In this document: positions 1-64,000 of the stretch, piece after piece | Layout: every line of letters begins with the position of its first letter | Position numbering within the stretch: the first letter of the stretch is position 1 | DNA from: Paucibacter sp. Y2R2-4 | GTDB taxonomy: Bacteria > Pseudomonadota > Gammaproteobacteria > Burkholderiales > Burkholderiaceae_C | NCBI RefSeq assembly: GCF_025717535.1 | Contig: NZ_JAJIRO010000003.1 | Coordinates: forward strand, 806,001 to 870,000 | Reading direction: 5' to 3' | Length of the DNA stretch: 64,000 nucleotides | Notes under the pieces: model-generated | The model's input: only the letters and a program-made list of their open reading frames with translations | Database searches by the model: none | What the model was told of the DNA's origin: nothing | Program-made: the position numbers and the translations under genes

Positions 1-701
1 GCCGTAACAACAACGGTCACATCACAGTTCGCCACAAGGGCGGTGGTCATAAGCACCACTACCGCGTGGTTGACTTCAAGCGCAACAAGGACGGCATCCC
101 CGCCAAGGTTGAGCGCATTGAATACGACCCGAACCGTACGGCCCACATCGCTCTGGTGTGCTATGCCGACGGCGAGCGTCGCTACATCATCGCTCCGCGT
201 GGCTTGGAAGTCGGTTCAACCATCTTGAGCGGCGCAGAAGCCCCGATCAAGGCTGGCAACACGCTGCCTATCCGCAACATCCCCGTCGGCTCGACCATTC
301 ACTGCGTCGAAATGCTGCCAGGCAAGGGTGCTCAGATCGCTCGCTCGGCTGGCGTGTCTGTGGTGCTGATGGCTCGCGAAGGCATCTACGCTCAGCTGCG
401 TTTGCGCTCCGGTGAAGTTCGTCGTATCCACATCGATTGCCGCGCCACCATTGGTGAAGTGTCGAACGAAGAGCATCAGCTGCGCCAGTACGGCAAGGCC
501 GGTGCGATCCGTTGGAAGGGCATCCGTCCGACCGTTCGTGGTACCGCCATGAACCCGGTGGATCACCCGCACGGTGGTGGTGAAGGTCGTACCGGTGAAG
601 GCCAGGCGCCTGTGTCGCCGTGGAACACCCTCACGAAGGGCTTCCGCACTCGTAACAACAAGCGTACGCAGACGTTCATCGTTTCGCGTCGCAAGAAGTA
701 A
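1..701 (+). CDS. rplB: 50S ribosomal protein L2, 5'-truncated by window edge
   Basis: The reading frame is open from base 3 to the stop at 699-701, giving 232 residues of a protein usually about 274 long, so roughly 42 N-terminal residues lie outside the window. L2 binds 23S rRNA near the peptidyl-transferase centre and helps subunit association. The C-terminal block containing [13 protein letters not shown], typical of L2 and including the conserved histidine close to the catalytic centre, is present around 550-590. It is the first visible gene of the S10 operon and is followed 10 bases later by rpsS. Confidence 0.98.
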
Positions 702-711
702 AGGGTAGGCC

Positions 712-990
712 ATGACTCGTTCACTGAAGAAGGGCCCGTTCATTGACCATCACCTCTTGGCTAAGGTCGAGAAGGCAGTGGCCAACAAGGACAAAAAGCC
801 TATCAAGACTTGGTCGCGTCGTTCGACGATCTTGCCCGAATTCATCGGTCTGACGATCGCCGTCCACAACGGCAAGCAACACGTGCCGGTCTATGTGTCT
901 GACCAGATGGTTGGCCATAAGCTGGGCGAATTCGCGCTGACCCGCACCTTCAAAGGCCACCCGGCCGACAAGAAGGCCGGGAAGAAATAA
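712..990 (+). CDS. rpsS: 30S ribosomal protein S19
   Basis: This 92-residue protein is the normal length for S19 and begins [12 protein letters not shown], a family hallmark. S19 sits in the head of the small subunit with S13 and contacts the A-site region. The start is preceded by an AGGG-type ribosome-binding site, and the gene lies between rplB and rplV as in all S10 operons. Confidence 0.98.
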
Positions 991-1001
991 GGATGCCAAC
1001 G

Positions 1002-1331
1002 ATGGAAACCAAAGCAATCGTTCGCGGTGTTCGTCTTTCGTGTGATAAGGGCCGCCTGGTGGCTGACCTGATCCGCGGCAAGAAGGTGGACCACGCGCTG
1101 AACATCCTGGAATTCACCCAGAAGAAGGCGGCTGTCATCATCAAGAAGGCGCTGGAAAGCGCCATCGCCAACGCCGAGCACAACGACGGCGCTGACATTG
1201 ATGAACTGAAAGTCACCACGATCTATGTGGAGCAAGGTGCCACGTTGAAGCGTTTCTCTGCCCGCGCTAAAGGCCGTGGCAACCGCATCAGCAAGCCTAC
1301 CTGCCACATCTTCGTGTCGGTCGGCAACTGA
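1002..1331 (+). CDS. rplV: 50S ribosomal protein L22
   Basis: L22 lines the nascent peptide exit tunnel and is a site of macrolide-resistance mutations in other bacteria. I chose the ATG at 1002 (109 residues, starting METKAIVRG) over an in-frame ATG at 993, because the AAGGA at the end of rpsS is properly spaced from 1002 and the family normally begins METKA. The C-terminal stretch [10 protein letters not shown] is typical. It is cotranscribed with rpsS and rpsC. Confidence 0.97.
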
Positions 1332-1347
1332 AGGCTGAAGGAAGACT

Positions 1348-2202
1348 ATGGGACAGAAAATACATCCGACCGGTTTTCGCCTGCCTGTCACCCGTAACTG
1401 GGCGTCGCGCTGGTACGCGTCGAACAAGAACTTCGCCACCATGCTGGCCGAAGATCTGCAAGTTCGCGACTACCTGAAGACCAAGCTCAAGAATGCTGCT
1501 GTTTCGCGCATTCTGATTGAGCGTCCGGCCAAGAACGCACGTATCACCATTTACTCGGCACGTCCGGGCGTGGTGATCGGCAAGAAGGGCGAGGACATTG
1601 AAAACCTGAAGGCCGAACTGACCAAGCGTCTGGGCGTGCCAGTGGCAGTGAACATCGAAGAAGTGCGCAAGCCTGAAATCGATGCTCAGCTGATCGCTGA
1701 CTCGATCACCCAGCAGCTGGAAAAGCGCATCATGTTCCGTCGCGCTATGAAGCGTGCGATGCAGAACGCCATGCGTTTGGGCGCTCAGGGTATCAAGATC
1801 ATGTCGTCCGGCCGTTTGAACGGCATCGAAATCGCTCGTTGCGAGTGGTACCGTGAAGGCCGCGTGCCTCTTCACACCCTGAAGGCTGACATCGACTACG
1901 GCTTCTCCGAAGCCAGTACGACGTACGGCATCATCGGCGTGAAGGTGTGGGTCTACCGTGGCGACCGCCTGGCTAACGGCGAAGCGCCTGTGATCAAGAG
2001 CGAAGCTGGTGAAGACGATCGTCGTCCACGCCGCAACGCCCGTCCTGGCGCCCCGGCTGGCCGTGGCCGCCCGGGTGGTGACCGTGGTCCGCGTGGTGAA
2101 GGTGGCGATAAGCCTGCCTCCGCCGGTGACGCAGCCCAGCCCGCTGCCAAGCGTGTCGTCCGCAAGGCCGCACCCGCTGGCGGCGAGGCCAAAGGAGAAT
2201 AA
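1348..2202 (+). CDS. rpsC: 30S ribosomal protein S3 with extended basic tail
   Basis: S3 forms part of the mRNA entry channel of the small subunit. The 284-residue product has a type-2 KH domain with the RNA-binding loop GKKG at about residues 78-81, then the usual C-terminal domain. After about residue 215 comes a low-complexity tail rich in Arg, Gly, Pro and Ala. E. coli S3 is about 233 residues, and such tails are common in Burkholderiales. The stop is directly followed by rplP. Confidence 0.98.
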
Positions 2203-2204
2203 AC

Positions 2205-2621
2205 ATGCTGCAACCAGCTCGTCGCAAATACCGCAAGGAGCAAAAGGGTCGTAACACTGGTGTTGCTACCCGCGGTGCTGCCGTTTCTTTCGGTGACTTC
2301 GGCCTGAAGGCTACCGAACGCGGCCGCCTGACGGCTCGTCAAATCGAAGCTGCACGTCGTGCAATCTCGCGCCATATCAAGCGCGGTGGTCGCATCTTCA
2401 TCCGCATCTTCCCTGACAAGCCGATCTCCCAGAAGCCTGCCGAAGTCCGTATGGGTAACGGTAAGGGCAACCCGGAGTACTACGTCGCTGAGATTCAGCC
2501 TGGCAAGGTGCTCTACGAGATCAACGGTGTGCCGGAAGCTCTGGCTCGCGAAGCGTTCACTCTGGCTGCTGCAAAGCTGCCTTTGAGCTGCACCTTCGTG
2601 ACGCGCCAGGTCGGCACCTGA
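2205..2621 (+). CDS. rplP: 50S ribosomal protein L16
   Basis: This 138-residue protein begins [16 protein letters not shown] and matches the usual L16 length. L16 organises the A-site tRNA binding region of the large subunit. It starts two bases after the rpsC stop with AAAGGAG upstream, consistent with translational coupling in the S10 operon. Confidence 0.98.
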
Positions 2622-2634
2622 AGCGGAGAACACC

Positions 2635-2835
2635 ATGAAAGCATCTGAACTGCGTGGCAAGGATGTCGCTGCCTTGGAAAAGGAAGTGACTGACCTGCTG
2701 AAGGCCCATTTCGGCCTGCGCATGCAAAAGGCGACTCAACAGTTGACCAACCACACTGTGTTGGGCAACACGCGCCGCGACATCGCTCGTGTCAAGACCA
2801 TCTTGAACGAGAAGAAGAAGGGAGCCGCGAAATGA
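2635..2835 (+). CDS. rpmC: 50S ribosomal protein L29
   Basis: This 66-residue helical protein ([10 protein letters not shown] start) is the expected size for L29, which lies at the exit tunnel mouth near the trigger factor docking site. Its last codons overlap the rpsQ start in an ATGA arrangement, indicating translational coupling. Confidence 0.97.
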
Positions 2836-3101
2836 CGCAAGCTCAAGAGAAGAACACGCGTACCCTGGTGGGTCGTGTGGTCAGCGACAAGCGCTCCAAG
2901 ACCGTGACCGTGCTGGTCGAGCGTCGTGCCAAGCACGAGCTCTACGGCAAGATCGTGGCCATGTCCCGCAAGTACCACGCTCATGATGAGAATGGCGAGT
3001 ACAAGATGGGCGATGTCGTCGAAATCGCTGAGGGTCGTCCTCTGTCGAAGACCAAGAGCTGGGTTGTGACTCGCTTGGTCGAAAAGGCTCAAATCGTTTG
3101 A
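2832..3101 (+). CDS. rpsQ: 30S ribosomal protein S17
   Basis: This 89-residue protein has the S17 OB-fold pattern, including the block [19 protein letters not shown]17 is a primary 16S rRNA-binding protein needed early in assembly. It overlaps rpmC by four bases and is the last gene of the S10-type segment. A probable terminator follows about 50 bases after the stop, before the peroxiredoxin gene. Confidence 0.97.
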
Positions 3102-3153
3102 TTTGCCTTGAAAGCCTAGGTGGCGTGGGGGCTTGAGTCTCCTGTCACCTGGA

Positions 3154-3195
3154 ACGGTCGGAACGCTGGAATACTGGCGGCCGGCCGTTTTTTTT
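3154..3195 (+). terminator. Rho-independent terminator after rpsQ
   Basis: ACGGTCGG (3154-3161) pairs with CCGGCCGT (3181-3188) with one G-T wobble, and a run of eight T residues follows at 3188-3195. It probably ends or attenuates transcription from the S10 segment. Confidence 0.75.
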
Positions 3196-3234
3196 CGCCA
3201 TTAATGTTTCTCAATACGCATCAGGAGCTAGTCC

Positions 3235-3744
3235 ATGTTGAAGATCGGTGATCGTTTGCCCGCAGGCACCTTGAAGGAATTTATCGAAGTCGAGGGCAAT
3301 GGCTGCACCTTGGGCCCCAATGCTGTTGACGTGGCTTCGGCGACCGCAGGCAAGACGATCGCTGTGTTTGCGCTGCCCGGTGCCTTCACGCCTACGTGTT
3401 CTGCAAAGCATGTGCCGGGCTATGTTGAGCATGCTGCAGCCTTGAAGGCCGCCGGCGTCGATGAAATCTGGTGCATCTCTGTCAACGATGCATTTGTGAT
3501 GGGTGCATGGGCACGCGATCAAGCGACAGGTTCCGCGGTTCGCATGATGGCGGATGGCAATGCTGATTTCACTCAGGCCGTGGGCCTGACCTTGGACCTC
3601 GCTGCGCATGGCATGGGTCTGCGCTCGCAGCGCTATTCCATGCTCGTGGTTGATGGCATGGTCAAGACTTTGAACATCGAAGGTCCCGGCAAGTTCGAGG
3701 TCAGCGACGCAGCAACCATGCTGGCGCAGGCTCAGGCCAAATAA
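3235..3744 (+). CDS. Peroxiredoxin (Prx5-like redoxin family)
   Basis: The 169-residue product is a thiol peroxidase of the AhpC/TSA-redoxin superfamily, reducing hydrogen peroxide or alkyl peroxides with thioredoxin or glutathione. The PxxxTxxC active-site motif is seen as PGAFTPTC, with the peroxidatic cysteine at about residue 55. Length and the block TLNIEGPGKFEVSDA fit the Prx5 type. It has terminators on both sides and a good AGGAG site upstream, so it is probably its own transcription unit inserted between the S10 and spc segments, an arrangement I associate with Comamonadaceae. No signal peptide is visible, so it should be cytoplasmic. Confidence 0.93.
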   Translation: MLKIGDRLPAGTLKEFIEVEGNGCTLGPNAVDVASATAGKTIAVFALPGAFTPTCSAKHVPGYVEHAAALKAAGVDEIWCISVNDAFVMGAWARDQATGSAVRMMADGNADFTQAVGLTLDLAAHGMGLRSQRYSMLVVDGMVKTLNIEGPGKFEVSDAATMLAQAQAK

Positions 3745-3769
3745 TCATTTCGTGCGTGGATGAAAGAGG

Positions 3770-3807
3770 GTCGCCAGCGTGCTGCCTGGCGACTCCTAAA
3801 GTTTTTT
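3770..3807 (+). terminator. Rho-independent terminator after the peroxiredoxin gene
   Basis: GTCGCCAG (3770-3777) pairs perfectly with CTGGCGAC (3786-3793), followed after eight bases by six T residues (3802-3807). The short gap before the T run makes it slightly atypical. Confidence 0.65.
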
Positions 3808-3818
3808 CGGTAAGTCGC

Positions 3819-3848
3819 TTGACGAGCCGATGGCTTTTGATGCACAAT
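3819..3848 (+). promoter_or_regulatory. Candidate sigma-70 promoter for the spc segment
   Basis: TTGACG at 3819-3824 and CACAAT at 3843-3848 are separated by 18 bases, upstream of a roughly 185-base leader before rplN and just downstream of the peroxiredoxin terminator. Position and spacing fit; the -10 element is imperfect. Confidence 0.5.
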
Positions 3849-4032
3849 CTAAAGCTTCGCCGAACGCAAGGCGCATCTAGTGATGCGTTAAGGCCTCGGA
3901 TCCGCCCTCAACTGCTGGGCGCATGACCCACACGGGTGTGTGGTAAGTGCGTTTGGTCAACGGGCCCAAGACTGACCGATGATTTTGCTGGCCTGCGGGC
4001 GGCGGATGATTTGGGATAAGTTGGGGATAGAC

Positions 4033-4401
4033 ATGATTCAAATGCAATCGCGACTCGACGTCGCGGACAACACTGGCGCCAAATCCGTCATGTGCATCAA
4101 GGTGCTGGGTGGTTCCAAGCGCCGTTATGCCGGCATTGGTGACATCATCAAGGTCAGCATCAAAGAAGCTGCTCCTCGTGCCCGCGTGAAAAAGGGTGAG
4201 GTTTACAGCGCTGTGGTCGTTCGTACCGCCAAGGGTGTTCGTCGTCAAGACGGCTCGCTGGTGAAGTTCGACGGCAATGCCGCTGTGCTGCTGAATGCCA
4301 AGCTCGAGCCGATCGGCACGCGCATCTTCGGCCCGGTGACGCGTGAACTGCGTACCGAGCGCTTCATGAAGATCGTGTCGCTGGCGCCTGAGGTGCTCTG
4401 A
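4033..4401 (+). CDS. rplN: 50S ribosomal protein L14
   Basis: I chose the ATG at 4033, giving 122 residues starting [17 protein letters not shown], which is the standard L14 length and beginning; an upstream in-frame start at 3979 would add 18 residues not found in the family. L14 makes intersubunit bridges and binds 23S rRNA. It opens the spc segment of the cluster. Confidence 0.97.
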
Positions 4402-4427
4402 GCGCGGCCACAGTAAAAGGTATTGCC

Positions 4428-4745
4428 ATGAACAAGATTCGCACAGGCGATCAGGTCATTGTTTTGACCGGTCGCGACAAGGGCAAGCGTGGCGCAGTTG
4501 CGTCTCGCGTTGATGCCGACCACCTCGTGGTGGAAGGCGTGAATATCGTCAAGAAGCACGTCAAGCCGAACCCCATGAAGGGTACGACTGGCGGTGTTGT
4601 TGAGAAGACGATGCCTATTCATCAATCCAACGTGGCGATTTTTAACGCTGCATCCGGCAAAGCCGATCGCGTGGGCATCAAGCTCGCAGCCGATGGCAAG
4701 AAGGTGCGCGTTTTCAAGTCGACCGGCGAAGAGATCAAGGCTTAA
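4428..4745 (+). CDS. rplX: 50S ribosomal protein L24
   Basis: This 105-residue protein carries the N-terminal KOW motif ([16 protein letters not shown]) of L24, an assembly initiator for the large subunit. It lies 26 bases after rplN and 10 bases before rplE, in canonical spc order. Confidence 0.97.
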
Positions 4746-4755
4746 GGGGTTCGAC

Positions 4756-5295
4756 ATGGCTCGTTTGCAAGAGTTTTATCGCGAAAAAGTTGTGCCCGAC
4801 CTCTCGGCTAAGTTTGGCTACAAGTCGGTCATGGAAGTGCCGCGCATCACCAAGATCACCCTGAACATGGGTGTCAGTGAAGCCGTTGCGGACAAGAAGG
4901 TTATGGATCACGCCGTGGGCGACCTGACCAAGATCGCTGGCCAGAAGCCTGTGGTGACGAAGTCGAAGAAGGCTATCGCCGGCTTCAAGATTCGTGACTC
5001 GGTGCCTATCGGTTGCATGGTCACTCTGCGTGGCGTTCAGATGTATGAATTCCTGGACCGCTTTGTGACCATTGCCCTGCCTCGCGTTCGTGACTTCCGG
5101 GGTATCTCGGGTCGCTCGTTCGATGGTCGTGGCAACTACAACATCGGCGTGAAAGAGCAGATCATTTTCCCCGAAATCGACTACGACAAGGTGGATGCTC
5201 TGCGTGGGCTGAATATCAGCATCACCACTTCCGCCAAGACGGACGACGAGTGCAAGGCCCTGTTGGCTGCATTCAAGTTCCCGTTCAAGAACTGA
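4756..5295 (+). CDS. rplE: 50S ribosomal protein L5
   Basis: The 179-residue product starts [16 protein letters not shown], the standard L5 beginning. An open frame extends upstream into rplX, but the ATG at 4756, preceded by AAGGGG, is clearly the start. L5 binds 5S rRNA and contacts P-site tRNA. The stop is eight bases from rpsN. Confidence 0.98.
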
Positions 5296-5303
5296 GGTGA
5301 TTT

Positions 5304-5609
5304 GTGGCTAAAACTTCTCTCATCCAACGTGAGCTCAAGCGTGATGCGCTGGTTGCCAAGTTCGCTAAGAAATATGCGGACCTGAAGGCGATCATCAATG
5401 ACGCGAAGAAGTCTGACGAAGAGCGCTACATCGCTCGCCTGGAGCTGCAAAAGCTGCCTCGCAATGCCTACCCAACTCGTCAGCGTAACCGCTGCGCGTT
5501 GACTGGCCGTCCCCGCGGTACTTTCCGCAAGTTCGGCTTGGGCCGTAACAAGATTCGTGAGCTGGCCTTCAAGGGCGACATCCCCGGTGTCGTCAAGGCT
5601 AGCTGGTAA
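5304..5609 (+). CDS. rpsN: 30S ribosomal protein S14 (zinc-free type)
   Basis: The 101-residue protein starts at a GTG and belongs to the longer, zinc-free form of S14: only one cysteine is present and no CxxC pairs are seen. S14 is in the head of the small subunit. The block [10 protein letters not shown] is characteristic. It sits between rplE and rpsH. Confidence 0.97.
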
Positions 5610-5634
5610 TCGGCACGATTAGGAGATTTCGCAA

Positions 5635-6030
5635 ATGAGCATGAGTGATCCTATCGCCGACATGTTGACCCGCATTCGCAACGCCCAGAGCGTTGAGAAG
5701 GTCACTGTCGTGATGCCGTCCTCTAAGTTGAAGGTGGCGATTGCTAAAGTCCTGAAGGACGAAGGCTATATCGACGGCTTCGCGGTGCGCGGTGAAGCCG
5801 CTCGCCCAGAGCTGGAGATCGCGTTGAAGTATTACGCTGGTCGCCCAGTGATTGAACGCATCGAACGCGTGAGCCGTCCTGGCCTGCGCATTTACAAGGG
5901 CCGCCACGACATCCCTCAGGTCATGAATGGCCTGGGTGTGGCGATTGTCACTACGCCTCAGGGCGTGATGACCGACCGCAAAGCACGTCAAGCCGGCATC
6001 GGCGGCGAAGTGCTCTGCTACGTCGCCTAA
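5635..6030 (+). CDS. rpsH: 30S ribosomal protein S8
   Basis: This 131-residue protein begins [18 protein letters not shown], as expected for S8. S8 binds helix 21 of 16S rRNA and in E. coli also represses the spc operon by binding its mRNA; whether that control acts here is not shown by the sequence. An AGGAG site precedes the start. Confidence 0.98.
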
Positions 6031-6049
6031 GCGCAAGGAGAGACACACA

Positions 6050-6583
6050 ATGTCCCGCGTTGGAAAAATGCCGGTCGCCATCCCGCAAGGTGTGGACGTT
6101 ACCGTTACTGCTGAGCAAATCAGCGTCAAGGGCTCGCTCGGTACGCTGGTGCGTCCGATCCATAGCCTGGTGTCGGTCAAGAACGAAGGCGGCAAGCTGA
6201 GCTTCGTTCCTAACGATGATTCCGCAGCTGCCGGTGCCATGAGTGGCACGGTGCGCGCACTGGTGGCCAATATGGTCAACGGCGTGAGCAAAGGCTTTGA
6301 GCGCAAGCTGAACCTGGTTGGCGTGGGTTTCCGCGCTCAGGCTCAGGGCCAGAAGCTCAATCTGCAAATTGGTTTCTCTCACCCCGTGGTGAAGGATATG
6401 CCGGCTGGTGTCAAGGTCGAGTGCCCGACACAAACCGAAATCCTGATCAAGGGTGCGGACCGCCAAGTGGTGGGTCAGGTTGCCGCTGAAGTGCGTGCAT
6501 TCCGTCCGCCCGAGCCTTACAAGGGCAAGGGGATCCGCTATTCCGACGAGAAGGTCTCTCTCAAAGAGACCAAGAAGAAGTAA
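6050..6583 (+). CDS. rplF: 50S ribosomal protein L6
   Basis: The 177-residue product has the duplicated L6 fold and the C-terminal signature [14 protein letters not shown]6 lies near the sarcin-ricin loop and factor-binding site. AAGGAG precedes the ATG, and rplR follows 11 bases after the stop. Confidence 0.98.
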
Positions 6584-6594
6584 GGAGCAGCGCC

Positions 6595-6960
6595 ATGATG
6601 ACCAAAAAAGAACAGCGCATCCGTCGCTCGCGTCAGACTCGTGCTCGTATCGCCGTTCAACGCGTCGTGCGTTTGACGGTGTTCCGTTCCAATCTGCACA
6701 TCTACGCCAGCGTCATTTCCGACGATGGCACCCGTGTGCTGGCCAGCGCATCGACTGCCGAGAAGGCAGTCCGCGAGCAGCTGGGTGGTTCGGGCAAGGG
6801 TGGCAATGTCGCCGCCGCTACCTTGATTGGCAAGCGTATCGCCGAAAAGGCGAAGGCTGCTGGCATTGAGAAGGTTGCATTCGATCGCGCAGGCTTTGCC
6901 TACCACGGTCGGGTGAAGGCCCTTGCCGAAGCAGCTCGCGAAGCCGGTCTGCAGTTCTGA
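6595..6960 (+). CDS. rplR: 50S ribosomal protein L18
   Basis: L18 delivers 5S rRNA to the large subunit. The protein is 121 residues and ends with the conserved block [17 protein letters not shown]. Two adjacent ATG codons (6595 and 6598) are both possible starts; AAGGAG upstream fits either. Confidence 0.97.
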
Positions 6961-6978
6961 CGCTAAAAGGATTTCGAA

Positions 6979-7497
6979 ATGGCAAAGTTTCAACCCCGCG
7001 TCCAGACCGAAGGTAACGACGACGGCCTGAAAGAAAAAATGATCGCGATCAACCGCGTGACCAAGGTTGTGAAGGGTGGTCGCACACTCAGCTTCGCAGC
7101 TTTGACCGTGGTTGGTGATGGTAACGGCCGTATCGGCATGGGCAAAGGCAAGGCGAAGGAAGTTCCTGTCGCCGTGCAAAAGGCCATGGAATCGGCTCGT
7201 CGCAACATGATCAATGTGAACCTGCGCAATGGTTCGATCCACCACAACGTGGTGGGTGAGCATGGTGCTTCCCGCGTCATGATGGTGCCGGCTGCTGCTG
7301 GTACCGGCGTGATTGCCGGCGGCCCAATGCGCGCTGTGTTCGAAGTGATGGGCGTGACCGACATCGTGACCAAGAGCCACGGTTCGACCAACCCCTACAA
7401 CTTGGTTCGTGCCACTCTGGACGCGCTGAAGCGCTCCACGACGGCTGCTGAAATTGCTGCCAAGCGCGGCAAGTCGGTCGAAGACATTCTCGGCTGA
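6979..7497 (+). CDS. rpsE: 30S ribosomal protein S5
   Basis: The 172-residue protein contains the S5 double-stranded RNA-binding fold and the block [17 protein letters not shown]5 contributes to decoding accuracy near the mRNA entry site. The start is supported by AAAAGGA upstream, and rpmD follows 22 bases after the stop. Confidence 0.98.
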
Positions 7498-7519
7498 TTC
7501 GGCTGTACTGGAGAGACAC

Positions 7520-7702
7520 ATGTCTGACAAGAAAACTCTGACGGTCAAGTTGGTTCGCAGCCCGATCGGTACGCGTGCATCGCACCGCGCCACCGTGGTC
7601 GGTCTGGGCCTGCGCAAGATGAACAGCACCAGCGTGTTGGAAGACACGCCTGCAGTTCGCGGCATGATCAACAAGATCGCCTACCTCGTGCAGGTGCTGT
7701 AA
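7520..7702 (+). CDS. rpmD: 50S ribosomal protein L30
   Basis: The start at 7520 gives a 60-residue protein beginning [17 protein letters not shown], the usual L30 size. An open frame reaches upstream into rpsE but the GGAGAG site and family length fix the start. L30 is a small domain V/II-binding protein of the large subunit. Confidence 0.96.
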
Positions 7703-7729
7703 GCGCCGACACGAACTGAGGACAAGAAG

Positions 7730-8161
7730 ATGCAACTCAATACCATTCAACCCGCAGCTGGCGCCAAGCACTCCAAGCGTCGCGTGGGCCGTGGCATCGG
7801 CTCCGGTCTGGGCAAGACAGCCGGCCGTGGTCACAAGGGTCAGAAGTCGCGTGCTGGCGGCTACCACAAGGTGGGCTTCGAAGGCGGTCAAATGCCTCTG
7901 CAGCGCCGCTTGCCCAAGCGCGGTTTCAAGTCGGCTTCCTTGAAGTTCAACGCTGAAATCAACCTCAGCGACCTGCAAGCTTTGGTGGCCGATGAAATCG
8001 ACCTGCTTACGCTGAAGGCCGTGGGCTTGATCCCTGAGCTGAGCAAGAACGCCAAGGTGATTCTGTCTGGCGAAATCAGCCGCAAGGTCACGCTGAAGGG
8101 CGTGGGCGCGACGGCTGGTGCTAAGGCAGCTATCGAAGCCGCTGGCGGCTCGGTCGCTTAA
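7730..8161 (+). CDS. rplO: 50S ribosomal protein L15
   Basis: The 143-residue product has the glycine-rich basic N-terminal region ([21 protein letters not shown]) typical of L15, which threads into 23S rRNA during late assembly. It is followed by secY, the invariant neighbour at the end of the spc cluster. Confidence 0.97.
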
Positions 8162-8181
8162 TTAGACAGGAACGAGGCGCA

Positions 8182-9492
8182 GTGGCTACCAACGCAAACC
8201 AACTGGCCAAGAGCGGCAAGTTTGGCGACTTGCGTCGCCGCCTTGTGTTTCTGCTGTTGGCATTGGTCGTGTATCGGATTGGGGCGCATATCCCTGTTCC
8301 GGGCATCGACCCTGCGCAGCTGAAGCAGTTCTTCAAGGGTCAGGAAGGTGGCATCCTGAGCCTGTTCAATATGTTCTCTGGCGGTGCGCTGTCGCGCTTT
8401 ACCGTCTTCGCGCTGGGCATCACGCCCTATATTTCGGCCTCGATTGTCATTCAGTTGATGACTTACGTGGTGCCGACTTTGGAGTCGCTGAAGAAGGAAG
8501 GTGAGTCGGGACGCCGCAAGATTACGCAGTACACACGTTATGGCACCTTGGGCCTGGCTATTTTCCAATCGCTCAGCATTGCGCTGGCTCTGGAGAGTTC
8601 AGCTGGCTTGGTGATTAACCCTGGCTTTGGCTTCCGCTTGACCGCGGTGTCGAGTCTGGTGGCTGGCACGATGTTCCTGATGTGGTTGGGTGAGCAGATC
8701 ACCGAACGTGGACTTGGTAACGGCATTTCGATCTTGATTTTCGGCGGTATCGCAGCGGGCTTGCCTGGTGCTATCGGCGGTTTGCTTGAGCTGGTTCGTA
8801 CTGGTTCGATGGGCCCCGTGTCTTCGCTGTTCATCGTTGCGATCGTGGTGGCGGTGACTTACTTGGTGGTGTTCGTCGAGCGCGGTCAGCGCAAGATCCT
8901 GGTCAATTACGCCAAGCGCCAAGTGGGCAACAAGGTTTACGGTGGTCAAAGCTCGCACTTGCCCTTGAAGTTGAATATGTCGGGCGTGATCCCGCCGATC
9001 TTCGCTTCGTCGATCATCTTGCTGCCGACGACGATCGTGAGTTGGTTTGCCACTGGCGACAGCTTGCGCTGGTTGAAGGACTTGGCTGGAATGGTCAGCC
9101 CGGGCCAGCCCATCTATGTGCTGCTGTATGCTGCTGCGATTGTTTTCTTCTGTTTCTTCTACACGGCCTTGGTGTTCAACAGCCGTGAAACAGCAGACAA
9201 CTTGAAGAAGAGTGGCGCGTTCATCCCAGGCATTCGCCCGGGTGAACAGACTGCGAAGCATATTGACAAGATCCTGTCTCGGCTGACGCTGGCTGGCGCA
9301 ATCTACATCACCGGTGTGTGCTTGCTGCCCGAGTTTTTGACCTTGAAGTACAACGTCCCGTTCTACTTCGGCGGAACCTCGCTGTTGATCATCGTTGTTG
9401 TGACGATGGACTTCTGGGCTCAGGTGCAGTCTTACGTGATGAGTCAGCAGTACGATTCATTGCTGAAAAAAGCGAATTTCAAGGCCAGCTGA
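8182..9492 (+). CDS. secY: Protein translocase subunit SecY
   Basis: SecY is the channel of the general Sec system in the inner membrane, working with SecE, SecG and the motor SecA. The 436-residue product starts at GTG and shows about ten hydrophobic segments, beginning near residue 23 (the [14 protein letters not shown] segment). The conserved cytoplasmic loop block [14 protein letters not shown] is present. Length fits the family (about 435-445). The channel is relevant to the SecA-like protein at 55602-57665, which could in principle dock on it or on a separate conduit. Confidence 0.98.
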
Positions 9493-9542
9493 AAAGCTGA
9501 ACCATTGTTTTAACCAAGATCCATCAGAACAGAAACGAAGGC

Positions 9543-9761
9543 ATGGCGAAAGACGACGTCATTCAGATGCAGGGCGAGATTCTTGAGAATCTTCCAAATG
9601 CCACGTTTCGTGTGAAGCTGGAGAACGGGCATGTCGTTCTCGGCCACATCTCCGGCAAGATGCGTATGCACTACATCCGCATCCTGCCTGGCGATAAAGT
9701 CACCGTTGAATTAACCCCGTACGACTTGAGTCGTGCTCGCATCGTGTTCCGGGCGAAGTGA
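9543..9761 (+). CDS. infA: Translation initiation factor IF-1
   Basis: A 72-residue S1/OB-fold protein beginning [13 protein letters not shown], the exact size of IF-1. IF-1 occupies the A site during initiation. In beta- and gamma-proteobacteria and Firmicutes infA can lie between secY and rpmJ, as here. Confidence 0.97.
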
Positions 9762-9821
9762 GCTTTTCTATTCCCCGGGTTACGCGCCTCGAGCGCATTT
9801 GAATAGGTCAAGGAGCAATCC

Positions 9822-9935
9822 ATGAAAGTTTCGGCATCCGTCAAGCAGATGTGCCGCAATTGCAAAGTCATCCGTCGCAAGGGCGTGGTGCGTGTGATCT
9901 GTACAGATCCGCGCCACAAACAGCGCCAGGGCTGA
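9822..9935 (+). CDS. rpmJ: 50S ribosomal protein L36
   Basis: This 37-residue gene encodes a zinc-ribbon protein with Cys11, Cys14, Cys27 and His32 as ligands, the zinc-binding form of L36. It begins [15 protein letters not shown] with AAGGAG upstream and sits between infA and rpsM as expected. Confidence 0.96.
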
Positions 9936-9969
9936 TTGCTGCACGACACGAGCGAATTAGAGGACGCAC

Positions 9970-10335
9970 ATGGCACGTATTGCTGGTATTAATATTCCGC
10001 CGCACAAGCACACTGAGATCGGCCTGACTTCCATCTACGGCGTTGGCCGTACGACGGCTCAGAAGATCTGCACAACTTGCGGTATCCCGTTCGACAAGAA
10101 GGTCAAGGACCTCACCGATTCCGATCTGGAAAAGATCCGGGAAACTGTGGGTCAGATGACCATCGAAGGCGACCTGCGCCGCGAGATGTCTATCAACATC
10201 AAGCGTTTGATGGACCTCGGTTGCTACCGTGGTTTCCGTCATCGTCGTGGTCTGCCGATGCGCGGTCAGCGCACTCGCACGAACGCTCGCACTCGTAAGG
10301 GCCCGCGCAAGTCGGCCGCTACGGGCAAGAAGTGA
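9970..10335 (+). CDS. rpsM: 30S ribosomal protein S13
   Basis: The 121-residue protein begins [14 protein letters not shown] and has the basic C-terminal tail that reaches the P-site tRNA, with the block [20 protein letters not shown]13 forms head bridges with L5. It opens the alpha segment with rpsK, rpsD, rpoA and rplQ. Confidence 0.98.
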
Positions 10336-10364
10336 TCTGCGGCTAGTATTGAAAGAAGGTCAAG

Positions 10365-10769
10365 ATGGCAAAGTCTCCCAATAACTCGGCTGCACAGCGC
10401 GTCCGCAAGAAGGTTCGCAAGAACGTTGCAGACGGCATCGCTCACGTTCACGCCTCGTTCAACAACACGATCATCACGATCACTGACCGTCAAGGCGGCG
10501 CCCTGTCTTGGGCTTCGAGCGGCGGCCAGGGTTTCAAGGGTTCGCGTAAGTCGACACCTTTCGCTGCGCAGGTCGCGGCTGAAGTGGCCGGCCGTGCAGC
10601 TCAAGACCAAGGTATCAAGAACCTGGATGTCAAGATCAAGGGCCCAGGCCCAGGTCGTGAGTCGTCGGTTCGTGCTTTGGGCGCCCTTGGCATTCGGATC
10701 AACTCGATCTCTGATGTGACGCCTGTGCCGCACAACGGCTGCCGTCCTCAAAAGCGTCGTCGCATCTAA
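10365..10769 (+). CDS. rpsK: 30S ribosomal protein S11
   Basis: The 134-residue product contains the family blocks [16 protein letters not shown] and [12 protein letters not shown] at its end. S11 lies on the platform of the small subunit near the mRNA exit. A roughly 210-base spacer with a strong hairpin separates it from rpsD. Confidence 0.98.
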
Positions 10770-10817
10770 GGCGTTTGCCTTTTCTGCGAAGGATGCGATA
10801 ATCGCAAGCTTCCCCGC

Positions 10818-10846
10818 GCCGGCGGGCACGAAAGTGCCGCGCCGGC
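10818..10846 (+). terminator. Strong hairpin in the rpsK-rpsD spacer
   Basis: GCCGGCGGGCAC (10818-10829) pairs with GTGCC plus CGCCGGC (10834-10846, one bulged G at 10839) around a GAAA tetraloop. The U tract that follows is weak, so it may act as a pause, attenuator or processing site rather than a full terminator. Nothing else recognisable was seen in 10770-10981. Confidence 0.5.
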
Positions 10847-10981
10847 CGTTTCGTTGAGGTGCTGTAGCTTGTTAAAGTTATGGCGACTTCTTGAAAACCA
10901 CCGTCTGAGCCTATAAAAACACTGGCCAGACTCGCGCATGTGCCGACGGGCTGTGCGTCAGAATGAAAAAGGAAATACAAA

Positions 10982-11605
10982 GTGGCACGTTATCTAGGCC
11001 CTAAGTGCAAACTGTCGCGCCGTGAAGGCACCGACCTGTTCCTGAAGAGCGCCCGCCGCGCTGTCAGCGACAAGGCTAAGTTTGATTCCAAGCCAGGCCA
11101 GCACGGCCGCACTTCGGGTCAGCGCACCTCTGACTTCGGTCTGCAACTGCGTGAAAAGCAAAAGGTCAAGCGCATGTACGGCGTGTTGGAGCGTCAGTTC
11201 CGCCGTTACTTCGCTGAAGCTGAGCGCCGTAAGGGCTCGACCGGTACCAATTTGCTGACTTTGCTCGAGTCGCGTCTGGACAATGTGGTTTACCGCATGG
11301 GCTTCGGCTCCACTCGCGCTGAAGCTCGTCAGCTGGTTTCCCACAAGGGCATCACCGTGAACGGTGAAGTCGTGAACATCGCTTCCTACCTGGTCAAGGC
11401 CGGTGACACTGTCGCTGTGCGTGAAAAGGCTAAGAAGCAACTGCGCGTTGTCGACGCACTGAAGTTGGCTGAGTCGATCGGCTTGCCAGCATGGGTGACT
11501 GTTGATGCCACGAAGCTGGAAGGCGTCTTCAAGAAGGCTCCTGACCGCGACGAGTTTGGCGCTGAGATCAACGAATCTCTGATCGTTGAGTTGTACTCGC
11601 GTTAA
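10982..11605 (+). CDS. rpsD: 30S ribosomal protein S4
   Basis: The 207-residue protein starts at GTG ([16 protein letters not shown]) and includes the S4 RNA-binding domain at about residues 95-160. S4 nucleates small-subunit assembly and in E. coli represses the alpha operon by binding its leader. The 3' spacer before rpoA carries a hairpin that could attenuate transcription. Confidence 0.98.
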
Positions 11606-11618
11606 TCGTTGTGCAGCT

Positions 11619-11648
11619 GCCGGCTGTGCTCCTTCGGGTGCAGTCGGC
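11619..11648 (+). promoter_or_regulatory. Hairpin between rpsD and rpoA
   Basis: GCCGGCTGTGC (11619-11629) pairs over 11 positions, with three G-T wobbles, with GTGCAGTCGGC (11638-11648), followed by three T residues. It is placed to modulate readthrough into rpoA. The function is inferred from position only. Confidence 0.45.
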
Positions 11649-11743
11649 TTTCCCTCGTCTGGGCGGGTCCTATCGCGGCGAAGCCCGGTTGGTCCCTCAG
11701 CCTTATCGGTGTAACGAACCGAGGGTATTGAAAGAAAGACCTC

Positions 11744-12736
11744 ATGCAAACAAATCTGCTCAAGCCCAAATCCATCAATGTGGAGCCTCTCGGCGGTCAT
11801 CGCGCCAAGGTAACACTGGAGCCGTTTGAACGCGGCTATGGCCACACCCTGGGCAACGCCCTGCGTCGTGTGCTGCTTTCCTCGATGGTGGGTTATGCGC
11901 CGACGGAAGTCACGATTGCTGGCGTGCTGCACGAGTACTCGGCGATTGATGGCGTTCAAGAAGATGTGGTTCACATCATGTTGAACCTCAAGGGCGTGGT
12001 CTTCCGCTTGCATAACCGTGAAGAAGTCACGTTGGTGCTGCGCAAAGAAGGCGAAGGCCCTGTGACCGCTGCTGATATTCAGACGCCTCATGACGTCGAA
12101 ATCATCAATCCGGATCACGTGATTGCCCATCTGTCGCAAGGCGGCAAGCTGGACATGCAGATCAAGGTTGAGAAGGGCCGTGGTTATGTGCCCGGTTCTA
12201 TGCGCCGCTATGGCGATGAAGCCACCAAGTCGATCGGCCGCATTGTGTTGGACGCTTCGTTCGCTCCGGTTCGTCGCGTCAGCTACGCCGTTGAAAACGC
12301 TCGCGTTGAGCAGCGTACTGACCTCGACAAGCTGGTCATGGAAATCGAAACCAACGGCGCGATCTCGCCTGAGGAAGCGATCCGTGCCTCGGCCAAGATT
12401 TTGGTTGAACAACTGGCTGTGTTTGCACAGTTGCAAGGCACTGATGTGGGCGACATGTTCGACACCCAGCCTTCGCCCCGTAGCTCGTCGTTTGATCCTA
12501 TCCTGCTGCGCCCTGTGGATGAGCTCGAGTTGACCGTTCGTTCGGCCAACTGCCTGAAGGCCGAGAACATCTATTACATCGGCGACTTGATCCAGCGTAC
12601 CGAAACTGAACTGTTGAAGACGCCGAATCTGGGCCGCAAGTCCTTGAACGAAATCAAGGAAGTGCTGGCTTCGCGTGGTCTGACTCTGGGCGCCCGCCTG
12701 GAAAACTGGCCGCCACAAGGCTTGGACAAGCGTTAA
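11744..12736 (+). CDS. rpoA: DNA-directed RNA polymerase subunit alpha
   Basis: The 330-residue protein has the N-terminal dimerisation and assembly domain (block [19 protein letters not shown] near residue 30) and the C-terminal domain that binds UP elements and activators ([18 protein letters not shown] near residue 300). Length is standard for proteobacteria. It lies between rpsD and rplQ, so polymerase and ribosome synthesis share this transcript. Confidence 0.98.
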
Positions 12737-12838
12737 TTCGTTTTTGAAGAAAGGATGGAGCGCTGACCAACTCCATCCGGTGCACCCGGCAGTACCTGAT
12801 ACGGCTGCCGGCATTACATAGTTTGAAAGGAAAGCACC

Positions 12839-13228
12839 ATGCGTCACCGTAACGGCCTCCGTAAGCTGAACCGTACCAGCGAACACCGCAAAGCAATGCT
12901 GCGCAATATGTGCGTTTCGTTGCTGCAACACGAAGCCATCAAAACCACTGTGCCTAAGGCCAAAGAACTGCGTCGCGTGGTTGAGCCTTTGATCACCTTG
13001 GCCAAGGTGCCTACCGTGGCCAATCGTCGTTTGGCTTTTGACCGTCTGCGCGATCGGGACATCGTCAGCAAGTTGTTCAACGAACTGGGCCCCCGTTTCC
13101 AGACTCGTCCTGGCGGCTACACCCGTATCTTGAAGATGGGCTTCCGCGTTGGCGACAATGCACCTATGGCTTATGTTGAGCTGGTGGATCGCGCTGAAGC
13201 TGAGACTGCTGTCGAAGCCGCTGAGTAA
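12839..13228 (+). CDS. rplQ: 50S ribosomal protein L17
   Basis: The 129-residue product begins [20 protein letters not shown], characteristic of L17, a protein near the exit tunnel. It is the last gene of the ribosomal block. A small inverted repeat (CCGGCAG at 12786-12792, CTGCCGG at 12805-12811) lies in the spacer after rpoA, and a clear terminator follows the gene. Confidence 0.98.
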
Positions 13229-13275
13229 GCGCTGCGACTGACGCTCAACTGCTTGCAGTGTGGCGTTGGTTCCAG

Positions 13276-13308
13276 AAAAAAGGCTGGCCTTGTGCTGGCC
13301 TTTTTTTT
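13276..13308 (+). terminator. Rho-independent terminator ending the alpha segment
   Basis: A run of A residues and GGC (13276-13284) pairs with GCC and a T run ending at 13308. Its presence also argues that dsbD does not start upstream of it. Confidence 0.8.
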
Positions 13309-13446
13309 CGTCTGCAGGGTTTGCTCGACCTTGTGCTTATATCCTGCTCATCCGTCGATGATTTTGTCTCGCGCCTTCACGGGCTGCTTGGTGCGCGGCA
13401 GCTTTCAACAGAAGCGCTCGCTCCCATTTCATATCTCCAACAGCAT

Positions 13447-15330
13447 ATGTCCCGCCTTATCAAACTCGTTTTTGCCTGGACCTTTGGCGTCTTGCTTGCC
13501 GTCAGCCATGCCCATGCTGAAGATTTTCTAGAGCCAGAACAGGCCTTCAAGCTACAGGTCAAGTCGCAGGATGAGCGCACGCTCGATGTAACGTTTGAAA
13601 TTGCTCCCGGTTACTACATGTACCGTGAGCAGTTCAAGGCAGAGGCGCAAGAGGTGGGCGTGCTGGGACGGATCGAATTGCCCAAAGGCAAGGTGAAATT
13701 CGATGAGACCTTTCAAAAAGAGGTTGAAATCTATCGCGAGTCGCTGTCGGCGCGTGTCGCCGTTGAAAAGCCTAGCGCTCCCTTTACTCTGACCATCACC
13801 GGGCAGGGATGCGCCGACAAGGGGCTTTGCTATCCGCCTATGGTGGCGAGCTATCGTATTCAGCTGCCAGCGAATGGCGCGAGCGCAAAGATAGAGCGAA
13901 TCGACGCCGATTCAAGCGCTACGTCGCTGATGGCTGGAGGTCAAAGCACCGAGGCCGACAAGCAAACCCCCGCCGTATCGAATGCGGCAACGTCAAACTC
14001 AGCCGGTGCATTGACTGAGTCCAATCGGCTGGATGCTGCGCTTCAATCAGGCCGTTTCTGGACCGTGATCGGTGTGTTTTTTGTTGCAGGGCTGCTCTTG
14101 TCGCTAACGCCTTGCGTGCTGCCCATGCTGCCCATCTTGTCCTCCATCATTGTGGGCGAATCAGCGGGTGCGAAAACCAGTCGCAGTCGTGGCTTTTTGT
14201 TGGCATTGAGCTATTCGCTCGGCATGGCCTTGGTCTACACCGCCCTGGGTGTCGCCGCAGGGCTGGCAGGTGAAGGTTTGGCTGCTGCGTTGCAGAAGCC
14301 TTGGGTCTTGTCCCTTTTTGCGCTCGCCCTCGTTGTTTTTGCGATGTCCATGTTTGGCGCCTTTGATATCAGCCTCCCACACAGCATGAGCGGTGGGCTC
14401 TCGCAAGCCTCTCAGCGCTTGCCTGCTGGTCATATGTTGGGCGTGTTTGTCATGGGTGGTGTGTCTGCTTTGATCGTCAGCCCTTGCGTGGCTGCGCCTC
14501 TCGCGGGAGCTTTGGTGTATCTGAGCCAGACGCGCGATGTGGTGCTGGGCGGTTCCGCTTTGTTCGCACTCGCCAGTGGTATGAGTGTTCCTTTGCTCTT
14601 GCTCGGCCTTTCTGCGGGTAGCTTGTTGCCGCGTGCCGGTGCTTGGATGGACGGCGTCAAGCACCTCTTCGGCATGCTCTTGCTTGCTGTGGCGCTGTGG
14701 ACCTTGCAGCCTGTTTTGCCCGCTGCTGCGGCTCAGTTGCTGTGGGGTGCCTTGCTGATTGGTGTGGCCGCGATGCTGGGCTTGTTTCAGGCGCCTCACG
14801 CAGTGCATCGGCCGCGCACATGGCTGCGCAAGACTGCGGCGATCGTCAGCGTGATTTGTGGCGTTTTGCAAATCCTCGGGGCCGCAAGCGGAGGGACCGA
14901 CCCCTTCAAGCCATTGGCCGGCTTAATGCGGGCTGAAGCAGGTGCTTCGCAAACCTCGGCATCGTCGGAGGAGGGCCTTCCCTTCAAGCGGGTTTTGAGC
15001 TTGGCGGAACTCGATGCCACCTTGGCCAGTGCAGGACGTCCAGTCATGCTCGACTTCTATGCCGACTGGTGCGTGTCTTGTAAAGAGATGGAGCGTTTTA
15101 CTTTCAGCGACCCCGTCGTCCGCCAGCATCTGGCGGGTGCATTGCTGTTGAAGGCTGACGTCACGGCCAATAGCCCGGCGGATCGAGAACTCCTGAAGCG
15201 ATTCAATCTCTTTGGCCCCCCGGGCACCATCTTCTTTGATGCCTCGGGCCAAGAGCTAAAAGGTGCTCGTGTGATTGGCTTCCAAAACACCGAGCGCTTT
15301 CTCTCTTCATTAAATGCGGCGGGCCTGTAA
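13447..15330 (+). CDS. dsbD: Thiol:disulfide interchange protein DsbD
   Basis: DsbD moves electrons from cytoplasmic thioredoxin across the inner membrane to periplasmic DsbC, DsbG and cytochrome c maturation. I chose the ATG at 13447 (627 residues) because it opens a normal signal peptide (hydrophobic core then a cut after SHAHA), whereas the longer open frame from 13258 spans a terminator. Three redox parts are visible: an N-terminal periplasmic domain with Cys122 and Cys128 (CADKGLC), an eight-segment membrane domain with Cys223 (TPCVLP) and Cys347 (SPCVAAP), and a C-terminal thioredoxin domain with Cys542-Val-Ser-Cys545. All six catalytic cysteines are present. Confidence 0.96.
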   Translation: MSRLIKLVFAWTFGVLLAVSHAHAEDFLEPEQAFKLQVKSQDERTLDVTFEIAPGYYMYREQFKAEAQEVGVLGRIELPKGKVKFDETFQKEVEIYRESLSARVAVEKPSAPFTLTITGQGCADKGLCYPPMVASYRIQLPANGASAKIERIDADSSATSLMAGGQSTEADKQTPAVSNAATSNSAGALTESNRLDAALQSGRFWTVIGVFFVAGLLLSLTPCVLPMLPILSSIIVGESAGAKTSRSRGFLLALSYSLGMALVYTALGVAAGLAGEGLAAALQKPWVLSLFALALVVFAMSMFGAFDISLPHSMSGGLSQASQRLPAGHMLGVFVMGGVSALIVSPCVAAPLAGALVYLSQTRDVVLGGSALFALASGMSVPLLLLGLSAGSLLPRAGAWMDGVKHLFGMLLLAVALWTLQPVLPAAAAQLLWGALLIGVAAMLGLFQAPHAVHRPRTWLRKTAAIVSVICGVLQILGAASGGTDPFKPLAGLMRAEAGASQTSASSEEGLPFKRVLSLAELDATLASAGRPVMLDFYADWCVSCKEMERFTFSDPVVRQHLAGALLLKADVTANSPADRELLKRFNLFGPPGTIFFDASGQELKGARVIGFQNTERFLSSLNAAGL

Positions 15331-15350
15331 CGCTTCTCACAAAAATGCGG

Positions 15351-15356
15351 TATACT
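15351..15356 (+). promoter_or_regulatory. Candidate -10 element for tRNA-fMet
   Basis: TATACT lies 12 bases upstream of the first mature tRNA end, right after dsbD. No convincing -35 was found. Confidence 0.45.
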
Positions 15357-15368
15357 GCTAGCTTCAGT

Positions 15369-15445
<77 letters not shown>

Positions 15446-15486
15446 AATAAATTTGGCGTAGGCGCTCTGTTGAGTGGTTTCGCAAA

Positions 15487-15523
15487 AAACAAAAGGCCGC
15501 CTGAACTTGGTGGCCTTTTGTTT
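15487..15523 (+). terminator. Rho-independent terminator between the two tRNA genes
   Basis: AAACAAAAGGCC (15487-15498) pairs perfectly with GGCCTTTTGTTT (15512-15523). The stem carries its own A and T runs, so it could act in both directions. Confidence 0.8.
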
Positions 15524-15534
15524 CTCCGGTCAGT

Positions 15535-15611
<77 letters not shown>

Positions 15612-15616
15612 AAAAA

Positions 15617-15641
15617 ACGTAAGTAAATCAAATACTTACGT
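15617..15641. repeat. Perfect inverted repeat after tRNA copy 2
   Basis: ACGTAAGTA (15617-15625) and TACTTACGT (15633-15641) form a 9-base dyad with a 7-base loop. It has no T run and could be a protein-binding site or part of a recombination site. Confidence 0.6.
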
Positions 15642-15647
15642 GAGTAG

Positions 15648-15673
15648 AACGCCAACCGAGAGGTTGGCGTTTT
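15648..15673 (+). terminator. Rho-independent terminator after tRNA copy 2
   Basis: AACGCCAACC (15648-15657) pairs perfectly with GGTTGGCGTT (15662-15671) around a four-base loop and runs into TTTT. Confidence 0.8.
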
Positions 15674-15679
15674 GCTTTG

Positions 15680-15877
15680 TGGCCCATTTGTGGCCCAAAA
15701 ATGGCCCATCCGTGGCCCACACCAGTTCCCGAAATACCCGATTTGACCCTTGGGCTAGTGGCCCAGGCGTCCCCAGCCAATTTCTGAGTGACCATTGGGA
15801 TTCGTGGCCCATTTGGGCTACTTCGGCTCGATATGACCATTGGGTCACTTCGGGCCAATTGGCCCTTGTGTGGCCCA
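15680..15877. repeat. Cluster of TGGCCCA motifs
   Basis: Seven exact TGGCCCA copies begin at 15680, 15691, 15702, 15713, 15759, 15805 and 15871, with further near matches such as GGGCCA and TGGGCT. The first four are spaced exactly 11 bases apart. No protein-coding explanation is convincing. The position just behind the tRNA suggests an end of the integrated element, possibly recombinase or accessory-protein binding sites. Confidence 0.6.
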
Positions 15878-15949
15878 CAGTTTTGGATCAATTGTGCGGA
15901 CTAGTCGTGGGGGGGGCTGAAGGCTCGGATCACACATGGGCCGGAATAG

Positions 15950-15972
15950 TTGTCCACAAATTCTGTGGACAA
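15950..15972. repeat. Inverted pair of DnaA-box-like 9-mers
   Basis: TTGTCCACA (15950-15958) and TGTGGACAA (15964-15972) are exact inverse copies five bases apart. Each differs by one base from the consensus DnaA box TTATCCACA. This could be an operator or a replication-related site; only the symmetry is certain. Confidence 0.5.
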
Positions 15973-16087
15973 GATTGGCGTAGAAGCAGTCTACATGGCG
16001 TGGTTATTGGGCCCGGGTTGATTGCCGAGTGATGCATCAATCGGGCCTCACCCACCAGGCCTGCCGATATTGGGCATTGCCCTTGCG

Positions 16088-16510
16088 CTACAGGCCGACG
16101 ATCAGCAGCCCACGCTCGTCGGCCCGGGTGACTTGCGCCTCCTGCAATGAGTCCGGCAATGGCGGCTCGCCCTTCGAATAAGTGCGGCGAAGAGAAGCCT
16201 CGCGTACGACTCGTTCGCCGTCCACGCCCGTGGTCAGCGTCCAGTTTTCAATCACACGGCAGCTGGTAGCCGGACCTTCCAACTCATCTATAGGGATCCT
16301 GCGGCCCAGCATGGTTAACTCAACTATTTCCGCTCGCATGCTGGCGCGCTGTGGCGGCGTTGGCTTGCAGGATGAGCCAGCCGGGGAAAGAGCGTAGCCG
16401 GAGCCAAAAGAGTCGCCTGCACCGATCCAAATAAGCCACCTATTTCGATTGAAAGTAGTCTCTAGTCCGGCAAGAACTCCCCGACCACTTTTATCGAAAA
16501 GGCCAGTCAA
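16088..16510 (-). CDS. Hypothetical protein, possibly 5'-truncated
   Basis: An open frame of up to 140 codons with a TTG as its longest start and no clear ribosome-binding site; the first ATG lies about 57 codons in. The latter half looks protein-like, with a charged, regular pattern ending in LLIVGL. I recognise no family. The region from 16511 to 16997 holds overlapping open frames in several phases but nothing that reads as a gene, so this may be the surviving end of a decayed gene. Confidence 0.35.
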   Translation of the reverse strand: MTGLFDKSGRGVLAGLETTFNRNRWLIWIGAGDSFGSGYALSPAGSSCKPTPPQRASMRAEIVELTMLGRRIPIDELEGPATSCRVIENWTLTTGVDGERVVREASLRRTYSKGEPPLPDSLQEAQVTRADERGLLIVGL

Positions 16511-16997
16511 CGCGGATTGTTGCGGTGCAAGTTTTGCAGGCTACATCGTCTGCTACCTGCGCGGAGCTGCATGCCGTCGAACTGCAGCACTAGGCTGATC
16601 TCGGTCGTTGAACGACCGGCTCCAAGTGACCGCTGTTGCCAGAAGCGGTCGAGCGATGCGGCACGGCCTGGCCGGCTGCTTCACACCCGGAATCGGCCTT
16701 TGGGCCGGAAGTTTGCATTCGGGTTGGTCGAGCGACCGCCATCGCGTCCCGCGACCGTCGCAGGTCGACCCGTTGCTGCCATTCACGGTCCCGCCGAGAA
16801 CCTGCTGCGCTGGCAACACTCGTATTGGCGTGAAACATTCGCCTACTGCACTCTTAAGCGGCGGCCGGCCTTCCCTCGGCTCGGCCTGTCACCTTTCGGT
16901 CGGTCAAGCCGCTCAACTCCCTGCAGGGTTTGATAGACGTAGCCAGCTAGCGGGCTTGCCGTCGCCTTGATGTTTGCGCTCAACGCATGGCTCCTCT

Positions 16998-18437
16998 TCA
17001 GCTTGCCGGCTTGGCAAGCGCGGCTTGATACCTTGCCAAGTCGAACTGATGCACTGGCCAGCCTCTGACGGCGAAGTTCGTGTACGAGCCAGAGTAGCCG
17101 ATGCAGAGGAACGCCATCTTGTAGATCATGGTCATCAGCCGAAAGGCCGCATCGATGGCTTGCTGGAACTCCTCGGGTTCAATCTCGAACGAACCATGCG
17201 CGGCCGCGTTTCGGCTCGCCTTCCATGACGTTCGGTCGTCTTCGACTAGGACACCGGCCTCAATCAACGCGTGGAGCCGATCGGAAGGGCTGTTGGACTT
17301 GAACCCATTCAAAGCGCCCCCGACTCGCTTGGCCATCGATTCGCTGAGTTCAAGTTCTCGCACAGCAGCCAGAACCTTGTCTACCTCGCCTTTAACTTCG
17401 GCTGCCGATTTCCCAAGACGCTTGAACTCCTTCTCGTTGAGCATCTTCTCGACTGCTACAGAGAGAAGCAAGACCACAGTCTCGACCCAGACACCCTTCA
17501 GGGAGAACAGCCCGCCAACCTTTGCAGACAACGGTGAGTAGTCCTTGCCTGCTGCATTCGCACAGGCATACGCGTAGTAGCAATCAAATAGCCGGAAGAA
17601 GTCCGACCCATGGTTCTGGTGAGGAACTGGGGGCTCAACCAGGCCTTTGTTCAGGTCACGCGCCCGCGAAAGCTCGATTGTTCTCTTCCCATCCTTTCCT
17701 ACCTGAGTCATCACAGGGGTCGCGATGGTTGCGGTGCAGAACCTGATTGCCTCAAGCAACCGGTCCTCGAATCCAGCCGGTGTTTCCATCTCGCTCCCAG
17801 CAACCGCTACGAACAGCGAGTACTTCCTATCCGGCACGACATTGATTCCCTCGTACGAGATGTTCAAGCCCGCAACGACACCCTCTGACAGGTCCCACTT
17901 TGACTGCGTACCCCAAGGCGCCCCGCCTTTTTCAACCGTGGTTGTCCTAACAGTGTTCCTTGGAAATCCGAGCTCGTCGAGGAACACTAGGAAGGCGTAG
18001 TCCTTTGAGGCAGGTGCCTGTGTGGCGCATGTGATGCGAGAGGAAGTAAAGCTCAGCACGACCGTGGACTCCCGGTCACTCCTTTCCAGGCTTCCTGACT
18101 CGCACAGCCAGGTGTCGCCGGCGACGTCTCTGGCTTCAAGCCGATAGTAGTGTTCGTCGGCCAGGATGACTCCAGCCTGAGGGCCATTCAAGCTCGTCAA
18201 GAAACTGAGGGGTTCATATGGATCTGTCTCCGAGCGCGGGCACACCATGCGCACCACGACGCCCTTTCTTGCGCCAACCTCGATGGAACCAGGCCCAACG
18301 TAGGTGATGGGGGAGTCAAGTCGCTTCTGGACCAGGCGAATCTCATGACAGTCGATGACGAGGGCGTCCTCGACAAACGCGCGCCTGAAGTCCTCGTCCT
18401 CAATGTCAGCTGCGCCCTGAAATCTGGTCTTCGCCAT
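16998..18437 (-). CDS. HEPN-motif protein, candidate ApeA-like defence RNase
   Basis: The 479-residue product is not assigned with certainty. Near its C-terminus is an R-N-x3-H motif (about R409 and H414 in ASRNAAAHG) inside a helical region, matching the Rx4-6H active site of HEPN ribonucleases. The N-terminal two thirds looks like a large beta-rich sensor-type domain. This two-part layout resembles ApeA-type anti-phage proteins. I chose the ATG at 18437, which has AAGGA and AGGG upstream, over a GTG at 18485. It stands opposite a PHP-ATPase gene in an island with a recombinase, a typical defence context. No signal peptide or membrane span is seen. Confidence 0.7.
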   Translation of the reverse strand: MAKTRFQGAADIEDEDFRRAFVEDALVIDCHEIRLVQKRLDSPITYVGPGSIEVGARKGVVVRMVCPRSETDPYEPLSFLTSLNGPQAGVILADEHYYRLEARDVAGDTWLCESGSLERSDRESTVVLSFTSSRITCATQAPASKDYAFLVFLDELGFPRNTVRTTTVEKGGAPWGTQSKWDLSEGVVAGLNISYEGINVVPDRKYSLFVAVAGSEMETPAGFEDRLLEAIRFCTATIATPVMTQVGKDGKRTIELSRARDLNKGLVEPPVPHQNHGSDFFRLFDCYYAYACANAAGKDYSPLSAKVGGLFSLKGVWVETVVLLLSVAVEKMLNEKEFKRLGKSAAEVKGEVDKVLAAVRELELSESMAKRVGGALNGFKSNSPSDRLHALIEAGVLVEDDRTSWKASRNAAAHGSFEIEPEEFQQAIDAAFRLMTMIYKMAFLCIGYSGSYTNFAVRGWPVHQFDLARYQAALAKPAS

Positions 18438-18528
18438 GTCCCTGCATTCCTTGATGACGTTCTGGATCAGTAGCCTCCATGCCACTGGGCTCGAGTTTCA
18501 CATGCCGTAGCCTTACAACGTTTCGGAA

Positions 18529-18828
18529 CTAGTGACCGAGCGCCAGCTGCTTCAGAAGAAAGTGCCCCGTGAAATAAGCAAGAGCGACGTTGGCCACTAT
18601 GAAGACCCACAGCGGCACATAGGTCTTGATTTTCTCCTCGGACATCGCTGCGACGGTCTCGGCAACCTGCATTACTGGGAGACGTTCGACGCCGACTGCC
18701 AGACGGCTAGGCTGGACGTCGGCAGCACCTTCGACACCGGTCGTTGATCCCGTCACCCGGCCAAGAGCGTCGGCGTCTGCTTCATGCCAGAGAGCGTGGA
18801 GTTGACGGCTGATCGTCGATGACGACAA
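18529..18828 (-). CDS. Possible small membrane protein
   Basis: A 99-codon open frame whose last 38 codons encode a clear single membrane span (PLWVFIVANVALAYFTGHFLL) after a charged segment. The true start could be as late as the ATG at 18645. It lies just upstream of the HEPN-motif gene on the same strand and could be its partner, but there is no recognisable family and no strong ribosome-binding site. Between 18830 and 19296 I see only GC-rich sequence without a convincing gene. Confidence 0.3.
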   Translation of the reverse strand: MSSSTISRQLHALWHEADADALGRVTGSTTGVEGAADVQPSRLAVGVERLPVMQVAETVAAMSEEKIKTYVPLWVFIVANVALAYFTGHFLLKQLALGH

Positions 18829-19296
18829 CCGCTGCAGTGCCGCCAGCCCAAAAATGATGTCGGTTCAAGGCTGGCTGCTGCCGTTCAGTCTTGGTAAGCC
18901 AGCGACCGCTGCTGCCGACACCGGCCATTGAGCGCTTCGGCGGGCGAATGTCTGCAGCACCTCGTCAAGCTGTCGCTCAGCGAAGTCGGGATGCAAGACC
19001 ACCTGCGCGCGAGACGCTGACCGGTCCAAGACAGCTTTCTCAAGCTGCGAAATGGCATTAGGGCGCCGCTGGCGTATCCGGAGAACGTGCCCGTGAAGTG
19101 CTGCTCCGTGCCCTGAGCGGTCGGTTGTTGTGCTAATTGGGCCAGGCCAATGTCAGCAGGCACTCTACATCGAGGCAGGTCGTTGATCTATCGGCGAAGA
19201 TGCTACAAATCCCAGCTGCTGGTCAGAAGTAAAAGAAGCACGAGCAGCGGGAAGTAACTTCGGCCTGCATCGGCCAACAATTCAGGGGGCAATTGA

Positions 19297-22200
19297 ATGA
19301 AGAATGATCCTGCCGGCTCGGCTTGGAAAAAGTGGGACTTACACGTCCACACACCCTCGTCGGTCGTCCACAACTATCCCGGCTCCAGTCAGGCCGACGC
19401 TTGGGAAGCCTATCTTCAAGACCTCGAGGCCTTGCCGCCCGAATTCAAGGCCATTGGCATCAATGACTACATCTTCATTGATGGCTATGAGCGCGCGCGC
19501 AGAGCCAAGCTCGAGCAAGGCCGACTCAAAAATATCGATCTGCTACTGCCTGTCATTGAGCTGCGCCTGGACAAGTTCGCCGGGGTGGTCAAGAAAGAGA
19601 AGGACGGCACGTACTCGCAGTCTGGCTGGAACCGAATTAACCTGCATGTCATCTTCGACGCGATGGACCCTGAGGTCATCCAGCAGCAATTCCTCAATTC
19701 GCTGACCCCGAGCTACCAACTGATTCCCGACTCCAGCGGCTGGACAGGCAAATGGAAAGGCGTCATTACCCGCGACAGCCTGTCCGAACTCGGAAAAATG
19801 ATCGTAGAGTCGGCGCCGGCTGAGAAACAAGCGGACTACGCCCCGCACTTGCAGGAGGGCTTCAACAACTTGTGCGTGAGTCTGGAGAAGGTGCTCGAGG
19901 CGCTTGATAAGCCCTACTTTTCCGGAAAATACCTGATCGCGGTTGGCAAGACGGAATGGGACAACCTCAAATGGGATGACCAGTCCATCGCCGAGAAGCG
20001 CAACATCATCAATCAGGCTGACTTGGTCTTCACTGCCTCCGAAAATCCGGCTGCATACGACGCAGCTCGCAAGAAACTTGTCGGGTCCAACGTGAAGGCC
20101 ACGCTGCTTGACTGCTCCGACGCCCATGCGCCGAGCAGTTCGGAGAACAAGGACCGCGTCGGCAACTGCTTCACCTGGATCAAGGCCGACGCCACCTTCG
20201 ACGGCCTCGTCCAAGCCATCACGGAGTTCGAGGATCGCGTGTTCATCGGCGACACGCCGCCTGAGCGCCTGCTGGTCGAGGCCAACCGCACCAAATACGC
20301 CTCTCGTATCCGCATTCGCCGAAAATCCGACTCCACGCTGACAGACACTTGGTTCAACGTAGACATGCCGCTGAGCCACGACTTGGTCGCCATCATCGGC
20401 AACAAGGGCAGCGGAAAGAGCGCGATGGCCGACATCGCCGGTTTGGCCGGCGACACCAAGAACTTCAAGAGCTTCTCGTTCCTCAAAGACACGCGCTTTC
20501 GGAATCCGAGGAACAAGCTCGCTCAGCACTTCCTCGGTGCGTTGGGATGGCACGACGGCACCGAATCGGAGCGCCCACTCGACCAAGACCCGTCTGAGAC
20601 TAGTGTGGAGCGGGTGAAGTATTTACCGCAGAGCTATCTCGAGACGCTGTGCAACGAGCTCGGCGACGGCGGCTCGGCGACGTTCGACACCGAGTTGCGC
20701 AAGATCATCTACACGCACGTCCCGGAGGAAGCCCGCCTGGGCTACACATCCATGGACGAACTGCTCGATTTCAAGGTCGCCGAGATTGACAGCGCGCGTG
20801 AGCAGGTCATCAAGGAAATATCGAAGGCCAACGCAGAGATTTTGCAGACCGAGCGCCGACTCACGCCGGAGTTCAAGCAAGCGCTGCAAGAGCAGCTCGA
20901 CGCCAAGGTCGCCGAGTTCAACTCCCTCGTGGCCTCGAAACCCACCCCGGTGGAAGACCCGACGGTCTCGGAAGCAGCACAGGAAGAATCGAAGGCTGCC
21001 ACCGAGAAGATTCAGGCGCTGAAGGATGAACTCGAAAAGCTTCGCGAAGAAGATAAGTTGCTTCGCGACAAGAAGGCCGCCGACGCCAAGCGCCAAGCCG
21101 TTCTGAGCCGGGTCGCCCAGGCCATCGCCAACCACAAAAAGGCCCATGATCAATTCTTGGCTGAGCTGGCCCCCATGTTGGCGGAGGCCAGCGCGGACTT
21201 GAAGGCCTCCGAGGTGGTCGAACTAAAGATCGACACCACGAGGCTCGATGCGCTGGTCAAGGCCGCCAAAGAGTCAATTGCTGGAGTGGACGCCTCGCTG
21301 GCCAATCAAGAGCCCACTGGTCTCCTTAAGCGTCGCGAGACGGCCGAGGCGGCGATGGGTGAAGTGAAGAGCAAGCTCGGCGAGAAGCAGCGCTTGTTCA
21401 TCCTCTTCAAGGATCAGGTTGCCAAGTGGGAGCGAGCCAAGGATGAGCTCGTCGGAAACAAGGAAAAGCCGCAGTCGATTGAGTGGTTTAAGGCCGAGAT
21501 CGAGTCCTTGGGCGCGCTGCCCGGCAAGCTCGCGGCTCTACGCGCGAATCGGGTGAAACTGGCCCTGGGGGTCCACAAGCAGATTGTCATGACCGTTGAG
21601 GAATACCGGCGGTTGTATGAGCCGGTGCAGCAGTTCGTCAAATCTGCTGCCCAGATGGAGATGCACCTGCCGCTGGATTTCGACGTGCGCATCGAAGAGT
21701 CGAACTTCATGGAGCAATTCTTCGCCCGCATTAATCGGCAGTCGAGGGGCAGCTTCTCAGGAGTGGACGAGAGCAATCAGCTCATGCGTGGGCTGCTTAA
21801 GGAGGTCACCTTCGGAGATGTGGACTCGACGCTGAAATTCCTCGAGTCCATCGACGACATGCTGCACTTTGATAGACGTGAATCCGGTGCTGGCCGCGAG
21901 ACCCGGATCGTTGATCAACTCCGCAAGGGCGGTGAGCCTCAAGACATCCTCGACTACCTTTACGGAATGAGCTATCTGGCGCCAAGGTATTCGCTGACGT
22001 TCGACCAACAAGAAATCAGCCAGCTCTCGCCCGGCGAGCGTGGCCTGCTCTTGCTCGTCTTCTACCTGCTCGTGGACAAGGACGACATCCCGATCATCAT
22101 CGACCAGCCTGAGGAGAACTTGGACAACCAAACCATCTTCAAGGTGCTGGTCAAATGCATCAAGGCGGCCAAGCACCGGCGCCAAGTCATCATGGTGACG

Positions 22201-22389
22201 CACAACCCGAACTTGGCCGTGGTCTGCGACGCCGAGCAAATAATTTGCGCGAGTTGCGACAAGGCGACCAACACGTTCAATTACGTCTCAGGCGGCATCG
22301 AGTCGCCCCTGATCAAGAGCACAGTCGTTGAGATTCTTGAAGGCACTGAGCCTGCCTTCAAGAATCGGAAGCGCAAGTACGGCCTTTGA
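19297..22389 (+). CDS. PHP domain plus ABC/SMC-type ATPase (TrlF-like family)
   Basis: The 1,030-residue product fuses an N-terminal PHP-type metal-dependent phosphoesterase domain (H16 and H18 in DLHVHT, and a CSDAH block at about 273-277) to an ATPase of the ABC/SMC type. Visible are a Walker A GNKGSGKS at 368-375, a long charged coiled-coil region at about 480-760, an LSPGE signature near 910, a Walker B with IIIDQPEEN at 933-941, and a switch histidine near 969 (MVTHNPN). This layout matches proteins annotated as TrlF-family AAA-like ATPases, often found in defence islands; the exact substrate is not known to me. A GGGGG site lies seven bases before the ATG. It is divergent from the HEPN-motif gene. 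Confidence 0.85.
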   Translation: MKNDPAGSAWKKWDLHVHTPSSVVHNYPGSSQADAWEAYLQDLEALPPEFKAIGINDYIFIDGYERARRAKLEQGRLKNIDLLLPVIELRLDKFAGVVKKEKDGTYSQSGWNRINLHVIFDAMDPEVIQQQFLNSLTPSYQLIPDSSGWTGKWKGVITRDSLSELGKMIVESAPAEKQADYAPHLQEGFNNLCVSLEKVLEALDKPYFSGKYLIAVGKTEWDNLKWDDQSIAEKRNIINQADLVFTASENPAAYDAARKKLVGSNVKATLLDCSDAHAPSSSENKDRVGNCFTWIKADATFDGLVQAITEFEDRVFIGDTPPERLLVEANRTKYASRIRIRRKSDSTLTDTWFNVDMPLSHDLVAIIGNKGSGKSAMADIAGLAGDTKNFKSFSFLKDTRFRNPRNKLAQHFLGALGWHDGTESERPLDQDPSETSVERVKYLPQSYLETLCNELGDGGSATFDTELRKIIYTHVPEEARLGYTSMDELLDFKVAEIDSAREQVIKEISKANAEILQTERRLTPEFKQALQEQLDAKVAEFNSLVASKPTPVEDPTVSEAAQEESKAATEKIQALKDELEKLREEDKLLRDKKAADAKRQAVLSRVAQAIANHKKAHDQFLAELAPMLAEASADLKASEVVELKIDTTRLDALVKAAKESIAGVDASLANQEPTGLLKRRETAEAAMGEVKSKLGEKQRLFILFKDQVAKWERAKDELVGNKEKPQSIEWFKAEIESLGALPGKLAALRANRVKLALGVHKQIVMTVEEYRRLYEPVQQFVKSAAQMEMHLPLDFDVRIEESNFMEQFFARINRQSRGSFSGVDESNQLMRGLLKEVTFGDVDSTLKFLESIDDMLHFDRRESGAGRETRIVDQLRKGGEPQDILDYLYGMSYLAPRYSLTFDQQEISQLSPGERGLLLLVFYLLVDKDDIPIIIDQPEENLDNQTIFKVLVKCIKAAKHRRQVIMVTHNPNLAVVCDAEQIICASCDKATNTFNYVSGGIESPLIKSTVVEILEGTEPAFKNRKRKYGL

Positions 22390-22537
22390 TGGCGATACGT
22401 TGGCACACTAAGGTTTTGAAGTTGCCGCCGTTGGTCATGCGGAACGAAGGCTTTGTGTCGGTGTTCGGTCGCAGCAGAAGTAGCCGCGACTGACGGCTAC
22501 CGCTGCATTGCCGCCATCCCTAAACACAAATCCCAAC

Positions 22538-22789
22538 TCACTCGGGCACGTGCTCAAGTAGCTCTTCAACCGTGCACCCAAAGTACGTGCACAGGCGGTC
22601 CACGATATCGGTGCCAGTGCTGTAGCCGCGATGGTTCAGTATCTTGGAGAGAGTCATCCGATTCACGCCGGAGCCTTCGGCAACTTCCTGCACCGTGAGT
22701 CGCCGTGACTCGCGGAACTGCTTTTTTTCCATTTGTTCGGCTAACTTAAAGCGGATCACTTGATGCTCACTGACAACGATTGATAACAA
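22538..22789 (-). CDS. Cro/CI-type helix-turn-helix regulator
   Basis: The 83-residue protein has a helix-turn-helix of the XRE class at about residues 30-60 (LTVQEVAEGSGVNRMTLSKIL) and the EELLEHVP ending common in phage-type repressors. It faces the DNA-binding/recombinase pair across an AT-rich intergenic region with dyad motifs, so it probably controls the integration module and itself. Confidence 0.85.
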   Translation of the reverse strand: MLSIVVSEHQVIRFKLAEQMEKKQFRESRRLTVQEVAEGSGVNRMTLSKILNHRGYSTGTDIVDRLCTYFGCTVEELLEHVPE

Positions 22790-22899
22790 AAATAATCAAA
22801 TGCTCTTGAAAAACTTCATTGGATGATTAATATTGCATTCAAGCGCTGAGTAATCGCAGCGTTTGATCATCAAAGTAATCATCTGTGAAGGAGATTAGC
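22790..22899. promoter_or_regulatory. AT-rich divergent control region
   Basis: This spacer between the repressor and the small DNA-binding gene is much more AT-rich than its surroundings. It holds ATGATTA at 22823-22829, its inverse TAATCAT at 22876-22882, a further TAATCA at 22793 and a TGATCA palindrome at 22864. These are plausible operators for the XRE-type protein. Confidence 0.5.
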
Positions 22900-23136
22900 A
22901 TGGGTCAGACCTATCTGACGACCGACGAACTATCGGCCAAGATCAAGTACGACGTTCGCACCATCCGCGAGCGCCTCAAGGACAGTGTCCTGCTGGAGGG
23001 CCTGCACTATGTCCGACCCTTTGGCGGACGCAAGATTCTCTATCTTTGGGAGAACATTGAGCGGGACATGCACCTGGGGGCGGGCAAGGACTTCGCCGCT
23101 ATCCCCATGGCCAATGGAGCAGTCTTCCATGGGTAG
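22900..23136 (+). CDS. Small DNA-binding protein, excisionase-like
   Basis: The start at 22900 has AAGGAG five to six bases upstream, giving 78 residues (MGQTYLTTDELSAKIKYDVR); an upstream in-frame ATG at 22885 is less well placed. The sequence resembles MerR/excisionase-type winged-helix proteins that accompany recombinases. It overlaps the recombinase start by eight bases, so the two are translationally coupled. Confidence 0.75.
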   Translation: MGQTYLTTDELSAKIKYDVRTIRERLKDSVLLEGLHYVRPFGGRKILYLWENIERDMHLGAGKDFAAIPMANGAVFHG

Positions 23137-24568
23137 CATCCGACTCCTAAGTAGCCGCGGAACGCTCTTCATGGACTTTCGCTTCCAAGGGCAACGCTGC
23201 CGAGAGTACACCGCGCTCACCGACACTCCAGCCAATCGCAAGCGCCTGCAAAAGGCCCTGGAGAGCATTGAAGCGCAAATCGCAGCAGGCACCTTCGATT
23301 ACGCCAAGACCTTCCCGGGCAGCAAGTTCAAAGGCCGAACGACTGCTCCTCCTGAGGCTGTGGTTGCCGGCGCCGGCTTACCAGCCTCGGCGCCCACTGA
23401 GTCACCTCCACCTTTGGCTGCCCGCACGCCAACCTTCGCTGAGTACACCAAGCAGTGGATGGCCGAGCATCAAGTGGAGTGGCGCCGCTCTCACATCAAG
23501 ATCTTGAACTCCACGCTCAAGGGCCACTTGGTGCCCCGGTTCGGCGAGACCAAGGTCGGTTGCATCACCAAAGCGGAGGTGATGGCCTTCCGCGCTGACT
23601 TGGCCGCATTGCCCGGTCGCGCCAAAGCCACCATGAGCAACAAGCGGATCAATGGCATCTTGGCCCCCTTGCGGCAGATCTTGGATGACGCAAGCGAAGC
23701 CTTTGGCTTTGTCTCCCCCATCGCCAACCTCAAGCCTCTAAAGATCCGCAAGGCTGACGTTCAGCCCTTTGCATTGGATGAGGTGCAGCGACTACTGGCC
23801 ACCGTGCGACCTGACTACCGCGACTATTTCACCGTACGCTTCTTCACCGGCTTGCGAACTGGTGAATGCCATGGACTGAAGTGGAAGTACGTCGACTTTG
23901 AAAACCGACTCATCTTGATCCGAGAGACCTTTGTGCTCGGGGAGGACGAGTACACCAAGACCGACTCCAGCCAGCGCGACATCCAAATGACGCAAGTGGT
24001 CTATGAAGCGCTCAAACGCCAACATGCCGCCACCTCCAGGCTGAGTCCCTATGTGTTCTGCAACAGCGAGTGCATGCCCTTGGACAACAAGAACTTCTCC
24101 GACCGGGTCTGGTATCCCATCCTGCGGCACTTGGACCTGCCCAAGCGAAGGCCTTATCAGATGCGCCACACCGCAGCGACCTTGTGGCTGGCCTCTGGCG
24201 AGGCGCCAGAGTGGATCGCACGCCAACTGGGACATGCCAGCACCGAAATGCTCTTTCGGGTCTACAGCCGCTTTGTGCCCAACCTCACGCGCCGCGACGG
24301 CTCGGCCATCGACCGCTTGCTGGCCACAAGGTTCTCAAGCGGGCAGGGCGAGAGCCCGGGGGCGCAAGACGGAGCACCACAGCAGGCTCATTCCCAAGTG
24401 GGGGCCAATGAGGCCGTGCCTGAGAAACCTGTACCCCTACGCATGGCGCCCCTGTCCACTCGGCACAAGTCAGCCACGGCGGCCAACGCTGACTCCGCGA
24501 CGGATGCCGCATTCTCTGCATTTCGCGCCAGCCTGCCCGGCGAATCGCCAGGGCAACTCGCTGCCTAG
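23129..24568 (+). CDS. Tyrosine recombinase / integrase
   Basis: The 479-residue enzyme catalyses site-specific integration. I chose the ATG at 23129, preceded by GGAG nine bases upstream and overlapping the small DNA-binding gene. The N-terminal arm region is followed by a SAM-like core-binding domain (about 105-205) and the catalytic domain with R243 (GLRTGE), the beta-hairpin lysine (TKTDSSQRDI), MRHTAAT, LGHAS and the nucleophile Y379 (VYSRF). The usual box II histidine is replaced by tyrosine (YQMRH), common in this subgroup. The C-terminal 70 residues are a low-complexity tail. It is the likely integrase of the island behind tRNA-fMet. Confidence 0.93.
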   Translation: MGSIRLLSSRGTLFMDFRFQGQRCREYTALTDTPANRKRLQKALESIEAQIAAGTFDYAKTFPGSKFKGRTTAPPEAVVAGAGLPASAPTESPPPLAARTPTFAEYTKQWMAEHQVEWRRSHIKILNSTLKGHLVPRFGETKVGCITKAEVMAFRADLAALPGRAKATMSNKRINGILAPLRQILDDASEAFGFVSPIANLKPLKIRKADVQPFALDEVQRLLATVRPDYRDYFTVRFFTGLRTGECHGLKWKYVDFENRLILIRETFVLGEDEYTKTDSSQRDIQMTQVVYEALKRQHAATSRLSPYVFCNSECMPLDNKNFSDRVWYPILRHLDLPKRRPYQMRHTAATLWLASGEAPEWIARQLGHASTEMLFRVYSRFVPNLTRRDGSAIDRLLATRFSSGQGESPGAQDGAPQQAHSQVGANEAVPEKPVPLRMAPLSTRHKSATAANADSATDAAFSAFRASLPGESPGQLAA

Positions 24569-24677
24569 CGGCTGAGCCTGCTAGCGCGCCATCTCTGCTG
24601 ACTCCAGAAATTTCCATCAGCAGCAAAAGGCCGCAGCCCCTTCAAACCCAACAGTGATTTCGAAATGCCCAAACAGC

Positions 24678-24696
24678 AGGGCAGGGCGGAGCTACG
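24678..24696 (+). repeat. 19-base direct repeat, copy 1
   Basis: AGGGCAGGGCGGAGCTACG occurs here and again exactly 600 bases downstream. It lies about 25 bases before the start of the gene at 24722, so it is in the promoter or leader. Confidence 0.7.
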
Positions 24697-24721
24697 TCCG
24701 CATCCAGCAAAGGAGAACGAA

Positions 24722-25150
24722 ATGAAAGACTTTTACGTCAGTGCGCCGCAAGACCTCCAGGCCTTCTTGATTGCATTGGAACTACGCCCTGGGCTGAATC
24801 GAAGAATTCGGCGGCGGTTCTACAACGAGCTGCGTCGTGTGCTCATGCTGCAAGACCGGTGGTGCGGTTCTTACTTGGACCTTTGCATGATCGTGTGCGA
24901 GCCACATGAGTGTGTGCAGACCCGCCACATTGCCTTGGCCTGGTTGATCGATCAGGTGGAAGTCCAAGTCATCTACGTTCATTGCCCTCGCTCACTGCTG
25001 GCGTTCGCTGAAGACTTTGAAGTGGTTAGCGAGTCAGGGGCTTCCTTCACCCCAGCGGAAGCGGCCAGTTGCCGATGCGCCATCCTCAAGGCCTTGGCCG
25101 CGGCATTGCTCTTGAGGCGCGCGGCGCTGGCGCTGAAGGCCTTGCGTTGA
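24722..25150 (+). CDS. Hypothetical protein
   Basis: A 142-residue protein starting MKDFYVSAPQDLQAFL, with AAGGAG seven bases before the ATG. It is rich in Leu, Ala, Arg and Cys, mostly helical in appearance, and has no signal peptide or recognisable family. It follows the integrase and, like the gene at 25328, is preceded by the same 19-base repeat, suggesting shared control within the element. Confidence 0.65.
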   Translation: MKDFYVSAPQDLQAFLIALELRPGLNRRIRRRFYNELRRVLMLQDRWCGSYLDLCMIVCEPHECVQTRHIALAWLIDQVEVQVIYVHCPRSLLAFAEDFEVVSESGASFTPAEAASCRCAILKALAAALLLRRAALALKALR

Positions 25151-25277
25151 TATGGGCCCGCTAACCACTCCGCGTGGCTTGAGGCCACCCGCTCGAGCCG
25201 GCCCGCGTCGCGTCTGACGCCAAGGCTTTCGCGGTCCATCCGCATCCACTGATTTCATCGTCAATGTCCCGCAGGCA

Positions 25278-25296
25278 AGGGCAGGGCGGAGCTACG
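25278..25296 (+). repeat. 19-base direct repeat, copy 2
   Basis: Exact copy of 24678-24696, about 30 bases before the start at 25328. Nothing else was recognised in 25151-25327. Confidence 0.7.
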
Positions 25297-25327
25297 CCCT
25301 GATCTTGCCAGCTCACAAGGAATTCCT

Positions 25328-25828
25328 ATGACTGACTATTTCAAGCAACAGAAAACACTTGCTCATGCCTTGCTCTTGTTCGTCCATTTGCATGGCGCTC
25401 CGTCGCAAAGCACGCGACAACATTTCTTCAAGGACATGCGCCGACATCTGGCGCGAACAGGCCACGTGATGAGCTACTCCCAGGGCTGGTGTGTCATCGC
25501 ACCGCTGTTTGGACAGACTCTTCAAAGGAGTCGACACGACGTCTGCAATTGGTTGCTCGACCATGACTTCGACCTCACGGCCGAGACCTACTTTCCGGTG
25601 GACTTCAGAACTCTGCTCACCACCAAGAACTACTTGCACCCCCATGAGCCTAACGACCCATTTCCTGCGCATGTGCAAGAAAGCCTCTCATCCGGCGCCA
25701 GCGAAAATAAGCTGCCCAATGAAGAGAGCGCTGAACGTGTGCGCCGCGTGACGGAGGGTCTCCTGCTGAACGCTCTCAGCTGGTTCCAGTACTTGGTGTC
25801 GGATCTGAAGGAGGTGGATCATGCTTGA
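25328..25828 (+). CDS. Hypothetical protein
   Basis: A 166-residue soluble protein with an AAGGA site before the ATG. It is rich in His and aromatic residues, and contains a TGHVMSYSQGWCVIAPLFGQ block reminiscent of a small replication or DNA-binding fold, but I cannot assign a family. It overlaps the next gene by eight bases, implying coupled translation and related function. Confidence 0.7.
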   Translation: MTDYFKQQKTLAHALLLFVHLHGAPSQSTRQHFFKDMRRHLARTGHVMSYSQGWCVIAPLFGQTLQRSRHDVCNWLLDHDFDLTAETYFPVDFRTLLTTKNYLHPHEPNDPFPAHVQESLSSGASENKLPNEESAERVRRVTEGLLLNALSWFQYLVSDLKEVDHA

Positions 25829-26267
25829 TCGCCAAACCCCACATCAAACCCACGCCCTAGAGCTCCAGCGCTTCGCGATTCGGGTCACACCAATGCGCGG
25901 AGCAGACGCCAAAGTCATCCGGCGTTTTGGTCAACGGCTGGATGAGTACTTGCTGCAGCGAAACCTGTATTTCACAGGCACGCCGTGGGTGGCCATCATT
26001 CGATCAAACAAGCGGGACCTGACCGTGGTCGATCAAATCGAGCTGTTGGCCTGGGTGCTTGAAGACGAGCTTTGCGCGTCGGTCTGCCTGAGTCCACTGA
26101 CACATTGCGTCGCGACAGAGCTTGGTGCAGAAATCGCCTGGGTCAAAGTGAACCGAATGGACCTGACGGTGGCCGCGACGCATTGGCTGTACCGGTGGGG
26201 GCATTTGGATGCGAGTGCAGTGTTGCGAATCCTGGAGAGCAACCGGGTGACTCAAGTGCCCATTTGA
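25821..26267 (+). CDS. Hypothetical protein
   Basis: A 148-residue protein overlapping the previous gene by eight bases. It has no signal peptide, no membrane span and no family I recognise. Its last codons and the sequence after it (26251-26364) recur in diverged form at 59671-59785, where the same reading frame end (TQ-M-P-V-stop) is still readable, so a related gene once ended there too. Confidence 0.7.
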   Translation: MLDRQTPHQTHALELQRFAIRVTPMRGADAKVIRRFGQRLDEYLLQRNLYFTGTPWVAIIRSNKRDLTVVDQIELLAWVLEDELCASVCLSPLTHCVATELGAEIAWVKVNRMDLTVAATHWLYRWGHLDASAVLRILESNRVTQVPI

Positions 26268-26364
26268 GACCTAGCCACGAGAGCCTGCGCACAGCGGAGT
26301 GGATCCAGGCGTGGGCTTAAGGCACCCAGCCTAGAACTTGCCGCGGATAGTGCGCGGGCTCTTT
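26251..26364 (+). repeat. Left copy of the bracketing relic repeat
   Basis: About 114 bases, from CTCAAGTGCCCATTTGA to GGGCTCTTT, align by eye with 59671-59785 at roughly three positions in four. The left end overlaps the 3' end of the gene at 25821. The rest of 26365-26900 shows no gene. Confidence 0.7.
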
Positions 26365-26900
26365 GGATTCGACAAGCGATCCTAGATTGAGTTCGCCATC
26401 AGTCAGGGCGCTGAGATGTGGGTCAGCAGTCGCGAGGACTTGAGCTCCTAAGCCATTCAATGAGGCATTCGGGCCATCCAATTCAAATAGAGAAGTTTGG
26501 TCAGGGTGGTCTCTGTTTGCGCCCCACTAGCTGGTCGGCTAGCCCTTGATTGGTAATAGTTCACCAGCAAAGTTTATGGCAACGCACCATCGGTCCGCTT
26601 AGTTCATCGACATCAATGTAAGCCGTCGACTGTCATTTGACATGGCGTACATGCACATGCCGGGGGGATCATTTTCAGAGGGTAGAACGATGCGGAAGTG
26701 CCCAGTGGTGCGAGTCCATCATGTCTGCCTCAACCGACTTTGGTGCGTCATTTTTATGAACACTATGTGAAGAATGAGCGTGGCTGCCCCGTCAATTAGG
26801 GGGATGACTTGCAGTTTCATGCCCCTTTACATTTCCGGAACATAACCAGCGAACGCGTCGGATTCTCAAACGATGGCGTAGTGCATTCATGGGGAGCATG

Positions 26901-26924
26901 TGAGTTAGGTGATAACTCATTTTT
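26901..26924 (+). promoter_or_regulatory. Leader hairpin upstream of the giant gene
   Basis: TGAGTTA (26901-26907) and TAACTCA (26913-26919) form a perfect seven-base dyad followed by TTTTT (26920-26924), about 100 bases before the start codon. It could be a weak terminator or attenuator, or an operator. Confidence 0.5.
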
Positions 26925-27022
26925 CCGGTGGACGCGAAACGCAAGTGACCTCGGGCTCGCGGTTGACAACTGTTGAATTGGTCTTGGGCAAAGAAACCAA
27001 GGCGCCACGCAGGAGCAATCGA

Positions 27023-30000
27023 ATGGTCTCGAGTCGCCGTGTCAATGTATCTCGTCAGTTTGCAAGCCGTACGCTTGGAAAAGTGCGCCCCAGTCGTCTT
27101 TTGTTGGCGCTGGTCAGTCGGGCCAGTGCGTTGTGGTTGGGTTGGTTGCAGTCTCGGTTGAAGCGAGTGCAGCGTTGGTACTCGGGGCAGCTTGATCGGC
27201 TTGCAGCAGCGCGAGGTAGAGGCCATGCAGCGGAGATGCCGCAGTTCAAGTTCGAAAGCCTCGAGAGCCGCCTCCTGTTGTCGGCCGATTTGGTGCCTGG
27301 TAGTCATTTTCTGGTGCCACAAGAAGATGCGGTGACCCGTCGAGCTTTCGAGTCACCGAGCTTTCTGGATCAACCCCGCGCGAAAATTGCGGTCGCACCG
27401 GGTGACCTTAGAACGCAGTCTGTTGCCGCTGAGCCATCGGTGACCTTGACCGGGCCAGGGACGGTGGATTGGGTCAAGCTGCAGTCAGGGAGCTACTCAC
27501 TCAAACTGTCGGGTACGACCTCTCAGAGTACCTTGAGTCTCAATGCCGTCAGCGGTCAACGGGTGGACATCTCGTCCATCCAAGTTGTTTCGGACATCGG
27601 TGCGATCAATCTATCGCAAGCTGATTTCTTTGGCATCGGCATGTTTCAGGCCGGTGTTAAGAGCCTTACTCTTGGGAGCATTCAGTCATCTTTCATTGAC
27701 GTTGCCAGTGGTGCGAGTTTCAGTCTGACGGCAGCGAAAGTTTCAGGAACTCAGCTTTCAGCTCGGAATTCTGCACTGACTGTGAATGTGGCCGATTGGG
27801 CACGGGGCAATGGCAATAACAGCATTAACGCTGCGAGCTTGCTTGCCTTGAATGCCACGGGCAATCTTGACGTGGACATCTTTCTGTCGGGCACGACTTC
27901 AGGAAATACGCTCGGCAACGTCTCCGTGGGCGGTCTTGTTGGTGGGGGAGTTTGGAGCGTTCACGGACGAGCCAACAGCATCAATGCAGGTAGCACTGCT
28001 GCTGCTTGGCGCGTCAATGTCGACGGAACACTGACTCAATTTGTCACCAAGGGCGATGCCTCCGGTGATCTGGCCGTTGCAGGTCTACAAGTCTTGCAAA
28101 TCGGCGGTTCTGCAAGGAACCTGCATCTTCTTGTTGGCGCCAATTTGGGTGACGATGCCGTTCTGGGCGGCACAGGAGCGAACGCTGATAGCTTCAAGGC
28201 AGGCACTTTGGCGCGCCTGCGTGTCGTCGGTGACATGATTGACAGCACCGTGTTTGTGAGTGTTGATCCAGTCAACGGAACATTCAGCGATGGCGATGAC
28301 CGCCAAATTGGAACTTCTGCCCAACGCCTGCAAGAGCTGCTTGTTGGTGGAGGTTTGTTGGGGCTGACAAGTATTGCTGCGCCCCAATACCCGGCTACGG
28401 TTCGAATTGGAGGTGTCGTCCTCAATCCGCAAACCGTTCCGCAGTTGCGGACAGCCCCGGCCGACATTGTTCCCCCGAGAGTCACTGAGTTCAAGCTCGA
28501 CCCTGTTGACGATTCGGGTACTGTTGGAGATGGCATAACTTCTATACCTAGTGTCAAGCTTGTGGGCCTCAGTGAGGCGGGAGCGACCGTCGTACTGCGC
28601 CGCGCAGGGGGCAATGTAGAGATTACGCGCACAACGGTGGAGCCCACTGGGACCTTCGCCTTTACAGGTGTTCCACTGGTCCTTGGCGACAACGCCTTTG
28701 AAATCGCCGTGAGCGACGCTTCGGGCAATCTCACCAAGCGCAGCTTGGTCCTTACCAGGGTTCCTGCTCCCGATGCCGAGGCTCCTTTATTGACTTTGGA
28801 ATTGCTCAATGACACAGGTTCATCGGTAAGTGACGGTATCACTTCTGATGCCAGTTTTGTTGGCAAAGCGTCGGATAACGTCGGTGTTACTCGTTTGCTC
28901 GCCATACTGGATCCGGTAAGCGATGCGTCAACATGGACGGAGCTGACCAATCTGGTCGCCGCTGACGGTAGTTTCAAATTCAATCGGGCAATTCTGGATG
29001 GCCTCGCTGGTGGCTCGCTCACAGAGGGCATTCATACTTTGCGGGTTCAGGCATTTGACGCCGCCGGCAACAAGTCCGTGGTGCGCGAGCGAGTTTTTAC
29101 CTTTGACTCCCAATCGCCTGAATTGACGGCAAGGCTTGCGGCAGACAGTGACACGGGCACCCAGGGGGACACCAACACTTCCAAGTCCATCGTTACCTTG
29201 GAAGGTACATCTGAAGCAAAGGCCTTTATCTCGCTGCGCAAGGCCGGTGCATCGGCTGATTTGGCCAGTATTGCTGCGACCGCAGCCGGTACTTTCAGCT
29301 TTGCATCCATCAGTCTCGATCTAGGCGAAAACGCCTTTGACTTCCGCGCCACCGATCTAGCGGGCAACACACGCACGCTCCGACTTGTGATCACCCGGAG
29401 TGCGCCGGGTGATGCAGAGCCTCCAAAGCTGAGTCTGTCATTGGCGAATGACACGGGTGTATCCAAGCAAGATGCAATTACCGCTGACCCGACTGTGAAG
29501 GGTGCGGCCACCGATGACGTTGGGGTTGCCAAGCTCTTTGCTGCATTGGACCCCGTCAGTGATGTCTTGAGCTGGACTGATTTGTCTAGCCTGCTGGGCC
29601 CAGACGGGAGCTTCACTGTCAGCCGAGCTGTGCTGGATACTCTCGCTGGCGGAAAACTCGCTGACGGCGCCCACGACTTGCGCATGCAAGTCTCCGATGC
29701 GGCAGGGAACACCTCCTCAGTCGCCAGGACTCGGTTCACTCTTGATACCCATAATCCGCAGCTGACCAGCTTTGGTTTGAGCGTTGCTGACGCAAGCAAT
29801 GCCGCAGGTGACGAAACTTCGGCTGCAACGGTGCAGCTCAAGGGCCTGGCCGAAGCTGGTGCCACCGTGCAATTGGCCGCTCAGGGCCTTTCAGGAGTGG
29901 CGGGCTTGGGCGGTGCGTTTGTATTGCCAGGCGTTGCCCTCAAGACCGGCGCCAATCTGATTGAATTGACCGTGACCGACGCGGCTGGCAACAGCAGCAG

Positions 30001-33000
30001 CCTCTCTCGAACCATCACTCGCAATGCCAATACCCAGCCCGACGCGGTGCTGGCGTGGAACCAGGTGGCTCTGCGTGCTATCCAGCTTGATGTCACGGAC
30101 CCGCCGGTCGCGACACGTGTGCTGGCCGCCATGAGCTTGGCTCAGTACGACGCTTTGGCGGCGATAGAAGGCACACCCGCATTCCTGGTCCAGCGCTCGG
30201 CAACAGGGGATGTGAGCGCCCAAGCGGCTGCCGCTCAAGCGGCTTACCGTGTGCTTTACGCCCTATATCCCGGCCAACGTGCCAGCTTCGATGCTGCGCT
30301 TGCGACCAGTCTGGGCGCTATCCCCGAAAGCTCGGCCAAAGCTGCTGGCATTGCCTTGGGCGAAAGCATTGCGCGAGCCATCATCGAGATCCGCGCCAAT
30401 GACGGCTATCTGAACTTTGTGGCCGATGACGGTAGCACCGCCATCGGCAAGTGGCGCCCCACAGGCCCCATGTTCCTGGTAGCACAAGATCCTCAGTGGG
30501 CACAGGTCACACCGTTTGCCTTGACCTCGCCCAGTGAGTTCCGCGCGCCGCCGCCGCCGAGCCTGGATTCGGCCGAGTACGCCGCCGCGCTCAACCAAGT
30601 CAAGAGCCTGGGCAGCGCCACGGGCAGTACCCGCACTGCCGACCAAACCCAACAAGCCCACTTTTGGGCCGATGGCGCTGGCAGTTACACGCCGCCTGGC
30701 CATTGGAACCAAATCGCCGAGCAGGTGGCTTTGGCCAAGGGCAACTCCCTCAGTGCAAATGCGCGCTTGATGGCGCAGCTCAATGTGGCCCTGGCCGATG
30801 CGGCCATCGCCTGCTGGGACACCAAATACAACTTCGACCTCTGGCGCCCAGTCACCGCCATCCAGAATGCCGATCAAGACGGCAATGCCGCCACCACGCA
30901 AGACGCCAACTGGGCGCCGTTGCTCATCACGCCGCCACACCCCAGCTATGTGTCGGGTCACAGCAGCTTCAGCGCAGCCGCGGCCTCCGTGTTGGCCGCC
31001 ACCTTTGGTGACAACACCGCTTTTGCCACCACCAGCGCCACCCTGCCGGGTGTCACTCGCAACTTCACCAGCTTCAGCCAGGCTGCTGATGAAGCGGGCA
31101 TGAGCCGTATCTATGGGGGCATCCACACCACCTTCGACAACGAAGCAGGCAAGCAACTCGGCGCCAAGGTGGGCAAGGCCGTGCTCGACCGCTTTGCACT
31201 GACCGAAGACAAGCAGGCACCCACCATTGCCCTGGCTGACAGCCCTGCTGCCAGCAACACCAACCCCAAACTCACCGGCCAAGTGCTGGACAACCTTTCT
31301 GGCGTGGCCAGTGCTCAGGTGAGTGTGGACCAAGGCGCCTGGCAAGACCTGACCCTGGATGCCACCGGCCGCTTCAGCTTCAGCCCCAGCTTCAAGCTCG
31401 ATGGCACGGCCGATGGCGTTCACGCCATCAGCATCATCGCCAAAGACGCGGCAGGCAACGTCAGCAAGGAGCTGAGCCGCAGTTTCACACTCGACACCAA
31501 GGCCCCCACGGTCAACCTGAGCAGCCTGGCCGATGGCGACAAGCTCTCCGCAAGTTCCCGCCTGACCGGCACTGCCGCCCCGAATGGCTCCACCCTGGCC
31601 AGCCTGAGCTACCAAATCGACGGCGGCACCGCCCGCACGCTCAACTTTGACGCCAGCACTGGCAAATTCGATGAGGCCCTCGTGCTGCGCGACCTCAGCG
31701 TCGGTGACCACACCCTCACCCTCACGGCGAAAGACGCCGCGGGCAATGTCACCACGCTCAGCCGCACCGTCAAGCTCGACCAACTCGCCCCCTTCACCAT
31801 CACCAAGCTCACCCCAGCCGCCGGAAGCGGCGATGTGGGCGTGACCTTCCGCCCGCAAGTCTTCTTCAGCCGCGCGGTCAACCCCGCCACGCTCACCGCT
31901 GACAGCTTCTACGCCACCGGCCCCGATGGCGCAAAGGTGCCCGCCACCATCGTGCCGGCCCTGGACGGCAGCTTCGCCTGGCTGTTTTTCACCAACCCCA
32001 TGCCCGGTGGCTCCAACGTCACCTTGCACCTCAAGGGCTCGTCCATCCGAGCTGCGGGTGACGGCGCCTTCTTGGATGGCGACAGCAATGGCAGCGCAGG
32101 CGGAGACTTCGCCTGGAGCTTCACCACCGTCAGCACCACCAGCGTGCTCGGCGCCAAGCTCAGTGGCAAGGTCGTGGACCCCGGCGCCGACCTGCTGCCC
32201 ATGACCTTCGACGACATCCGTCGCGGGCCCGACGGCGTCATCCACACGGCCGACGACGTTTTCTTGAACCCCATCGTCCACGCCAAGGTCTTCATCGTGG
32301 GCCGGCCCGACCTGGTCACCTACACCGACGCCAACGGCAACTTTAGCTTCGACAACGTGCCGGTGGGCAACGTCAAGGTGGGCATCGACGGCAGAACGGC
32401 CACCAACACCCCGGACGGCATCTTCTGGCCCGAGATGGTGATGGATACCACGCTGCGCCCCGGCATCACCAACACGCTGATGGGCAGTATGGGCTCCACT
32501 CAGAGCCAAAACGAGAACGCGGATCGGCAGGAGGTCTACCTGCCAAGGGTGCAGACCAGCGCGTTGCAGACCGTGAGCAACACCGCCCAGACCACGATCA
32601 CCGTGGACGAGAAGTCGGCGCCGGATCTGACGGATGAGCAGCGGGGTGAGCTCAAGCTCGTGGTCGCGCCAGGCTCAGCCGTGGGAGCGGACGGCAAGGT
32701 GCTTACTGACGTGAAGATCGGTGTGAACACCGTGCCGCCCGAACTCATCAAAGACATGATGCCAGCGGGCTTGACTGGCATCACGGTGGCAATGACTATT
32801 CAGGCGCCGGGGGTTGCTAGTTTCCAAACACCAGTAGAACTAAGATTTCCGAATGTTTACGGGATGGCGCCCGGAGAGAAAACTTCAATCTTTAGCTTTG
32901 ATCACAACACCGGTCGTTTGGTGATTACTGGAACAGGGACGGTTTCACCGGACGGTAAGGCAGTTGTATCGGATGCGGGATCAGGAATTCTGGCCCCAGG

Positions 33001-36000
33001 CTGGTATGGGCCAACGCCACCAGGCTGCTCCTTGACGGTGCCGAACGATCCACCGAAGAAACCGGACCCCAAATGTGACCCCACAGGAGTTGGACTATCC
33101 CTGGCCGGACTTGCGCTCGGTGGAGCAGCCATCGGCTTGGCTAGCACAGTCAGTGCGCCGGTAGTAATTGGACTCGGTCTGGCAGGCGCAGCTTTGGGAG
33201 CATATGACGAGTATCGCCAGTGGAATGGTCAAACACCCCAAGAGCGAGGTCAAGCCCTTGCGGAGTTTGGTGCAACGAGTGTTGTTGGTACGGGCCTTGG
33301 TTTTCTGCCGGAAGACTCGCCACGAACTGTTACAACCATCACAAACACCCGTTTCGGACTCACTAGTTCCGAAGTAATTGGTCGCGGATCTAGCTTAGCA
33401 AGTAAAGCCGGTAAGGCGCTGGGTTGGCTCGGTGTGGGCCTTAGTCTCAGGGACTTATATAACCGGGCAAAGGACTGTTTAGACGAGAATGGAATTCTCG
33501 GCCGTGAGTCGCAACTTCTGATGGCAAGCGATACGTCTTTTAGCAGTCAAGGTCTTGAATCTGTTATCACGTTCCTACAGAGGCAAGAGGCCGCTGCCAA
33601 TGAAATGACAGCTGCTTTGCAAAGCATTTACGGCAATAGTCTTAAAACTGTTTTGCCAGACTTTGGAAGAGACGTATTCATGACGATCTCTGGAGGAAAC
33701 ATTGTTTTCCTGGATATTTTTGGAGACTCCGTCAAGAGCGCGAATGGCTTGGATGCATTTTCAATTGCAATCGCAGATCTATCAAAAAACATTGACGTCA
33801 CCTCCGATGTAGTTAGAGACGGCTTACTTGCCTACTCCTTGGCTTGCCAGAAAATGGCCGATGCTTACACTTCGTTGCCTGATGTGGATAACCTGCTTCG
33901 TGAAGTAGAGCGCACTTATTCGATGCTAATTCAGCACGAAACTATCGAAGCCAGCGGTTTGCCGAACTCCGACGGCAAGACAAACACCTTTTATTCGATC
34001 GTAGATGCTGCGAACAATGTGGTTCTCAGAGGGGTCGGTCGAGATGGGTCAATAGACGGAGTATTGGCCGCAAATTCAAAATTTTTTGTAAGCACTTACG
34101 ATATTCAATCGAACTCTTATGGTTACGCAATAATTTCAACGGGAAGTAGCGGAGTCAATAGTTACACGATCAATGGGATGGCGAACGGGCGAATTCAACC
34201 ATTCACGCCAAATGGTAGCCTTCGAGACAGTGATTTTGATGGTTTGGCAGATGCGGCAGAAGAAATAATCGGCACCTCGGCTTCCAAACAAGATTCTGAT
34301 CATGATGGTATTTCTGACCTTGCGGAGATTTTGCAAGGGCTTGATCCACTTGGCGGTATAGGTATACCTACTGGTTTGGTTGGCGCCGTTGCTCTAAAGG
34401 GCAATGCGCAACAGGTGGTAGTTATTGATGGCACAAGAGTTGGTGACAAGTTGACCGCCTTGGTTGCTACAGGCACACAAGGACTGGCTGTTATTGACGT
34501 GTCTCAGTTTACAAAGCCCCAGGGGTTGGCTGAGATTGGTCTGCCCGGCAACAGCGCCGACGTCGCAGCAGATGCCAATCGCGGCCTAGCTGCAATCGCC
34601 GCCAACGACGCCGGCCTCCACATCGTCGACATTTCCACCCTTGCTTCACCGCGCCTAGTTCAAACCGTCACCTTCCCAAGCCCCGCCACCCACGTCAAAG
34701 TCCGCGACGGCATCGCCTACGTCGCCACCGGCACCAACATCGCAGCTGTCGACCTGAACACCGGCGAGCAACACGCGACGGTCGACCTCGGCGCCCTGAG
34801 TGGCAGCACCCTGCTCGACATCGCCATCGACGGCAACACGCTCTTCACGCTGGACGCGTCGAATGTCTTCCGCGCCATCGGCATCAACGGCGATGTGCTT
34901 ACTCTGCTGAACTCGCTGACCCTGCCGTCTTCAGCCACCAACCTGTTCGTCGGCGGCGGCGTGGCCTATGCCGGCGCGGGCAGCGCCTTCCAGCAGGGTT
35001 TCAGCACGGTGGATGTGCGCGACCCCACCAAGATGGCTCTGCTAAGTGGGCCAGATGCGGTCAACATCGCCGGCGGGGCCTTTGCCGCCAATGGCTCGGG
35101 CCTGGGCGTGGCCGTGGGCAGCCTCAATGGCATCGGCAATGTGCTGCATGTGGTGGATGTGTCCGACCCCACCCGCACCGACCGCTTTGTCACCCAGATC
35201 AACCTGCCTGCCGCGCCGCGCGGCCTGGCCCTGGCCAATGGCCTGGCCTTCGTCGCCGACGGCACGGGCGGCCTGCAGATCGTCAACTACGCCAGCTTCG
35301 ACACCAAGGGCAAGGCGCCGACGGTCAGCGTGGTGGTGGACGCCACCGATGCCGACCCGGCCACCACCGGCACGCAGGTGCTCGAAGGCCGCAGCTTCAC
35401 CGTGCGGCCCGCCGTGACCGACGACGTGCAGGTGCGCAATGTAGAACTGCTGGTGAACGGCGTGGTCGTGGCCAACGACCCGTCCTTCCCCTTCGACTTC
35501 ACCGCTCAGGTGCCCACTATTGCGGCAGCGGGCAACAAGCTCCGCATCCAGGTGCGCGCCACTGACACCGGCGGCAACGCCACGCTGAGCGACGCCATCG
35601 TCTACGACGTGGTGCCCGACACCTTTGCGCCGGTGCTGAAGTCCGTCAGCGTGGAGGAGGGTGCCAAACGCTTCTTCGTCCGCTCGGTGGACTTTGCTTT
35701 TGACGAGCCGCTGGACACGGCACGCCTCACCACCGCCGCCGTGCAACTGGTGCGCGCTGGTGCCGACGGCAAGTTCGGCACGGCCGACGATGTGGTCGCG
35801 CCCGTGACGCTGGACTTCCGTTCGCAAGGTCAACGCGTTTCCGTTTTGACCAGTGGCTATTTGCCCCCAGGTGACTATCAGCTCACCATTCAGGGCTCGG
35901 CCATCAGCGACAAGGCGGGCAACAAGCTGGGTGCGGACATCGTCCGCAAGTTCACCATCCGCCCGGCCAGCGATGTGCGCGCAACGGTGGGTACACCTGA

Positions 36001-39000
36001 AATCTTGACCGCACCGTCTGCGAACCCGATGCAACAGATCGGGATCTCGGTTCCGTTCGATCCCGCTAGTGGTCGGGCTCAATTTGGTTTGATCGATGCC
36101 AATGGCAACCGCTCGACCACCACGGTCAGCGCCACCCGTTGGGACAGCAGCAAGGGCATCGCCTATTTCACGGTGCCCACCAATGCGGTGACGGGTGACG
36201 TCACCGTCTACGGCATGGTGGATGGTATCCGTACTGACTATCCGGACGGAACCTTCCCGCTGCAGATCGTGCCAGTAGTGAGCAACGTTCAAGTGCAGTC
36301 GGTGAGTGCTGACGGGAGCAGTGCCGTGGTGGTTCTCACGGGCCGAGGGTTCGTGGAAGGCAACAACAGCGAGTACCGCTTTGGCACAGGTGCGTCCGGC
36401 GCGGTCATCACCGACGCTGGATCTAACGTCGGTCCTGACGTGCAGCAGGTCTACGATTACAGCATCGGCCAATACATCAACGGCCAGGTGGTACTCACAG
36501 TGCCGTTGTCCAACGGAGTTTTTGGACCGATCAGCGTGAAGACCGGCGGCGGCACCAGCGCCACCTTCTCGCTGAGCCTCACCAGTGTGCAGGCCACCGC
36601 CCTGTCGGGTACGCCCGCCGATGCGAACCAAGCCTCGGCCAACCCCGGCCAAGCCATCACGCTCGTGGGCACGGGCCTGACCACCGATACCGATGTGCTG
36701 CTGCGCTTCACCAACTACAGCGGCAACCTGGAACTGGTCAAGCTCAACCCCATCGCCGCTTCGGCAGATGGCAAGCAAGCCACCCTCGTGGTGCCCATCC
36801 AGGCCAACGGTGCGTTCACGCTGCAGATCTTTGGCTCTGCGAGCCAGCCGCTCCTGCAGATCGTGCCCACGCTCAAGAGCTTTGACGACAACGGCAATCT
36901 CTATGGAGCCGGCTTTGTCGAAGGCAATAGCACCTACCGCTTCCCTGGTCGTGCCGTGGTGGATACGGACATCAACGCGGGGGCCGATGTCTCTGCTTTC
37001 TATGACCCCAATGTGGGCTATTACTACGGCGGCAACGTTCGCTTCGATGCTGCCACGCTGACGCGTTATGGGCAGGGCGCCTTGAGTGTGACCACCGCCG
37101 GCGGCACGTCGGCGCCCATCACGCTCACCAGCGTGCGGCCCGGCAGTGACACGGCCGCCATTGGGCAACTCAGCGACGTGGCCGTGGCTGCCGATGGATC
37201 ACTGTGGACGATCGACACGACCAACCCCGGGCACATCCTGCGCATCGACCCGGCATCGGGCCAAGTGCTGCAGACTATCACCTTGGACGGCACGAATTTT
37301 GGTGGCAGTTACACCGCCAACTATGCTGGCCTGCAAGTGCTGCCTCAGGCCATGAGCTTGGGCGGCAAGAGCGTGCCTGCCGGCAGCCTGCTGCTGTTCA
37401 ATGGCAACTACAACCAGATCGTGGCCGTCAATCCGAGCACTGGCAGCGTCATTGCCAAGCTCTCTCCACCCACGAACTACACCTTCACCGCCGGCCTCTT
37501 TGACGCCACCAGCGGCCACCTGTTTGCCCTCTCGCAGAACTACAACCAACTCATCGAGCTCAACCCAACCAACGGGGCCGAGATCGCCAAGGTCAACCTG
37601 CCGATCAACATCCAGAGCTGGGCCGGCATGGCCATCGATCCGAGCACAGGCGACTTCTGGATCGGTGGCGCCAACGGCGGCAGCCAACTGGTACAGGTCA
37701 ACCGCGCCGGCGTCGAGCAGCGCCGTGTGGATATCAGCCGCCAGTTCAGCAGCGGCAGCATCTCCGGCTTGGCCTTCGCGGCTGACGGCACGCTGCGTGT
37801 GTCTTCTACCTCGGGCTCGATTTTTAGCATCAGTCTGAGCAGCATGGACTACGCCACCCTGCCGGCCACGCTGACGCAAGTTAACGCCATTCAGTTGCAG
37901 GGCACCGCGGCCCAGAACGGTGTGGCCGCGGCCAACGTCGGCCAGGTGATTGAGTTGATCGGCACCAATTTCGGCGCAAACACGCAGGTGCTCTTCAATA
38001 CCCGCGACAACGCTGGCAATACCGCTGTCGTGTCCATCAAGCCCAGCCTCATTGACGCCAGCGGCACCCGCTTGCAAGTCCTTGTGCCCGACCTCGCCAG
38101 CTCGGGTGACGTGCGTGTGGTCAACACCGGCATCGGTGGACGTGACCTGGGCTTTGGCAGCTCCTATACCGATGCCATCTACCGTGGCATCACCACCACC
38201 TTCACGGCCGGCAGCGACACGGCCACAATCCGCTTTGCGGACGGCGGGCTAGAGGCCCTGAACAACGAGAGCTGGGGTCTCGACAACGTCATTGTCAAGC
38301 AAGGCGCCACGGAGATCTTCCGCGACAACTTCGAGGGCGGTTCCAAGACGAATTGGAGCAATCGAAGTACCAACAAGGAGGCCCTAGCCACCTTCGGTGA
38401 GTTCTCTGGGCGCTTCAACAACGCCAGCCAGACTCTGAATCTCACGGGCCTGACTGCCGGCCAGACTTATACGCTCAGCTTCGATGCTTACATCATCGAC
38501 ACCTGGGACGGCAGCAACCCCAGCGTTGGGCCTGACGTGCTGCAGGTGAGCGCCGATGGCAAGACTCTCTGGCGTGAATCCTTCGCCAACGGCTACAACG
38601 ACAGCCGCTCGGTGCAGACCTACGGTGCAAGCGCAAGCATCAGGCTGCAGATTGTCCCAACGCTCGCCAGCATGAACGGTGCTCCTGGCACCGACAACGC
38701 CTTCACCTTGAACGGCTCGGGCTTCATGGAAGGTGCGACCACGCTGACCGTGGGCGGTGTGAGCATTGTCGACCCCGACACCGTCACCAACATCTTCGAC
38801 GTCTCGGGCAACCGCAACAACAGCTTCAACGTTGTGGCTCCGCTCACCCTGGACGGCCCGGTACGCATCACCACCGAGGGGGGCTGGGTTGAATTGCCTG
38901 GCTATGCCTACGGCGTGCAGCCGCTGTCGCAGTTCAGCAGCATCACCGTGCCCAGTAGCGGTCAGAACACAGCGCCTACCGACGCCAGCCAGCCCTGGGC

Positions 39001-42000
39001 GATCACGGGTCAGTTCATCACCCTTATCGGCCAAGGCTTCACGAATAACACCTTGGTGCAATTCCAGGGCATCGACGACAGCGGCAAGCTGGGCACCATC
39101 ACCCGCACGGGCAGTGTGTCCAACAACGGCACCACGCTGACCATCGAAGTGCCAGCTTTGGCTCGCACGGGTGACGTCACGGTGTTGGGCAGCGGCACCA
39201 GCATCAAGCTGCAGATTGCGCCGACCCTGCGCGCCTATGGCGGCACGGTGGCAGCAGGCAACACCATCGTGTTGGAGGGAACCGGTCTGACCGTCAATGA
39301 TCTGGTCATCAGCATCGACGGGCAGGGTGTGGGTAACTTCACCGTGCGCACGATCAACGACAGCAGCAATCCGAACTATCGGGATCAGCAACTCATCACG
39401 CTGACCGTGCCGGCTGGCGTCTCTGCTGGCGTCATCACGGTCTCCACCGCTGGTGGCGTCGGCACTTTGCGTGCGGGCGCTCTCTTCACGGTGCTCCCCG
39501 CGCTCACACCCACCGCGGATGGAGGCGACACGCTTTCGTCCGCGTTGAGCACTGACTTGGCACCCAACCAGAGCCTCCGGATCAATGCCAGTATTGGGTC
39601 CCAGCTCGATGTGGACCTCTATCGTGTTGAGTTGCGTGCGGCTGAGCAGATCACGCTCTCGGTCTCCAACAACAACCCGGTCTATCTGCGTCTGTTCGAT
39701 GCCTCGGGCCGCGAACTGCTCAATGGCTATCGCTGGTCGGGGGATTCCGCGTCGCTGCGCTGGGTCGCTCCCACCGCTGGTACGTACTACATCGGCATCA
39801 GCGGCTACAACAACACCGCCTACAACCCCAATACCGCGAACTCTGGTGGCAATGGAAGCTACACCGGAGGCTACGCGCTAACCATTGAGCGATTGGCTGC
39901 TGGGGTTTCACATCTTTCCGGCATCACCGCCAACGCGAGCAGTGGCACGCCCACCAACGCCGGCGTGGCTTCGGCCAACACCGGTCAGACCATCACACTC
40001 AACGGCGCAGGCCTGCGTGCGGGCGAGTCCGTAGTCTTCAGTGTCATGGATGACTCCGGCAACCTCTTCGAGCAGGCCATCGCAGCGTCCAGCGTGGCAG
40101 CAGACGGCAACTCTCTCACCGTGGTCGTGCCCACCAACGCCGCCACCGGCACGGTCCGCCTTGCTCGTGACACCGTCGGCATCTTCTTGCAAATCGTGCC
40201 GACTCTCACCGATGTGACTGCCAGCAACGGCAGCATCTTCAATGGCGGAGGCTTGACACTTCAGGGCAGCGGTTTCGCTGAAGGCTCGAGCGTTGTGCTG
40301 TTCGGCTCGACCCGTGTCAATGACCTGGGTCGCGGCTATGGGCTGGATGTTTACAGTACCAACAGTACTCTTGGCCTGACGGTGCCTCCTGGCGCGCCCT
40401 CGGGCCCGATCAGCGTGCGCACCGTGGGCGGCACCAGCGCAGCCTTTGGGCTCAAGCTCACCGGCATCAGCGCTACGGCCACCAGCGGCTCAGCCGCCAA
40501 TGGCGCTCATGCCTCGGCCAACCCCGGCCAGGTGCTCACGCTCAGCGGCCAGCTCTTCGACTTCAGCACCGACGTGGTCTTCGAGACCATCGACGCCAAC
40601 GGCAATCGCAGTGAACTTATCGTGCGGCCGACCGTCATCCTGGCTGGCGGCACGCAGGCCCAGGTTGTGGTGCCTGCCAATGCCGTCACCGGCAATGTGC
40701 GCGTGGCCGGCGATTTCAATGGTGCAAGCTTCCCGCTGCAGATCGTGCCAGTAGTGAGCAACGTTCAAGTGCAGTCGGTGAGTGCTGACGGGAGCAGTGC
40801 CGTGGTGGTTCTCACGGGCCGAGGGTTCGTGGAAGGCAACAACAGCGAGTACCGCTTTGGCACAGGTGCGTCCGGCGCGGTCATCACCGACGCTGGATCT
40901 AACGTCGGTCCTGACGTGCAGCAGGTCTACGATTACAGCATCGGCCAATACATCAACGGCCAGGTGGTACTCACAGTGCCGTTGTCCAACGGAGTTTTTG
41001 GACCGATCAGCGTGAAGACCGGCGGCGGCACCAGCGCCACCTTCTCGCTGAGCCTCACCAGTGTGCAGGCCACCGCCCTGTCGGGTACGCCCGCCGATGC
41101 GAACCAAGCCTCGGCCAACCCCGGCCAAGCCATCACGCTCGTGGGCACGGGCCTGACCACCGATACCGATGTGCTGCTGCGCTTCACCAACTACAGCGGC
41201 AACCTGGAACTGGTCAAGCTCAACCCCATCGCCGCTTCGGCAGATGGCAAGCAAGCCACCCTCGTGGTGCCCATCCAGGCCAACGGTGCGTTCACGCTGC
41301 AGATCTTTGGCTCTGCGAGCCAGCCGCTCCTGCAGATCGTGCCCACGCTCAAGAGCTTTGACGACAACGGCAATCTCTATGGAGCCGGCTTTGTCGAAGG
41401 CAATAGCACCTACCGCTTCCCTGGTCGTGCCGTGGTGGATACGGACATCAACGCGGGGGCCGATGTCTCTGCTTTCTATGACCCCAATGTGGGCTATTAC
41501 TACGGCGGCAACGTTCGCTTCGATGCTGCCACGCTGACGCGTTATGGGCAGGGCGCCTTGAGTGTGACCACCGCCGGCGGCACGTCGGCGCCCATCACGC
41601 TCACCAGCGTGCGGCCCGGCAGTGACACGGCCGCCATTGGGCAACTCAGCGACGTGGCCGTGGCTGCCGATGGATCACTGTGGACGATCGACACGACCAA
41701 CCCCGGGCACATCCTGCGCATCGACCCGGCATCGGGCCAAGTGCTGCAGACTATCACCTTGGACGGCACGAATTTTGGTGGCAGTTACACCGCCAACTAT
41801 GCTGGCCTGCAAGTGCTGCCTCAGGCCATGAGCTTGGGCGGCAAGAGCGTGCCTGCCGGCAGCCTGCTGCTGTTCAATGGCAACTACAACCAGATCGTGG
41901 CCGTCAATCCGAGCACTGGCAGCGTCATTGCCAAGCTCTCTCCACCCACGAACTACACCTTCACCGCCGGCCTCTTTGACGCCACCAGCGGCCACCTGTT

Positions 42001-45000
42001 TGCCCTCTCGCAGAACTACAACCAACTCATCGAGCTCAACCCAACCAACGGGGCCGAGATCGCCAAGGTCAACCTGCCGATCAACATCCAGAGCTGGGCC
42101 GGCATGGCCATCGATCCGAGCACAGGCGACTTCTGGATCGGTGGCGCCAACGGCGGCAGCCAACTGGTACAGGTCAACCGCGCCGGCGTCGAGCAGCGCC
42201 GTGTGGATATCAGCCGCCAGTTCAGCAGCGGCAGCATCTCCGGCTTGGCCTTCGCGGCTGACGGCACGCTGCGTGTGTCTTCTACCTCGGGCTCGATTTT
42301 TAGCATCAGTCTGAGCAGCATGGACTACGCCACCCTGCCGGCCACGCTGACGCAAGTTAACGCCATTCAGTTGCAGGGCACCGCGGCCCAGAACGGTGTG
42401 GCCGCGGCCAACGTCGGCCAGGTGATTGAGTTGATCGGCACCAATTTCGGCGCAAACACGCAGGTGCTCTTCAATACCCGCGACAACGCTGGCAATACCG
42501 CTGTCGTGTCCATCAAGCCCAGCCTCATTGACGCCAGCGGCACCCGCTTGCAAGTCCTTGTGCCCGACCTCGCCAGCTCGGGTGACGTGCGTGTGGTCAA
42601 CACCGGCATCGGTGGACGTGACCTGGGCTTTGGCAGCTCCTATACCGATGCCATCTACCGTGGCATCACCACCACCTTCACGGCCGGCAGCGACACGGCC
42701 ACAATCCGCTTTGCGGACGGCGGGCTAGAGGCCCTGAACAACGAGAGCTGGGGTCTCGACAACGTCATTGTCAAGCAAGGCGCCACGGAGATCTTCCGCG
42801 ACAACTTCGAGGGCGGTTCCAAGACGAATTGGAGCAATCGAAGTACCAACAAGGAGGCCCTAGCCACCTTCGGTGAGTTCTCTGGGCGCTTCAACAACGC
42901 CAGCCAGACTCTGAATCTCACGGGCCTGACTGCCGGCCAGACTTATACGCTCAGCTTCGATGCTTACATCATCGACACCTGGGACGGCAGCAACCCCAGC
43001 GTTGGGCCTGACGTGCTGCAGGTGAGCGCCGATGGCAAGACTCTCTGGCGTGAATCCTTCGCCAACGGCTACAACGACAGCCGCTCGGTGCAGACCTACG
43101 GTGCAAGCGCAAGCATCAGGCTGCAGATTGTCCCAACGCTCGCCAGCATGAACGGTGCTCCTGGCACCGACAACGCCTTCACCTTGAACGGCTCGGGCTT
43201 CATGGAAGGTGCGACCACGCTGACCGTGGGCGGTGTGAGCATTGTCGACCCCGACACCGTCACCAACATCTTCGACGTCTCGGGCAACCGCAACAACAGC
43301 TTCAACGTTGTGGCTCCGCTCACCCTGGACGGCCCGGTACGCATCACCACCGAGGGGGGCTGGGTTGAATTGCCTGGCTATGCCTACGGCGTGCAGCCGC
43401 TGTCGCAGTTCAGCAGCATCACCGTGCCCAGTAGCGGTCAGAACACAGCGCCTACCGACGCCAGCCAGCCCTGGGCGATCACGGGTCAGTTCATCACCCT
43501 TATCGGCCAAGGCTTCACGAATAACACCTTGGTGCAATTCCAGGGCATCGACGACAGCGGCAAGCTGGGCACCATCACCCGCACGGGCAGTGTGTCCAAC
43601 AACGGCACCACGCTGACCATCGAAGTGCCAGCTTTGGCTCGCACGGGTGACGTCACGGTGTTGGGCAGCGGCACCAGCATCAAGCTGCAGATTGCGCCGA
43701 CCCTGCGCGCCTATGGCGGCACGGTGGCAGCAGGCAACACCATCGTGTTGGAGGGAACCGGTCTGACCGTCAATGATCTGGTCATCAGCATCGACGGGCA
43801 GGGTGTGGGTAACTTCACCGTGCGCACGATCAACGACAGCAGCAATCCGAACTATCGGGATCAGCAACTCATCACGCTGACCGTGCCGGCTGGCGTCTCT
43901 GCTGGCGTCATCACGGTCTCCACCGCTGGTGGCGTCGGCACTTTGCGTGCGGGCGCTCTCTTCACGGTGCTCCCCGCGCTCACACCCACCGCGGATGGAG
44001 GCGACACGCTTTCGTCCGCGTTGAGCACTGACTTGGCACCCAACCAGAGCCTCCGGATCAATGCCAGTATTGGGTCCCAGCTCGATGTGGACCTCTATCG
44101 TGTTGAGTTGCGTGCGGCTGAGCAGATCACGCTCTCGGTCTCCAACAACAACCCGGTCTATCTGCGTCTGTTCGATGCCTCGGGCCGCGAACTGCTCAAT
44201 GGCTATCGCTGGTCGGGGGATTCCGCGTCGCTGCGCTGGGTCGCTCCCACCGCTGGTACGTACTACATCGGCATCAGCGGCTACAACAACACCGCCTACA
44301 ACCCCAATACCGCGAACTCTGGTGGCAATGGAAGCTACACCGGAGGCTACGCGCTAACCATTGAGCGATTGGCTGCTGGGGTTTCACATCTTTCCGGCAT
44401 CACCGCCAACGCGAGCAGTGGCACGCCCACCAACGCCGGCGTGGCTTCGGCCAACACCGGTCAGACCATCACACTCAACGGCGCAGGCCTGCGTGCGGGC
44501 GAGTCCGTAGTCTTCAGTGTCATGGATGACTCCGGCAACCTCTTCGAGCAGGCCATCGCAGCGTCCAGCGTGGCAGCAGACGGCAACTCTCTCACCGTGG
44601 TCGTGCCCACCAACGCCGCCACCGGCACGGTCCGCCTTGCTCGTGACACCGTCGGCATCTTCTTGCAAATCGTGCCGACTCTCACCGATGTGACTGCCAG
44701 CAACGGCAGCATCTTCAATGGCGGAGGCTTGACACTTCAGGGCAGCGGTTTCGCTGAAGGCTCGAGCGTTGTGCTGTTCGGCTCGACCCGTGTCAATGAC
44801 CTGGGTCGCGGCTATGGGCTGGATGTTTACAGTACCAACAGTACTCTTGGCCTGACGGTGCCTCCTGGCGCGCCCTCGGGCCCGATCAGCGTGCGCACCG
44901 TGGGCGGCACCAGCGCAGCCTTTGGGCTCAAGCTCACCGGCATCAGCGCTACGGCCACCAGCGGCTCAGCCGCCAATGGCGCTCATGCCTCGGCCAACCC

Positions 45001-48000
45001 CGGCCAGGTGCTCACGCTCAGCGGCCAGCTCTTCGACTTCAGCACCGACGTGGTCTTCGAGACCATCGACGCCAACGGCAATCGCAGTGAACTTATCGTG
45101 CGGCCGACCGTCATCCTGGCTGGCGGCACGCAGGCCCAGGTTGTGGTGCCTGCCAATGCCGTCACCGGCAATGTGCGCGTGGCCGGCGATTTCAATGGTG
45201 CAAGCTTCCCGCTGCAGATCGTGCCAGTAGTGAGCAACGTTCAAGTGCAGTCGGTGAGTGCTGACGGGAGCAGTGCCGTGGTGGTTCTCACGGGCCGAGG
45301 GTTCGTGGAAGGCAACAACAGCGAGTACCGCTTTGGCACAGGTGCGTCCGGCGCGGTCATCACCGACGCTGGATCTAACGTCGGTCCTGACGTGCAGCAG
45401 GTCTACGATTACAGCATCGGCCAATACATCAACGGCCAGGTGGTACTCACAGTGCCGTTGTCCAACGGAGTTTTTGGACCGATCAGCGTGAAGACCGGCG
45501 GCGGCACCAGCGCCACCTTCTCGCTGAGCCTCACCAGTGTGCAGGCCACCGCCCTGTCGGGTACGCCCGCCGATGCGAACCAAGCCTCGGCCAACCCCGG
45601 CCAAGCCATCACGCTCGTGGGCACGGGCCTGACCACCGATACCGATGTGCTGCTGCGCTTCACCAACTACAGCGGCAACCTGGAACTGGTCAAGCTCAAC
45701 CCCATCGCCGCTTCGGCAGATGGCAAGCAAGCCACCCTCGTGGTGCCCATCCAGGCCAACGGTGCGTTCACGCTGCAGATCTTTGGCTCTGCGAGCCAGC
45801 CGCTCCTGCAGATCGTGCCCACGCTCAAGAGCTTTGACGACAACGGCAATCTCTATGGAGCCGGCTTTGTCGAAGGCAATAGCACCTACCGCTTCCCTGG
45901 TCGTGCCGTGGTGGATACGGACATCAACGCGGGGGCCGATGTCTCTGCTTTCTATGACCCCAATGTGGGCTATTACTACGGCGGCAACGTTCGCTTCGAT
46001 GCTGCCACGCTGACGCGTTATGGGCAGGGCGCCTTGAGTGTGACCACCGCCGGCGGCACGTCGGCGCCCATCACGCTCACCAGCGTGCGGCCCGGCAGTG
46101 ACACGGCCGCCATTGGGCAACTCAGCGACGTGGCCGTGGCTGCCGATGGATCACTGTGGACGATCGACACGACCAACCCCGGGCACATCCTGCGCATCGA
46201 CCCGGCATCGGGCCAAGTGCTGCAGACTATCACCTTGGACGGCACGAATTTTGGTGGCAGTTACACCGCCAACTATGCTGGCCTGCAAGTGCTGCCTCAG
46301 GCCATGAGCTTGGGCGGCAAGAGCGTGCCTGCCGGCAGCCTGCTGCTGTTCAATGGCAACTACAACCAGATCGTGGCCGTCAATCCGAGCACTGGCAGCG
46401 TCATTGCCAAGCTCTCTCCACCCACGAACTACACCTTCACCGCCGGCCTCTTTGACGCCACCAGCGGCCACCTGTTTGCCCTCTCGCAGAACTACAACCA
46501 ACTCATCGAGCTCAACCCAACCAACGGGGCCGAGATCGCCAAGGTCAACCTGCCGATCAACATCCAGAGCTGGGCCGGCATGGCCATCGATCCGAGCACA
46601 GGCGACTTCTGGATCGGTGGCGCCAACGGCGGCAGCCAACTGGTACAGGTCAACCGCGCCGGCGTCGAGCAGCGCCGTGTGGATATCAGCCGCCAGTTCA
46701 GCAGCGGCAGCATCTCCGGCTTGGCCTTCGCGGCTGACGGCACGCTGCGTGTGTCTTCTACCTCGGGCTCGATTTTTAGCATCAGTCTGAGCAGCATGGA
46801 CTACGCCACCCTGCCGGCCACGCTGACGCAAGTTAACGCCATTCAGTTGCAGGGCACCGCGGCCCAGAACGGTGTGGCCGCGGCCAACGTCGGCCAGGTG
46901 ATTGAGTTGATCGGCACCAATTTCGGCGCAAACACGCAGGTGCTCTTCAATACCCGCGACAACGCTGGCAATACCGCTGTCGTGTCCATCAAGCCCAGCC
47001 TCATTGACGCCAGCGGCACCCGCTTGCAAGTCCTTGTGCCCGACCTCGCCAGCTCGGGTGACGTGCGTGTGGTCAACACCGGCATCGGTGGACGTGACCT
47101 GGGCTTTGGCAGCTCCTATACCGATGCCATCTACCGTGGCATCACCACCACCTTCACGGCCGGCAGCGACACGGCCACAATCCGCTTTGCGGACGGCGGG
47201 CTAGAGGCCCTGAACAACGAGAGCTGGGGTCTCGACAACGTCATTGTCAAGCAAGGCGCCACGGAGATCTTCCGCGACAACTTCGAGGGCGGTTCCAAGA
47301 CGAATTGGAGCAATCGAAGTACCAACAAGGAGGCCCTAGCCACCTTCGGTGAGTTCTCTGGGCGCTTCAACAACGCCAGCCAGACTCTGAATCTCACGGG
47401 CCTGACTGCCGGCCAGACTTATACGCTCAGCTTCGATGCTTACATCATCGACACCTGGGACGGCAGCAACCCCAGCGTTGGGCCTGACGTGCTGCAGGTG
47501 AGCGCCGATGGCAAGACTCTCTGGCGTGAATCCTTCGCCAACGGCTACAACGACAGCCGCTCGGTGCAGACCTACGGTGCAAGCGCAAGCATCAGGCTGC
47601 AGATTGTCCCAACGCTCGCCAGCATGAACGGTGCTCCTGGCACCGACAACGCCTTCACCTTGAACGGCTCGGGCTTCATGGAAGGTGCGACCACGCTGAC
47701 CGTGGGCGGTGTGAGCATTGTCGACCCCGACACCGTCACCAACATCTTCGACGTCTCGGGCAACCGCAACAACAGCTTCAACGTTGTGGCTCCGCTCACC
47801 CTGGACGGCCCGGTACGCATCACCACCGAGGGGGGCTGGGTTGAATTGCCTGGCTATGCCTACGGCGTGCAGCCGCTGTCGCAGTTCAGCAGCATCACCG
47901 TGCCCAGTAGCGGTCAGAACACAGCGCCTACCGACGCCAGCCAGCCCTGGGCGATCACGGGTCAGTTCATCACCCTTATCGGCCAAGGCTTCACGAATAA

Positions 48001-49402
48001 CACCTTGGTGCAATTCCAGGGCATCGACGACAGCGGCAAGCTGGGCACCATCACCCGCACGGGCAGTGTGTCCAACAACGGCACCACGCTGACCATCGAA
48101 GTGCCAGCTTTGGCTCGCACGGGTGACGTCACGGTGTTGGGCAGCGGCACCAGCATCAAGCTGCAGATTGCGCCGACCCTGCGCGCCTATGGCGGCACGG
48201 TGGCAGCAGGCAACACCATCGTGTTGGAGGGAACCGGTCTGACCGTCAATGATCTGGTCATCAGCATCGACGGGCAGGGTGTGGGTAACTTCACCGTGCG
48301 CACGATCAACGACAGCAGCAATCCGAACTATCGGGATCAGCAACTCATCACGCTGACCGTGCCGGCTGGCGTCTCTGCTGGCGTCATCACGGTCTCCACC
48401 GCTGGTGGCGTCGGCACTTTGCGTGCGGGCGCTCTCTTCACGGTGCTCCCCGCGCTCACACCCACCGCGGATGGAGGCGACACGCTTTCGTCCGCGTTGA
48501 GCACTGACTTGGCACCCAACCAGAGCCTCCGGATCAATGCCAGTATTGGGTCCCAGCTCGATGTGGACCTCTATCGTGTTGAGTTGCGTGCGGCTGAGCA
48601 GATCACGCTCTCGGTCTCCAACAACAACCCGGTCTATCTGCGTCTGTTCGATGCCTCGGGCCGCGAACTGCTCAATGGCTATCGCTGGTCGGGGGATTCC
48701 GCGTCGCTGCGCTGGGTCGCTCCCACCGCTGGTACGTACTACATCGGCATCAGCGGCTACAACAACACCGCCTACAACCCCAATACCGCGAACTCTGGTG
48801 GCAATGGAAGCTACACCGGAGGCTACGCGCTAACCATTGAGCGATTGGCTGCTGGGGTTTCACATCTTTCCGGCATCACCGCCAACGCGAGCAGTGGCAC
48901 GCCCACCAACGCCGGCGTGGCTTCGGCCAACACCGGTCAGACCATCACACTCAACGGCGCAGGCCTGCGTGCGGGCGAGTCCGTAGTCTTCAGTGTCATG
49001 GATGACTCCGGCAACCTCTTCGAGCAGGCCATCGCAGCGTCCAGCGTGGCAGCAGACGGCAACTCTCTCACCGTGGTCGTGCCCACCAACGCCGCCACCG
49101 GCACGGTCCGCCTTGCTCGTGACACCGTCGGCATCTTCTTGCAAATCGTGCCGACTCTCACCAGTGCTACAGCGCCGAATGGGAATGCGCTCACCCTTAC
49201 GGGTACGGGTTACTCCGAGGGAGTAACCAGCATTCTTTTGCCCGATTTTCAAATACTCGACATCAGCAGGGCTTATGGTGTAGACGTTTACTCGAGCAAC
49301 ACGGGGATCAGCTTAACAACGCCACTTGGCGCGTCGCGCAAGACCATTCAGGTCCGGACTGTGGGAGGTGTTAGTCAACTACTGACGACTACGCTTCCTT
49401 GA
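27023..49402 (+). CDS. Giant LEPR-XLL-type multidomain surface protein with a haloperoxidase-like domain
   Basis: The 7,459-residue product is probably an exported adhesin or matrix protein. I chose the ATG at 27023, seven bases after AGGAG, not the GTG at 26909. From the N-terminus: a basic/hydrophobic leader with the tag FESLESRLLLSAD (77-89), close to the LEPR-XLL motif of giant bacterial proteins; Ig-like domains (about 480-1000); a vanadium-haloperoxidase/PAP2-type domain (about 1003-1400) with K1268, R1275, SGH 1311-1313, R1362, H1368 and D1372; Ig/SbsA-like and carboxypeptidase-regulatory-like domains; a Gly/Ala-rich hydrophobic stretch (2020-2062); an Asp-rich Ca-binding motif (2402-2440); an LVIVD-type propeller (about 2450-2760); then IPT/TIG-like, propeller, lectin-like and PPC-type modules in three long repeats to the end. 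No RTX repeats or LPXTG are seen. Confidence 0.92.
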   Translation: MVSSRRVNVSRQFASRTLGKVRPSRLLLALVSRASALWLGWLQSRLKRVQRWYSGQLDRLAAARGRGHAAEMPQFKFESLESRLLLSADLVPGSHFLVPQEDAVTRRAFESPSFLDQPRAKIAVAPGDLRTQSVAAEPSVTLTGPGTVDWVKLQSGSYSLKLSGTTSQSTLSLNAVSGQRVDISSIQVVSDIGAINLSQADFFGIGMFQAGVKSLTLGSIQSSFIDVASGASFSLTAAKVSGTQLSARNSALTVNVADWARGNGNNSINAASLLALNATGNLDVDIFLSGTTSGNTLGNVSVGGLVGGGVWSVHGRANSINAGSTAAAWRVNVDGTLTQFVTKGDASGDLAVAGLQVLQIGGSARNLHLLVGANLGDDAVLGGTGANADSFKAGTLARLRVVGDMIDSTVFVSVDPVNGTFSDGDDRQIGTSAQRLQELLVGGGLLGLTSIAAPQYPATVRIGGVVLNPQTVPQLRTAPADIVPPRVTEFKLDPVDDSGTVGDGITSIPSVKLVGLSEAGATVVLRRAGGNVEITRTTVEPTGTFAFTGVPLVLGDNAFEIAVSDASGNLTKRSLVLTRVPAPDAEAPLLTLELLNDTGSSVSDGITSDASFVGKASDNVGVTRLLAILDPVSDASTWTELTNLVAADGSFKFNRAILDGLAGGSLTEGIHTLRVQAFDAAGNKSVVRERVFTFDSQSPELTARLAADSDTGTQGDTNTSKSIVTLEGTSEAKAFISLRKAGASADLASIAATAAGTFSFASISLDLGENAFDFRATDLAGNTRTLRLVITRSAPGDAEPPKLSLSLANDTGVSKQDAITADPTVKGAATDDVGVAKLFAALDPVSDVLSWTDLSSLLGPDGSFTVSRAVLDTLAGGKLADGAHDLRMQVSDAAGNTSSVARTRFTLDTHNPQLTSFGLSVADASNAAGDETSAATVQLKGLAEAGATVQLAAQGLSGVAGLGGAFVLPGVALKTGANLIELTVTDAAGNSSSLSRTITRNANTQPDAVLAWNQVALRAIQLDVTDPPVATRVLAAMSLAQYDALAAIEGTPAFLVQRSATGDVSAQAAAAQAAYRVLYALYPGQRASFDAALATSLGAIPESSAKAAGIALGESIARAIIEIRANDGYLNFVADDGSTAIGKWRPTGPMFLVAQDPQWAQVTPFALTSPSEFRAPPPPSLDSAEYAAALNQVKSLGSATGSTRTADQTQQAHFWADGAGSYTPPGHWNQIAEQVALAKGNSLSANARLMAQLNVALADAAIACWDTKYNFDLWRPVTAIQNADQDGNAATTQDANWAPLLITPPHPSYVSGHSSFSAAAASVLAATFGDNTAFATTSATLPGVTRNFTSFSQAADEAGMSRIYGGIHTTFDNEAGKQLGAKVGKAVLDRFALTEDKQAPTIALADSPAASNTNPKLTGQVLDNLSGVASAQVSVDQGAWQDLTLDATGRFSFSPSFKLDGTADGVHAISIIAKDAAGNVSKELSRSFTLDTKAPTVNLSSLADGDKLSASSRLTGTAAPNGSTLASLSYQIDGGTARTLNFDASTGKFDEALVLRDLSVGDHTLTLTAKDAAGNVTTLSRTVKLDQLAPFTITKLTPAAGSGDVGVTFRPQVFFSRAVNPATLTADSFYATGPDGAKVPATIVPALDGSFAWLFFTNPMPGGSNVTLHLKGSSIRAAGDGAFLDGDSNGSAGGDFAWSFTTVSTTSVLGAKLSGKVVDPGADLLPMTFDDIRRGPDGVIHTADDVFLNPIVHAKVFIVGRPDLVTYTDANGNFSFDNVPVGNVKVGIDGRTATNTPDGIFWPEMVMDTTLRPGITNTLMGSMGSTQSQNENADRQEVYLPRVQTSALQTVSNTAQTTITVDEKSAPDLTDEQRGELKLVVAPGSAVGADGKVLTDVKIGVNTVPPELIKDMMPAGLTGITVAMTIQAPGVASFQTPVELRFPNVYGMAPGEKTSIFSFDHNTGRLVITGTGTVSPDGKAVVSDAGSGILAPGWYGPTPPGCSLTVPNDPPKKPDPKCDPTGVGLSLAGLALGGAAIGLASTVSAPVVIGLGLAGAALGAYDEYRQWNGQTPQERGQALAEFGATSVVGTGLGFLPEDSPRTVTTITNTRFGLTSSEVIGRGSSLASKAGKALGWLGVGLSLRDLYNRAKDCLDENGILGRESQLLMASDTSFSSQGLESVITFLQRQEAAANEMTAALQSIYGNSLKTVLPDFGRDVFMTISGGNIVFLDIFGDSVKSANGLDAFSIAIADLSKNIDVTSDVVRDGLLAYSLACQKMADAYTSLPDVDNLLREVERTYSMLIQHETIEASGLPNSDGKTNTFYSIVDAANNVVLRGVGRDGSIDGVLAANSKFFVSTYDIQSNSYGYAIISTGSSGVNSYTINGMANGRIQPFTPNGSLRDSDFDGLADAAEEIIGTSASKQDSDHDGISDLAEILQGLDPLGGIGIPTGLVGAVALKGNAQQVVVIDGTRVGDKLTALVATGTQGLAVIDVSQFTKPQGLAEIGLPGNSADVAADANRGLAAIAANDAGLHIVDISTLASPRLVQTVTFPSPATHVKVRDGIAYVATGTNIAAVDLNTGEQHATVDLGALSGSTLLDIAIDGNTLFTLDASNVFRAIGINGDVLTLLNSLTLPSSATNLFVGGGVAYAGAGSAFQQGFSTVDVRDPTKMALLSGPDAVNIAGGAFAANGSGLGVAVGSLNGIGNVLHVVDVSDPTRTDRFVTQINLPAAPRGLALANGLAFVADGTGGLQIVNYASFDTKGKAPTVSVVVDATDADPATTGTQVLEGRSFTVRPAVTDDVQVRNVELLVNGVVVANDPSFPFDFTAQVPTIAAAGNKLRIQVRATDTGGNATLSDAIVYDVVPDTFAPVLKSVSVEEGAKRFFVRSVDFAFDEPLDTARLTTAAVQLVRAGADGKFGTADDVVAPVTLDFRSQGQRVSVLTSGYLPPGDYQLTIQGSAISDKAGNKLGADIVRKFTIRPASDVRATVGTPEILTAPSANPMQQIGISVPFDPASGRAQFGLIDANGNRSTTTVSATRWDSSKGIAYFTVPTNAVTGDVTVYGMVDGIRTDYPDGTFPLQIVPVVSNVQVQSVSADGSSAVVVLTGRGFVEGNNSEYRFGTGASGAVITDAGSNVGPDVQQVYDYSIGQYINGQVVLTVPLSNGVFGPISVKTGGGTSATFSLSLTSVQATALSGTPADANQASANPGQAITLVGTGLTTDTDVLLRFTNYSGNLELVKLNPIAASADGKQATLVVPIQANGAFTLQIFGSASQPLLQIVPTLKSFDDNGNLYGAGFVEGNSTYRFPGRAVVDTDINAGADVSAFYDPNVGYYYGGNVRFDAATLTRYGQGALSVTTAGGTSAPITLTSVRPGSDTAAIGQLSDVAVAADGSLWTIDTTNPGHILRIDPASGQVLQTITLDGTNFGGSYTANYAGLQVLPQAMSLGGKSVPAGSLLLFNGNYNQIVAVNPSTGSVIAKLSPPTNYTFTAGLFDATSGHLFALSQNYNQLIELNPTNGAEIAKVNLPINIQSWAGMAIDPSTGDFWIGGANGGSQLVQVNRAGVEQRRVDISRQFSSGSISGLAFAADGTLRVSSTSGSIFSISLSSMDYATLPATLTQVNAIQLQGTAAQNGVAAANVGQVIELIGTNFGANTQVLFNTRDNAGNTAVVSIKPSLIDASGTRLQVLVPDLASSGDVRVVNTGIGGRDLGFGSSYTDAIYRGITTTFTAGSDTATIRFADGGLEALNNESWGLDNVIVKQGATEIFRDNFEGGSKTNWSNRSTNKEALATFGEFSGRFNNASQTLNLTGLTAGQTYTLSFDAYIIDTWDGSNPSVGPDVLQVSADGKTLWRESFANGYNDSRSVQTYGASASIRLQIVPTLASMNGAPGTDNAFTLNGSGFMEGATTLTVGGVSIVDPDTVTNIFDVSGNRNNSFNVVAPLTLDGPVRITTEGGWVELPGYAYGVQPLSQFSSITVPSSGQNTAPTDASQPWAITGQFITLIGQGFTNNTLVQFQGIDDSGKLGTITRTGSVSNNGTTLTIEVPALARTGDVTVLGSGTSIKLQIAPTLRAYGGTVAAGNTIVLEGTGLTVNDLVISIDGQGVGNFTVRTINDSSNPNYRDQQLITLTVPAGVSAGVITVSTAGGVGTLRAGALFTVLPALTPTADGGDTLSSALSTDLAPNQSLRINASIGSQLDVDLYRVELRAAEQITLSVSNNNPVYLRLFDASGRELLNGYRWSGDSASLRWVAPTAGTYYIGISGYNNTAYNPNTANSGGNGSYTGGYALTIERLAAGVSHLSGITANASSGTPTNAGVASANTGQTITLNGAGLRAGESVVFSVMDDSGNLFEQAIAASSVAADGNSLTVVVPTNAATGTVRLARDTVGIFLQIVPTLTDVTASNGSIFNGGGLTLQGSGFAEGSSVVLFGSTRVNDLGRGYGLDVYSTNSTLGLTVPPGAPSGPISVRTVGGTSAAFGLKLTGISATATSGSAANGAHASANPGQVLTLSGQLFDFSTDVVFETIDANGNRSELIVRPTVILAGGTQAQVVVPANAVTGNVRVAGDFNGASFPLQIVPVVSNVQVQSVSADGSSAVVVLTGRGFVEGNNSEYRFGTGASGAVITDAGSNVGPDVQQVYDYSIGQYINGQVVLTVPLSNGVFGPISVKTGGGTSATFSLSLTSVQATALSGTPADANQASANPGQAITLVGTGLTTDTDVLLRFTNYSGNLELVKLNPIAASADGKQATLVVPIQANGAFTLQIFGSASQPLLQIVPTLKSFDDNGNLYGAGFVEGNSTYRFPGRAVVDTDINAGADVSAFYDPNVGYYYGGNVRFDAATLTRYGQGALSVTTAGGTSAPITLTSVRPGSDTAAIGQLSDVAVAADGSLWTIDTTNPGHILRIDPASGQVLQTITLDGTNFGGSYTANYAGLQVLPQAMSLGGKSVPAGSLLLFNGNYNQIVAVNPSTGSVIAKLSPPTNYTFTAGLFDATSGHLFALSQNYNQLIELNPTNGAEIAKVNLPINIQSWAGMAIDPSTGDFWIGGANGGSQLVQVNRAGVEQRRVDISRQFSSGSISGLAFAADGTLRVSSTSGSIFSISLSSMDYATLPATLTQVNAIQLQGTAAQNGVAAANVGQVIELIGTNFGANTQVLFNTRDNAGNTAVVSIKPSLIDASGTRLQVLVPDLASSGDVRVVNTGIGGRDLGFGSSYTDAIYRGITTTFTAGSDTATIRFADGGLEALNNESWGLDNVIVKQGATEIFRDNFEGGSKTNWSNRSTNKEALATFGEFSGRFNNASQTLNLTGLTAGQTYTLSFDAYIIDTWDGSNPSVGPDVLQVSADGKTLWRESFANGYNDSRSVQTYGASASIRLQIVPTLASMNGAPGTDNAFTLNGSGFMEGATTLTVGGVSIVDPDTVTNIFDVSGNRNNSFNVVAPLTLDGPVRITTEGGWVELPGYAYGVQPLSQFSSITVPSSGQNTAPTDASQPWAITGQFITLIGQGFTNNTLVQFQGIDDSGKLGTITRTGSVSNNGTTLTIEVPALARTGDVTVLGSGTSIKLQIAPTLRAYGGTVAAGNTIVLEGTGLTVNDLVISIDGQGVGNFTVRTINDSSNPNYRDQQLITLTVPAGVSAGVITVSTAGGVGTLRAGALFTVLPALTPTADGGDTLSSALSTDLAPNQSLRINASIGSQLDVDLYRVELRAAEQITLSVSNNNPVYLRLFDASGRELLNGYRWSGDSASLRWVAPTAGTYYIGISGYNNTAYNPNTANSGGNGSYTGGYALTIERLAAGVSHLSGITANASSGTPTNAGVASANTGQTITLNGAGLRAGESVVFSVMDDSGNLFEQAIAASSVAADGNSLTVVVPTNAATGTVRLARDTVGIFLQIVPTLTDVTASNGSIFNGGGLTLQGSGFAEGSSVVLFGSTRVNDLGRGYGLDVYSTNSTLGLTVPPGAPSGPISVRTVGGTSAAFGLKLTGISATATSGSAANGAHASANPGQVLTLSGQLFDFSTDVVFETIDANGNRSELIVRPTVILAGGTQAQVVVPANAVTGNVRVAGDFNGASFPLQIVPVVSNVQVQSVSADGSSAVVVLTGRGFVEGNNSEYRFGTGASGAVITDAGSNVGPDVQQVYDYSIGQYINGQVVLTVPLSNGVFGPISVKTGGGTSATFSLSLTSVQATALSGTPADANQASANPGQAITLVGTGLTTDTDVLLRFTNYSGNLELVKLNPIAASADGKQATLVVPIQANGAFTLQIFGSASQPLLQIVPTLKSFDDNGNLYGAGFVEGNSTYRFPGRAVVDTDINAGADVSAFYDPNVGYYYGGNVRFDAATLTRYGQGALSVTTAGGTSAPITLTSVRPGSDTAAIGQLSDVAVAADGSLWTIDTTNPGHILRIDPASGQVLQTITLDGTNFGGSYTANYAGLQVLPQAMSLGGKSVPAGSLLLFNGNYNQIVAVNPSTGSVIAKLSPPTNYTFTAGLFDATSGHLFALSQNYNQLIELNPTNGAEIAKVNLPINIQSWAGMAIDPSTGDFWIGGANGGSQLVQVNRAGVEQRRVDISRQFSSGSISGLAFAADGTLRVSSTSGSIFSISLSSMDYATLPATLTQVNAIQLQGTAAQNGVAAANVGQVIELIGTNFGANTQVLFNTRDNAGNTAVVSIKPSLIDASGTRLQVLVPDLASSGDVRVVNTGIGGRDLGFGSSYTDAIYRGITTTFTAGSDTATIRFADGGLEALNNESWGLDNVIVKQGATEIFRDNFEGGSKTNWSNRSTNKEALATFGEFSGRFNNASQTLNLTGLTAGQTYTLSFDAYIIDTWDGSNPSVGPDVLQVSADGKTLWRESFANGYNDSRSVQTYGASASIRLQIVPTLASMNGAPGTDNAFTLNGSGFMEGATTLTVGGVSIVDPDTVTNIFDVSGNRNNSFNVVAPLTLDGPVRITTEGGWVELPGYAYGVQPLSQFSSITVPSSGQNTAPTDASQPWAITGQFITLIGQGFTNNTLVQFQGIDDSGKLGTITRTGSVSNNGTTLTIEVPALARTGDVTVLGSGTSIKLQIAPTLRAYGGTVAAGNTIVLEGTGLTVNDLVISIDGQGVGNFTVRTINDSSNPNYRDQQLITLTVPAGVSAGVITVSTAGGVGTLRAGALFTVLPALTPTADGGDTLSSALSTDLAPNQSLRINASIGSQLDVDLYRVELRAAEQITLSVSNNNPVYLRLFDASGRELLNGYRWSGDSASLRWVAPTAGTYYIGISGYNNTAYNPNTANSGGNGSYTGGYALTIERLAAGVSHLSGITANASSGTPTNAGVASANTGQTITLNGAGLRAGESVVFSVMDDSGNLFEQAIAASSVAADGNSLTVVVPTNAATGTVRLARDTVGIFLQIVPTLTSATAPNGNALTLTGTGYSEGVTSILLPDFQILDISRAYGVDVYSSNTGISLTTPLGASRKTIQVRTVGGVSQLLTTTLP
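36253..40728 (+). repeat. 4,476-bp tandem unit, copy 1 (coding)
   Basis: The unit encodes 1,492 residues and stays in frame. It begins CTTCCCGCTGCAGATCGTG. It contains IPT/TIG-like domains, a propeller, a DNFEGG lectin-like domain and a PPC-type domain (DVDLYRVEL). Several shorter, diverged repeats with the pattern G-x-GF-x-EG and GGTSA lie inside it. Confidence 0.95.
40729..45204 (+). repeat. 4,476-bp tandem unit, copy 2 (coding)
   Basis: Every stretch I compared with copy 1 was identical at the DNA level, which points to very recent duplication or ongoing gene conversion. Confidence 0.95.
45205..49162 (+). repeat. Tandem unit, copy 3, incomplete (coding)
   Basis: Matches the first 3,958 bases of the unit, then diverges at 49163 into a related but distinct C-terminal module of about 80 codons (ending GGVSQLLTTTLP). 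Confidence 0.95.
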
Positions 49403-49425
49403 AAACGGAGTTGTTCAATAGATCG

Positions 49426-49446
49426 CAATACTGTTGCTAAGTATTG
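49426..49446 (+). other. Hairpin between the giant gene and the PEP-CTERM gene
   Basis: CAATACT (49426-49432) and AGTATTG (49440-49446) form a perfect seven-base stem without a T run. It may stabilise the mRNA end or mark a processing point. Confidence 0.4.
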
Positions 49447-49479
49447 GTAAAAATCATTCGAAGCTTGAAGGATTAAATC

Positions 49480-50055
49480 ATGTCAATTTTTGCTGGCCCA
49501 AGAAATCTTATGTCTGGATTTATTTCAAAGATAGTATTGCCATTCGCCCTTTTGGCTGCTGCTTTCAGCGCCTCCGCTGGCGTAGTCGTAAATTACACGG
49601 CGACGGATATTCAAGATGTCGTTGTCGGTCATGATCGCTGGCGGTATGACTATGTGATTACTGGCCCGCTGCAAAATAACGGAGGGATTAATCTCCTGTT
49701 TGTTTGGCAAGACTATGCAAATATTTCGATTGTGCAAACTGATCCGAATTTGGATGCTCTTGTCACGGACCCAATTCCTTTGTTGACAGCCGACGGTCTA
49801 GTGACCGCAACTTCGATGCTGGATGCTGTTTCAGGAGTGCTCGCCGTGGAATTCGACTGGGTAAAGATTGGAGCTCCTGGAATTCCTGGTGAGCAAACCT
49901 TTGAGGTGTTTGACGCTCAATTCAATGTCTACCAGGGCGGGCAAACATCAATAGCAGGAACACCTCCGAATAACATTCCAGAGCCTGCGGCAATTCTGTT
50001 GGCTGCTACTGGACTGTTTGTTTCGGGTTTGGTCCGTCGCCAGAACCGCGGCTAA
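49480..50055 (+). CDS. PEP-CTERM sorting-domain protein
   Basis: The 191-residue protein has a signal peptide (hydrophobic core then cut near SASAG, about residue 33) and a C-terminal PEP-CTERM domain: the PEP at 167-169, a hydrophobic span (AAILLAATGLFVSGLV) and a basic RRQNR end. Such proteins are anchored in the inner membrane and then cleaved by exosortase EpsH/XrtA, usually for release into extracellular matrix. The body is beta-rich and of unknown function. AAGGA lies eight bases before the chosen ATG; ATG 49510 is an alternative. It sits between the giant gene and the export operon. No exosortase gene is in the window. Confidence 0.88.
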   Translation: MSIFAGPRNLMSGFISKIVLPFALLAAAFSASAGVVVNYTATDIQDVVVGHDRWRYDYVITGPLQNNGGINLLFVWQDYANISIVQTDPNLDALVTDPIPLLTADGLVTATSMLDAVSGVLAVEFDWVKIGAPGIPGEQTFEVFDAQFNVYQGGQTSIAGTPPNNIPEPAAILLAATGLFVSGLVRRQNRG

Positions 50056-50230
50056 ATCCAGAGGGCGATGTATTGGGTTTTTTGGAGTGAAATGGGCGTC
50101 TTTAGGGGGGCAGCTTCAAATAGACGGTCTTTATCCGCTCACTCTATTCTTCCAATACTTGCCTTTCAGCGTTTTACGTTTGGGGCGCCGATATTTTGGT
50201 GCGAGGCACCCTCTTCTTCGATTGGCGAGC

Positions 50231-51610
50231 GTGTTTCGCAATTTGACGGTCCGATTCGTGCGTTTATTCACTGCTGCTGTTGCGGCGACATTCTCTGCAG
50301 CGGCTTGTTGCCAACCCCTTATTGAGTTGAGTACTCGTGCGATGGCCGCGGACCCCGCTGTTCGGACGAGTGCGGCTGTATTGCGAGCAGCGCAAGAGCG
50401 TCTATATCAGGCCTATGCTGCGTATGGACCGACTGCGAACCTCTCCGCCACAACAAGTGACTCGCGTTACAGAGAAGCGCCAGCGCAGCTGCTGAGAACC
50501 TTTAAATCAGATCAAGTGGTTGTTCAGGTGAATCAACCGATTTTGAGGGGGGCTCTGTTTCCTGCGATGCAAGCAGCGCGGGCTCAGCTTGAACAAGCTG
50601 AGAGTGCGCATAGCCAGTCCAGGATTGAGGCTCAACAACGCTTGGCTGAGGCGGTATTGGAGGTTTTCAAAGCTCGGGACGTTCTGGCACATGCCCGTTC
50701 ACTTCGAGAAGCTCATGTTGAACAGTTGGCCGCAGCGCGGCGTAGTTTTCAGGTTGGGCGATCAGCATCTCCTGAGGTAAGGGAGGCAGAGGCTCGAGTT
50801 GACCATTCCGTCGCTCAAGTCTTGGTCTCTGAAGCTGAACTGGATTTCCGGACGCAAATACTCGCGGAAATTGCCGACGGTCCTACGCCGTCGTTGTTGA
50901 AGCGTGCGGTCGCTCCACAAGCGTTGCCGCCACTGCAAACAAATGGAGTTTTGGAATGGCTTTCACAGGCTGAGCGTGAAAGTCCACAAATGCGGCAAGC
51001 TCAGCTGGCGGTGGACGCAGCAGAAGCGGAGACCCGCAAAGCCTCGCTCGCGCACGCCCCCACGATAGACCTGACTTACAACTACACGCGTTCCAACGAT
51101 ACAGGCACAGTGACCAGCACATTTCCGCGAACGGGTACTTCTGGAACGATTGGAGCGACGCTCACGATTCCATTGTTCGCAAGTGGTGCGACGCAGTCGA
51201 AGGTGGCCGAAACTATCGCGCAGCGTGACAAAGCCCAAGGAGAGTTGGAGCTTGCGCGAAGGAACTTAACCATTGGAGTTCGACAAGCATTCACCACGAC
51301 GCTAACTGCGATGTCCTTGGCCAAAGCCCTTGAAACCGCTGAGCGTTCCCAAGCCTTGTCAGTGCGTGCCAATCAGCGCGGCTATGAGGTAGGGGTCAAG
51401 ACCAATGCGGACGTTTTGGAAGCGCAGGGAAAGCTTTTTGAGGCTCGGCGAGATCTTTCTCGGGCGAGGCACGATGCCTGGGCTAGCTATTTCAAACTTC
51501 GTGCTCAGAGTGGCTTACTCGATGACTCGGATTGGCAAGGGCTAGACGTGCAACTAATTGAGCACCTGCCCGCAGAGGTCGGCCGGGCTAAGGATCGGGT
51601 CGGTACATGA
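50231..51610 (+). CDS. TolC-family outer membrane channel protein
   Basis: TolC-type proteins form a trimeric outer-membrane barrel with a periplasmic coiled-coil tunnel. I placed the start at GTG 50231, which opens a signal peptide (FRNLTVRFVRLFTAAVAATFSA) and gives 459 residues, the usual size; a longer frame runs back to 50018 but overlaps the PEP-CTERM gene. The two long Ala/Gln/Glu-rich helical repeats (about 70-230 and 260-420) and the block PTIDLTYNYTRSND fit the family. The stop overlaps the next gene by four bases. The region 50056-50230 shows no other gene. Confidence 0.87.
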   Translation: MFRNLTVRFVRLFTAAVAATFSAAACCQPLIELSTRAMAADPAVRTSAAVLRAAQERLYQAYAAYGPTANLSATTSDSRYREAPAQLLRTFKSDQVVVQVNQPILRGALFPAMQAARAQLEQAESAHSQSRIEAQQRLAEAVLEVFKARDVLAHARSLREAHVEQLAAARRSFQVGRSASPEVREAEARVDHSVAQVLVSEAELDFRTQILAEIADGPTPSLLKRAVAPQALPPLQTNGVLEWLSQAERESPQMRQAQLAVDAAEAETRKASLAHAPTIDLTYNYTRSNDTGTVTSTFPRTGTSGTIGATLTIPLFASGATQSKVAETIAQRDKAQGELELARRNLTIGVRQAFTTTLTAMSLAKALETAERSQALSVRANQRGYEVGVKTNADVLEAQGKLFEARRDLSRARHDAWASYFKLRAQSGLLDDSDWQGLDVQLIEHLPAEVGRAKDRVGT

Positions 51611-53316
51611 GCGAAGATGAGCAATCGCCGCAGACTCCGTCCGCCACTGCGGCGGAGCTCATTCCGGCGTTGAGTACTTGGCAGCAGCGGCTTGTTGCTG
51701 CGGGATTGGCTTGCCAAGGTGTAGCCCTATATTCTGAGAACGCCGCGTGGCGTAAGCCATTTGAGCGGCAAGAATTAGCAAGAGATTGGCCGGAGTCACA
51801 CACAAAAGTTTCGCGCGCGAATCCTGTAGCCTTGACCCGTCTTCCAAACGGCGAACTCCTGGTCTCCGCCCATCTTGTCCTCCCTACCAATGAAGACGGC
51901 ATCGTTGGCGTGCTACTGAATCCGCCTCACAACGATCGAAGTTTGCAATTGGTGCTTCTGGCACTGGGATGGCTGCAGTTGAATCTGTCGGCAGCTAGCT
52001 TTGCGCACAATCAAAGGGCAGCTGAGCTTCTCGAGTTGATGAGTCATGTAGCCTCGCAACGAGAGGCGCGATCTGCAGCACAAGATTGGGTCAATCGGAC
52101 GGCTGCGTGGGCAAGGCGATCACAACCGAGCGGCTTAGATTTGCGGGTGGTCTTGTTTGAAGTACGGCAAGACAGAGTCCATTGGTGGGTGGCAGCCGAT
52201 GTTTCCCATGCTGAAGCTGCAAGTCCAGCCGTTCTGACTGGGACGGAAATTGCGCAGCGCGCCTTTGTTGAAGGCCGGGAGCTCTTGGAGCGCGGTGCTT
52301 GGGCGTTTCCTTTGCAAGAACAAGGTGAGGTCGTCGCGGTGCTAGTTGCACAAGGCGATGTCAGTAGCGATGCATCCTTGTCTGTCCTTCGCACAAGCGT
52401 ATCGCTCGCGGAGCCCTTGCTACGGCGCTGGCGAGATGCAGAGCATCCACTACCGATACAAGCTTGGCGCAGTCTGCGTAGAGCCGGCAGTCGCATTTTT
52501 GGGCCCGGTCATCCGACTTGGAAAGCTGGTGCCGGAATTGCTGGAGTCGCAGCGTTATTGCTCTTGTTGCTCCCCGTGGATGATCGTGTCACTGCGCAAA
52601 CAATCATTGAAGGCCAAAAGCGCCAAGTGATTTCTGCCCCGTTCGAGGGCTATATCCGGGAGGCTCTTGTGCGACCGGGTGATCATGTGAACAAGGGGCA
52701 AACCTTGCTTCGCCTTGACGACAGAGATTTGAAGCTTGAACAAGCCAAGCTGAGAGGCGAGCGAGACCAAGCAGGAGCCCGCTTGCGTCAAGCAATGGCA
52801 GAACGAGAGGCCGCGGCAATTGCTCTTGCAGGGGCAGAACTGCAGGGCGTAGACGGTCAGTTGGCACTTGTCGAAGCAAAGCTGGCGCGAGCTCAGTTGT
52901 TCACGCCCATGGATGGAACCGTCGTGACTGGTGATTGGGTCCAGCAACTGGGGGCACCTGTTGAGGCTGGGAAGGAGCTTTTCGAGATTGCCTCAGAAGG
53001 CTATCGCATCGTCCTGCATATTCCAGAACGCGATATCGCCCGCGTACGCTCGGGCCAATCGGGTGTCCTTCGACTTGCTGGCCTGCCCCACACTGGACAC
53101 AGTTTGGTGGTTAATCGGGTGACGGCAACAGCAAGCGTGCAGGACGGTGTCAATGGATTCAGAGCTGAGGCCAGCTGGATTGGAGATACGCCCGCATTGA
53201 GTCCAGGCATGCAAGGTATCGCAAAGGTTGTAGTGGGAAAGTCCAACTTGCTTTCAATTTGGACGCGTGAATCCTTGGATTGGCTACGTCTGAAGATTTG
53301 GCAGCACTGGGTATGA
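51607..53316 (+). CDS. Membrane adaptor with cytoplasmic N-terminal domain (HlyD-like)
   Basis: The 569-residue protein has an N-terminal cytoplasmic region of about 300 residues with a GAF-like appearance, one membrane span at about 308-328 (GIAGVAALLLLLLPVDD) and a periplasmic HlyD-type part: biotinyl-lipoyl-like block APFEGYIREALVRPGDHVNKG, a coiled coil with repeated Ala/Glu/Arg, and a second lipoyl half. It should join an inner-membrane engine to the TolC-type channel. It overlaps the previous gene by four bases, and its stop overlaps the next small frame (ATGA). A large cytoplasmic domain is unusual for HlyD proteins. Confidence 0.85.
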   Translation: MSEDEQSPQTPSATAAELIPALSTWQQRLVAAGLACQGVALYSENAAWRKPFERQELARDWPESHTKVSRANPVALTRLPNGELLVSAHLVLPTNEDGIVGVLLNPPHNDRSLQLVLLALGWLQLNLSAASFAHNQRAAELLELMSHVASQREARSAAQDWVNRTAAWARRSQPSGLDLRVVLFEVRQDRVHWWVAADVSHAEAASPAVLTGTEIAQRAFVEGRELLERGAWAFPLQEQGEVVAVLVAQGDVSSDASLSVLRTSVSLAEPLLRRWRDAEHPLPIQAWRSLRRAGSRIFGPGHPTWKAGAGIAGVAALLLLLLPVDDRVTAQTIIEGQKRQVISAPFEGYIREALVRPGDHVNKGQTLLRLDDRDLKLEQAKLRGERDQAGARLRQAMAEREAAAIALAGAELQGVDGQLALVEAKLARAQLFTPMDGTVVTGDWVQQLGAPVEAGKELFEIASEGYRIVLHIPERDIARVRSGQSGVLRLAGLPHTGHSLVVNRVTATASVQDGVNGFRAEASWIGDTPALSPGMQGIAKVVVGKSNLLSIWTRESLDWLRLKIWQHWV

Positions 53317-53447
53317 CGGAAGCGGAGCCGCCGATCCAGACAAGCGCGCCTGTGCGAGTTTGTGTACCTTGCTTCGCTATGGATGTGCAGTCGAGCAGTA
53401 TGCGGATCTTTGAATCGCCTGCCCTCGATGTTGCCCGAGGGGCCTAG
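53313..53447 (+). CDS. Possible 44-residue coupled peptide
   Basis: An ATGA overlap with the preceding adaptor opens a short frame (MTEAEPPIQTSAPVRVCVPC and 24 more residues, stop at 53445) ending just before the M50 gene. It has two cysteines and no signal peptide. It might be real or just the coupling spacer for the next gene, whose PqqD-like domain makes a small peptide partner conceivable. Confidence 0.35.
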   Translation: MTEAEPPIQTSAPVRVCVPCFAMDVQSSSMRIFESPALDVARGA

Positions 53448-53449
53448 GC

Positions 53450-55600
53450 ATGCAAGCACTATTCTCTGAGCATTGGCATGCATTGAGGCATCTGCAGCCG
53501 AGACTGCGTGATGGTGTTCGGCCTTTGCATAGGCGCCTGCGCGGCCGCTCTTGGGTGCTTCTTTCGGATCCTGTGAGTCATAAATTTCATCGCATGACGC
53601 CGGAAGTATGGGGCGTGCTTTCTCTGTGCAATGGTGCGCGGTCTCTCGAACAAGTTTGGGACATTGCTTGTCAAAAGGCGGATGGCGGAGGGGGCAGCAT
53701 TTCTCAACATGAGTTGGTTCAACTGGTTTCCGCATTGCATTCCAACGACCTGTTGCAGACTCAGGTTTCGCCTGATGCGAGCGAAGTTATCGAGAGATTT
53801 GAACGGCAGCGCAAGGCCAAGCTGAAGCAGAACTGGCTCAACCTGTTGAGCGTGCGCATTCCGATCTTTTACCCTGATAAATGGTTTCAGGGGCAGGTCG
53901 CGCTAGCAAGGGCTGTATTCAGTCTTCCTGTCGCCGTCTTGTGGCTGGCGCTTGTACTCCCCGCGGCTTTTCTAGGCGTGCAGCACTGGCAGGCTTTGAC
54001 GGAAAACCTATCCGATCGAGTTCTGTCCACAAGCAATTTGCTGCTACTTTGGTTCGTCTACCCTGCAGTAAAAGCAGTCCATGAATGGGCTCACGGGTTG
54101 GCGGTTAAGGCGCGCGGCGGGGATGTGCGCGAAATCGGCTTGCTCTTCATTATCTTTACCCCGGTACCTTACGTGGATGCAACGTCTTCGTATGGTTTTC
54201 CTTCCAAGTGGGATCGAGCCCTGGTTGCGGCCGCCGGCATCATGGCCGAGTTGGCTCTTGGTGCAATTGCTGTTTTCGTCTGGCTAGCTGCTGAGCCCGG
54301 GCTAATGACTGCAGTCGCGTACAACGTCATTTTGATCTCCGGCGTGTCAACCATCCTAGTCAACGGCAACCCGTTGATGCGGTACGACGGCTACTTCATT
54401 GCAACTGATCTTTTGGAGTTGCCAAACCTTGCTCAGCGAGCTCAAAGCTATTGGGTATATCTAAGCGATAAATGGCTCTTTGGTGCCCATGATGCTAAGC
54501 CGCCCCTGGCGTCTGATAGTGAAAGAGGGCTGCTCATCGTCTATGGAGCTGTGGCTCCAATCTATCGCTTGCTCATCACCGTCGGCTTGATTTGGTTCGT
54601 TGCGAGCGAATACTTGCTAGTCGGTGCACTTATGGCTTTGATTGCGACTTGGCAGACCTTGCTCATGCCGATCTGGAAAGCTTGGAAGCATCTTGATGGC
54701 AGTCCTTCTTTTGTGCGCAGTCGCGGTCGCGTCAAACGTCGCGCCGGGCTACTAATGGCGGGATTGTTCGGTCTGGTTTTCTTCGTTCCTCTCCCTTTCT
54801 ATTCAGTACATCAAGGAGTTATCTGGCTCCCTGACGAAGCGCTGGTTCGCGCCGAAGCTTCGGGTCAGATCATTGAAGTCCTGACACAGCCAGGTCAAAA
54901 GGTCTCGCCGGGTGCTTCTCTAATGAGAATTGAGAATCTCCCGTTGAACGCTGAACTAGTCCAAGCTGCAGCTTCATTCGCGCAAATTCAGGCCAAGCTT
55001 CGTAGAGCTAGCGTCAACGAACCTGCCAAGATACAGCCAATTAAAACGGAGCTTACCGGGGCTGCTTCTCGGCTCGAAGAAGCGCAAGCGCGCAACTCGG
55101 CGCTAGAAGTCATTGCCTCGAGAGGAGGGGTGTGGATTCCAGAGGCGACCACGGAGCTTGCGGGCAGAGCTGTAAAGCGAGGTGAGCTTCTTGGATACTT
55201 GATTGAAGGGCCGACAGACCGAGTGCGTGTTGCAGTCACACAAGATGACGCGGACCTAGTGAAAAACCGGGTCCAATCCGTAGAGGTCAGATCAATTCAA
55301 CGACCTCATCCACAGTTCAGTGCTCGCATACGACGCGAAGTCCCCGGCGGTGGCGTCGAGTTGGTATCTTCTGCATTGGGGTCAGCGGCGGGGGGCGATA
55401 TCCCAGTTGATCCAGGCGTAGAAGGTGGAAAGCACAGCCTTCGTCCAGTCTTCGACCTTGAATTGAAAATGGGCCAGACATCGACGAGTGCTGTGTTCGG
55501 CGACAAGGTTTGGGTGAGATTTGATCTCGGGGCCACCCCATTGGGCACTCAGTGGCTGCTGAGACTACGTCAAGCATTCCTGACGAGGCTGAGTGTTTAG
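53450..55600 (+). CDS. PqqD-like / M50 protease / HlyD-like fusion protein
   Basis: The 716-residue membrane protein combines three parts. Residues 1-110 resemble a PqqD-type peptide-recognition domain (SHKFHRMTPEVWGVLSLCNG). Residues about 150-450 form several membrane spans with the zinc site H211-E-W-A-H215 and a second motif N307-PLMRYDG with D313, as in site-2 (M50) proteases. Residues about 460-716 form a periplasmic lipoyl/HlyD-like adaptor (SGQIIEVLTQPGQKVSPG). It may recognise and cleave or guide the export substrate inside the membrane. It ends one base before the chosen start of the SecA-like gene. All metal ligands look intact. Confidence 0.85.
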   Translation: MQALFSEHWHALRHLQPRLRDGVRPLHRRLRGRSWVLLSDPVSHKFHRMTPEVWGVLSLCNGARSLEQVWDIACQKADGGGGSISQHELVQLVSALHSNDLLQTQVSPDASEVIERFERQRKAKLKQNWLNLLSVRIPIFYPDKWFQGQVALARAVFSLPVAVLWLALVLPAAFLGVQHWQALTENLSDRVLSTSNLLLLWFVYPAVKAVHEWAHGLAVKARGGDVREIGLLFIIFTPVPYVDATSSYGFPSKWDRALVAAAGIMAELALGAIAVFVWLAAEPGLMTAVAYNVILISGVSTILVNGNPLMRYDGYFIATDLLELPNLAQRAQSYWVYLSDKWLFGAHDAKPPLASDSERGLLIVYGAVAPIYRLLITVGLIWFVASEYLLVGALMALIATWQTLLMPIWKAWKHLDGSPSFVRSRGRVKRRAGLLMAGLFGLVFFVPLPFYSVHQGVIWLPDEALVRAEASGQIIEVLTQPGQKVSPGASLMRIENLPLNAELVQAAASFAQIQAKLRRASVNEPAKIQPIKTELTGAASRLEEAQARNSALEVIASRGGVWIPEATTELAGRAVKRGELLGYLIEGPTDRVRVAVTQDDADLVKNRVQSVEVRSIQRPHPQFSARIRREVPGGGVELVSSALGSAAGGDIPVDPGVEGGKHSLRPVFDLELKMGQTSTSAVFGDKVWVRFDLGATPLGTQWLLRLRQAFLTRLSV

Positions 55601-55601
55601 T

Positions 55602-57665
55602 ATGGAAGTAGCACTCAACGAGCCTCTTCGGCCAGTCAAGCCTGACGATGAACTGCTGGGGCACTTCGCAGCATCGAAGACCGATTTGAGGTGGTTACGA
55701 GGGTTAGCAGGTCGGGAGTTCCGTCGAGCAGACTCGTTACGAGATGAGCGAGGACCTGACGCCGAAACAAAGCTGGATCGGTCATTGCGCAACATGATTG
55801 GATGGCTCCCCCCGGGAAATGAGTCGTCCGCACGAATTGCTGCATTCAACGCCGATATCGAGTCCATGCGGCTGCATGGTGCCGAAGATGCCGAGCTTGT
55901 TCGTCAACTGAATACCGCTTTAGGCATTTTGCGAGTCAGTTTTCATGATGCGCGGGCGCAGGCGATGGCACTTAGCTCCGTTGGGGTCGCCGCAGAGCGA
56001 ACGTTGGGTTTGAAGCCACATCCGGTGCAGTTTTCCGGTGCCCGAACTCTGATGGCCGGACGATTGGCCGAAATGCGTACTGGCGAAGGCAAAACTCTTG
56101 TCGCTGCCATGGCTGCCACAGTCGTAGCTGCCAGTGGGGCTTATGTGCACATTGTGAGCACCAATGACTATTTGGCTCAACGTGACTGCGAAGAGATGAG
56201 TCCTTTGTTCGAGTTCTTTGGACTTCTAGGAGGATTCATCACCGGCCGCATGGAGACTGAAGAGCGTAGAGCTAATTATCAGCAGTCGATTTGCTACGTT
56301 AGCGGCAAGGAACTGGTGTTCGATTATCTGAAAGACCGTTTATCAGGGCACGGTCGACTTCCTGCCAAAGTGGCAGGCCTACGGAGCTTTGTTCACGGTG
56401 AAGCCGCGAAACCAATGATTCCCGCGCTTCATTTTGCTATCGTCGACGAAGCAGATAGCGTGTTGATCGATGAGGCGCGCACGCCCATGATCCTTTCAAG
56501 AGAGGTCGAGGGCATTCATGAACCGGTCCTTCTGCAATGGGCAATCGACAGCGCGAGGGGCTTGAAGGAAGGGCTGCACTTTAGACTCAATCAAGCGAGC
56601 CGCGAAGTGGACATAAAGCAAAGCGCGCTGCAAGCATGCTCCCCAATGCCGGAAGGCGTTAGGGCAATTTGGCGGGCTGAGACCTGGCGATTGCAATTGC
56701 TTCGGCAAGCACTTGCTGCGCTCCATTTTTACAGGCGTGACCAGCAATACATCCTTTTGCCAGGGGAAAAAGAGAGCGATGGACTCAAGGTTCAAATCGT
56801 CGATGAAAGCACGGGTCGAGTCATGCCAGATCGGTCTTGGGAACAAGGCTTGCACCAACTCATCGAAGCCAAGGAGGGGGTAACGATTACAAAAGGCCGC
56901 GACACCCTAGCGCGTATGACCTTTCAACGCTACTTTCGCCGCTATTACTTGCTAGCAGGTCTTACTGGCACGGCAACTGAAGCATCGAAAGAATTGTGGC
57001 AAACCTATCGACTGCGAGTGCATCGATTGCCTTCGAATAGGCCGAGTCAAAAGAAAGAGCTACTTACGCTTTGCTTCTCTGATGCTTCAACAAAATGGGG
57101 TGCTGTTGCTGATGACGCTGTGCGTGCCGCGACTCAAGGTCAAGCGGTCTTGGTAGGCACGCGTAGCGTAGAAGCCAGTGAAACGCTCGCTAGAGCTCTG
57201 ACCGCCAGAGCAGTGGAGTTTTTGGTTTTGAATGCGCGCCAAGACGCTGCAGAGGCTGCCATTGTCGCTGGAGCCGGAAAATCAGGGCGGATCACTGTTG
57301 CGACAAACATGGCGGGGCGCGGAACAGACATCAAGCCTGACGCTGCCACCCTCAATGCGGGAGGGTTGCATGTCATCTTGACTGAGCATCATGACTCGCC
57401 CCGGATTGATCGCCAGCTTTTTGGCCGGTGTGGTCGGCAAGGTCAGCCAGGGACAGTGAGAGTCATGGTCGCAAAAGATGATCCATTGTTTATGAGCCTA
57501 CCGGCACCTTTGCGCGCCTTGTCGACTGCGGGTTGGGGATTAAGACTTCTTGTACGCGTCGCACAAAGCAACGCCGAAAGTCGCGCTTGGCAGTTGCGAA
57601 AACAAACTCTTCTTCAAGACCGCGAGTTGCATCGCATCATTGGAATTGCCGGATTCTCTGCATGA
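55602..57665 (+). CDS. SecA-like ATPase, short form
   Basis: The 687-residue protein carries the SecA motor motifs: MRTGEGKT (158-165), VDEADSVLIDEARTP (281-295), TNMAGRGTD (568-576) and GRCGRQGQPG (608-617). Housekeeping SecA is about 900 residues; here only about 70 residues follow the motor, so the long helical scaffold and C-terminal zinc-binding tail are missing, and the preprotein-crosslinking region is altered. It is therefore an accessory SecA-type motor and not the main one. It starts one base after the M50 gene (ATG 55602; a GTG at 55593 is possible) and overlaps the next adaptor gene. It probably energises export through this gene cluster. Confidence 0.9.
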   Translation: MEVALNEPLRPVKPDDELLGHFAASKTDLRWLRGLAGREFRRADSLRDERGPDAETKLDRSLRNMIGWLPPGNESSARIAAFNADIESMRLHGAEDAELVRQLNTALGILRVSFHDARAQAMALSSVGVAAERTLGLKPHPVQFSGARTLMAGRLAEMRTGEGKTLVAAMAATVVAASGAYVHIVSTNDYLAQRDCEEMSPLFEFFGLLGGFITGRMETEERRANYQQSICYVSGKELVFDYLKDRLSGHGRLPAKVAGLRSFVHGEAAKPMIPALHFAIVDEADSVLIDEARTPMILSREVEGIHEPVLLQWAIDSARGLKEGLHFRLNQASREVDIKQSALQACSPMPEGVRAIWRAETWRLQLLRQALAALHFYRRDQQYILLPGEKESDGLKVQIVDESTGRVMPDRSWEQGLHQLIEAKEGVTITKGRDTLARMTFQRYFRRYYLLAGLTGTATEASKELWQTYRLRVHRLPSNRPSQKKELLTLCFSDASTKWGAVADDAVRAATQGQAVLVGTRSVEASETLARALTARAVEFLVLNARQDAAEAAIVAGAGKSGRITVATNMAGRGTDIKPDAATLNAGGLHVILTEHHDSPRIDRQLFGRCGRQGQPGTVRVMVAKDDPLFMSLPAPLRALSTAGWGLRLLVRVAQSNAESRAWQLRKQTLLQDRELHRIIGIAGFSA

Positions 57666-58468
57666 ACAAAATAGCCCTGGCCACTATTGGCACCCTTTCT
57701 TGTTTGTCTTGCCAGGCCCAAGACTATGACTGCATGATTGAGCCTGCGCAGACGGTCGAAATCCGCAGCCCAGTTGTCGGCATTCTTGAACGGGTGCACG
57801 CAAAGCGGGGCGATCCGATCCGACAAGGGCAGGTCTTGATCAGTATTGAGAGTAGCGTTGAATCCAGTGCGGCAGAGTCCGCCAAGGCCAGAGCGGAGGC
57901 CCAGGGTCAATCGGAGCTTTCTCGAGCCAAAGTCAGTGCTTTGCGGGACAAGGCCCGGAGGCTACAGGACCTCCATGCGGAAGAATTTGTATCTGCACAA
58001 GCTGTTGAGGATGTTCAGGCTGAACTCAAGCTTGCGGAAGCCGAACTACGCGCTGCAAAAGAGAATAATCAGATTGCACATCTCGACCACAGGCAGGCCG
58101 TTGACCAACTGAGACGCCGACAGTTGATTGCTCCTTTCAGTGGCGTTGTAGTTGACCAGTACCTTTACCCCGGTGCTCTGGTTGATGCTGGGGATGCAAA
58201 AAAGCCGGTTCTGAAGATCGCTCAAACGAATCCGCTGCATGTGCAAGCGCTCTTGCCGGTCAAAGCGTTTATGCAAATGAAAGTGGGCCAAGTGGTCTCG
58301 GTTACGCCAGAAGCCCCATTTGATCGCCCGATTCAAGCCAGAATTCGGACAGTAGACAAAGTAGTGGATGCTTCGGCGGGCACCTTTGGCATCGTTGCTG
58401 AGCTTGAGAATTCAAAAGGGAACATTCCTGCGGGACTCCGATGCAAAGTGGCTTTTGTCGTCCGCTAA
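57662..58468 (+). CDS. Periplasmic adaptor (HlyD/RND type)
   Basis: I chose the ATG at 57662, overlapping the SecA-like stop (ATGA), giving 268 residues with a signal peptide (MNKIALATIGTLSCLSCQAQ). The mature part has a lipoyl half (SPVVGILERVHAKRGDPIRQG), a coiled-coil hairpin, a second lipoyl half (LIAPFSGVVVDQYLYPG) and a beta-barrel. It is the second adaptor of the cluster and may complete the conduit to the TolC-type protein. Confidence 0.88.
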   Translation: MNKIALATIGTLSCLSCQAQDYDCMIEPAQTVEIRSPVVGILERVHAKRGDPIRQGQVLISIESSVESSAAESAKARAEAQGQSELSRAKVSALRDKARRLQDLHAEEFVSAQAVEDVQAELKLAEAELRAAKENNQIAHLDHRQAVDQLRRRQLIAPFSGVVVDQYLYPGALVDAGDAKKPVLKIAQTNPLHVQALLPVKAFMQMKVGQVVSVTPEAPFDRPIQARIRTVDKVVDASAGTFGIVAELENSKGNIPAGLRCKVAFVVR

Positions 58469-58563
58469 TTCGGGTATGTATGTTGGCGGCCGTTGAAGAC
58501 CGACCCGTGCGCACAAAGACAAGCTCTGATTCAAAAATGGCATTGGCAAGGGAGTGAGCGGGG

Positions 58564-59412
58564 ATGCCAACTTTGAATGAACTCCGCCACGCAATCGGTG
58601 GGCGCTACCTTCCCTTGGGTGCAGGGCTAACTCATGTTGTTGAGGACGGCGAGAAGGACGCGTTGGCGGTTCTTTTGCTGCATGGCGCCACCGTGCCACA
58701 TTGGGAGTTTGATCGGATTGTTCCGCACTTGTGTCGCAATGGAATGCGGACCGTGCGGTTTGATTTTCTGGGGCATGGACTGTCAGATCGGCCTATGGTC
58801 GACTACGACTTCACCCTCTTTTTGAAGCAGACCTTGGAGGTTCTCGATGGCATCCATGCCTCCCGTCCACTGACTGTCCTCGGACACTCGTTCGGCGCGG
58901 CTATTGCTGCAGCGGTTGCCTATGAGCGTCCAAGCCGTGTCCAGCGACTCGTGCTTGTCGCGCCACTGCTTGACTTCATGGCGTATTCCTTTTGGCCAAG
59001 GGTCTTTGCATTGCCGGGAGTCGGCAGACAGCTCATGCGGTCAGTTGGTCTTCCTGCCCTTGAGCGCCGTCGTCAAAGGAGGTATGCCGCGATCGGAGCT
59101 GAGCACCTGACTCCGCGTTTCATTGCGGAGGCTCGCGCACCCGGATATACCGAGGCGCTTGCATCTATGTTCCAGAAGGGAGCGCTCAGTGACCAGCAGG
59201 CCCACTACCGGCGATTGGGTCAAAGCGAGTGCGAGATCCTTGTCGTAGCAGGCTCCGCGGATCGAGTCGTGCCATTGCGAGACGTGACGCGAGTTCGCGC
59301 CTTGTTGCCTGCGCACAAATACCTGGAACTCAAAGGGGCAGAACACAATCTACTCATTACGCACCCGGAGTTAGTGGCCGCCGCCGTCGCCGAAGCACAG
59401 CAACGTACGTGA
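58564..59412 (+). CDS. Alpha/beta-hydrolase fold protein
   Basis: The 282-residue product has the oxyanion block LLLHGAT, nucleophile elbow GHSFG with S109, acid D233 (GSADRVVP) and base H261 (GAEHNLL), a complete catalytic triad. No signal peptide is visible, so it is probably cytoplasmic. Substrate unknown; ester or amide hydrolysis is likely. It follows the export operon after 95 bases and may or may not belong to it. Confidence 0.88.
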   Translation: MPTLNELRHAIGGRYLPLGAGLTHVVEDGEKDALAVLLLHGATVPHWEFDRIVPHLCRNGMRTVRFDFLGHGLSDRPMVDYDFTLFLKQTLEVLDGIHASRPLTVLGHSFGAAIAAAVAYERPSRVQRLVLVAPLLDFMAYSFWPRVFALPGVGRQLMRSVGLPALERRRQRRYAAIGAEHLTPRFIAEARAPGYTEALASMFQKGALSDQQAHYRRLGQSECEILVVAGSADRVVPLRDVTRVRALLPAHKYLELKGAEHNLLITHPELVAAAVAEAQQRT

Positions 59413-59670
59413 CATGCCATGGTCTGAATTTACAGGCAGAGTAAATGGGTTCGAACTGTCCAGGTATACGGTGACTCGTTACTGCGCCCGCAACACTCCG
59501 CGAGTATCACAAAAGGGCCGAATGGTCTGCTTGAATCCGAGGTCCATGGCAAATAACTGGGGGGAGGTGTTCTTTAGATAAGGGCCTCGATCAGTCCAAA
59601 GCAAGTGCTAGTTGGAAACGGGATCTCCTCCAATACGCGCGAAGTGAGCGTCGCATTGCTGGGTGCTTAA

Positions 59671-59785
59671 CTCAAATGCCCGTTTGAAACCTAATCAAGA
59701 AAGCCTGCGTACGTCAGCGCGAACCTGAGTGAGTGCTTGAGGCACCTCTGCCTATAACTTGCAGCTGATAGTGCGTGGGCTCTTT
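59671..59785 (+). repeat. Right copy of the bracketing relic repeat
   Basis: Diverged copy of 26251-26364, including CTCAAATGCCCGTTTGA, AGCCTGCG, ATAGTGCG and GGGCTCTTT in the same order and spacing. The remaining sequence from 59413 to 59991 contains no gene I can support. Confidence 0.7.
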
Positions 59786-59991
59786 CACATTGCCACGCTG
59801 GAGCTCCTTATGAGCCACGGGCTGTAACGCCCTCAAATGGCGTGCGTTGACTGGCTTCAATAGGTCTCGCACATCGAACAAGAGGCCGCTTTGTGCCCAT
59901 TGCGGGTACTCACGCGGGCCTGGTGTACTCACGCATTCGACCTACTGCTGACGCTGGGATCTAAGATCTCGACGCCGCAAAGCGGTCTTTC

Positions 59992-60098
59992 AACGTTGAA
60001 GCTAACCGGCCCGCGACGGCTGGGTACCGAAGGGCCAGAATGAAATGAAGCCCGAAGGTGGCGTTCCGTTGCGGGTCCGGTTGAGCGAGAGGTTAGAC
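59992..60098 (-). repeat. Integron attC site A
   Basis: Imperfect palindrome between CAACGTTGAAGC and the core site GTTAGAC (60092-60098), nearly identical in its interior to site B. It lies downstream of the minus-strand cassette gene at 60156-60500. Confidence 0.7.
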
Positions 60099-60155
60099 AT
60101 CACTGGCTGTCGCAACAATGCCATTGCCTTCGCTGTTAATCGTACGAAATCAGGG

Positions 60156-60500
60156 CTAGGCATCAGGTTGTGTGAGCGTCCACGTTGATGTGTAGTCGGG
60201 GTCGACAACACTTTCACCTGTTGAACGAAGGTTGTAAGTCCCAGGCCGCGCCCTGAAAAAGGCTCCTGTTGCTGGCGGAAGGACTTTCGTTTCTCCTGCA
60301 CGACTGCCTTGAAGCTCAATGGTGAAACCCCTTGTCGGTTCGGCAGAAGTCACCTTTCCGAAAAACTGCTCGTGGCGCTTAAGTGCGCCACGCTTGTCAT
60401 TGACAGTGATGCCCACAAGCACAGTTTTTCCGATTAAGTCAGCCGCAACGTATGGATCGTACGGAGGTCGACCGTCGTCGAATGATGGCGGATGTTGCAT
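60156..60500 (-). CDS. Hypothetical cassette protein
   Basis: The ATG at 60500 lies seven bases inside the cassette boundary, giving 114 residues; the longer open frame runs through the neighbouring attC site and is not real. The protein looks beta-rich and soluble, with blocks KTVLVGITVNDKRG and GFTIELQGSRAGE. No family is assigned. Like other cassette genes it lacks an own promoter that I can see. Confidence 0.7.
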   Translation of the reverse strand: MQHPPSFDDGRPPYDPYVAADLIGKTVLVGITVNDKRGALKRHEQFFGKVTSAEPTRGFTIELQGSRAGETKVLPPATGAFFRARPGTYNLRSTGESVVDPDYTSTWTLTQPDA

Positions 60501-60506
60501 CTTGAT

Positions 60507-60617
60507 GTCTAACGTTGAAGCTAACCGGCCCGCGACGGCAGGACGCCGCAGGGCCAGAATGAAATGAGACCCGAAGGCGGCATGCCGTTGCGGGTCCGGT
60601 TGAGCGACTGGTTCGGC
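60507..60617 (-). repeat. Integron attC site B
   Basis: Runs from GTCTAAC (60507-60513), whose inverse GTTAGAC is a perfect core site on the cassette strand, to GTTCGGC (60611-60617). The interior closely matches site A. Confidence 0.75.
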
Positions 60618-60618
60618 G

Positions 60619-61242
60619 TCATGGCAGCACCGCCAACTCCTCCAGTTCGCGTCGAAGACCAACAGCGGCGCCGACGCCAACGAGCCCAATTTCTGCAAAG
60701 GCTGCCGAGTCAGCATTGCGGCCTTGCGCGAGGCGCAAGCGGGCTAGGACCAAGGCCATTCTCACTTGCGTCGAACCGAAGCCATGAAAAGCTGATCGAC
60801 TTTTTGCAAACGCATCAGGAGTGATGGTGTCGAACGGCGACAGATGCCCGCAAACAGCAGCCAGCAAGTCTCTGCCTGCTGTCACGTAGACGGAGGTTGC
60901 CTCCTGGGCCGCAGTGTTCATGCTTTCCTGTGTTGATCCGTGCAACCACCATTGATCAGTTCCCTCACATGACAAACGGCGTCGGAATTCACAGTGCGAG
61001 TCCGTGATCTTCTTCGGATCAGGCAACTCACCAAGAACATGAGGGATCGACAGTGGCTGCAAGCCGAGGTTCACGGCGAATTGGCCGCCAGATCGTGATC
61101 CCTGTACCCCAACTACGTGCACCCAGCCATCTTTCACTCGCCGAAATATGCGACCCGAGCCGGAGAAGCCATCTTCCCGCAGCCGAGGAGCAAGGTGCTC
61201 TCGCAAAGCCAGTTCCAGCCGTGGAGTAGCAGAGTCTTTCAT
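60619..61242 (-). CDS. DUF4304-like cassette protein
   Basis: The 207-residue protein has the pattern LREDGFSGSGRIFRRV, then QGSRSGGQFAVNLGL and a CEFRRRL block, matching DUF4304 proteins of unknown function. The start at 61242 is right at the cassette boundary and the stop is two bases from attC B. No signal peptide or membrane span. Confidence 0.8.
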   Translation of the reverse strand: MKDSATPRLELALREHLAPRLREDGFSGSGRIFRRVKDGWVHVVGVQGSRSGGQFAVNLGLQPLSIPHVLGELPDPKKITDSHCEFRRRLSCEGTDQWWLHGSTQESMNTAAQEATSVYVTAGRDLLAAVCGHLSPFDTITPDAFAKSRSAFHGFGSTQVRMALVLARLRLAQGRNADSAAFAEIGLVGVGAAVGLRRELEELAVLP

Positions 61243-61245
61243 GAC

Positions 61246-61302
61246 GCCGAACGTTGAAATTCAGCGGGAGGCGAAGCCATCCGCTGCAATGACCGGTTAT
61301 GG
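61246..61302 (-). repeat. Integron attC site C
   Basis: A short 57-base form between GCCGAAC (61246-61252) and GTTATGG (61296-61302), with a self-complementary interior (GCGGGAGGCG / CATCCGC). Confidence 0.6.
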
Positions 61303-61312
61303 ATCACCGCTG

Positions 61313-61672
61313 CTACGCCCACGGCGGACCGACGGAGTAAAACTGATCGACGATAAGCCTGCGGTAGAACTTGGACAGCAGTACCGCTTTGTCCAAGGTT
61401 TGGCATCGGCATATGAACTCCTGCCCATCGCACTCGACCCGAACCTTGAACCAAGGCTTGCCGCCAACTTCGATCACGTCGATGGACGAGTCGAAGGACG
61501 TGGAGATTCTCCACTCTTCGAACTCCTGCCAGCGCCCAGATTTCGTAACCACAGCGCGGATGCGCTCAATCTCCTCGGCCGTCTCGCGGTCTCGATCAGG
61601 TCTGATTGACTGGACGTACTCGACCAGGGCAATTTGCAGCGGACTCTGACTAGGCGGCATTTGGTGAGCCAT
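61313..61672 (-). CDS. Hypothetical cassette protein
   Basis: The ATG at 61672 at the cassette boundary gives 119 residues (MAHQMPPSQSPLQIALVEYV). A helical N-terminal half is followed by a beta-rich half with WFKVRVECDGQEFICRC. No family recognised. The longer frame upstream runs through attC D and is discarded. Confidence 0.7.
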   Translation of the reverse strand: MAHQMPPSQSPLQIALVEYVQSIRPDRDRETAEEIERIRAVVTKSGRWQEFEEWRISTSFDSSIDVIEVGGKPWFKVRVECDGQEFICRCQTLDKAVLLSKFYRRLIVDQFYSVGPPWA

Positions 61673-61779
61673 AACGTTGAAGCTGAGGGGCCGGAGCCAG
61701 CTGGCCGCGCGGAGTTGAAAATATACAAGCAGCGTAGCGCGGCCAGCTGGCGGAGGTCCACCCGAGCGACCGGTTAGGG
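61669..61779 (-). repeat. Integron attC site D
   Basis: 111 bases from CCATAAC (61669-61675) to GTTAGGG (61773-61779), with long internal arms GGCCGGAGCCAGCTGG and CCAGCTGGCGGAGG. Confidence 0.7.
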
Positions 61780-61849
61780 CTCTGCCGCTGGCAAAGCACA
61801 CGCTGACCATTGCGCGGCCGCTGGAGAAACCAATTTTGGCCATTGCGGT

Positions 61850-62107
61850 TCATATGGCAGATCCGGGCTTGCCAGGAAGTTGCACGACCAGTAGGACCAA
61901 GTGCTCTGGCCCCTCAACGTCTATTGACCAAGCATCTGAGTAGACGGTAAGTACGTCCTGGCCAATCTGTAGCTCAAGGACGTCCACGCCAATAGCCCAC
62001 GACTTGCCAATGCTCGTAGCCCCCAACTGCCGCAGCCCGGATTCGAAGCGAGCTACTGCTGCTTCATCACTCGGGTCGCAAATATCGACGCGCATTCGCT
62101 GAGCCAT
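61850..62107 (-). CDS. Hypothetical cassette protein
   Basis: 85 residues from the ATG at 62107 (MAQRMRVDICDPSDEAAVAR). A small acidic protein with a DVLELQIGQDVLTVYSD strand-rich centre, of unknown family. The start sits at the cassette boundary, as in its neighbours. Confidence 0.65.
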   Translation of the reverse strand: MAQRMRVDICDPSDEAAVARFESGLRQLGATSIGKSWAIGVDVLELQIGQDVLTVYSDAWSIDVEGPEHLVLLVVQLPGKPGSAI

Positions 62108-62172
62108 AACGTTTGCGGTAAGCAGCCAAGCCAGCGGAGCAGGCGCAGGTCCGCTTGACCAATAGGTTAGGC
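62104..62172 (-). repeat. Integron attC site E
   Basis: 69 bases from CCATAAC (62104-62110) to a perfect core GTTAGGC (62166-62172). Confidence 0.7.
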
Positions 62173-62658
62173 CGCATTTTTTGAAGCACACATCGATGCG
62201 GCGAGCGTTGCAAGAGCCTTGCGTGCTGCCTGTGCCACCAAAAAATCTCTCACGACCAGCACCCAGATGAAGCCTACTAACAGCGCTCCGATGGAAAAGG
62301 CGAGCGAATACAGCCAAGACGATTGGCGCATGCTCCAGGCGCCGCCTAAGAAGATGGGTATAAACAAAAAGGAAAGGATGCTATAGAAAAGTAGCACTAT
62401 CAAGCGTTCCCAGAAATAGGGGACGAGTACCTTTTGGCTTGAGTGGTCAAGCCAGCCGTAAATGTGGCGCCAACGATCCCGCCCGGGCATAGCGAGTGTG
62501 ATCTCCATGTTTGCCTTCGGACTTAGGTGTCCAAAAGCTCGAGCTTGGGGAACTGTCGCGTAGGTTGACGCGAACCCAAACTCTGTGAAACGCCCGCGCT
62601 GACCCGAAATGTGCGAAACCTTCGAAACGGCGGTTAGCAATAGCGGCTGAAGATGCAT
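62167..62658 (-). CDS. Cassette membrane protein
   Basis: 163 residues with two membrane spans (LIVLLFYSILSFLFIPIFLG and LYSLAFSIGALLVGFIWVLV). The start at 62658 is five bases from attC F and the TAA stop lies inside the core of attC E, typical of compact cassettes. Function unknown. Confidence 0.7.
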   Translation of the reverse strand: MHLQPLLLTAVSKVSHISGQRGRFTEFGFASTYATVPQARAFGHLSPKANMEITLAMPGRDRWRHIYGWLDHSSQKVLVPYFWERLIVLLFYSILSFLFIPIFLGGAWSMRQSSWLYSLAFSIGALLVGFIWVLVVRDFLVAQAARKALATLAASMCASKNAA

Positions 62659-62662
62659 GCTG

Positions 62663-62773
62663 CCCTAACGTTGGACATGAGAGGCTCGCGAGGGCAAGGC
62701 GCGGGAAGCGTAAAATTACGAACGAGCGCAGCGCGACTTGCCCTTGCTAGTCCGGTCGATGTAACGGCTAAGC
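62663..62773 (-). repeat. Integron attC site F
   Basis: 111 bases from CCCTAAC (62663-62669) to GCTAAGC (62767-62773, one base off the core consensus), with internal arms GAGGGCAAGGCGCG and CGCGACTTGCCCTTGC. Confidence 0.65.
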
Positions 62774-63190
62774 CGCACCTTTGCTAGGCAGCGCCTGCTG
62801 AGTGACGAGGAGGCCAACGGCATAGAGCCCAGTTTCTTGAGCCGGAAAATCTATGCCCCCACCCTGACCCATTTTGACAGTGGCTTCACCCGTAATCGAC
62901 TGCGCCATGCTTCGCCCGAGGTCACGTAGAGCGACTTCGACCTTTACGCCGTCGCTAACTGGCACAGCACGAAGACCGATGCGGTAGCCCTCAAGATTTG
63001 TCTCGAAGCGCTCGCTCGGGGCCAGTAAAAGGGCATTCTCATAAGTTGCCTTCTCCACGGCACCGTCCGAACGGGTGGTCAATCGGGTGATCACGAAGCG
63101 AATCTTGATACCTTGCGACTGGGCGTTTGCTGGTTTGGAAACGGTGGCAAGCATTGCGGCTGCAGAGAGAACTAGGGTGCGACGATTCAT
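62768..63190 (-). CDS. Exported cassette protein
   Basis: The ATG at 63190 has AAGGAG eight bases upstream and opens a signal peptide (MNRRTLVLSAAAMLATVSKPANAQ) giving 140 residues; the longer frame crosses attC G. The mature part is beta-rich with IRFVITRLTTRSDG and GIDFPAQETGLYAVGLLV. Likely periplasmic or secreted, function unknown. Confidence 0.75.
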   Translation of the reverse strand: MNRRTLVLSAAAMLATVSKPANAQSQGIKIRFVITRLTTRSDGAVEKATYENALLLAPSERFETNLEGYRIGLRAVPVSDGVKVEVALRDLGRSMAQSITGEATVKMGQGGGIDFPAQETGLYAVGLLVTQQALPSKGAA

Positions 63191-63237
63191 CCGATATTCT
63201 CCTTGGAGGCGGGGTGTCATGTGTTCGGGTTTGTGCG

Positions 63238-63303
63238 GCCTAACGTTCGAGCTGAGGGGGCGGAGCCAGCTGGCGAAGGTCCACTCGAGTGACCGGTTAG
63301 AAA
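63238..63303 (-). repeat. Integron attC site G
   Basis: 66 bases from GCCTAAC (63238-63244) to GTTAGAA (63297-63303). Its GGAGCCAGCTGGCG interior resembles site D. Confidence 0.7.
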
Positions 63304-63315
63304 TGTTCATCTGGC

Positions 63316-63795
63316 TCACGCGATTGGTTTGTAGCCTTTGTCGGATATGTTGAGATGCAGGGCTATTCGCGCGCAAAGCATTTCAGCAAACGGTACCCCT
63401 TGATTCTTATCACTTACGACTCGAACCAATTCCTTGGTCGAATAGCCAACAGTACCAACTTCCACCACTAGCTGTGTTTTGTAACCAATTGGCCGAGCCC
63501 TGACCCAGGCTGCGTCGGATACATCGACCTCCTTGGTAGTCAGTTGGCGACCAAACAGAATCGTTGTCTTCCGCACCTTCTTGGCCCCGGGATCAAGTTC
63601 AGATCTGCGCCTCAAACCTCGAGCCGCGATCAAAAAGAAGATGACCAACACCGTGCTCGCGAGTGCCAATTTTGGGCTCAGGCCCAACCTGGTCGAATCC
63701 CAAATCTTCACCACGGCTGTTGCAGACCCGATAGCCGATAGGCGCCATGCGGTTGGATCGGTGACTAGGTATTCGTCGAGTTCGACCAGTGGCAT
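63316..63795 (-). CDS. Cassette protein with one membrane span
   Basis: 159 residues with a single span (LALASTVLVIFFLIAARGL) followed by a basic segment and a soluble C-terminal domain. The start at 63795 is next to attC H. No family recognised. Confidence 0.7.
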   Translation of the reverse strand: MPLVELDEYLVTDPTAWRLSAIGSATAVVKIWDSTRLGLSPKLALASTVLVIFFLIAARGLRRRSELDPGAKKVRKTTILFGRQLTTKEVDVSDAAWVRARPIGYKTQLVVEVGTVGYSTKELVRVVSDKNQGVPFAEMLCARIALHLNISDKGYKPIA

Positions 63796-63800
63796 GAAAT

Positions 63801-63911
63801 TTCTAACGTTGGAGCTGAGGGCACGAAATCGGCTGGCAGCACGGAACGATGATGACCTGCTGAGCGGAGTGCGGCCAGCCGGTTGAATCCCGCTCGAGTG
63901 ACTTGCTAGGC
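63801..63911 (-). repeat. Integron attC site H
   Basis: 111 bases from TTCTAAC (63801-63807) to GCTAGGC (63905-63911), with a complementary interior (AAATCGGCTGGCAGCACGGA / GCGGCCAGCCGGTTGA). Confidence 0.65.
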
Positions 63912-64000
63912 GCCACCGCGCCTACATATCTCAGCTGCATGACCAAAGAACCTAGGAGATGGCAGTTGGGAAACCGAGAAACCAACGATCACCAGGTATG
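63906..64000 (-). CDS. 3' end of a further cassette gene, cut by window edge
   Basis: A frame open for about 30 codons from the right edge ends in TAG at 63906-63908, inside the core of attC H, just as the gene at 62167 ends inside attC E. The visible tail reads SPRFFGHAAEICRRGGA. Too short to identify. Confidence 0.35.
   Translation of the reverse strand, partial: YLVIVGFSVSQLPSPRFFGHAAEICRRGGA

Follow-up and report, generated by a model that had tools for sequence, protein, structure and literature searches.

How does the giant protein encoded in a 64,000-nucleotide stretch of Paucibacter sp. Y2R2-4 DNA (hereafter the window, meaning the whole stretch that was analysed) leave the cell? Giant adhesins that use type I secretion of the LapB/HlyB type depend on an ABC exporter, RTX nonapeptides and a C-terminal signal. 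A first-pass annotation of the window had proposed another route, in which the genes that follow the giant gene form a dedicated export system driven by a SecA-like motor. Here we show that this gene module is conserved and that LEPR-tagged proteins co-occur with its PqqD-like/M50/HlyD protein across genomes, often as immediate neighbours. From sequence comparison we consider it probable that the locus is a dedicated, ABC-free, type-I-like exporter for the giant surface protein, addressed by an N-terminal LEPR-XLL tag. In our best reading, the M50/HlyD protein would be the core of this tag-addressed tripartite exporter and the SecA-like protein its usual motor. Coordinates below are those of the window, and all features of the giant gene and its cassette lie on the + strand.

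A giant protein with an N-terminal LEPR-XLL tag

The 22.4-kb gene is a genuine open frame of 7,497 aa (26909-49402), placed at 27023..49402 following the start chosen in the first pass, although its start codon is uncertain. Near the N-terminus, the LEPR-XLL model NF012209 matches at 32.9 bits against a cut-off of 17 (27245..27307, FKFESLESRLLLSADL...), confirming the tag that had been described there, LESRLLLSAD, which we propose as the address tag. This is the sole match across the 5.13-Mb genome, and the model matched none of 14 control genomes. Upstream of the tag lies a moderately hydrophobic stretch (best 15-residue mean of 1.67), given which the giant may also carry a Sec-type signal.

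Profile searches of the giant identify Ig-like (Big_13, Big_6, Big_5), OmpL47-type, PAP2, LVIVD and PPC domains. The PAP2/vanadium-haloperoxidase-like domain (30779..31180; Pfam PAP2, 37.2 bits) contains KX6RP, PSYVSGH and SRxxxGxHxxxD, which we take to be the named motifs of this domain. Farther downstream, a 4,476-bp coding unit is repeated head to tail across 36253..49162, in 2.9 copies with zero mismatches (36253-40728, 40729-45204 and the partial copy 45205-49162); because these copies, which make up ~12.9 kb of the gene, are free of mismatches, the real length of the gene depends on how they were assembled. Among the matches listed for our phylum sample, LEPR open frames reach 19,427 codons. 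As the first pass had also stated, RTX repeats are absent, with no match to the nonapeptide GGxGxDxU anywhere in the 7,497 aa.

A TolC/HlyD/M50 cassette without an ABC gene

Profile matches bear out the set of genes reported behind the giant: Pfam and NCBIfam searches call, in order, a TolC protein (OEP), an HlyD protein, an M50+HlyD protein, a 690-aa SecA_DEAD protein and a second HlyD protein. The TolC-type outer-membrane channel (50018..51610, an open frame whose true start is probably downstream) scores 149.6 bits for OEP, and 205 bits for type_I_sec_TolC, under that model's cut-off of 225. HlyD1 (51607..53316) comprises an N-terminal region, what we read as a membrane helix, and an HlyD adaptor; GAF domains are called in 12 of 14 aligned HlyD1 members and not in the window protein (P0003), in which HlyD is called. 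The second adaptor, HlyD2, occupies 57662..58468 within a frame open from 57533, and its N-terminus, taken from the likely start at 57662, is likely export-signal-like.

Most junctions had been described as overlapping or 1 base wide, which holds for three of them: TolC and HlyD1 overlap by 4 bases, M50 and the SecA-like gene by 8 (or lie 1 base apart if the latter starts at ATG 55602), and the SecA-like gene and HlyD2 by 4 if, as we read it, HlyD2 starts at 57662. HlyD1 and M50, however, are 133 bases apart. The PEP-CTERM gene that the first pass had listed ahead of this set (P0001) does not belong with it so clearly. Its match reaches 18.3 bits against a Pfam cut-off of 20.7, and no relatives of it were found in either 24 or 80 cassette neighbourhoods; we therefore dropped it as a system part, and it probably lies outside the system. 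Two exosortases are encoded in the genome.

A profile scan of the cluster's seven proteins detected neither an ABC domain nor SecY; the one SecY gene of the window is at 8182-9492. The absence of an ABC exporter thus stands for the cluster and not for the genome, in which an LssB-type type I ABC exporter is encoded at C1:3396-5507 (798 bits, cut-off 693), not linked to the cluster.

The M50/HlyD protein as a candidate core

The proposed core (53450..55600), recognised by profile matches, motifs and alignment, matches PF02163 at 29.7 bits and PF13437 at 26.0 bits, both above cut-off. Both site-2 protease motifs are present, as expected from the M50 site noted earlier. The HExxH motif (HEWAH, aa 211-215, 54080..54094) is invariant in 21/21 aligned proteins and in 94/94 of a larger set, and NxNPxxxxD (aa 305-313, 54362..54388) in 21/21 and 93/94, respectively. 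Ahead of them, the N-terminal region (aa 24-98, 53519..53743) is our candidate tag reader; its predicted order, three strands and then three helices, fits PqqD. The PqqD-like domain assigned to this protein in the first pass is called by profile in 15 of 21 aligned relatives (best 7e-7), but not in the window protein itself.

Nearly invariant catalytic motifs would also suit a machine for maturation or release, acting through tag proteolysis or anchoring, with the giant crossing the envelope via the LssB-type ABC exporter or Sec. In favour of this reading, which we judge unlikely, are the type I exporter in the genome, the hydrophobic stretch ahead of the tag, and the fact that, among NCBIfam models, the PqqD-like/M50 part comes nearest to a peptide-maturation protease, daptide_HExxH (NF041824), at 135 bits, below the model's cut-off of 300. 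It fits poorly, however, with three HlyD-type adaptor regions and a TolC in one cluster, which point to a conduit, with a giant devoid of RTX nonapeptides, and with seven proteins among which no ABC domain is found.

Tagged giants and the cassette co-occur across genomes

The cassette is common across genomes, the M50/HlyD protein having at least 588 confirmed relatives among named genomes. We divided these proteins into close and distant types by their score against a profile of close-type proteins (at least 534 bits for close in the class sample, at least 640 in the phylum sample). The close type occurs in 30 of the 369 genomes of the class, and all 23 genomes with tags ending in S/A-A-D lie within those 30; the remaining seven close-type genomes have no LEPR match. 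In the phylum sample of 239 genomes, which overlaps with the first (e.g., G000, G107, G224), an M50/HlyD protein is among the matches listed in 34 of 35 LEPR genomes. LEPR proteins without an M50 partner at threshold were found in two genomes of the class sample (G213, G076) and one of the phylum sample (G562), whose tag has a close-type look with an acidic end.

The association also appears when the cassette is the starting point. Among 80 cassette loci, a pattern search places a tag within the flanks in nine, and an open frame of at least 1,200 codons is present in 44. We picked 20 genomes from the loci without a nearby tag, favouring isolates and long contigs, and 19 of them encode a LEPR protein; tags are readable in 19 of 20 loci, all ending in D or E, with L235 unmatched by the pattern. 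The cultured hosts Dyella sp. OK004 and Luteibacter rhizovicinus LP_13_YM each have the cassette and a single LEPR match. Comparison of the giant itself with the open frames of the 80 loci gave two weak matches, a result of little weight because many loci end before the giant's N-terminus. Co-occurrence beyond this genome, the lack of which the first pass had named as grounds for refuting its proposal, is therefore seen in both samples, and likewise in 19 of the 20 genomes selected by their cassette.

A good part of the LEPR genes sit side by side with the cassette, and some lie at a distance or on another contig; for example, one LEPR gene (G107:C1:2506229) lies on a long contig 610 kb from any M50 gene. 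The distances for the phylum sample cover 43 of 47 LEPR entries, those of G000, G107 (twice) and G224 being already counted in the class sample. They take in ten distant-type M50 entries from the matches listed, such that weaker pairs (e.g., G544) may be absent; inspection by eye of the remaining listed distant-type M50 entries showed none on the same contig as a listed LEPR gene.

Shared descent or genomic-island transfer could in principle produce such co-occurrence, the giant being a frequent passenger and not the cargo. Indeed, the upstream part of the window contains two tRNA-Met genes (15369, 15535) and a gene for an integrase (22985-24568), and Kamneva et al. (2015; PMC4452313) infer lateral transfer of the locus. 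The association nevertheless spans many families in both the class and phylum samples, and persists in genomes that have the genes at a distance or on separate contigs. Together with the agreement of tag and M50 classes described next, this makes a mere passenger very improbable.

Tag class tracks M50 class

In all 33 adjacent LEPR-M50 pairs, the class of the tag is that of the M50 protein. At the genome level, close-type genomes contain 46 tags ending in D/E, and none of the 10 tags in distant-only genomes ends so (Fisher 3e-11, kinship ignored; G213 and G076, with no M50, left out). In genomes with both M50 types (G373, G473), two additional tags belong to the other class. Tag class thus tracks M50 class.

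A broader proposal, to which we give somewhat less than an even chance, is that these loci represent a separate tag-addressed secretion pathway, in which a domain of the PqqD type, joined in one protein to an intramembrane protease and envelope adaptor, would recognise a RiPP-like LEPR-XLL leader. Tags and readers may fall into two or more mutually specific classes, with S-A/G-D/E ends paired with the close M50 type and D-A-A or D-G-A ends with the distant type. One branch would have gained a SecA motor core without the SecY-inserting parts, and some lineages would since have lost or inactivated this core.

The SecA-like protein as a proposed usual motor

The SecA-like ATPase (690 aa, 55593..57665) retains motor domains and a preprotein-binding domain: Pfam calls SecA_DEAD, SecA_PP_bind and P-loop_SecA; no scaffold/wing family is called. 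Its match to the model stops at SecA residue 612, and its alignment with the housekeeping SecA (906 aa) covers residues 67-660 of the latter; the wing, the two-helix finger and the C-terminal tail are absent. It falls below the cut-offs of the SecA2/SecA models TIGR04397 (431/1085 bits), TIGR04221 (394/725), TIGR03714 (367/930) and NF012136 (313/1100). Its Walker A motif is GEGKT (aa 164-168, 56082..56096).

The first-pass annotation had made this protein the motor of the system, a role that the conserved ATPase motifs support and that the distribution of the gene restricts. Of 77 SecA-like frames (above 200 bits and 550 aa, leaving out L147 at 148 bits and the contig-cut L144), 76 retain Walker A and DEAD, and only 70 the helicase motif QxxGRxxRQG. 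Each of the 23 genomes in which a SecA-like gene is among the matches listed has the close M50 type. No SecA-like match is listed, however, for six of the 30 close-type genomes (G206, G350, G290, G190, G052 and G094, of which G052 and G094 have the M50 gene itself truncated at contig ends), nor for any of the 24 genomes with the distant type only. In these genome-wide searches for SecA-like and M50 proteins, no more than three or four candidates were scored for each genome, and one SecA-like copy cut at a contig end (G366) escaped them and was found separately. Taking the SecA-like protein as the defining partner of the tag proved too strong, since there are LEPR genomes with M50/HlyD and no SecA-like match; the first count in the class sample (LEPR in 17 of 23 SecA-like genomes, and 12 LEPR genomes without a SecA-like gene) was superseded by a three-way table of SecA-like, M50/HlyD and LEPR.

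Perhaps, then, the M50/HlyD cassette exports the giant with the SecA-like protein as an accessory (a chaperone, gate or delivery factor), the energy coming from the membrane potential, the housekeeping SecA or folding outside the cell. We regard this as possible but doubtful. It would account for the genomes without a match, for three loci in which HlyD1, M50, HlyD2 and the LEPR gene are directly adjacent with no SecA-like gene between (L161, L162, L163), and for two SecA-like genes lacking Walker A and the DEAD box (L109 and L147, the latter degenerate gene adjoining a LEPR gene), which rule against a SecA-like motor in every system. It accounts less readily for the restriction of SecA-like genes to close-type genomes, the near-universal ATPase motifs, and a preprotein-binding domain that is still recognisable (PF01043, 68 bits).

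A proposed export route

In the dedicated export route that we favour, cytoplasmic binding of the tag would most likely fall to the PqqD-like domain within the M50/HlyD protein, and the M50/HlyD, GAF/HlyD and second HlyD proteins would form with TolC a trans-envelope conduit. The short SecA-like ATPase would thread the unfolded chain into this conduit in most close-type systems, and the M50 site would cut the tag or a blocked chain. That the module travels very often with tagged giants suggests a dedicated route for some of the largest proteins, such that a large class of giant proteins gains a candidate exporter. If true, SecA-type motors act outside the SecY pathway, and large surface proteins can exit Gram-negative cells without an ABC transporter, under an address that is an N-terminal tag instead of a C-terminal signal.

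Comparison with known systems

With type I secretion, the locus shares HlyD-type adaptors, TolC and very large, repetitive surface proteins; it differs in a cluster without an ABC exporter, a giant without RTX nonapeptides, a candidate signal that is N-terminal and not C-terminal, and its M50 and SecA-like subunits. Accessory Sec systems (SecA2, SecA2/SecY2) likewise devote a second SecA to special cargo, whereas the SecA-like protein here is below all SecA2 cut-offs and lacks the C-terminal domains, and its partners are HlyD, M50 and TolC, with SecY absent among the cluster's seven proteins. The daptide_HExxH proteases (NF041824) likewise have an M50 membrane protease behind a PqqD-like region (135 bits); the protein described here is below their cut-off of 300, includes HlyD in the same chain and is associated with proteins thousands of residues long. 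As for the LEPR-XLL family (NF012209, LEPR-8K), whose domain the giant carries above cut-off, that entry is a domain name only. LEPR-XLL is mentioned once, in passing, in the accessible portions of both PMC10868602 and PMC9611531, and among open-licence full texts, a set that does not cover bioRxiv preprints, we found no paper linking LEPR-XLL proteins to this cassette.

The closest precedent is the secondary SecA_DEAD/GAF-HlyD/Peptidase_M50/HlyD locus already described by Kamneva, Poudel and Ward (2015; PMC4452313), in the available part of which SecA_DEAD is proposed as the ATPase and M50 as the pore, the broader role is termed "completely unknown" and no cargo is named; neither 'lepr' nor 'adhesin' appears as a word in its main text. 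The operon is placed there in, among others, the laboratory strain Methylobacterium extorquens AM1 (META1p2402-2399). As far as that part of the source goes, the two share four genes, for a SecA_DEAD without most or all of SecA_SW, an M50 with HlyD, GAF-HlyD (here with GAF called in aligned members and not in the window protein) and HlyD/biotin-lipoyl, as well as sometimes an OEP, no ABC gene, a wide and patchy distribution, and the idea of an ATPase with an M50 pore. In the window, SecA_DEAD without SecA_SW, an adjoining M50 with HlyD and the lack of an ABC gene are all present. The tag, its classes and the SecA-less versions are described only here, relative to that same part of the source. 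The gene module and the ATPase idea are thus already published, and the link to a cargo is new, giving a module that was published without a role a concrete cargo candidate.

A giant LEPR-XLL gene and its downstream cassette

Here we describe an intact open frame of 7,497 aa (26909-49402), lying in positions 806001-870000 of contig C3, the 64,000 nt that make up the window, whose N-terminus, with the tag LESRLLLSAD, matched the LEPR-XLL model NF012209 in a profile search (32.9 bits, cut-off 17); this is the sole match to the model in the 5.13-Mb genome. The interior of the giant harbors bacterial Ig-like domains, an OmpL47-type region, LVIVD and PPC domains, and a PAP2 domain; the last, vanadium-haloperoxidase-like (30779-31180), carries three active-site-like motifs. 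At 36253-49162 a 4,476-bp coding unit occurs 2.9 times in tandem with zero mismatches; the gene may have expanded very recently here, or the assembly may have produced the repeat. A moderately hydrophobic stretch upstream of the tag may conceivably act as a Sec-type signal, though short basic stretches, read by eye, precede many other LEPR tags.

All in one direction, the giant is followed by a small PEP-CTERM-like gene, a TolC-type channel, a first adaptor (HlyD1), an M50/HlyD fusion, a SecA_DEAD protein of 690 aa, a second adaptor (HlyD2) and an alpha/beta hydrolase, bearing out the pairing of giant and export-type genes noticed in the first-pass annotation. The PEP-CTERM-like gene (49480-50055, sub-threshold match) seems unrelated to the cassette; its product could be sorted, as the genome contains two exosortases (C1:507485-508237 and C1:1340325-1341089). 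Just 5' of the giant gene, region 15369-25828 looks like a genomic island, with two tRNA-Met genes, small genes lacking a Pfam match, an AAA/SMC-like gene (19297-22389) and a phage-type integrase (22985-24568).

Conservation of the cassette

Across 369 genomes of the class, the SecA-like gene was found in 23 and separates clearly from housekeeping SecA by score and length: 24 genes reached at least 792 bits, and the next full-length match is a 901-codon frame scoring 652 bits. The M50/HlyD gene lies directly 5' of the SecA-like gene in 20 of 24 fetched neighborhoods; two of the other four end at contig ends, and G310 and G081 hold the M50 gene elsewhere in the genome. A scan with the M50 alignment confirmed at least 588 M50/HlyD relatives in named genomes. 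Of the best 80 loci, 75 have a SecA-like gene, counting three weak matches of which one lies at a contig end; HlyD1 was found in 77, HlyD2 in 54 and TolC in 18. Record titles place most of the matches listed in alpha-, beta- and gammaproteobacteria; others come from Nitrospira, desulfobacteria and Geomonas, and one is an Omnitrophota record.

In the 21 aligned M50/HlyD proteins, Pfam calls an N-terminal PqqD in 15, M50 in 21 and HlyD_3 in 19. Residues 24-98 of the window's own protein are predicted to fold as three strands followed by three helices (mean pLDDT 83.6). Because HExxH is retained in 94/94 relatives of at least 600 aa and NxNPxxxxD in 93/94, the protease is probably active.

Co-occurrence of tag and M50/HlyD

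In the same class sample, LEPR matches occur in 29/369 genomes (0/14 controls) and M50/HlyD (E <= 1e-40) in 54, which divide by profile score into 30 of close type (>=534 bits) and 24 of distant type (<534 bits). Close-type M50 is present in 23/23 genomes with S-A-D or A-A-D tag endings, and likewise in 23/23 with the SecA-like gene. The remaining six LEPR genomes comprise four of distant type (G177, G284, G224, G319) and two, G213 and G076, with no M50/HlyD at this threshold; seven close-type genomes (G264, G265, G008, G360, G258, G179, G094) gave no LEPR match. A partly overlapping phylum sample of 239 genomes contains LEPR in 35, M50/HlyD in 78 and LEPR in 26 of 31 with close-type M50 (>=640 bits). 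Both genes occur in 34 of its 35 LEPR genomes; the association proposed in the first-pass annotation extends past its own genome. Among 20 genomes hand-picked by cassette from 80 named loci, with no tag in the fetched flanks, 19 have a LEPR match, compared with 29/369 in the whole class sample, and nine of the 19 hold a tagged frame above 12,000 codons.

Physical linkage (a LEPR gene within 12 kb of an M50/HlyD gene on the same contig) was seen for 13/39 LEPR genes in the class sample and 20/43 in the phylum sample. Draft assemblies predominate, and certain unlinked LEPR genes sit on long contigs. G379 carries four LEPR giants and as many close-type M50 genes, paired on four contigs and 1.7 to 6.1 kb apart. 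These giants (C1, C17, C25, C29) span 11,649 to 15,434 codons, with an M50/HlyD gene near each.

The 33 adjacent pairs, from samples that share genomes, comprise 28 close-type M50 genes with D- or E-ending tags and five distant-type genes with tags ending D-A-A, D-G-A or D-A-T (Fisher 4e-6 for this split, computed without regard to kinship). One genome, G373, holds both classes: LEPRFMLSGEG by a close-type M50 and LALEPRLMYDAAG by a distant-type one. Such matching is the trace that a tag-reader relation would leave, a correlation rather than binding. Loci with D-A-A, D-G-A or D-A-T tags near distant M50/HlyD (L167 and L168 of G224, L207 of G373, L212 of G397) form a second branch; in G224 a 519-codon frame comes after the giant, then a pair of HlyD-like frames and then M50, and no SecA-like match was listed anywhere in that genome.

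A dispensable motor?

The SecA-like protein had been put forward as the motor in the first-pass annotation, and it is present in most close-type systems. As a general rule the proposal is weakened: among the matches listed for these draft assemblies, the SecA-like score range is empty in 6/30 close-type genomes (G206, G350, G290, G190, G052, G094; the last two have an M50 gene that runs into contig ends) and in 24/24 distant-type-only genomes. The copy of G366 is truncated at a contig end. Three loci (L161, L162, L163) have the order HlyD1-M50-HlyD2-LEPR with no SecA-like gene in between. SecA-like proteins at the cassette position in L109 (12167-14101) and L147 (12055-13845), the latter adjoining a LEPR gene, lack Walker A and DEAD motifs and are apparent pseudo-ATPases. 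Because of these SecA-less loci and genomes and the motif-less copies, M50/HlyD is the tag's constant partner, with the SecA-like protein as a usual but probably dispensable one.

Proposed export route and relation to the published module

We favor, with reasonable though not high confidence in its core, a dedicated tag-addressed exporter. That the LEPR giant is cargo of the cassette is its likeliest element. The tag would be recognized in the cytoplasm, the PqqD-like domain being a candidate reader at about even chances, and M50/HlyD, GAF/HlyD, HlyD2 and TolC would, from their domains, form a conduit for the chain. In systems having the SecA-like protein, its ATP hydrolysis would drive the chain, a role somewhat favored for the window's own system. 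The conserved catalytic motifs suggest that M50 could cut the tag or clear the path; cleavage itself we rate slightly below even.

This reading largely agrees with what had been guessed from the sequence alone; the module was already in print. As far as searched in the open-licence literature, we found no earlier report of the cargo, the tag classes or the SecA-less branch. The gene module is known from Kamneva, Poudel and Ward (PMC4452313), who give the same proteins, call the broader role of the locus completely unknown, and in their main text use neither LEPR nor adhesin. In the part of their account drawn on here they name no cargo. They propose an ATPase role for SecA_DEAD and a possible pore role for M50.
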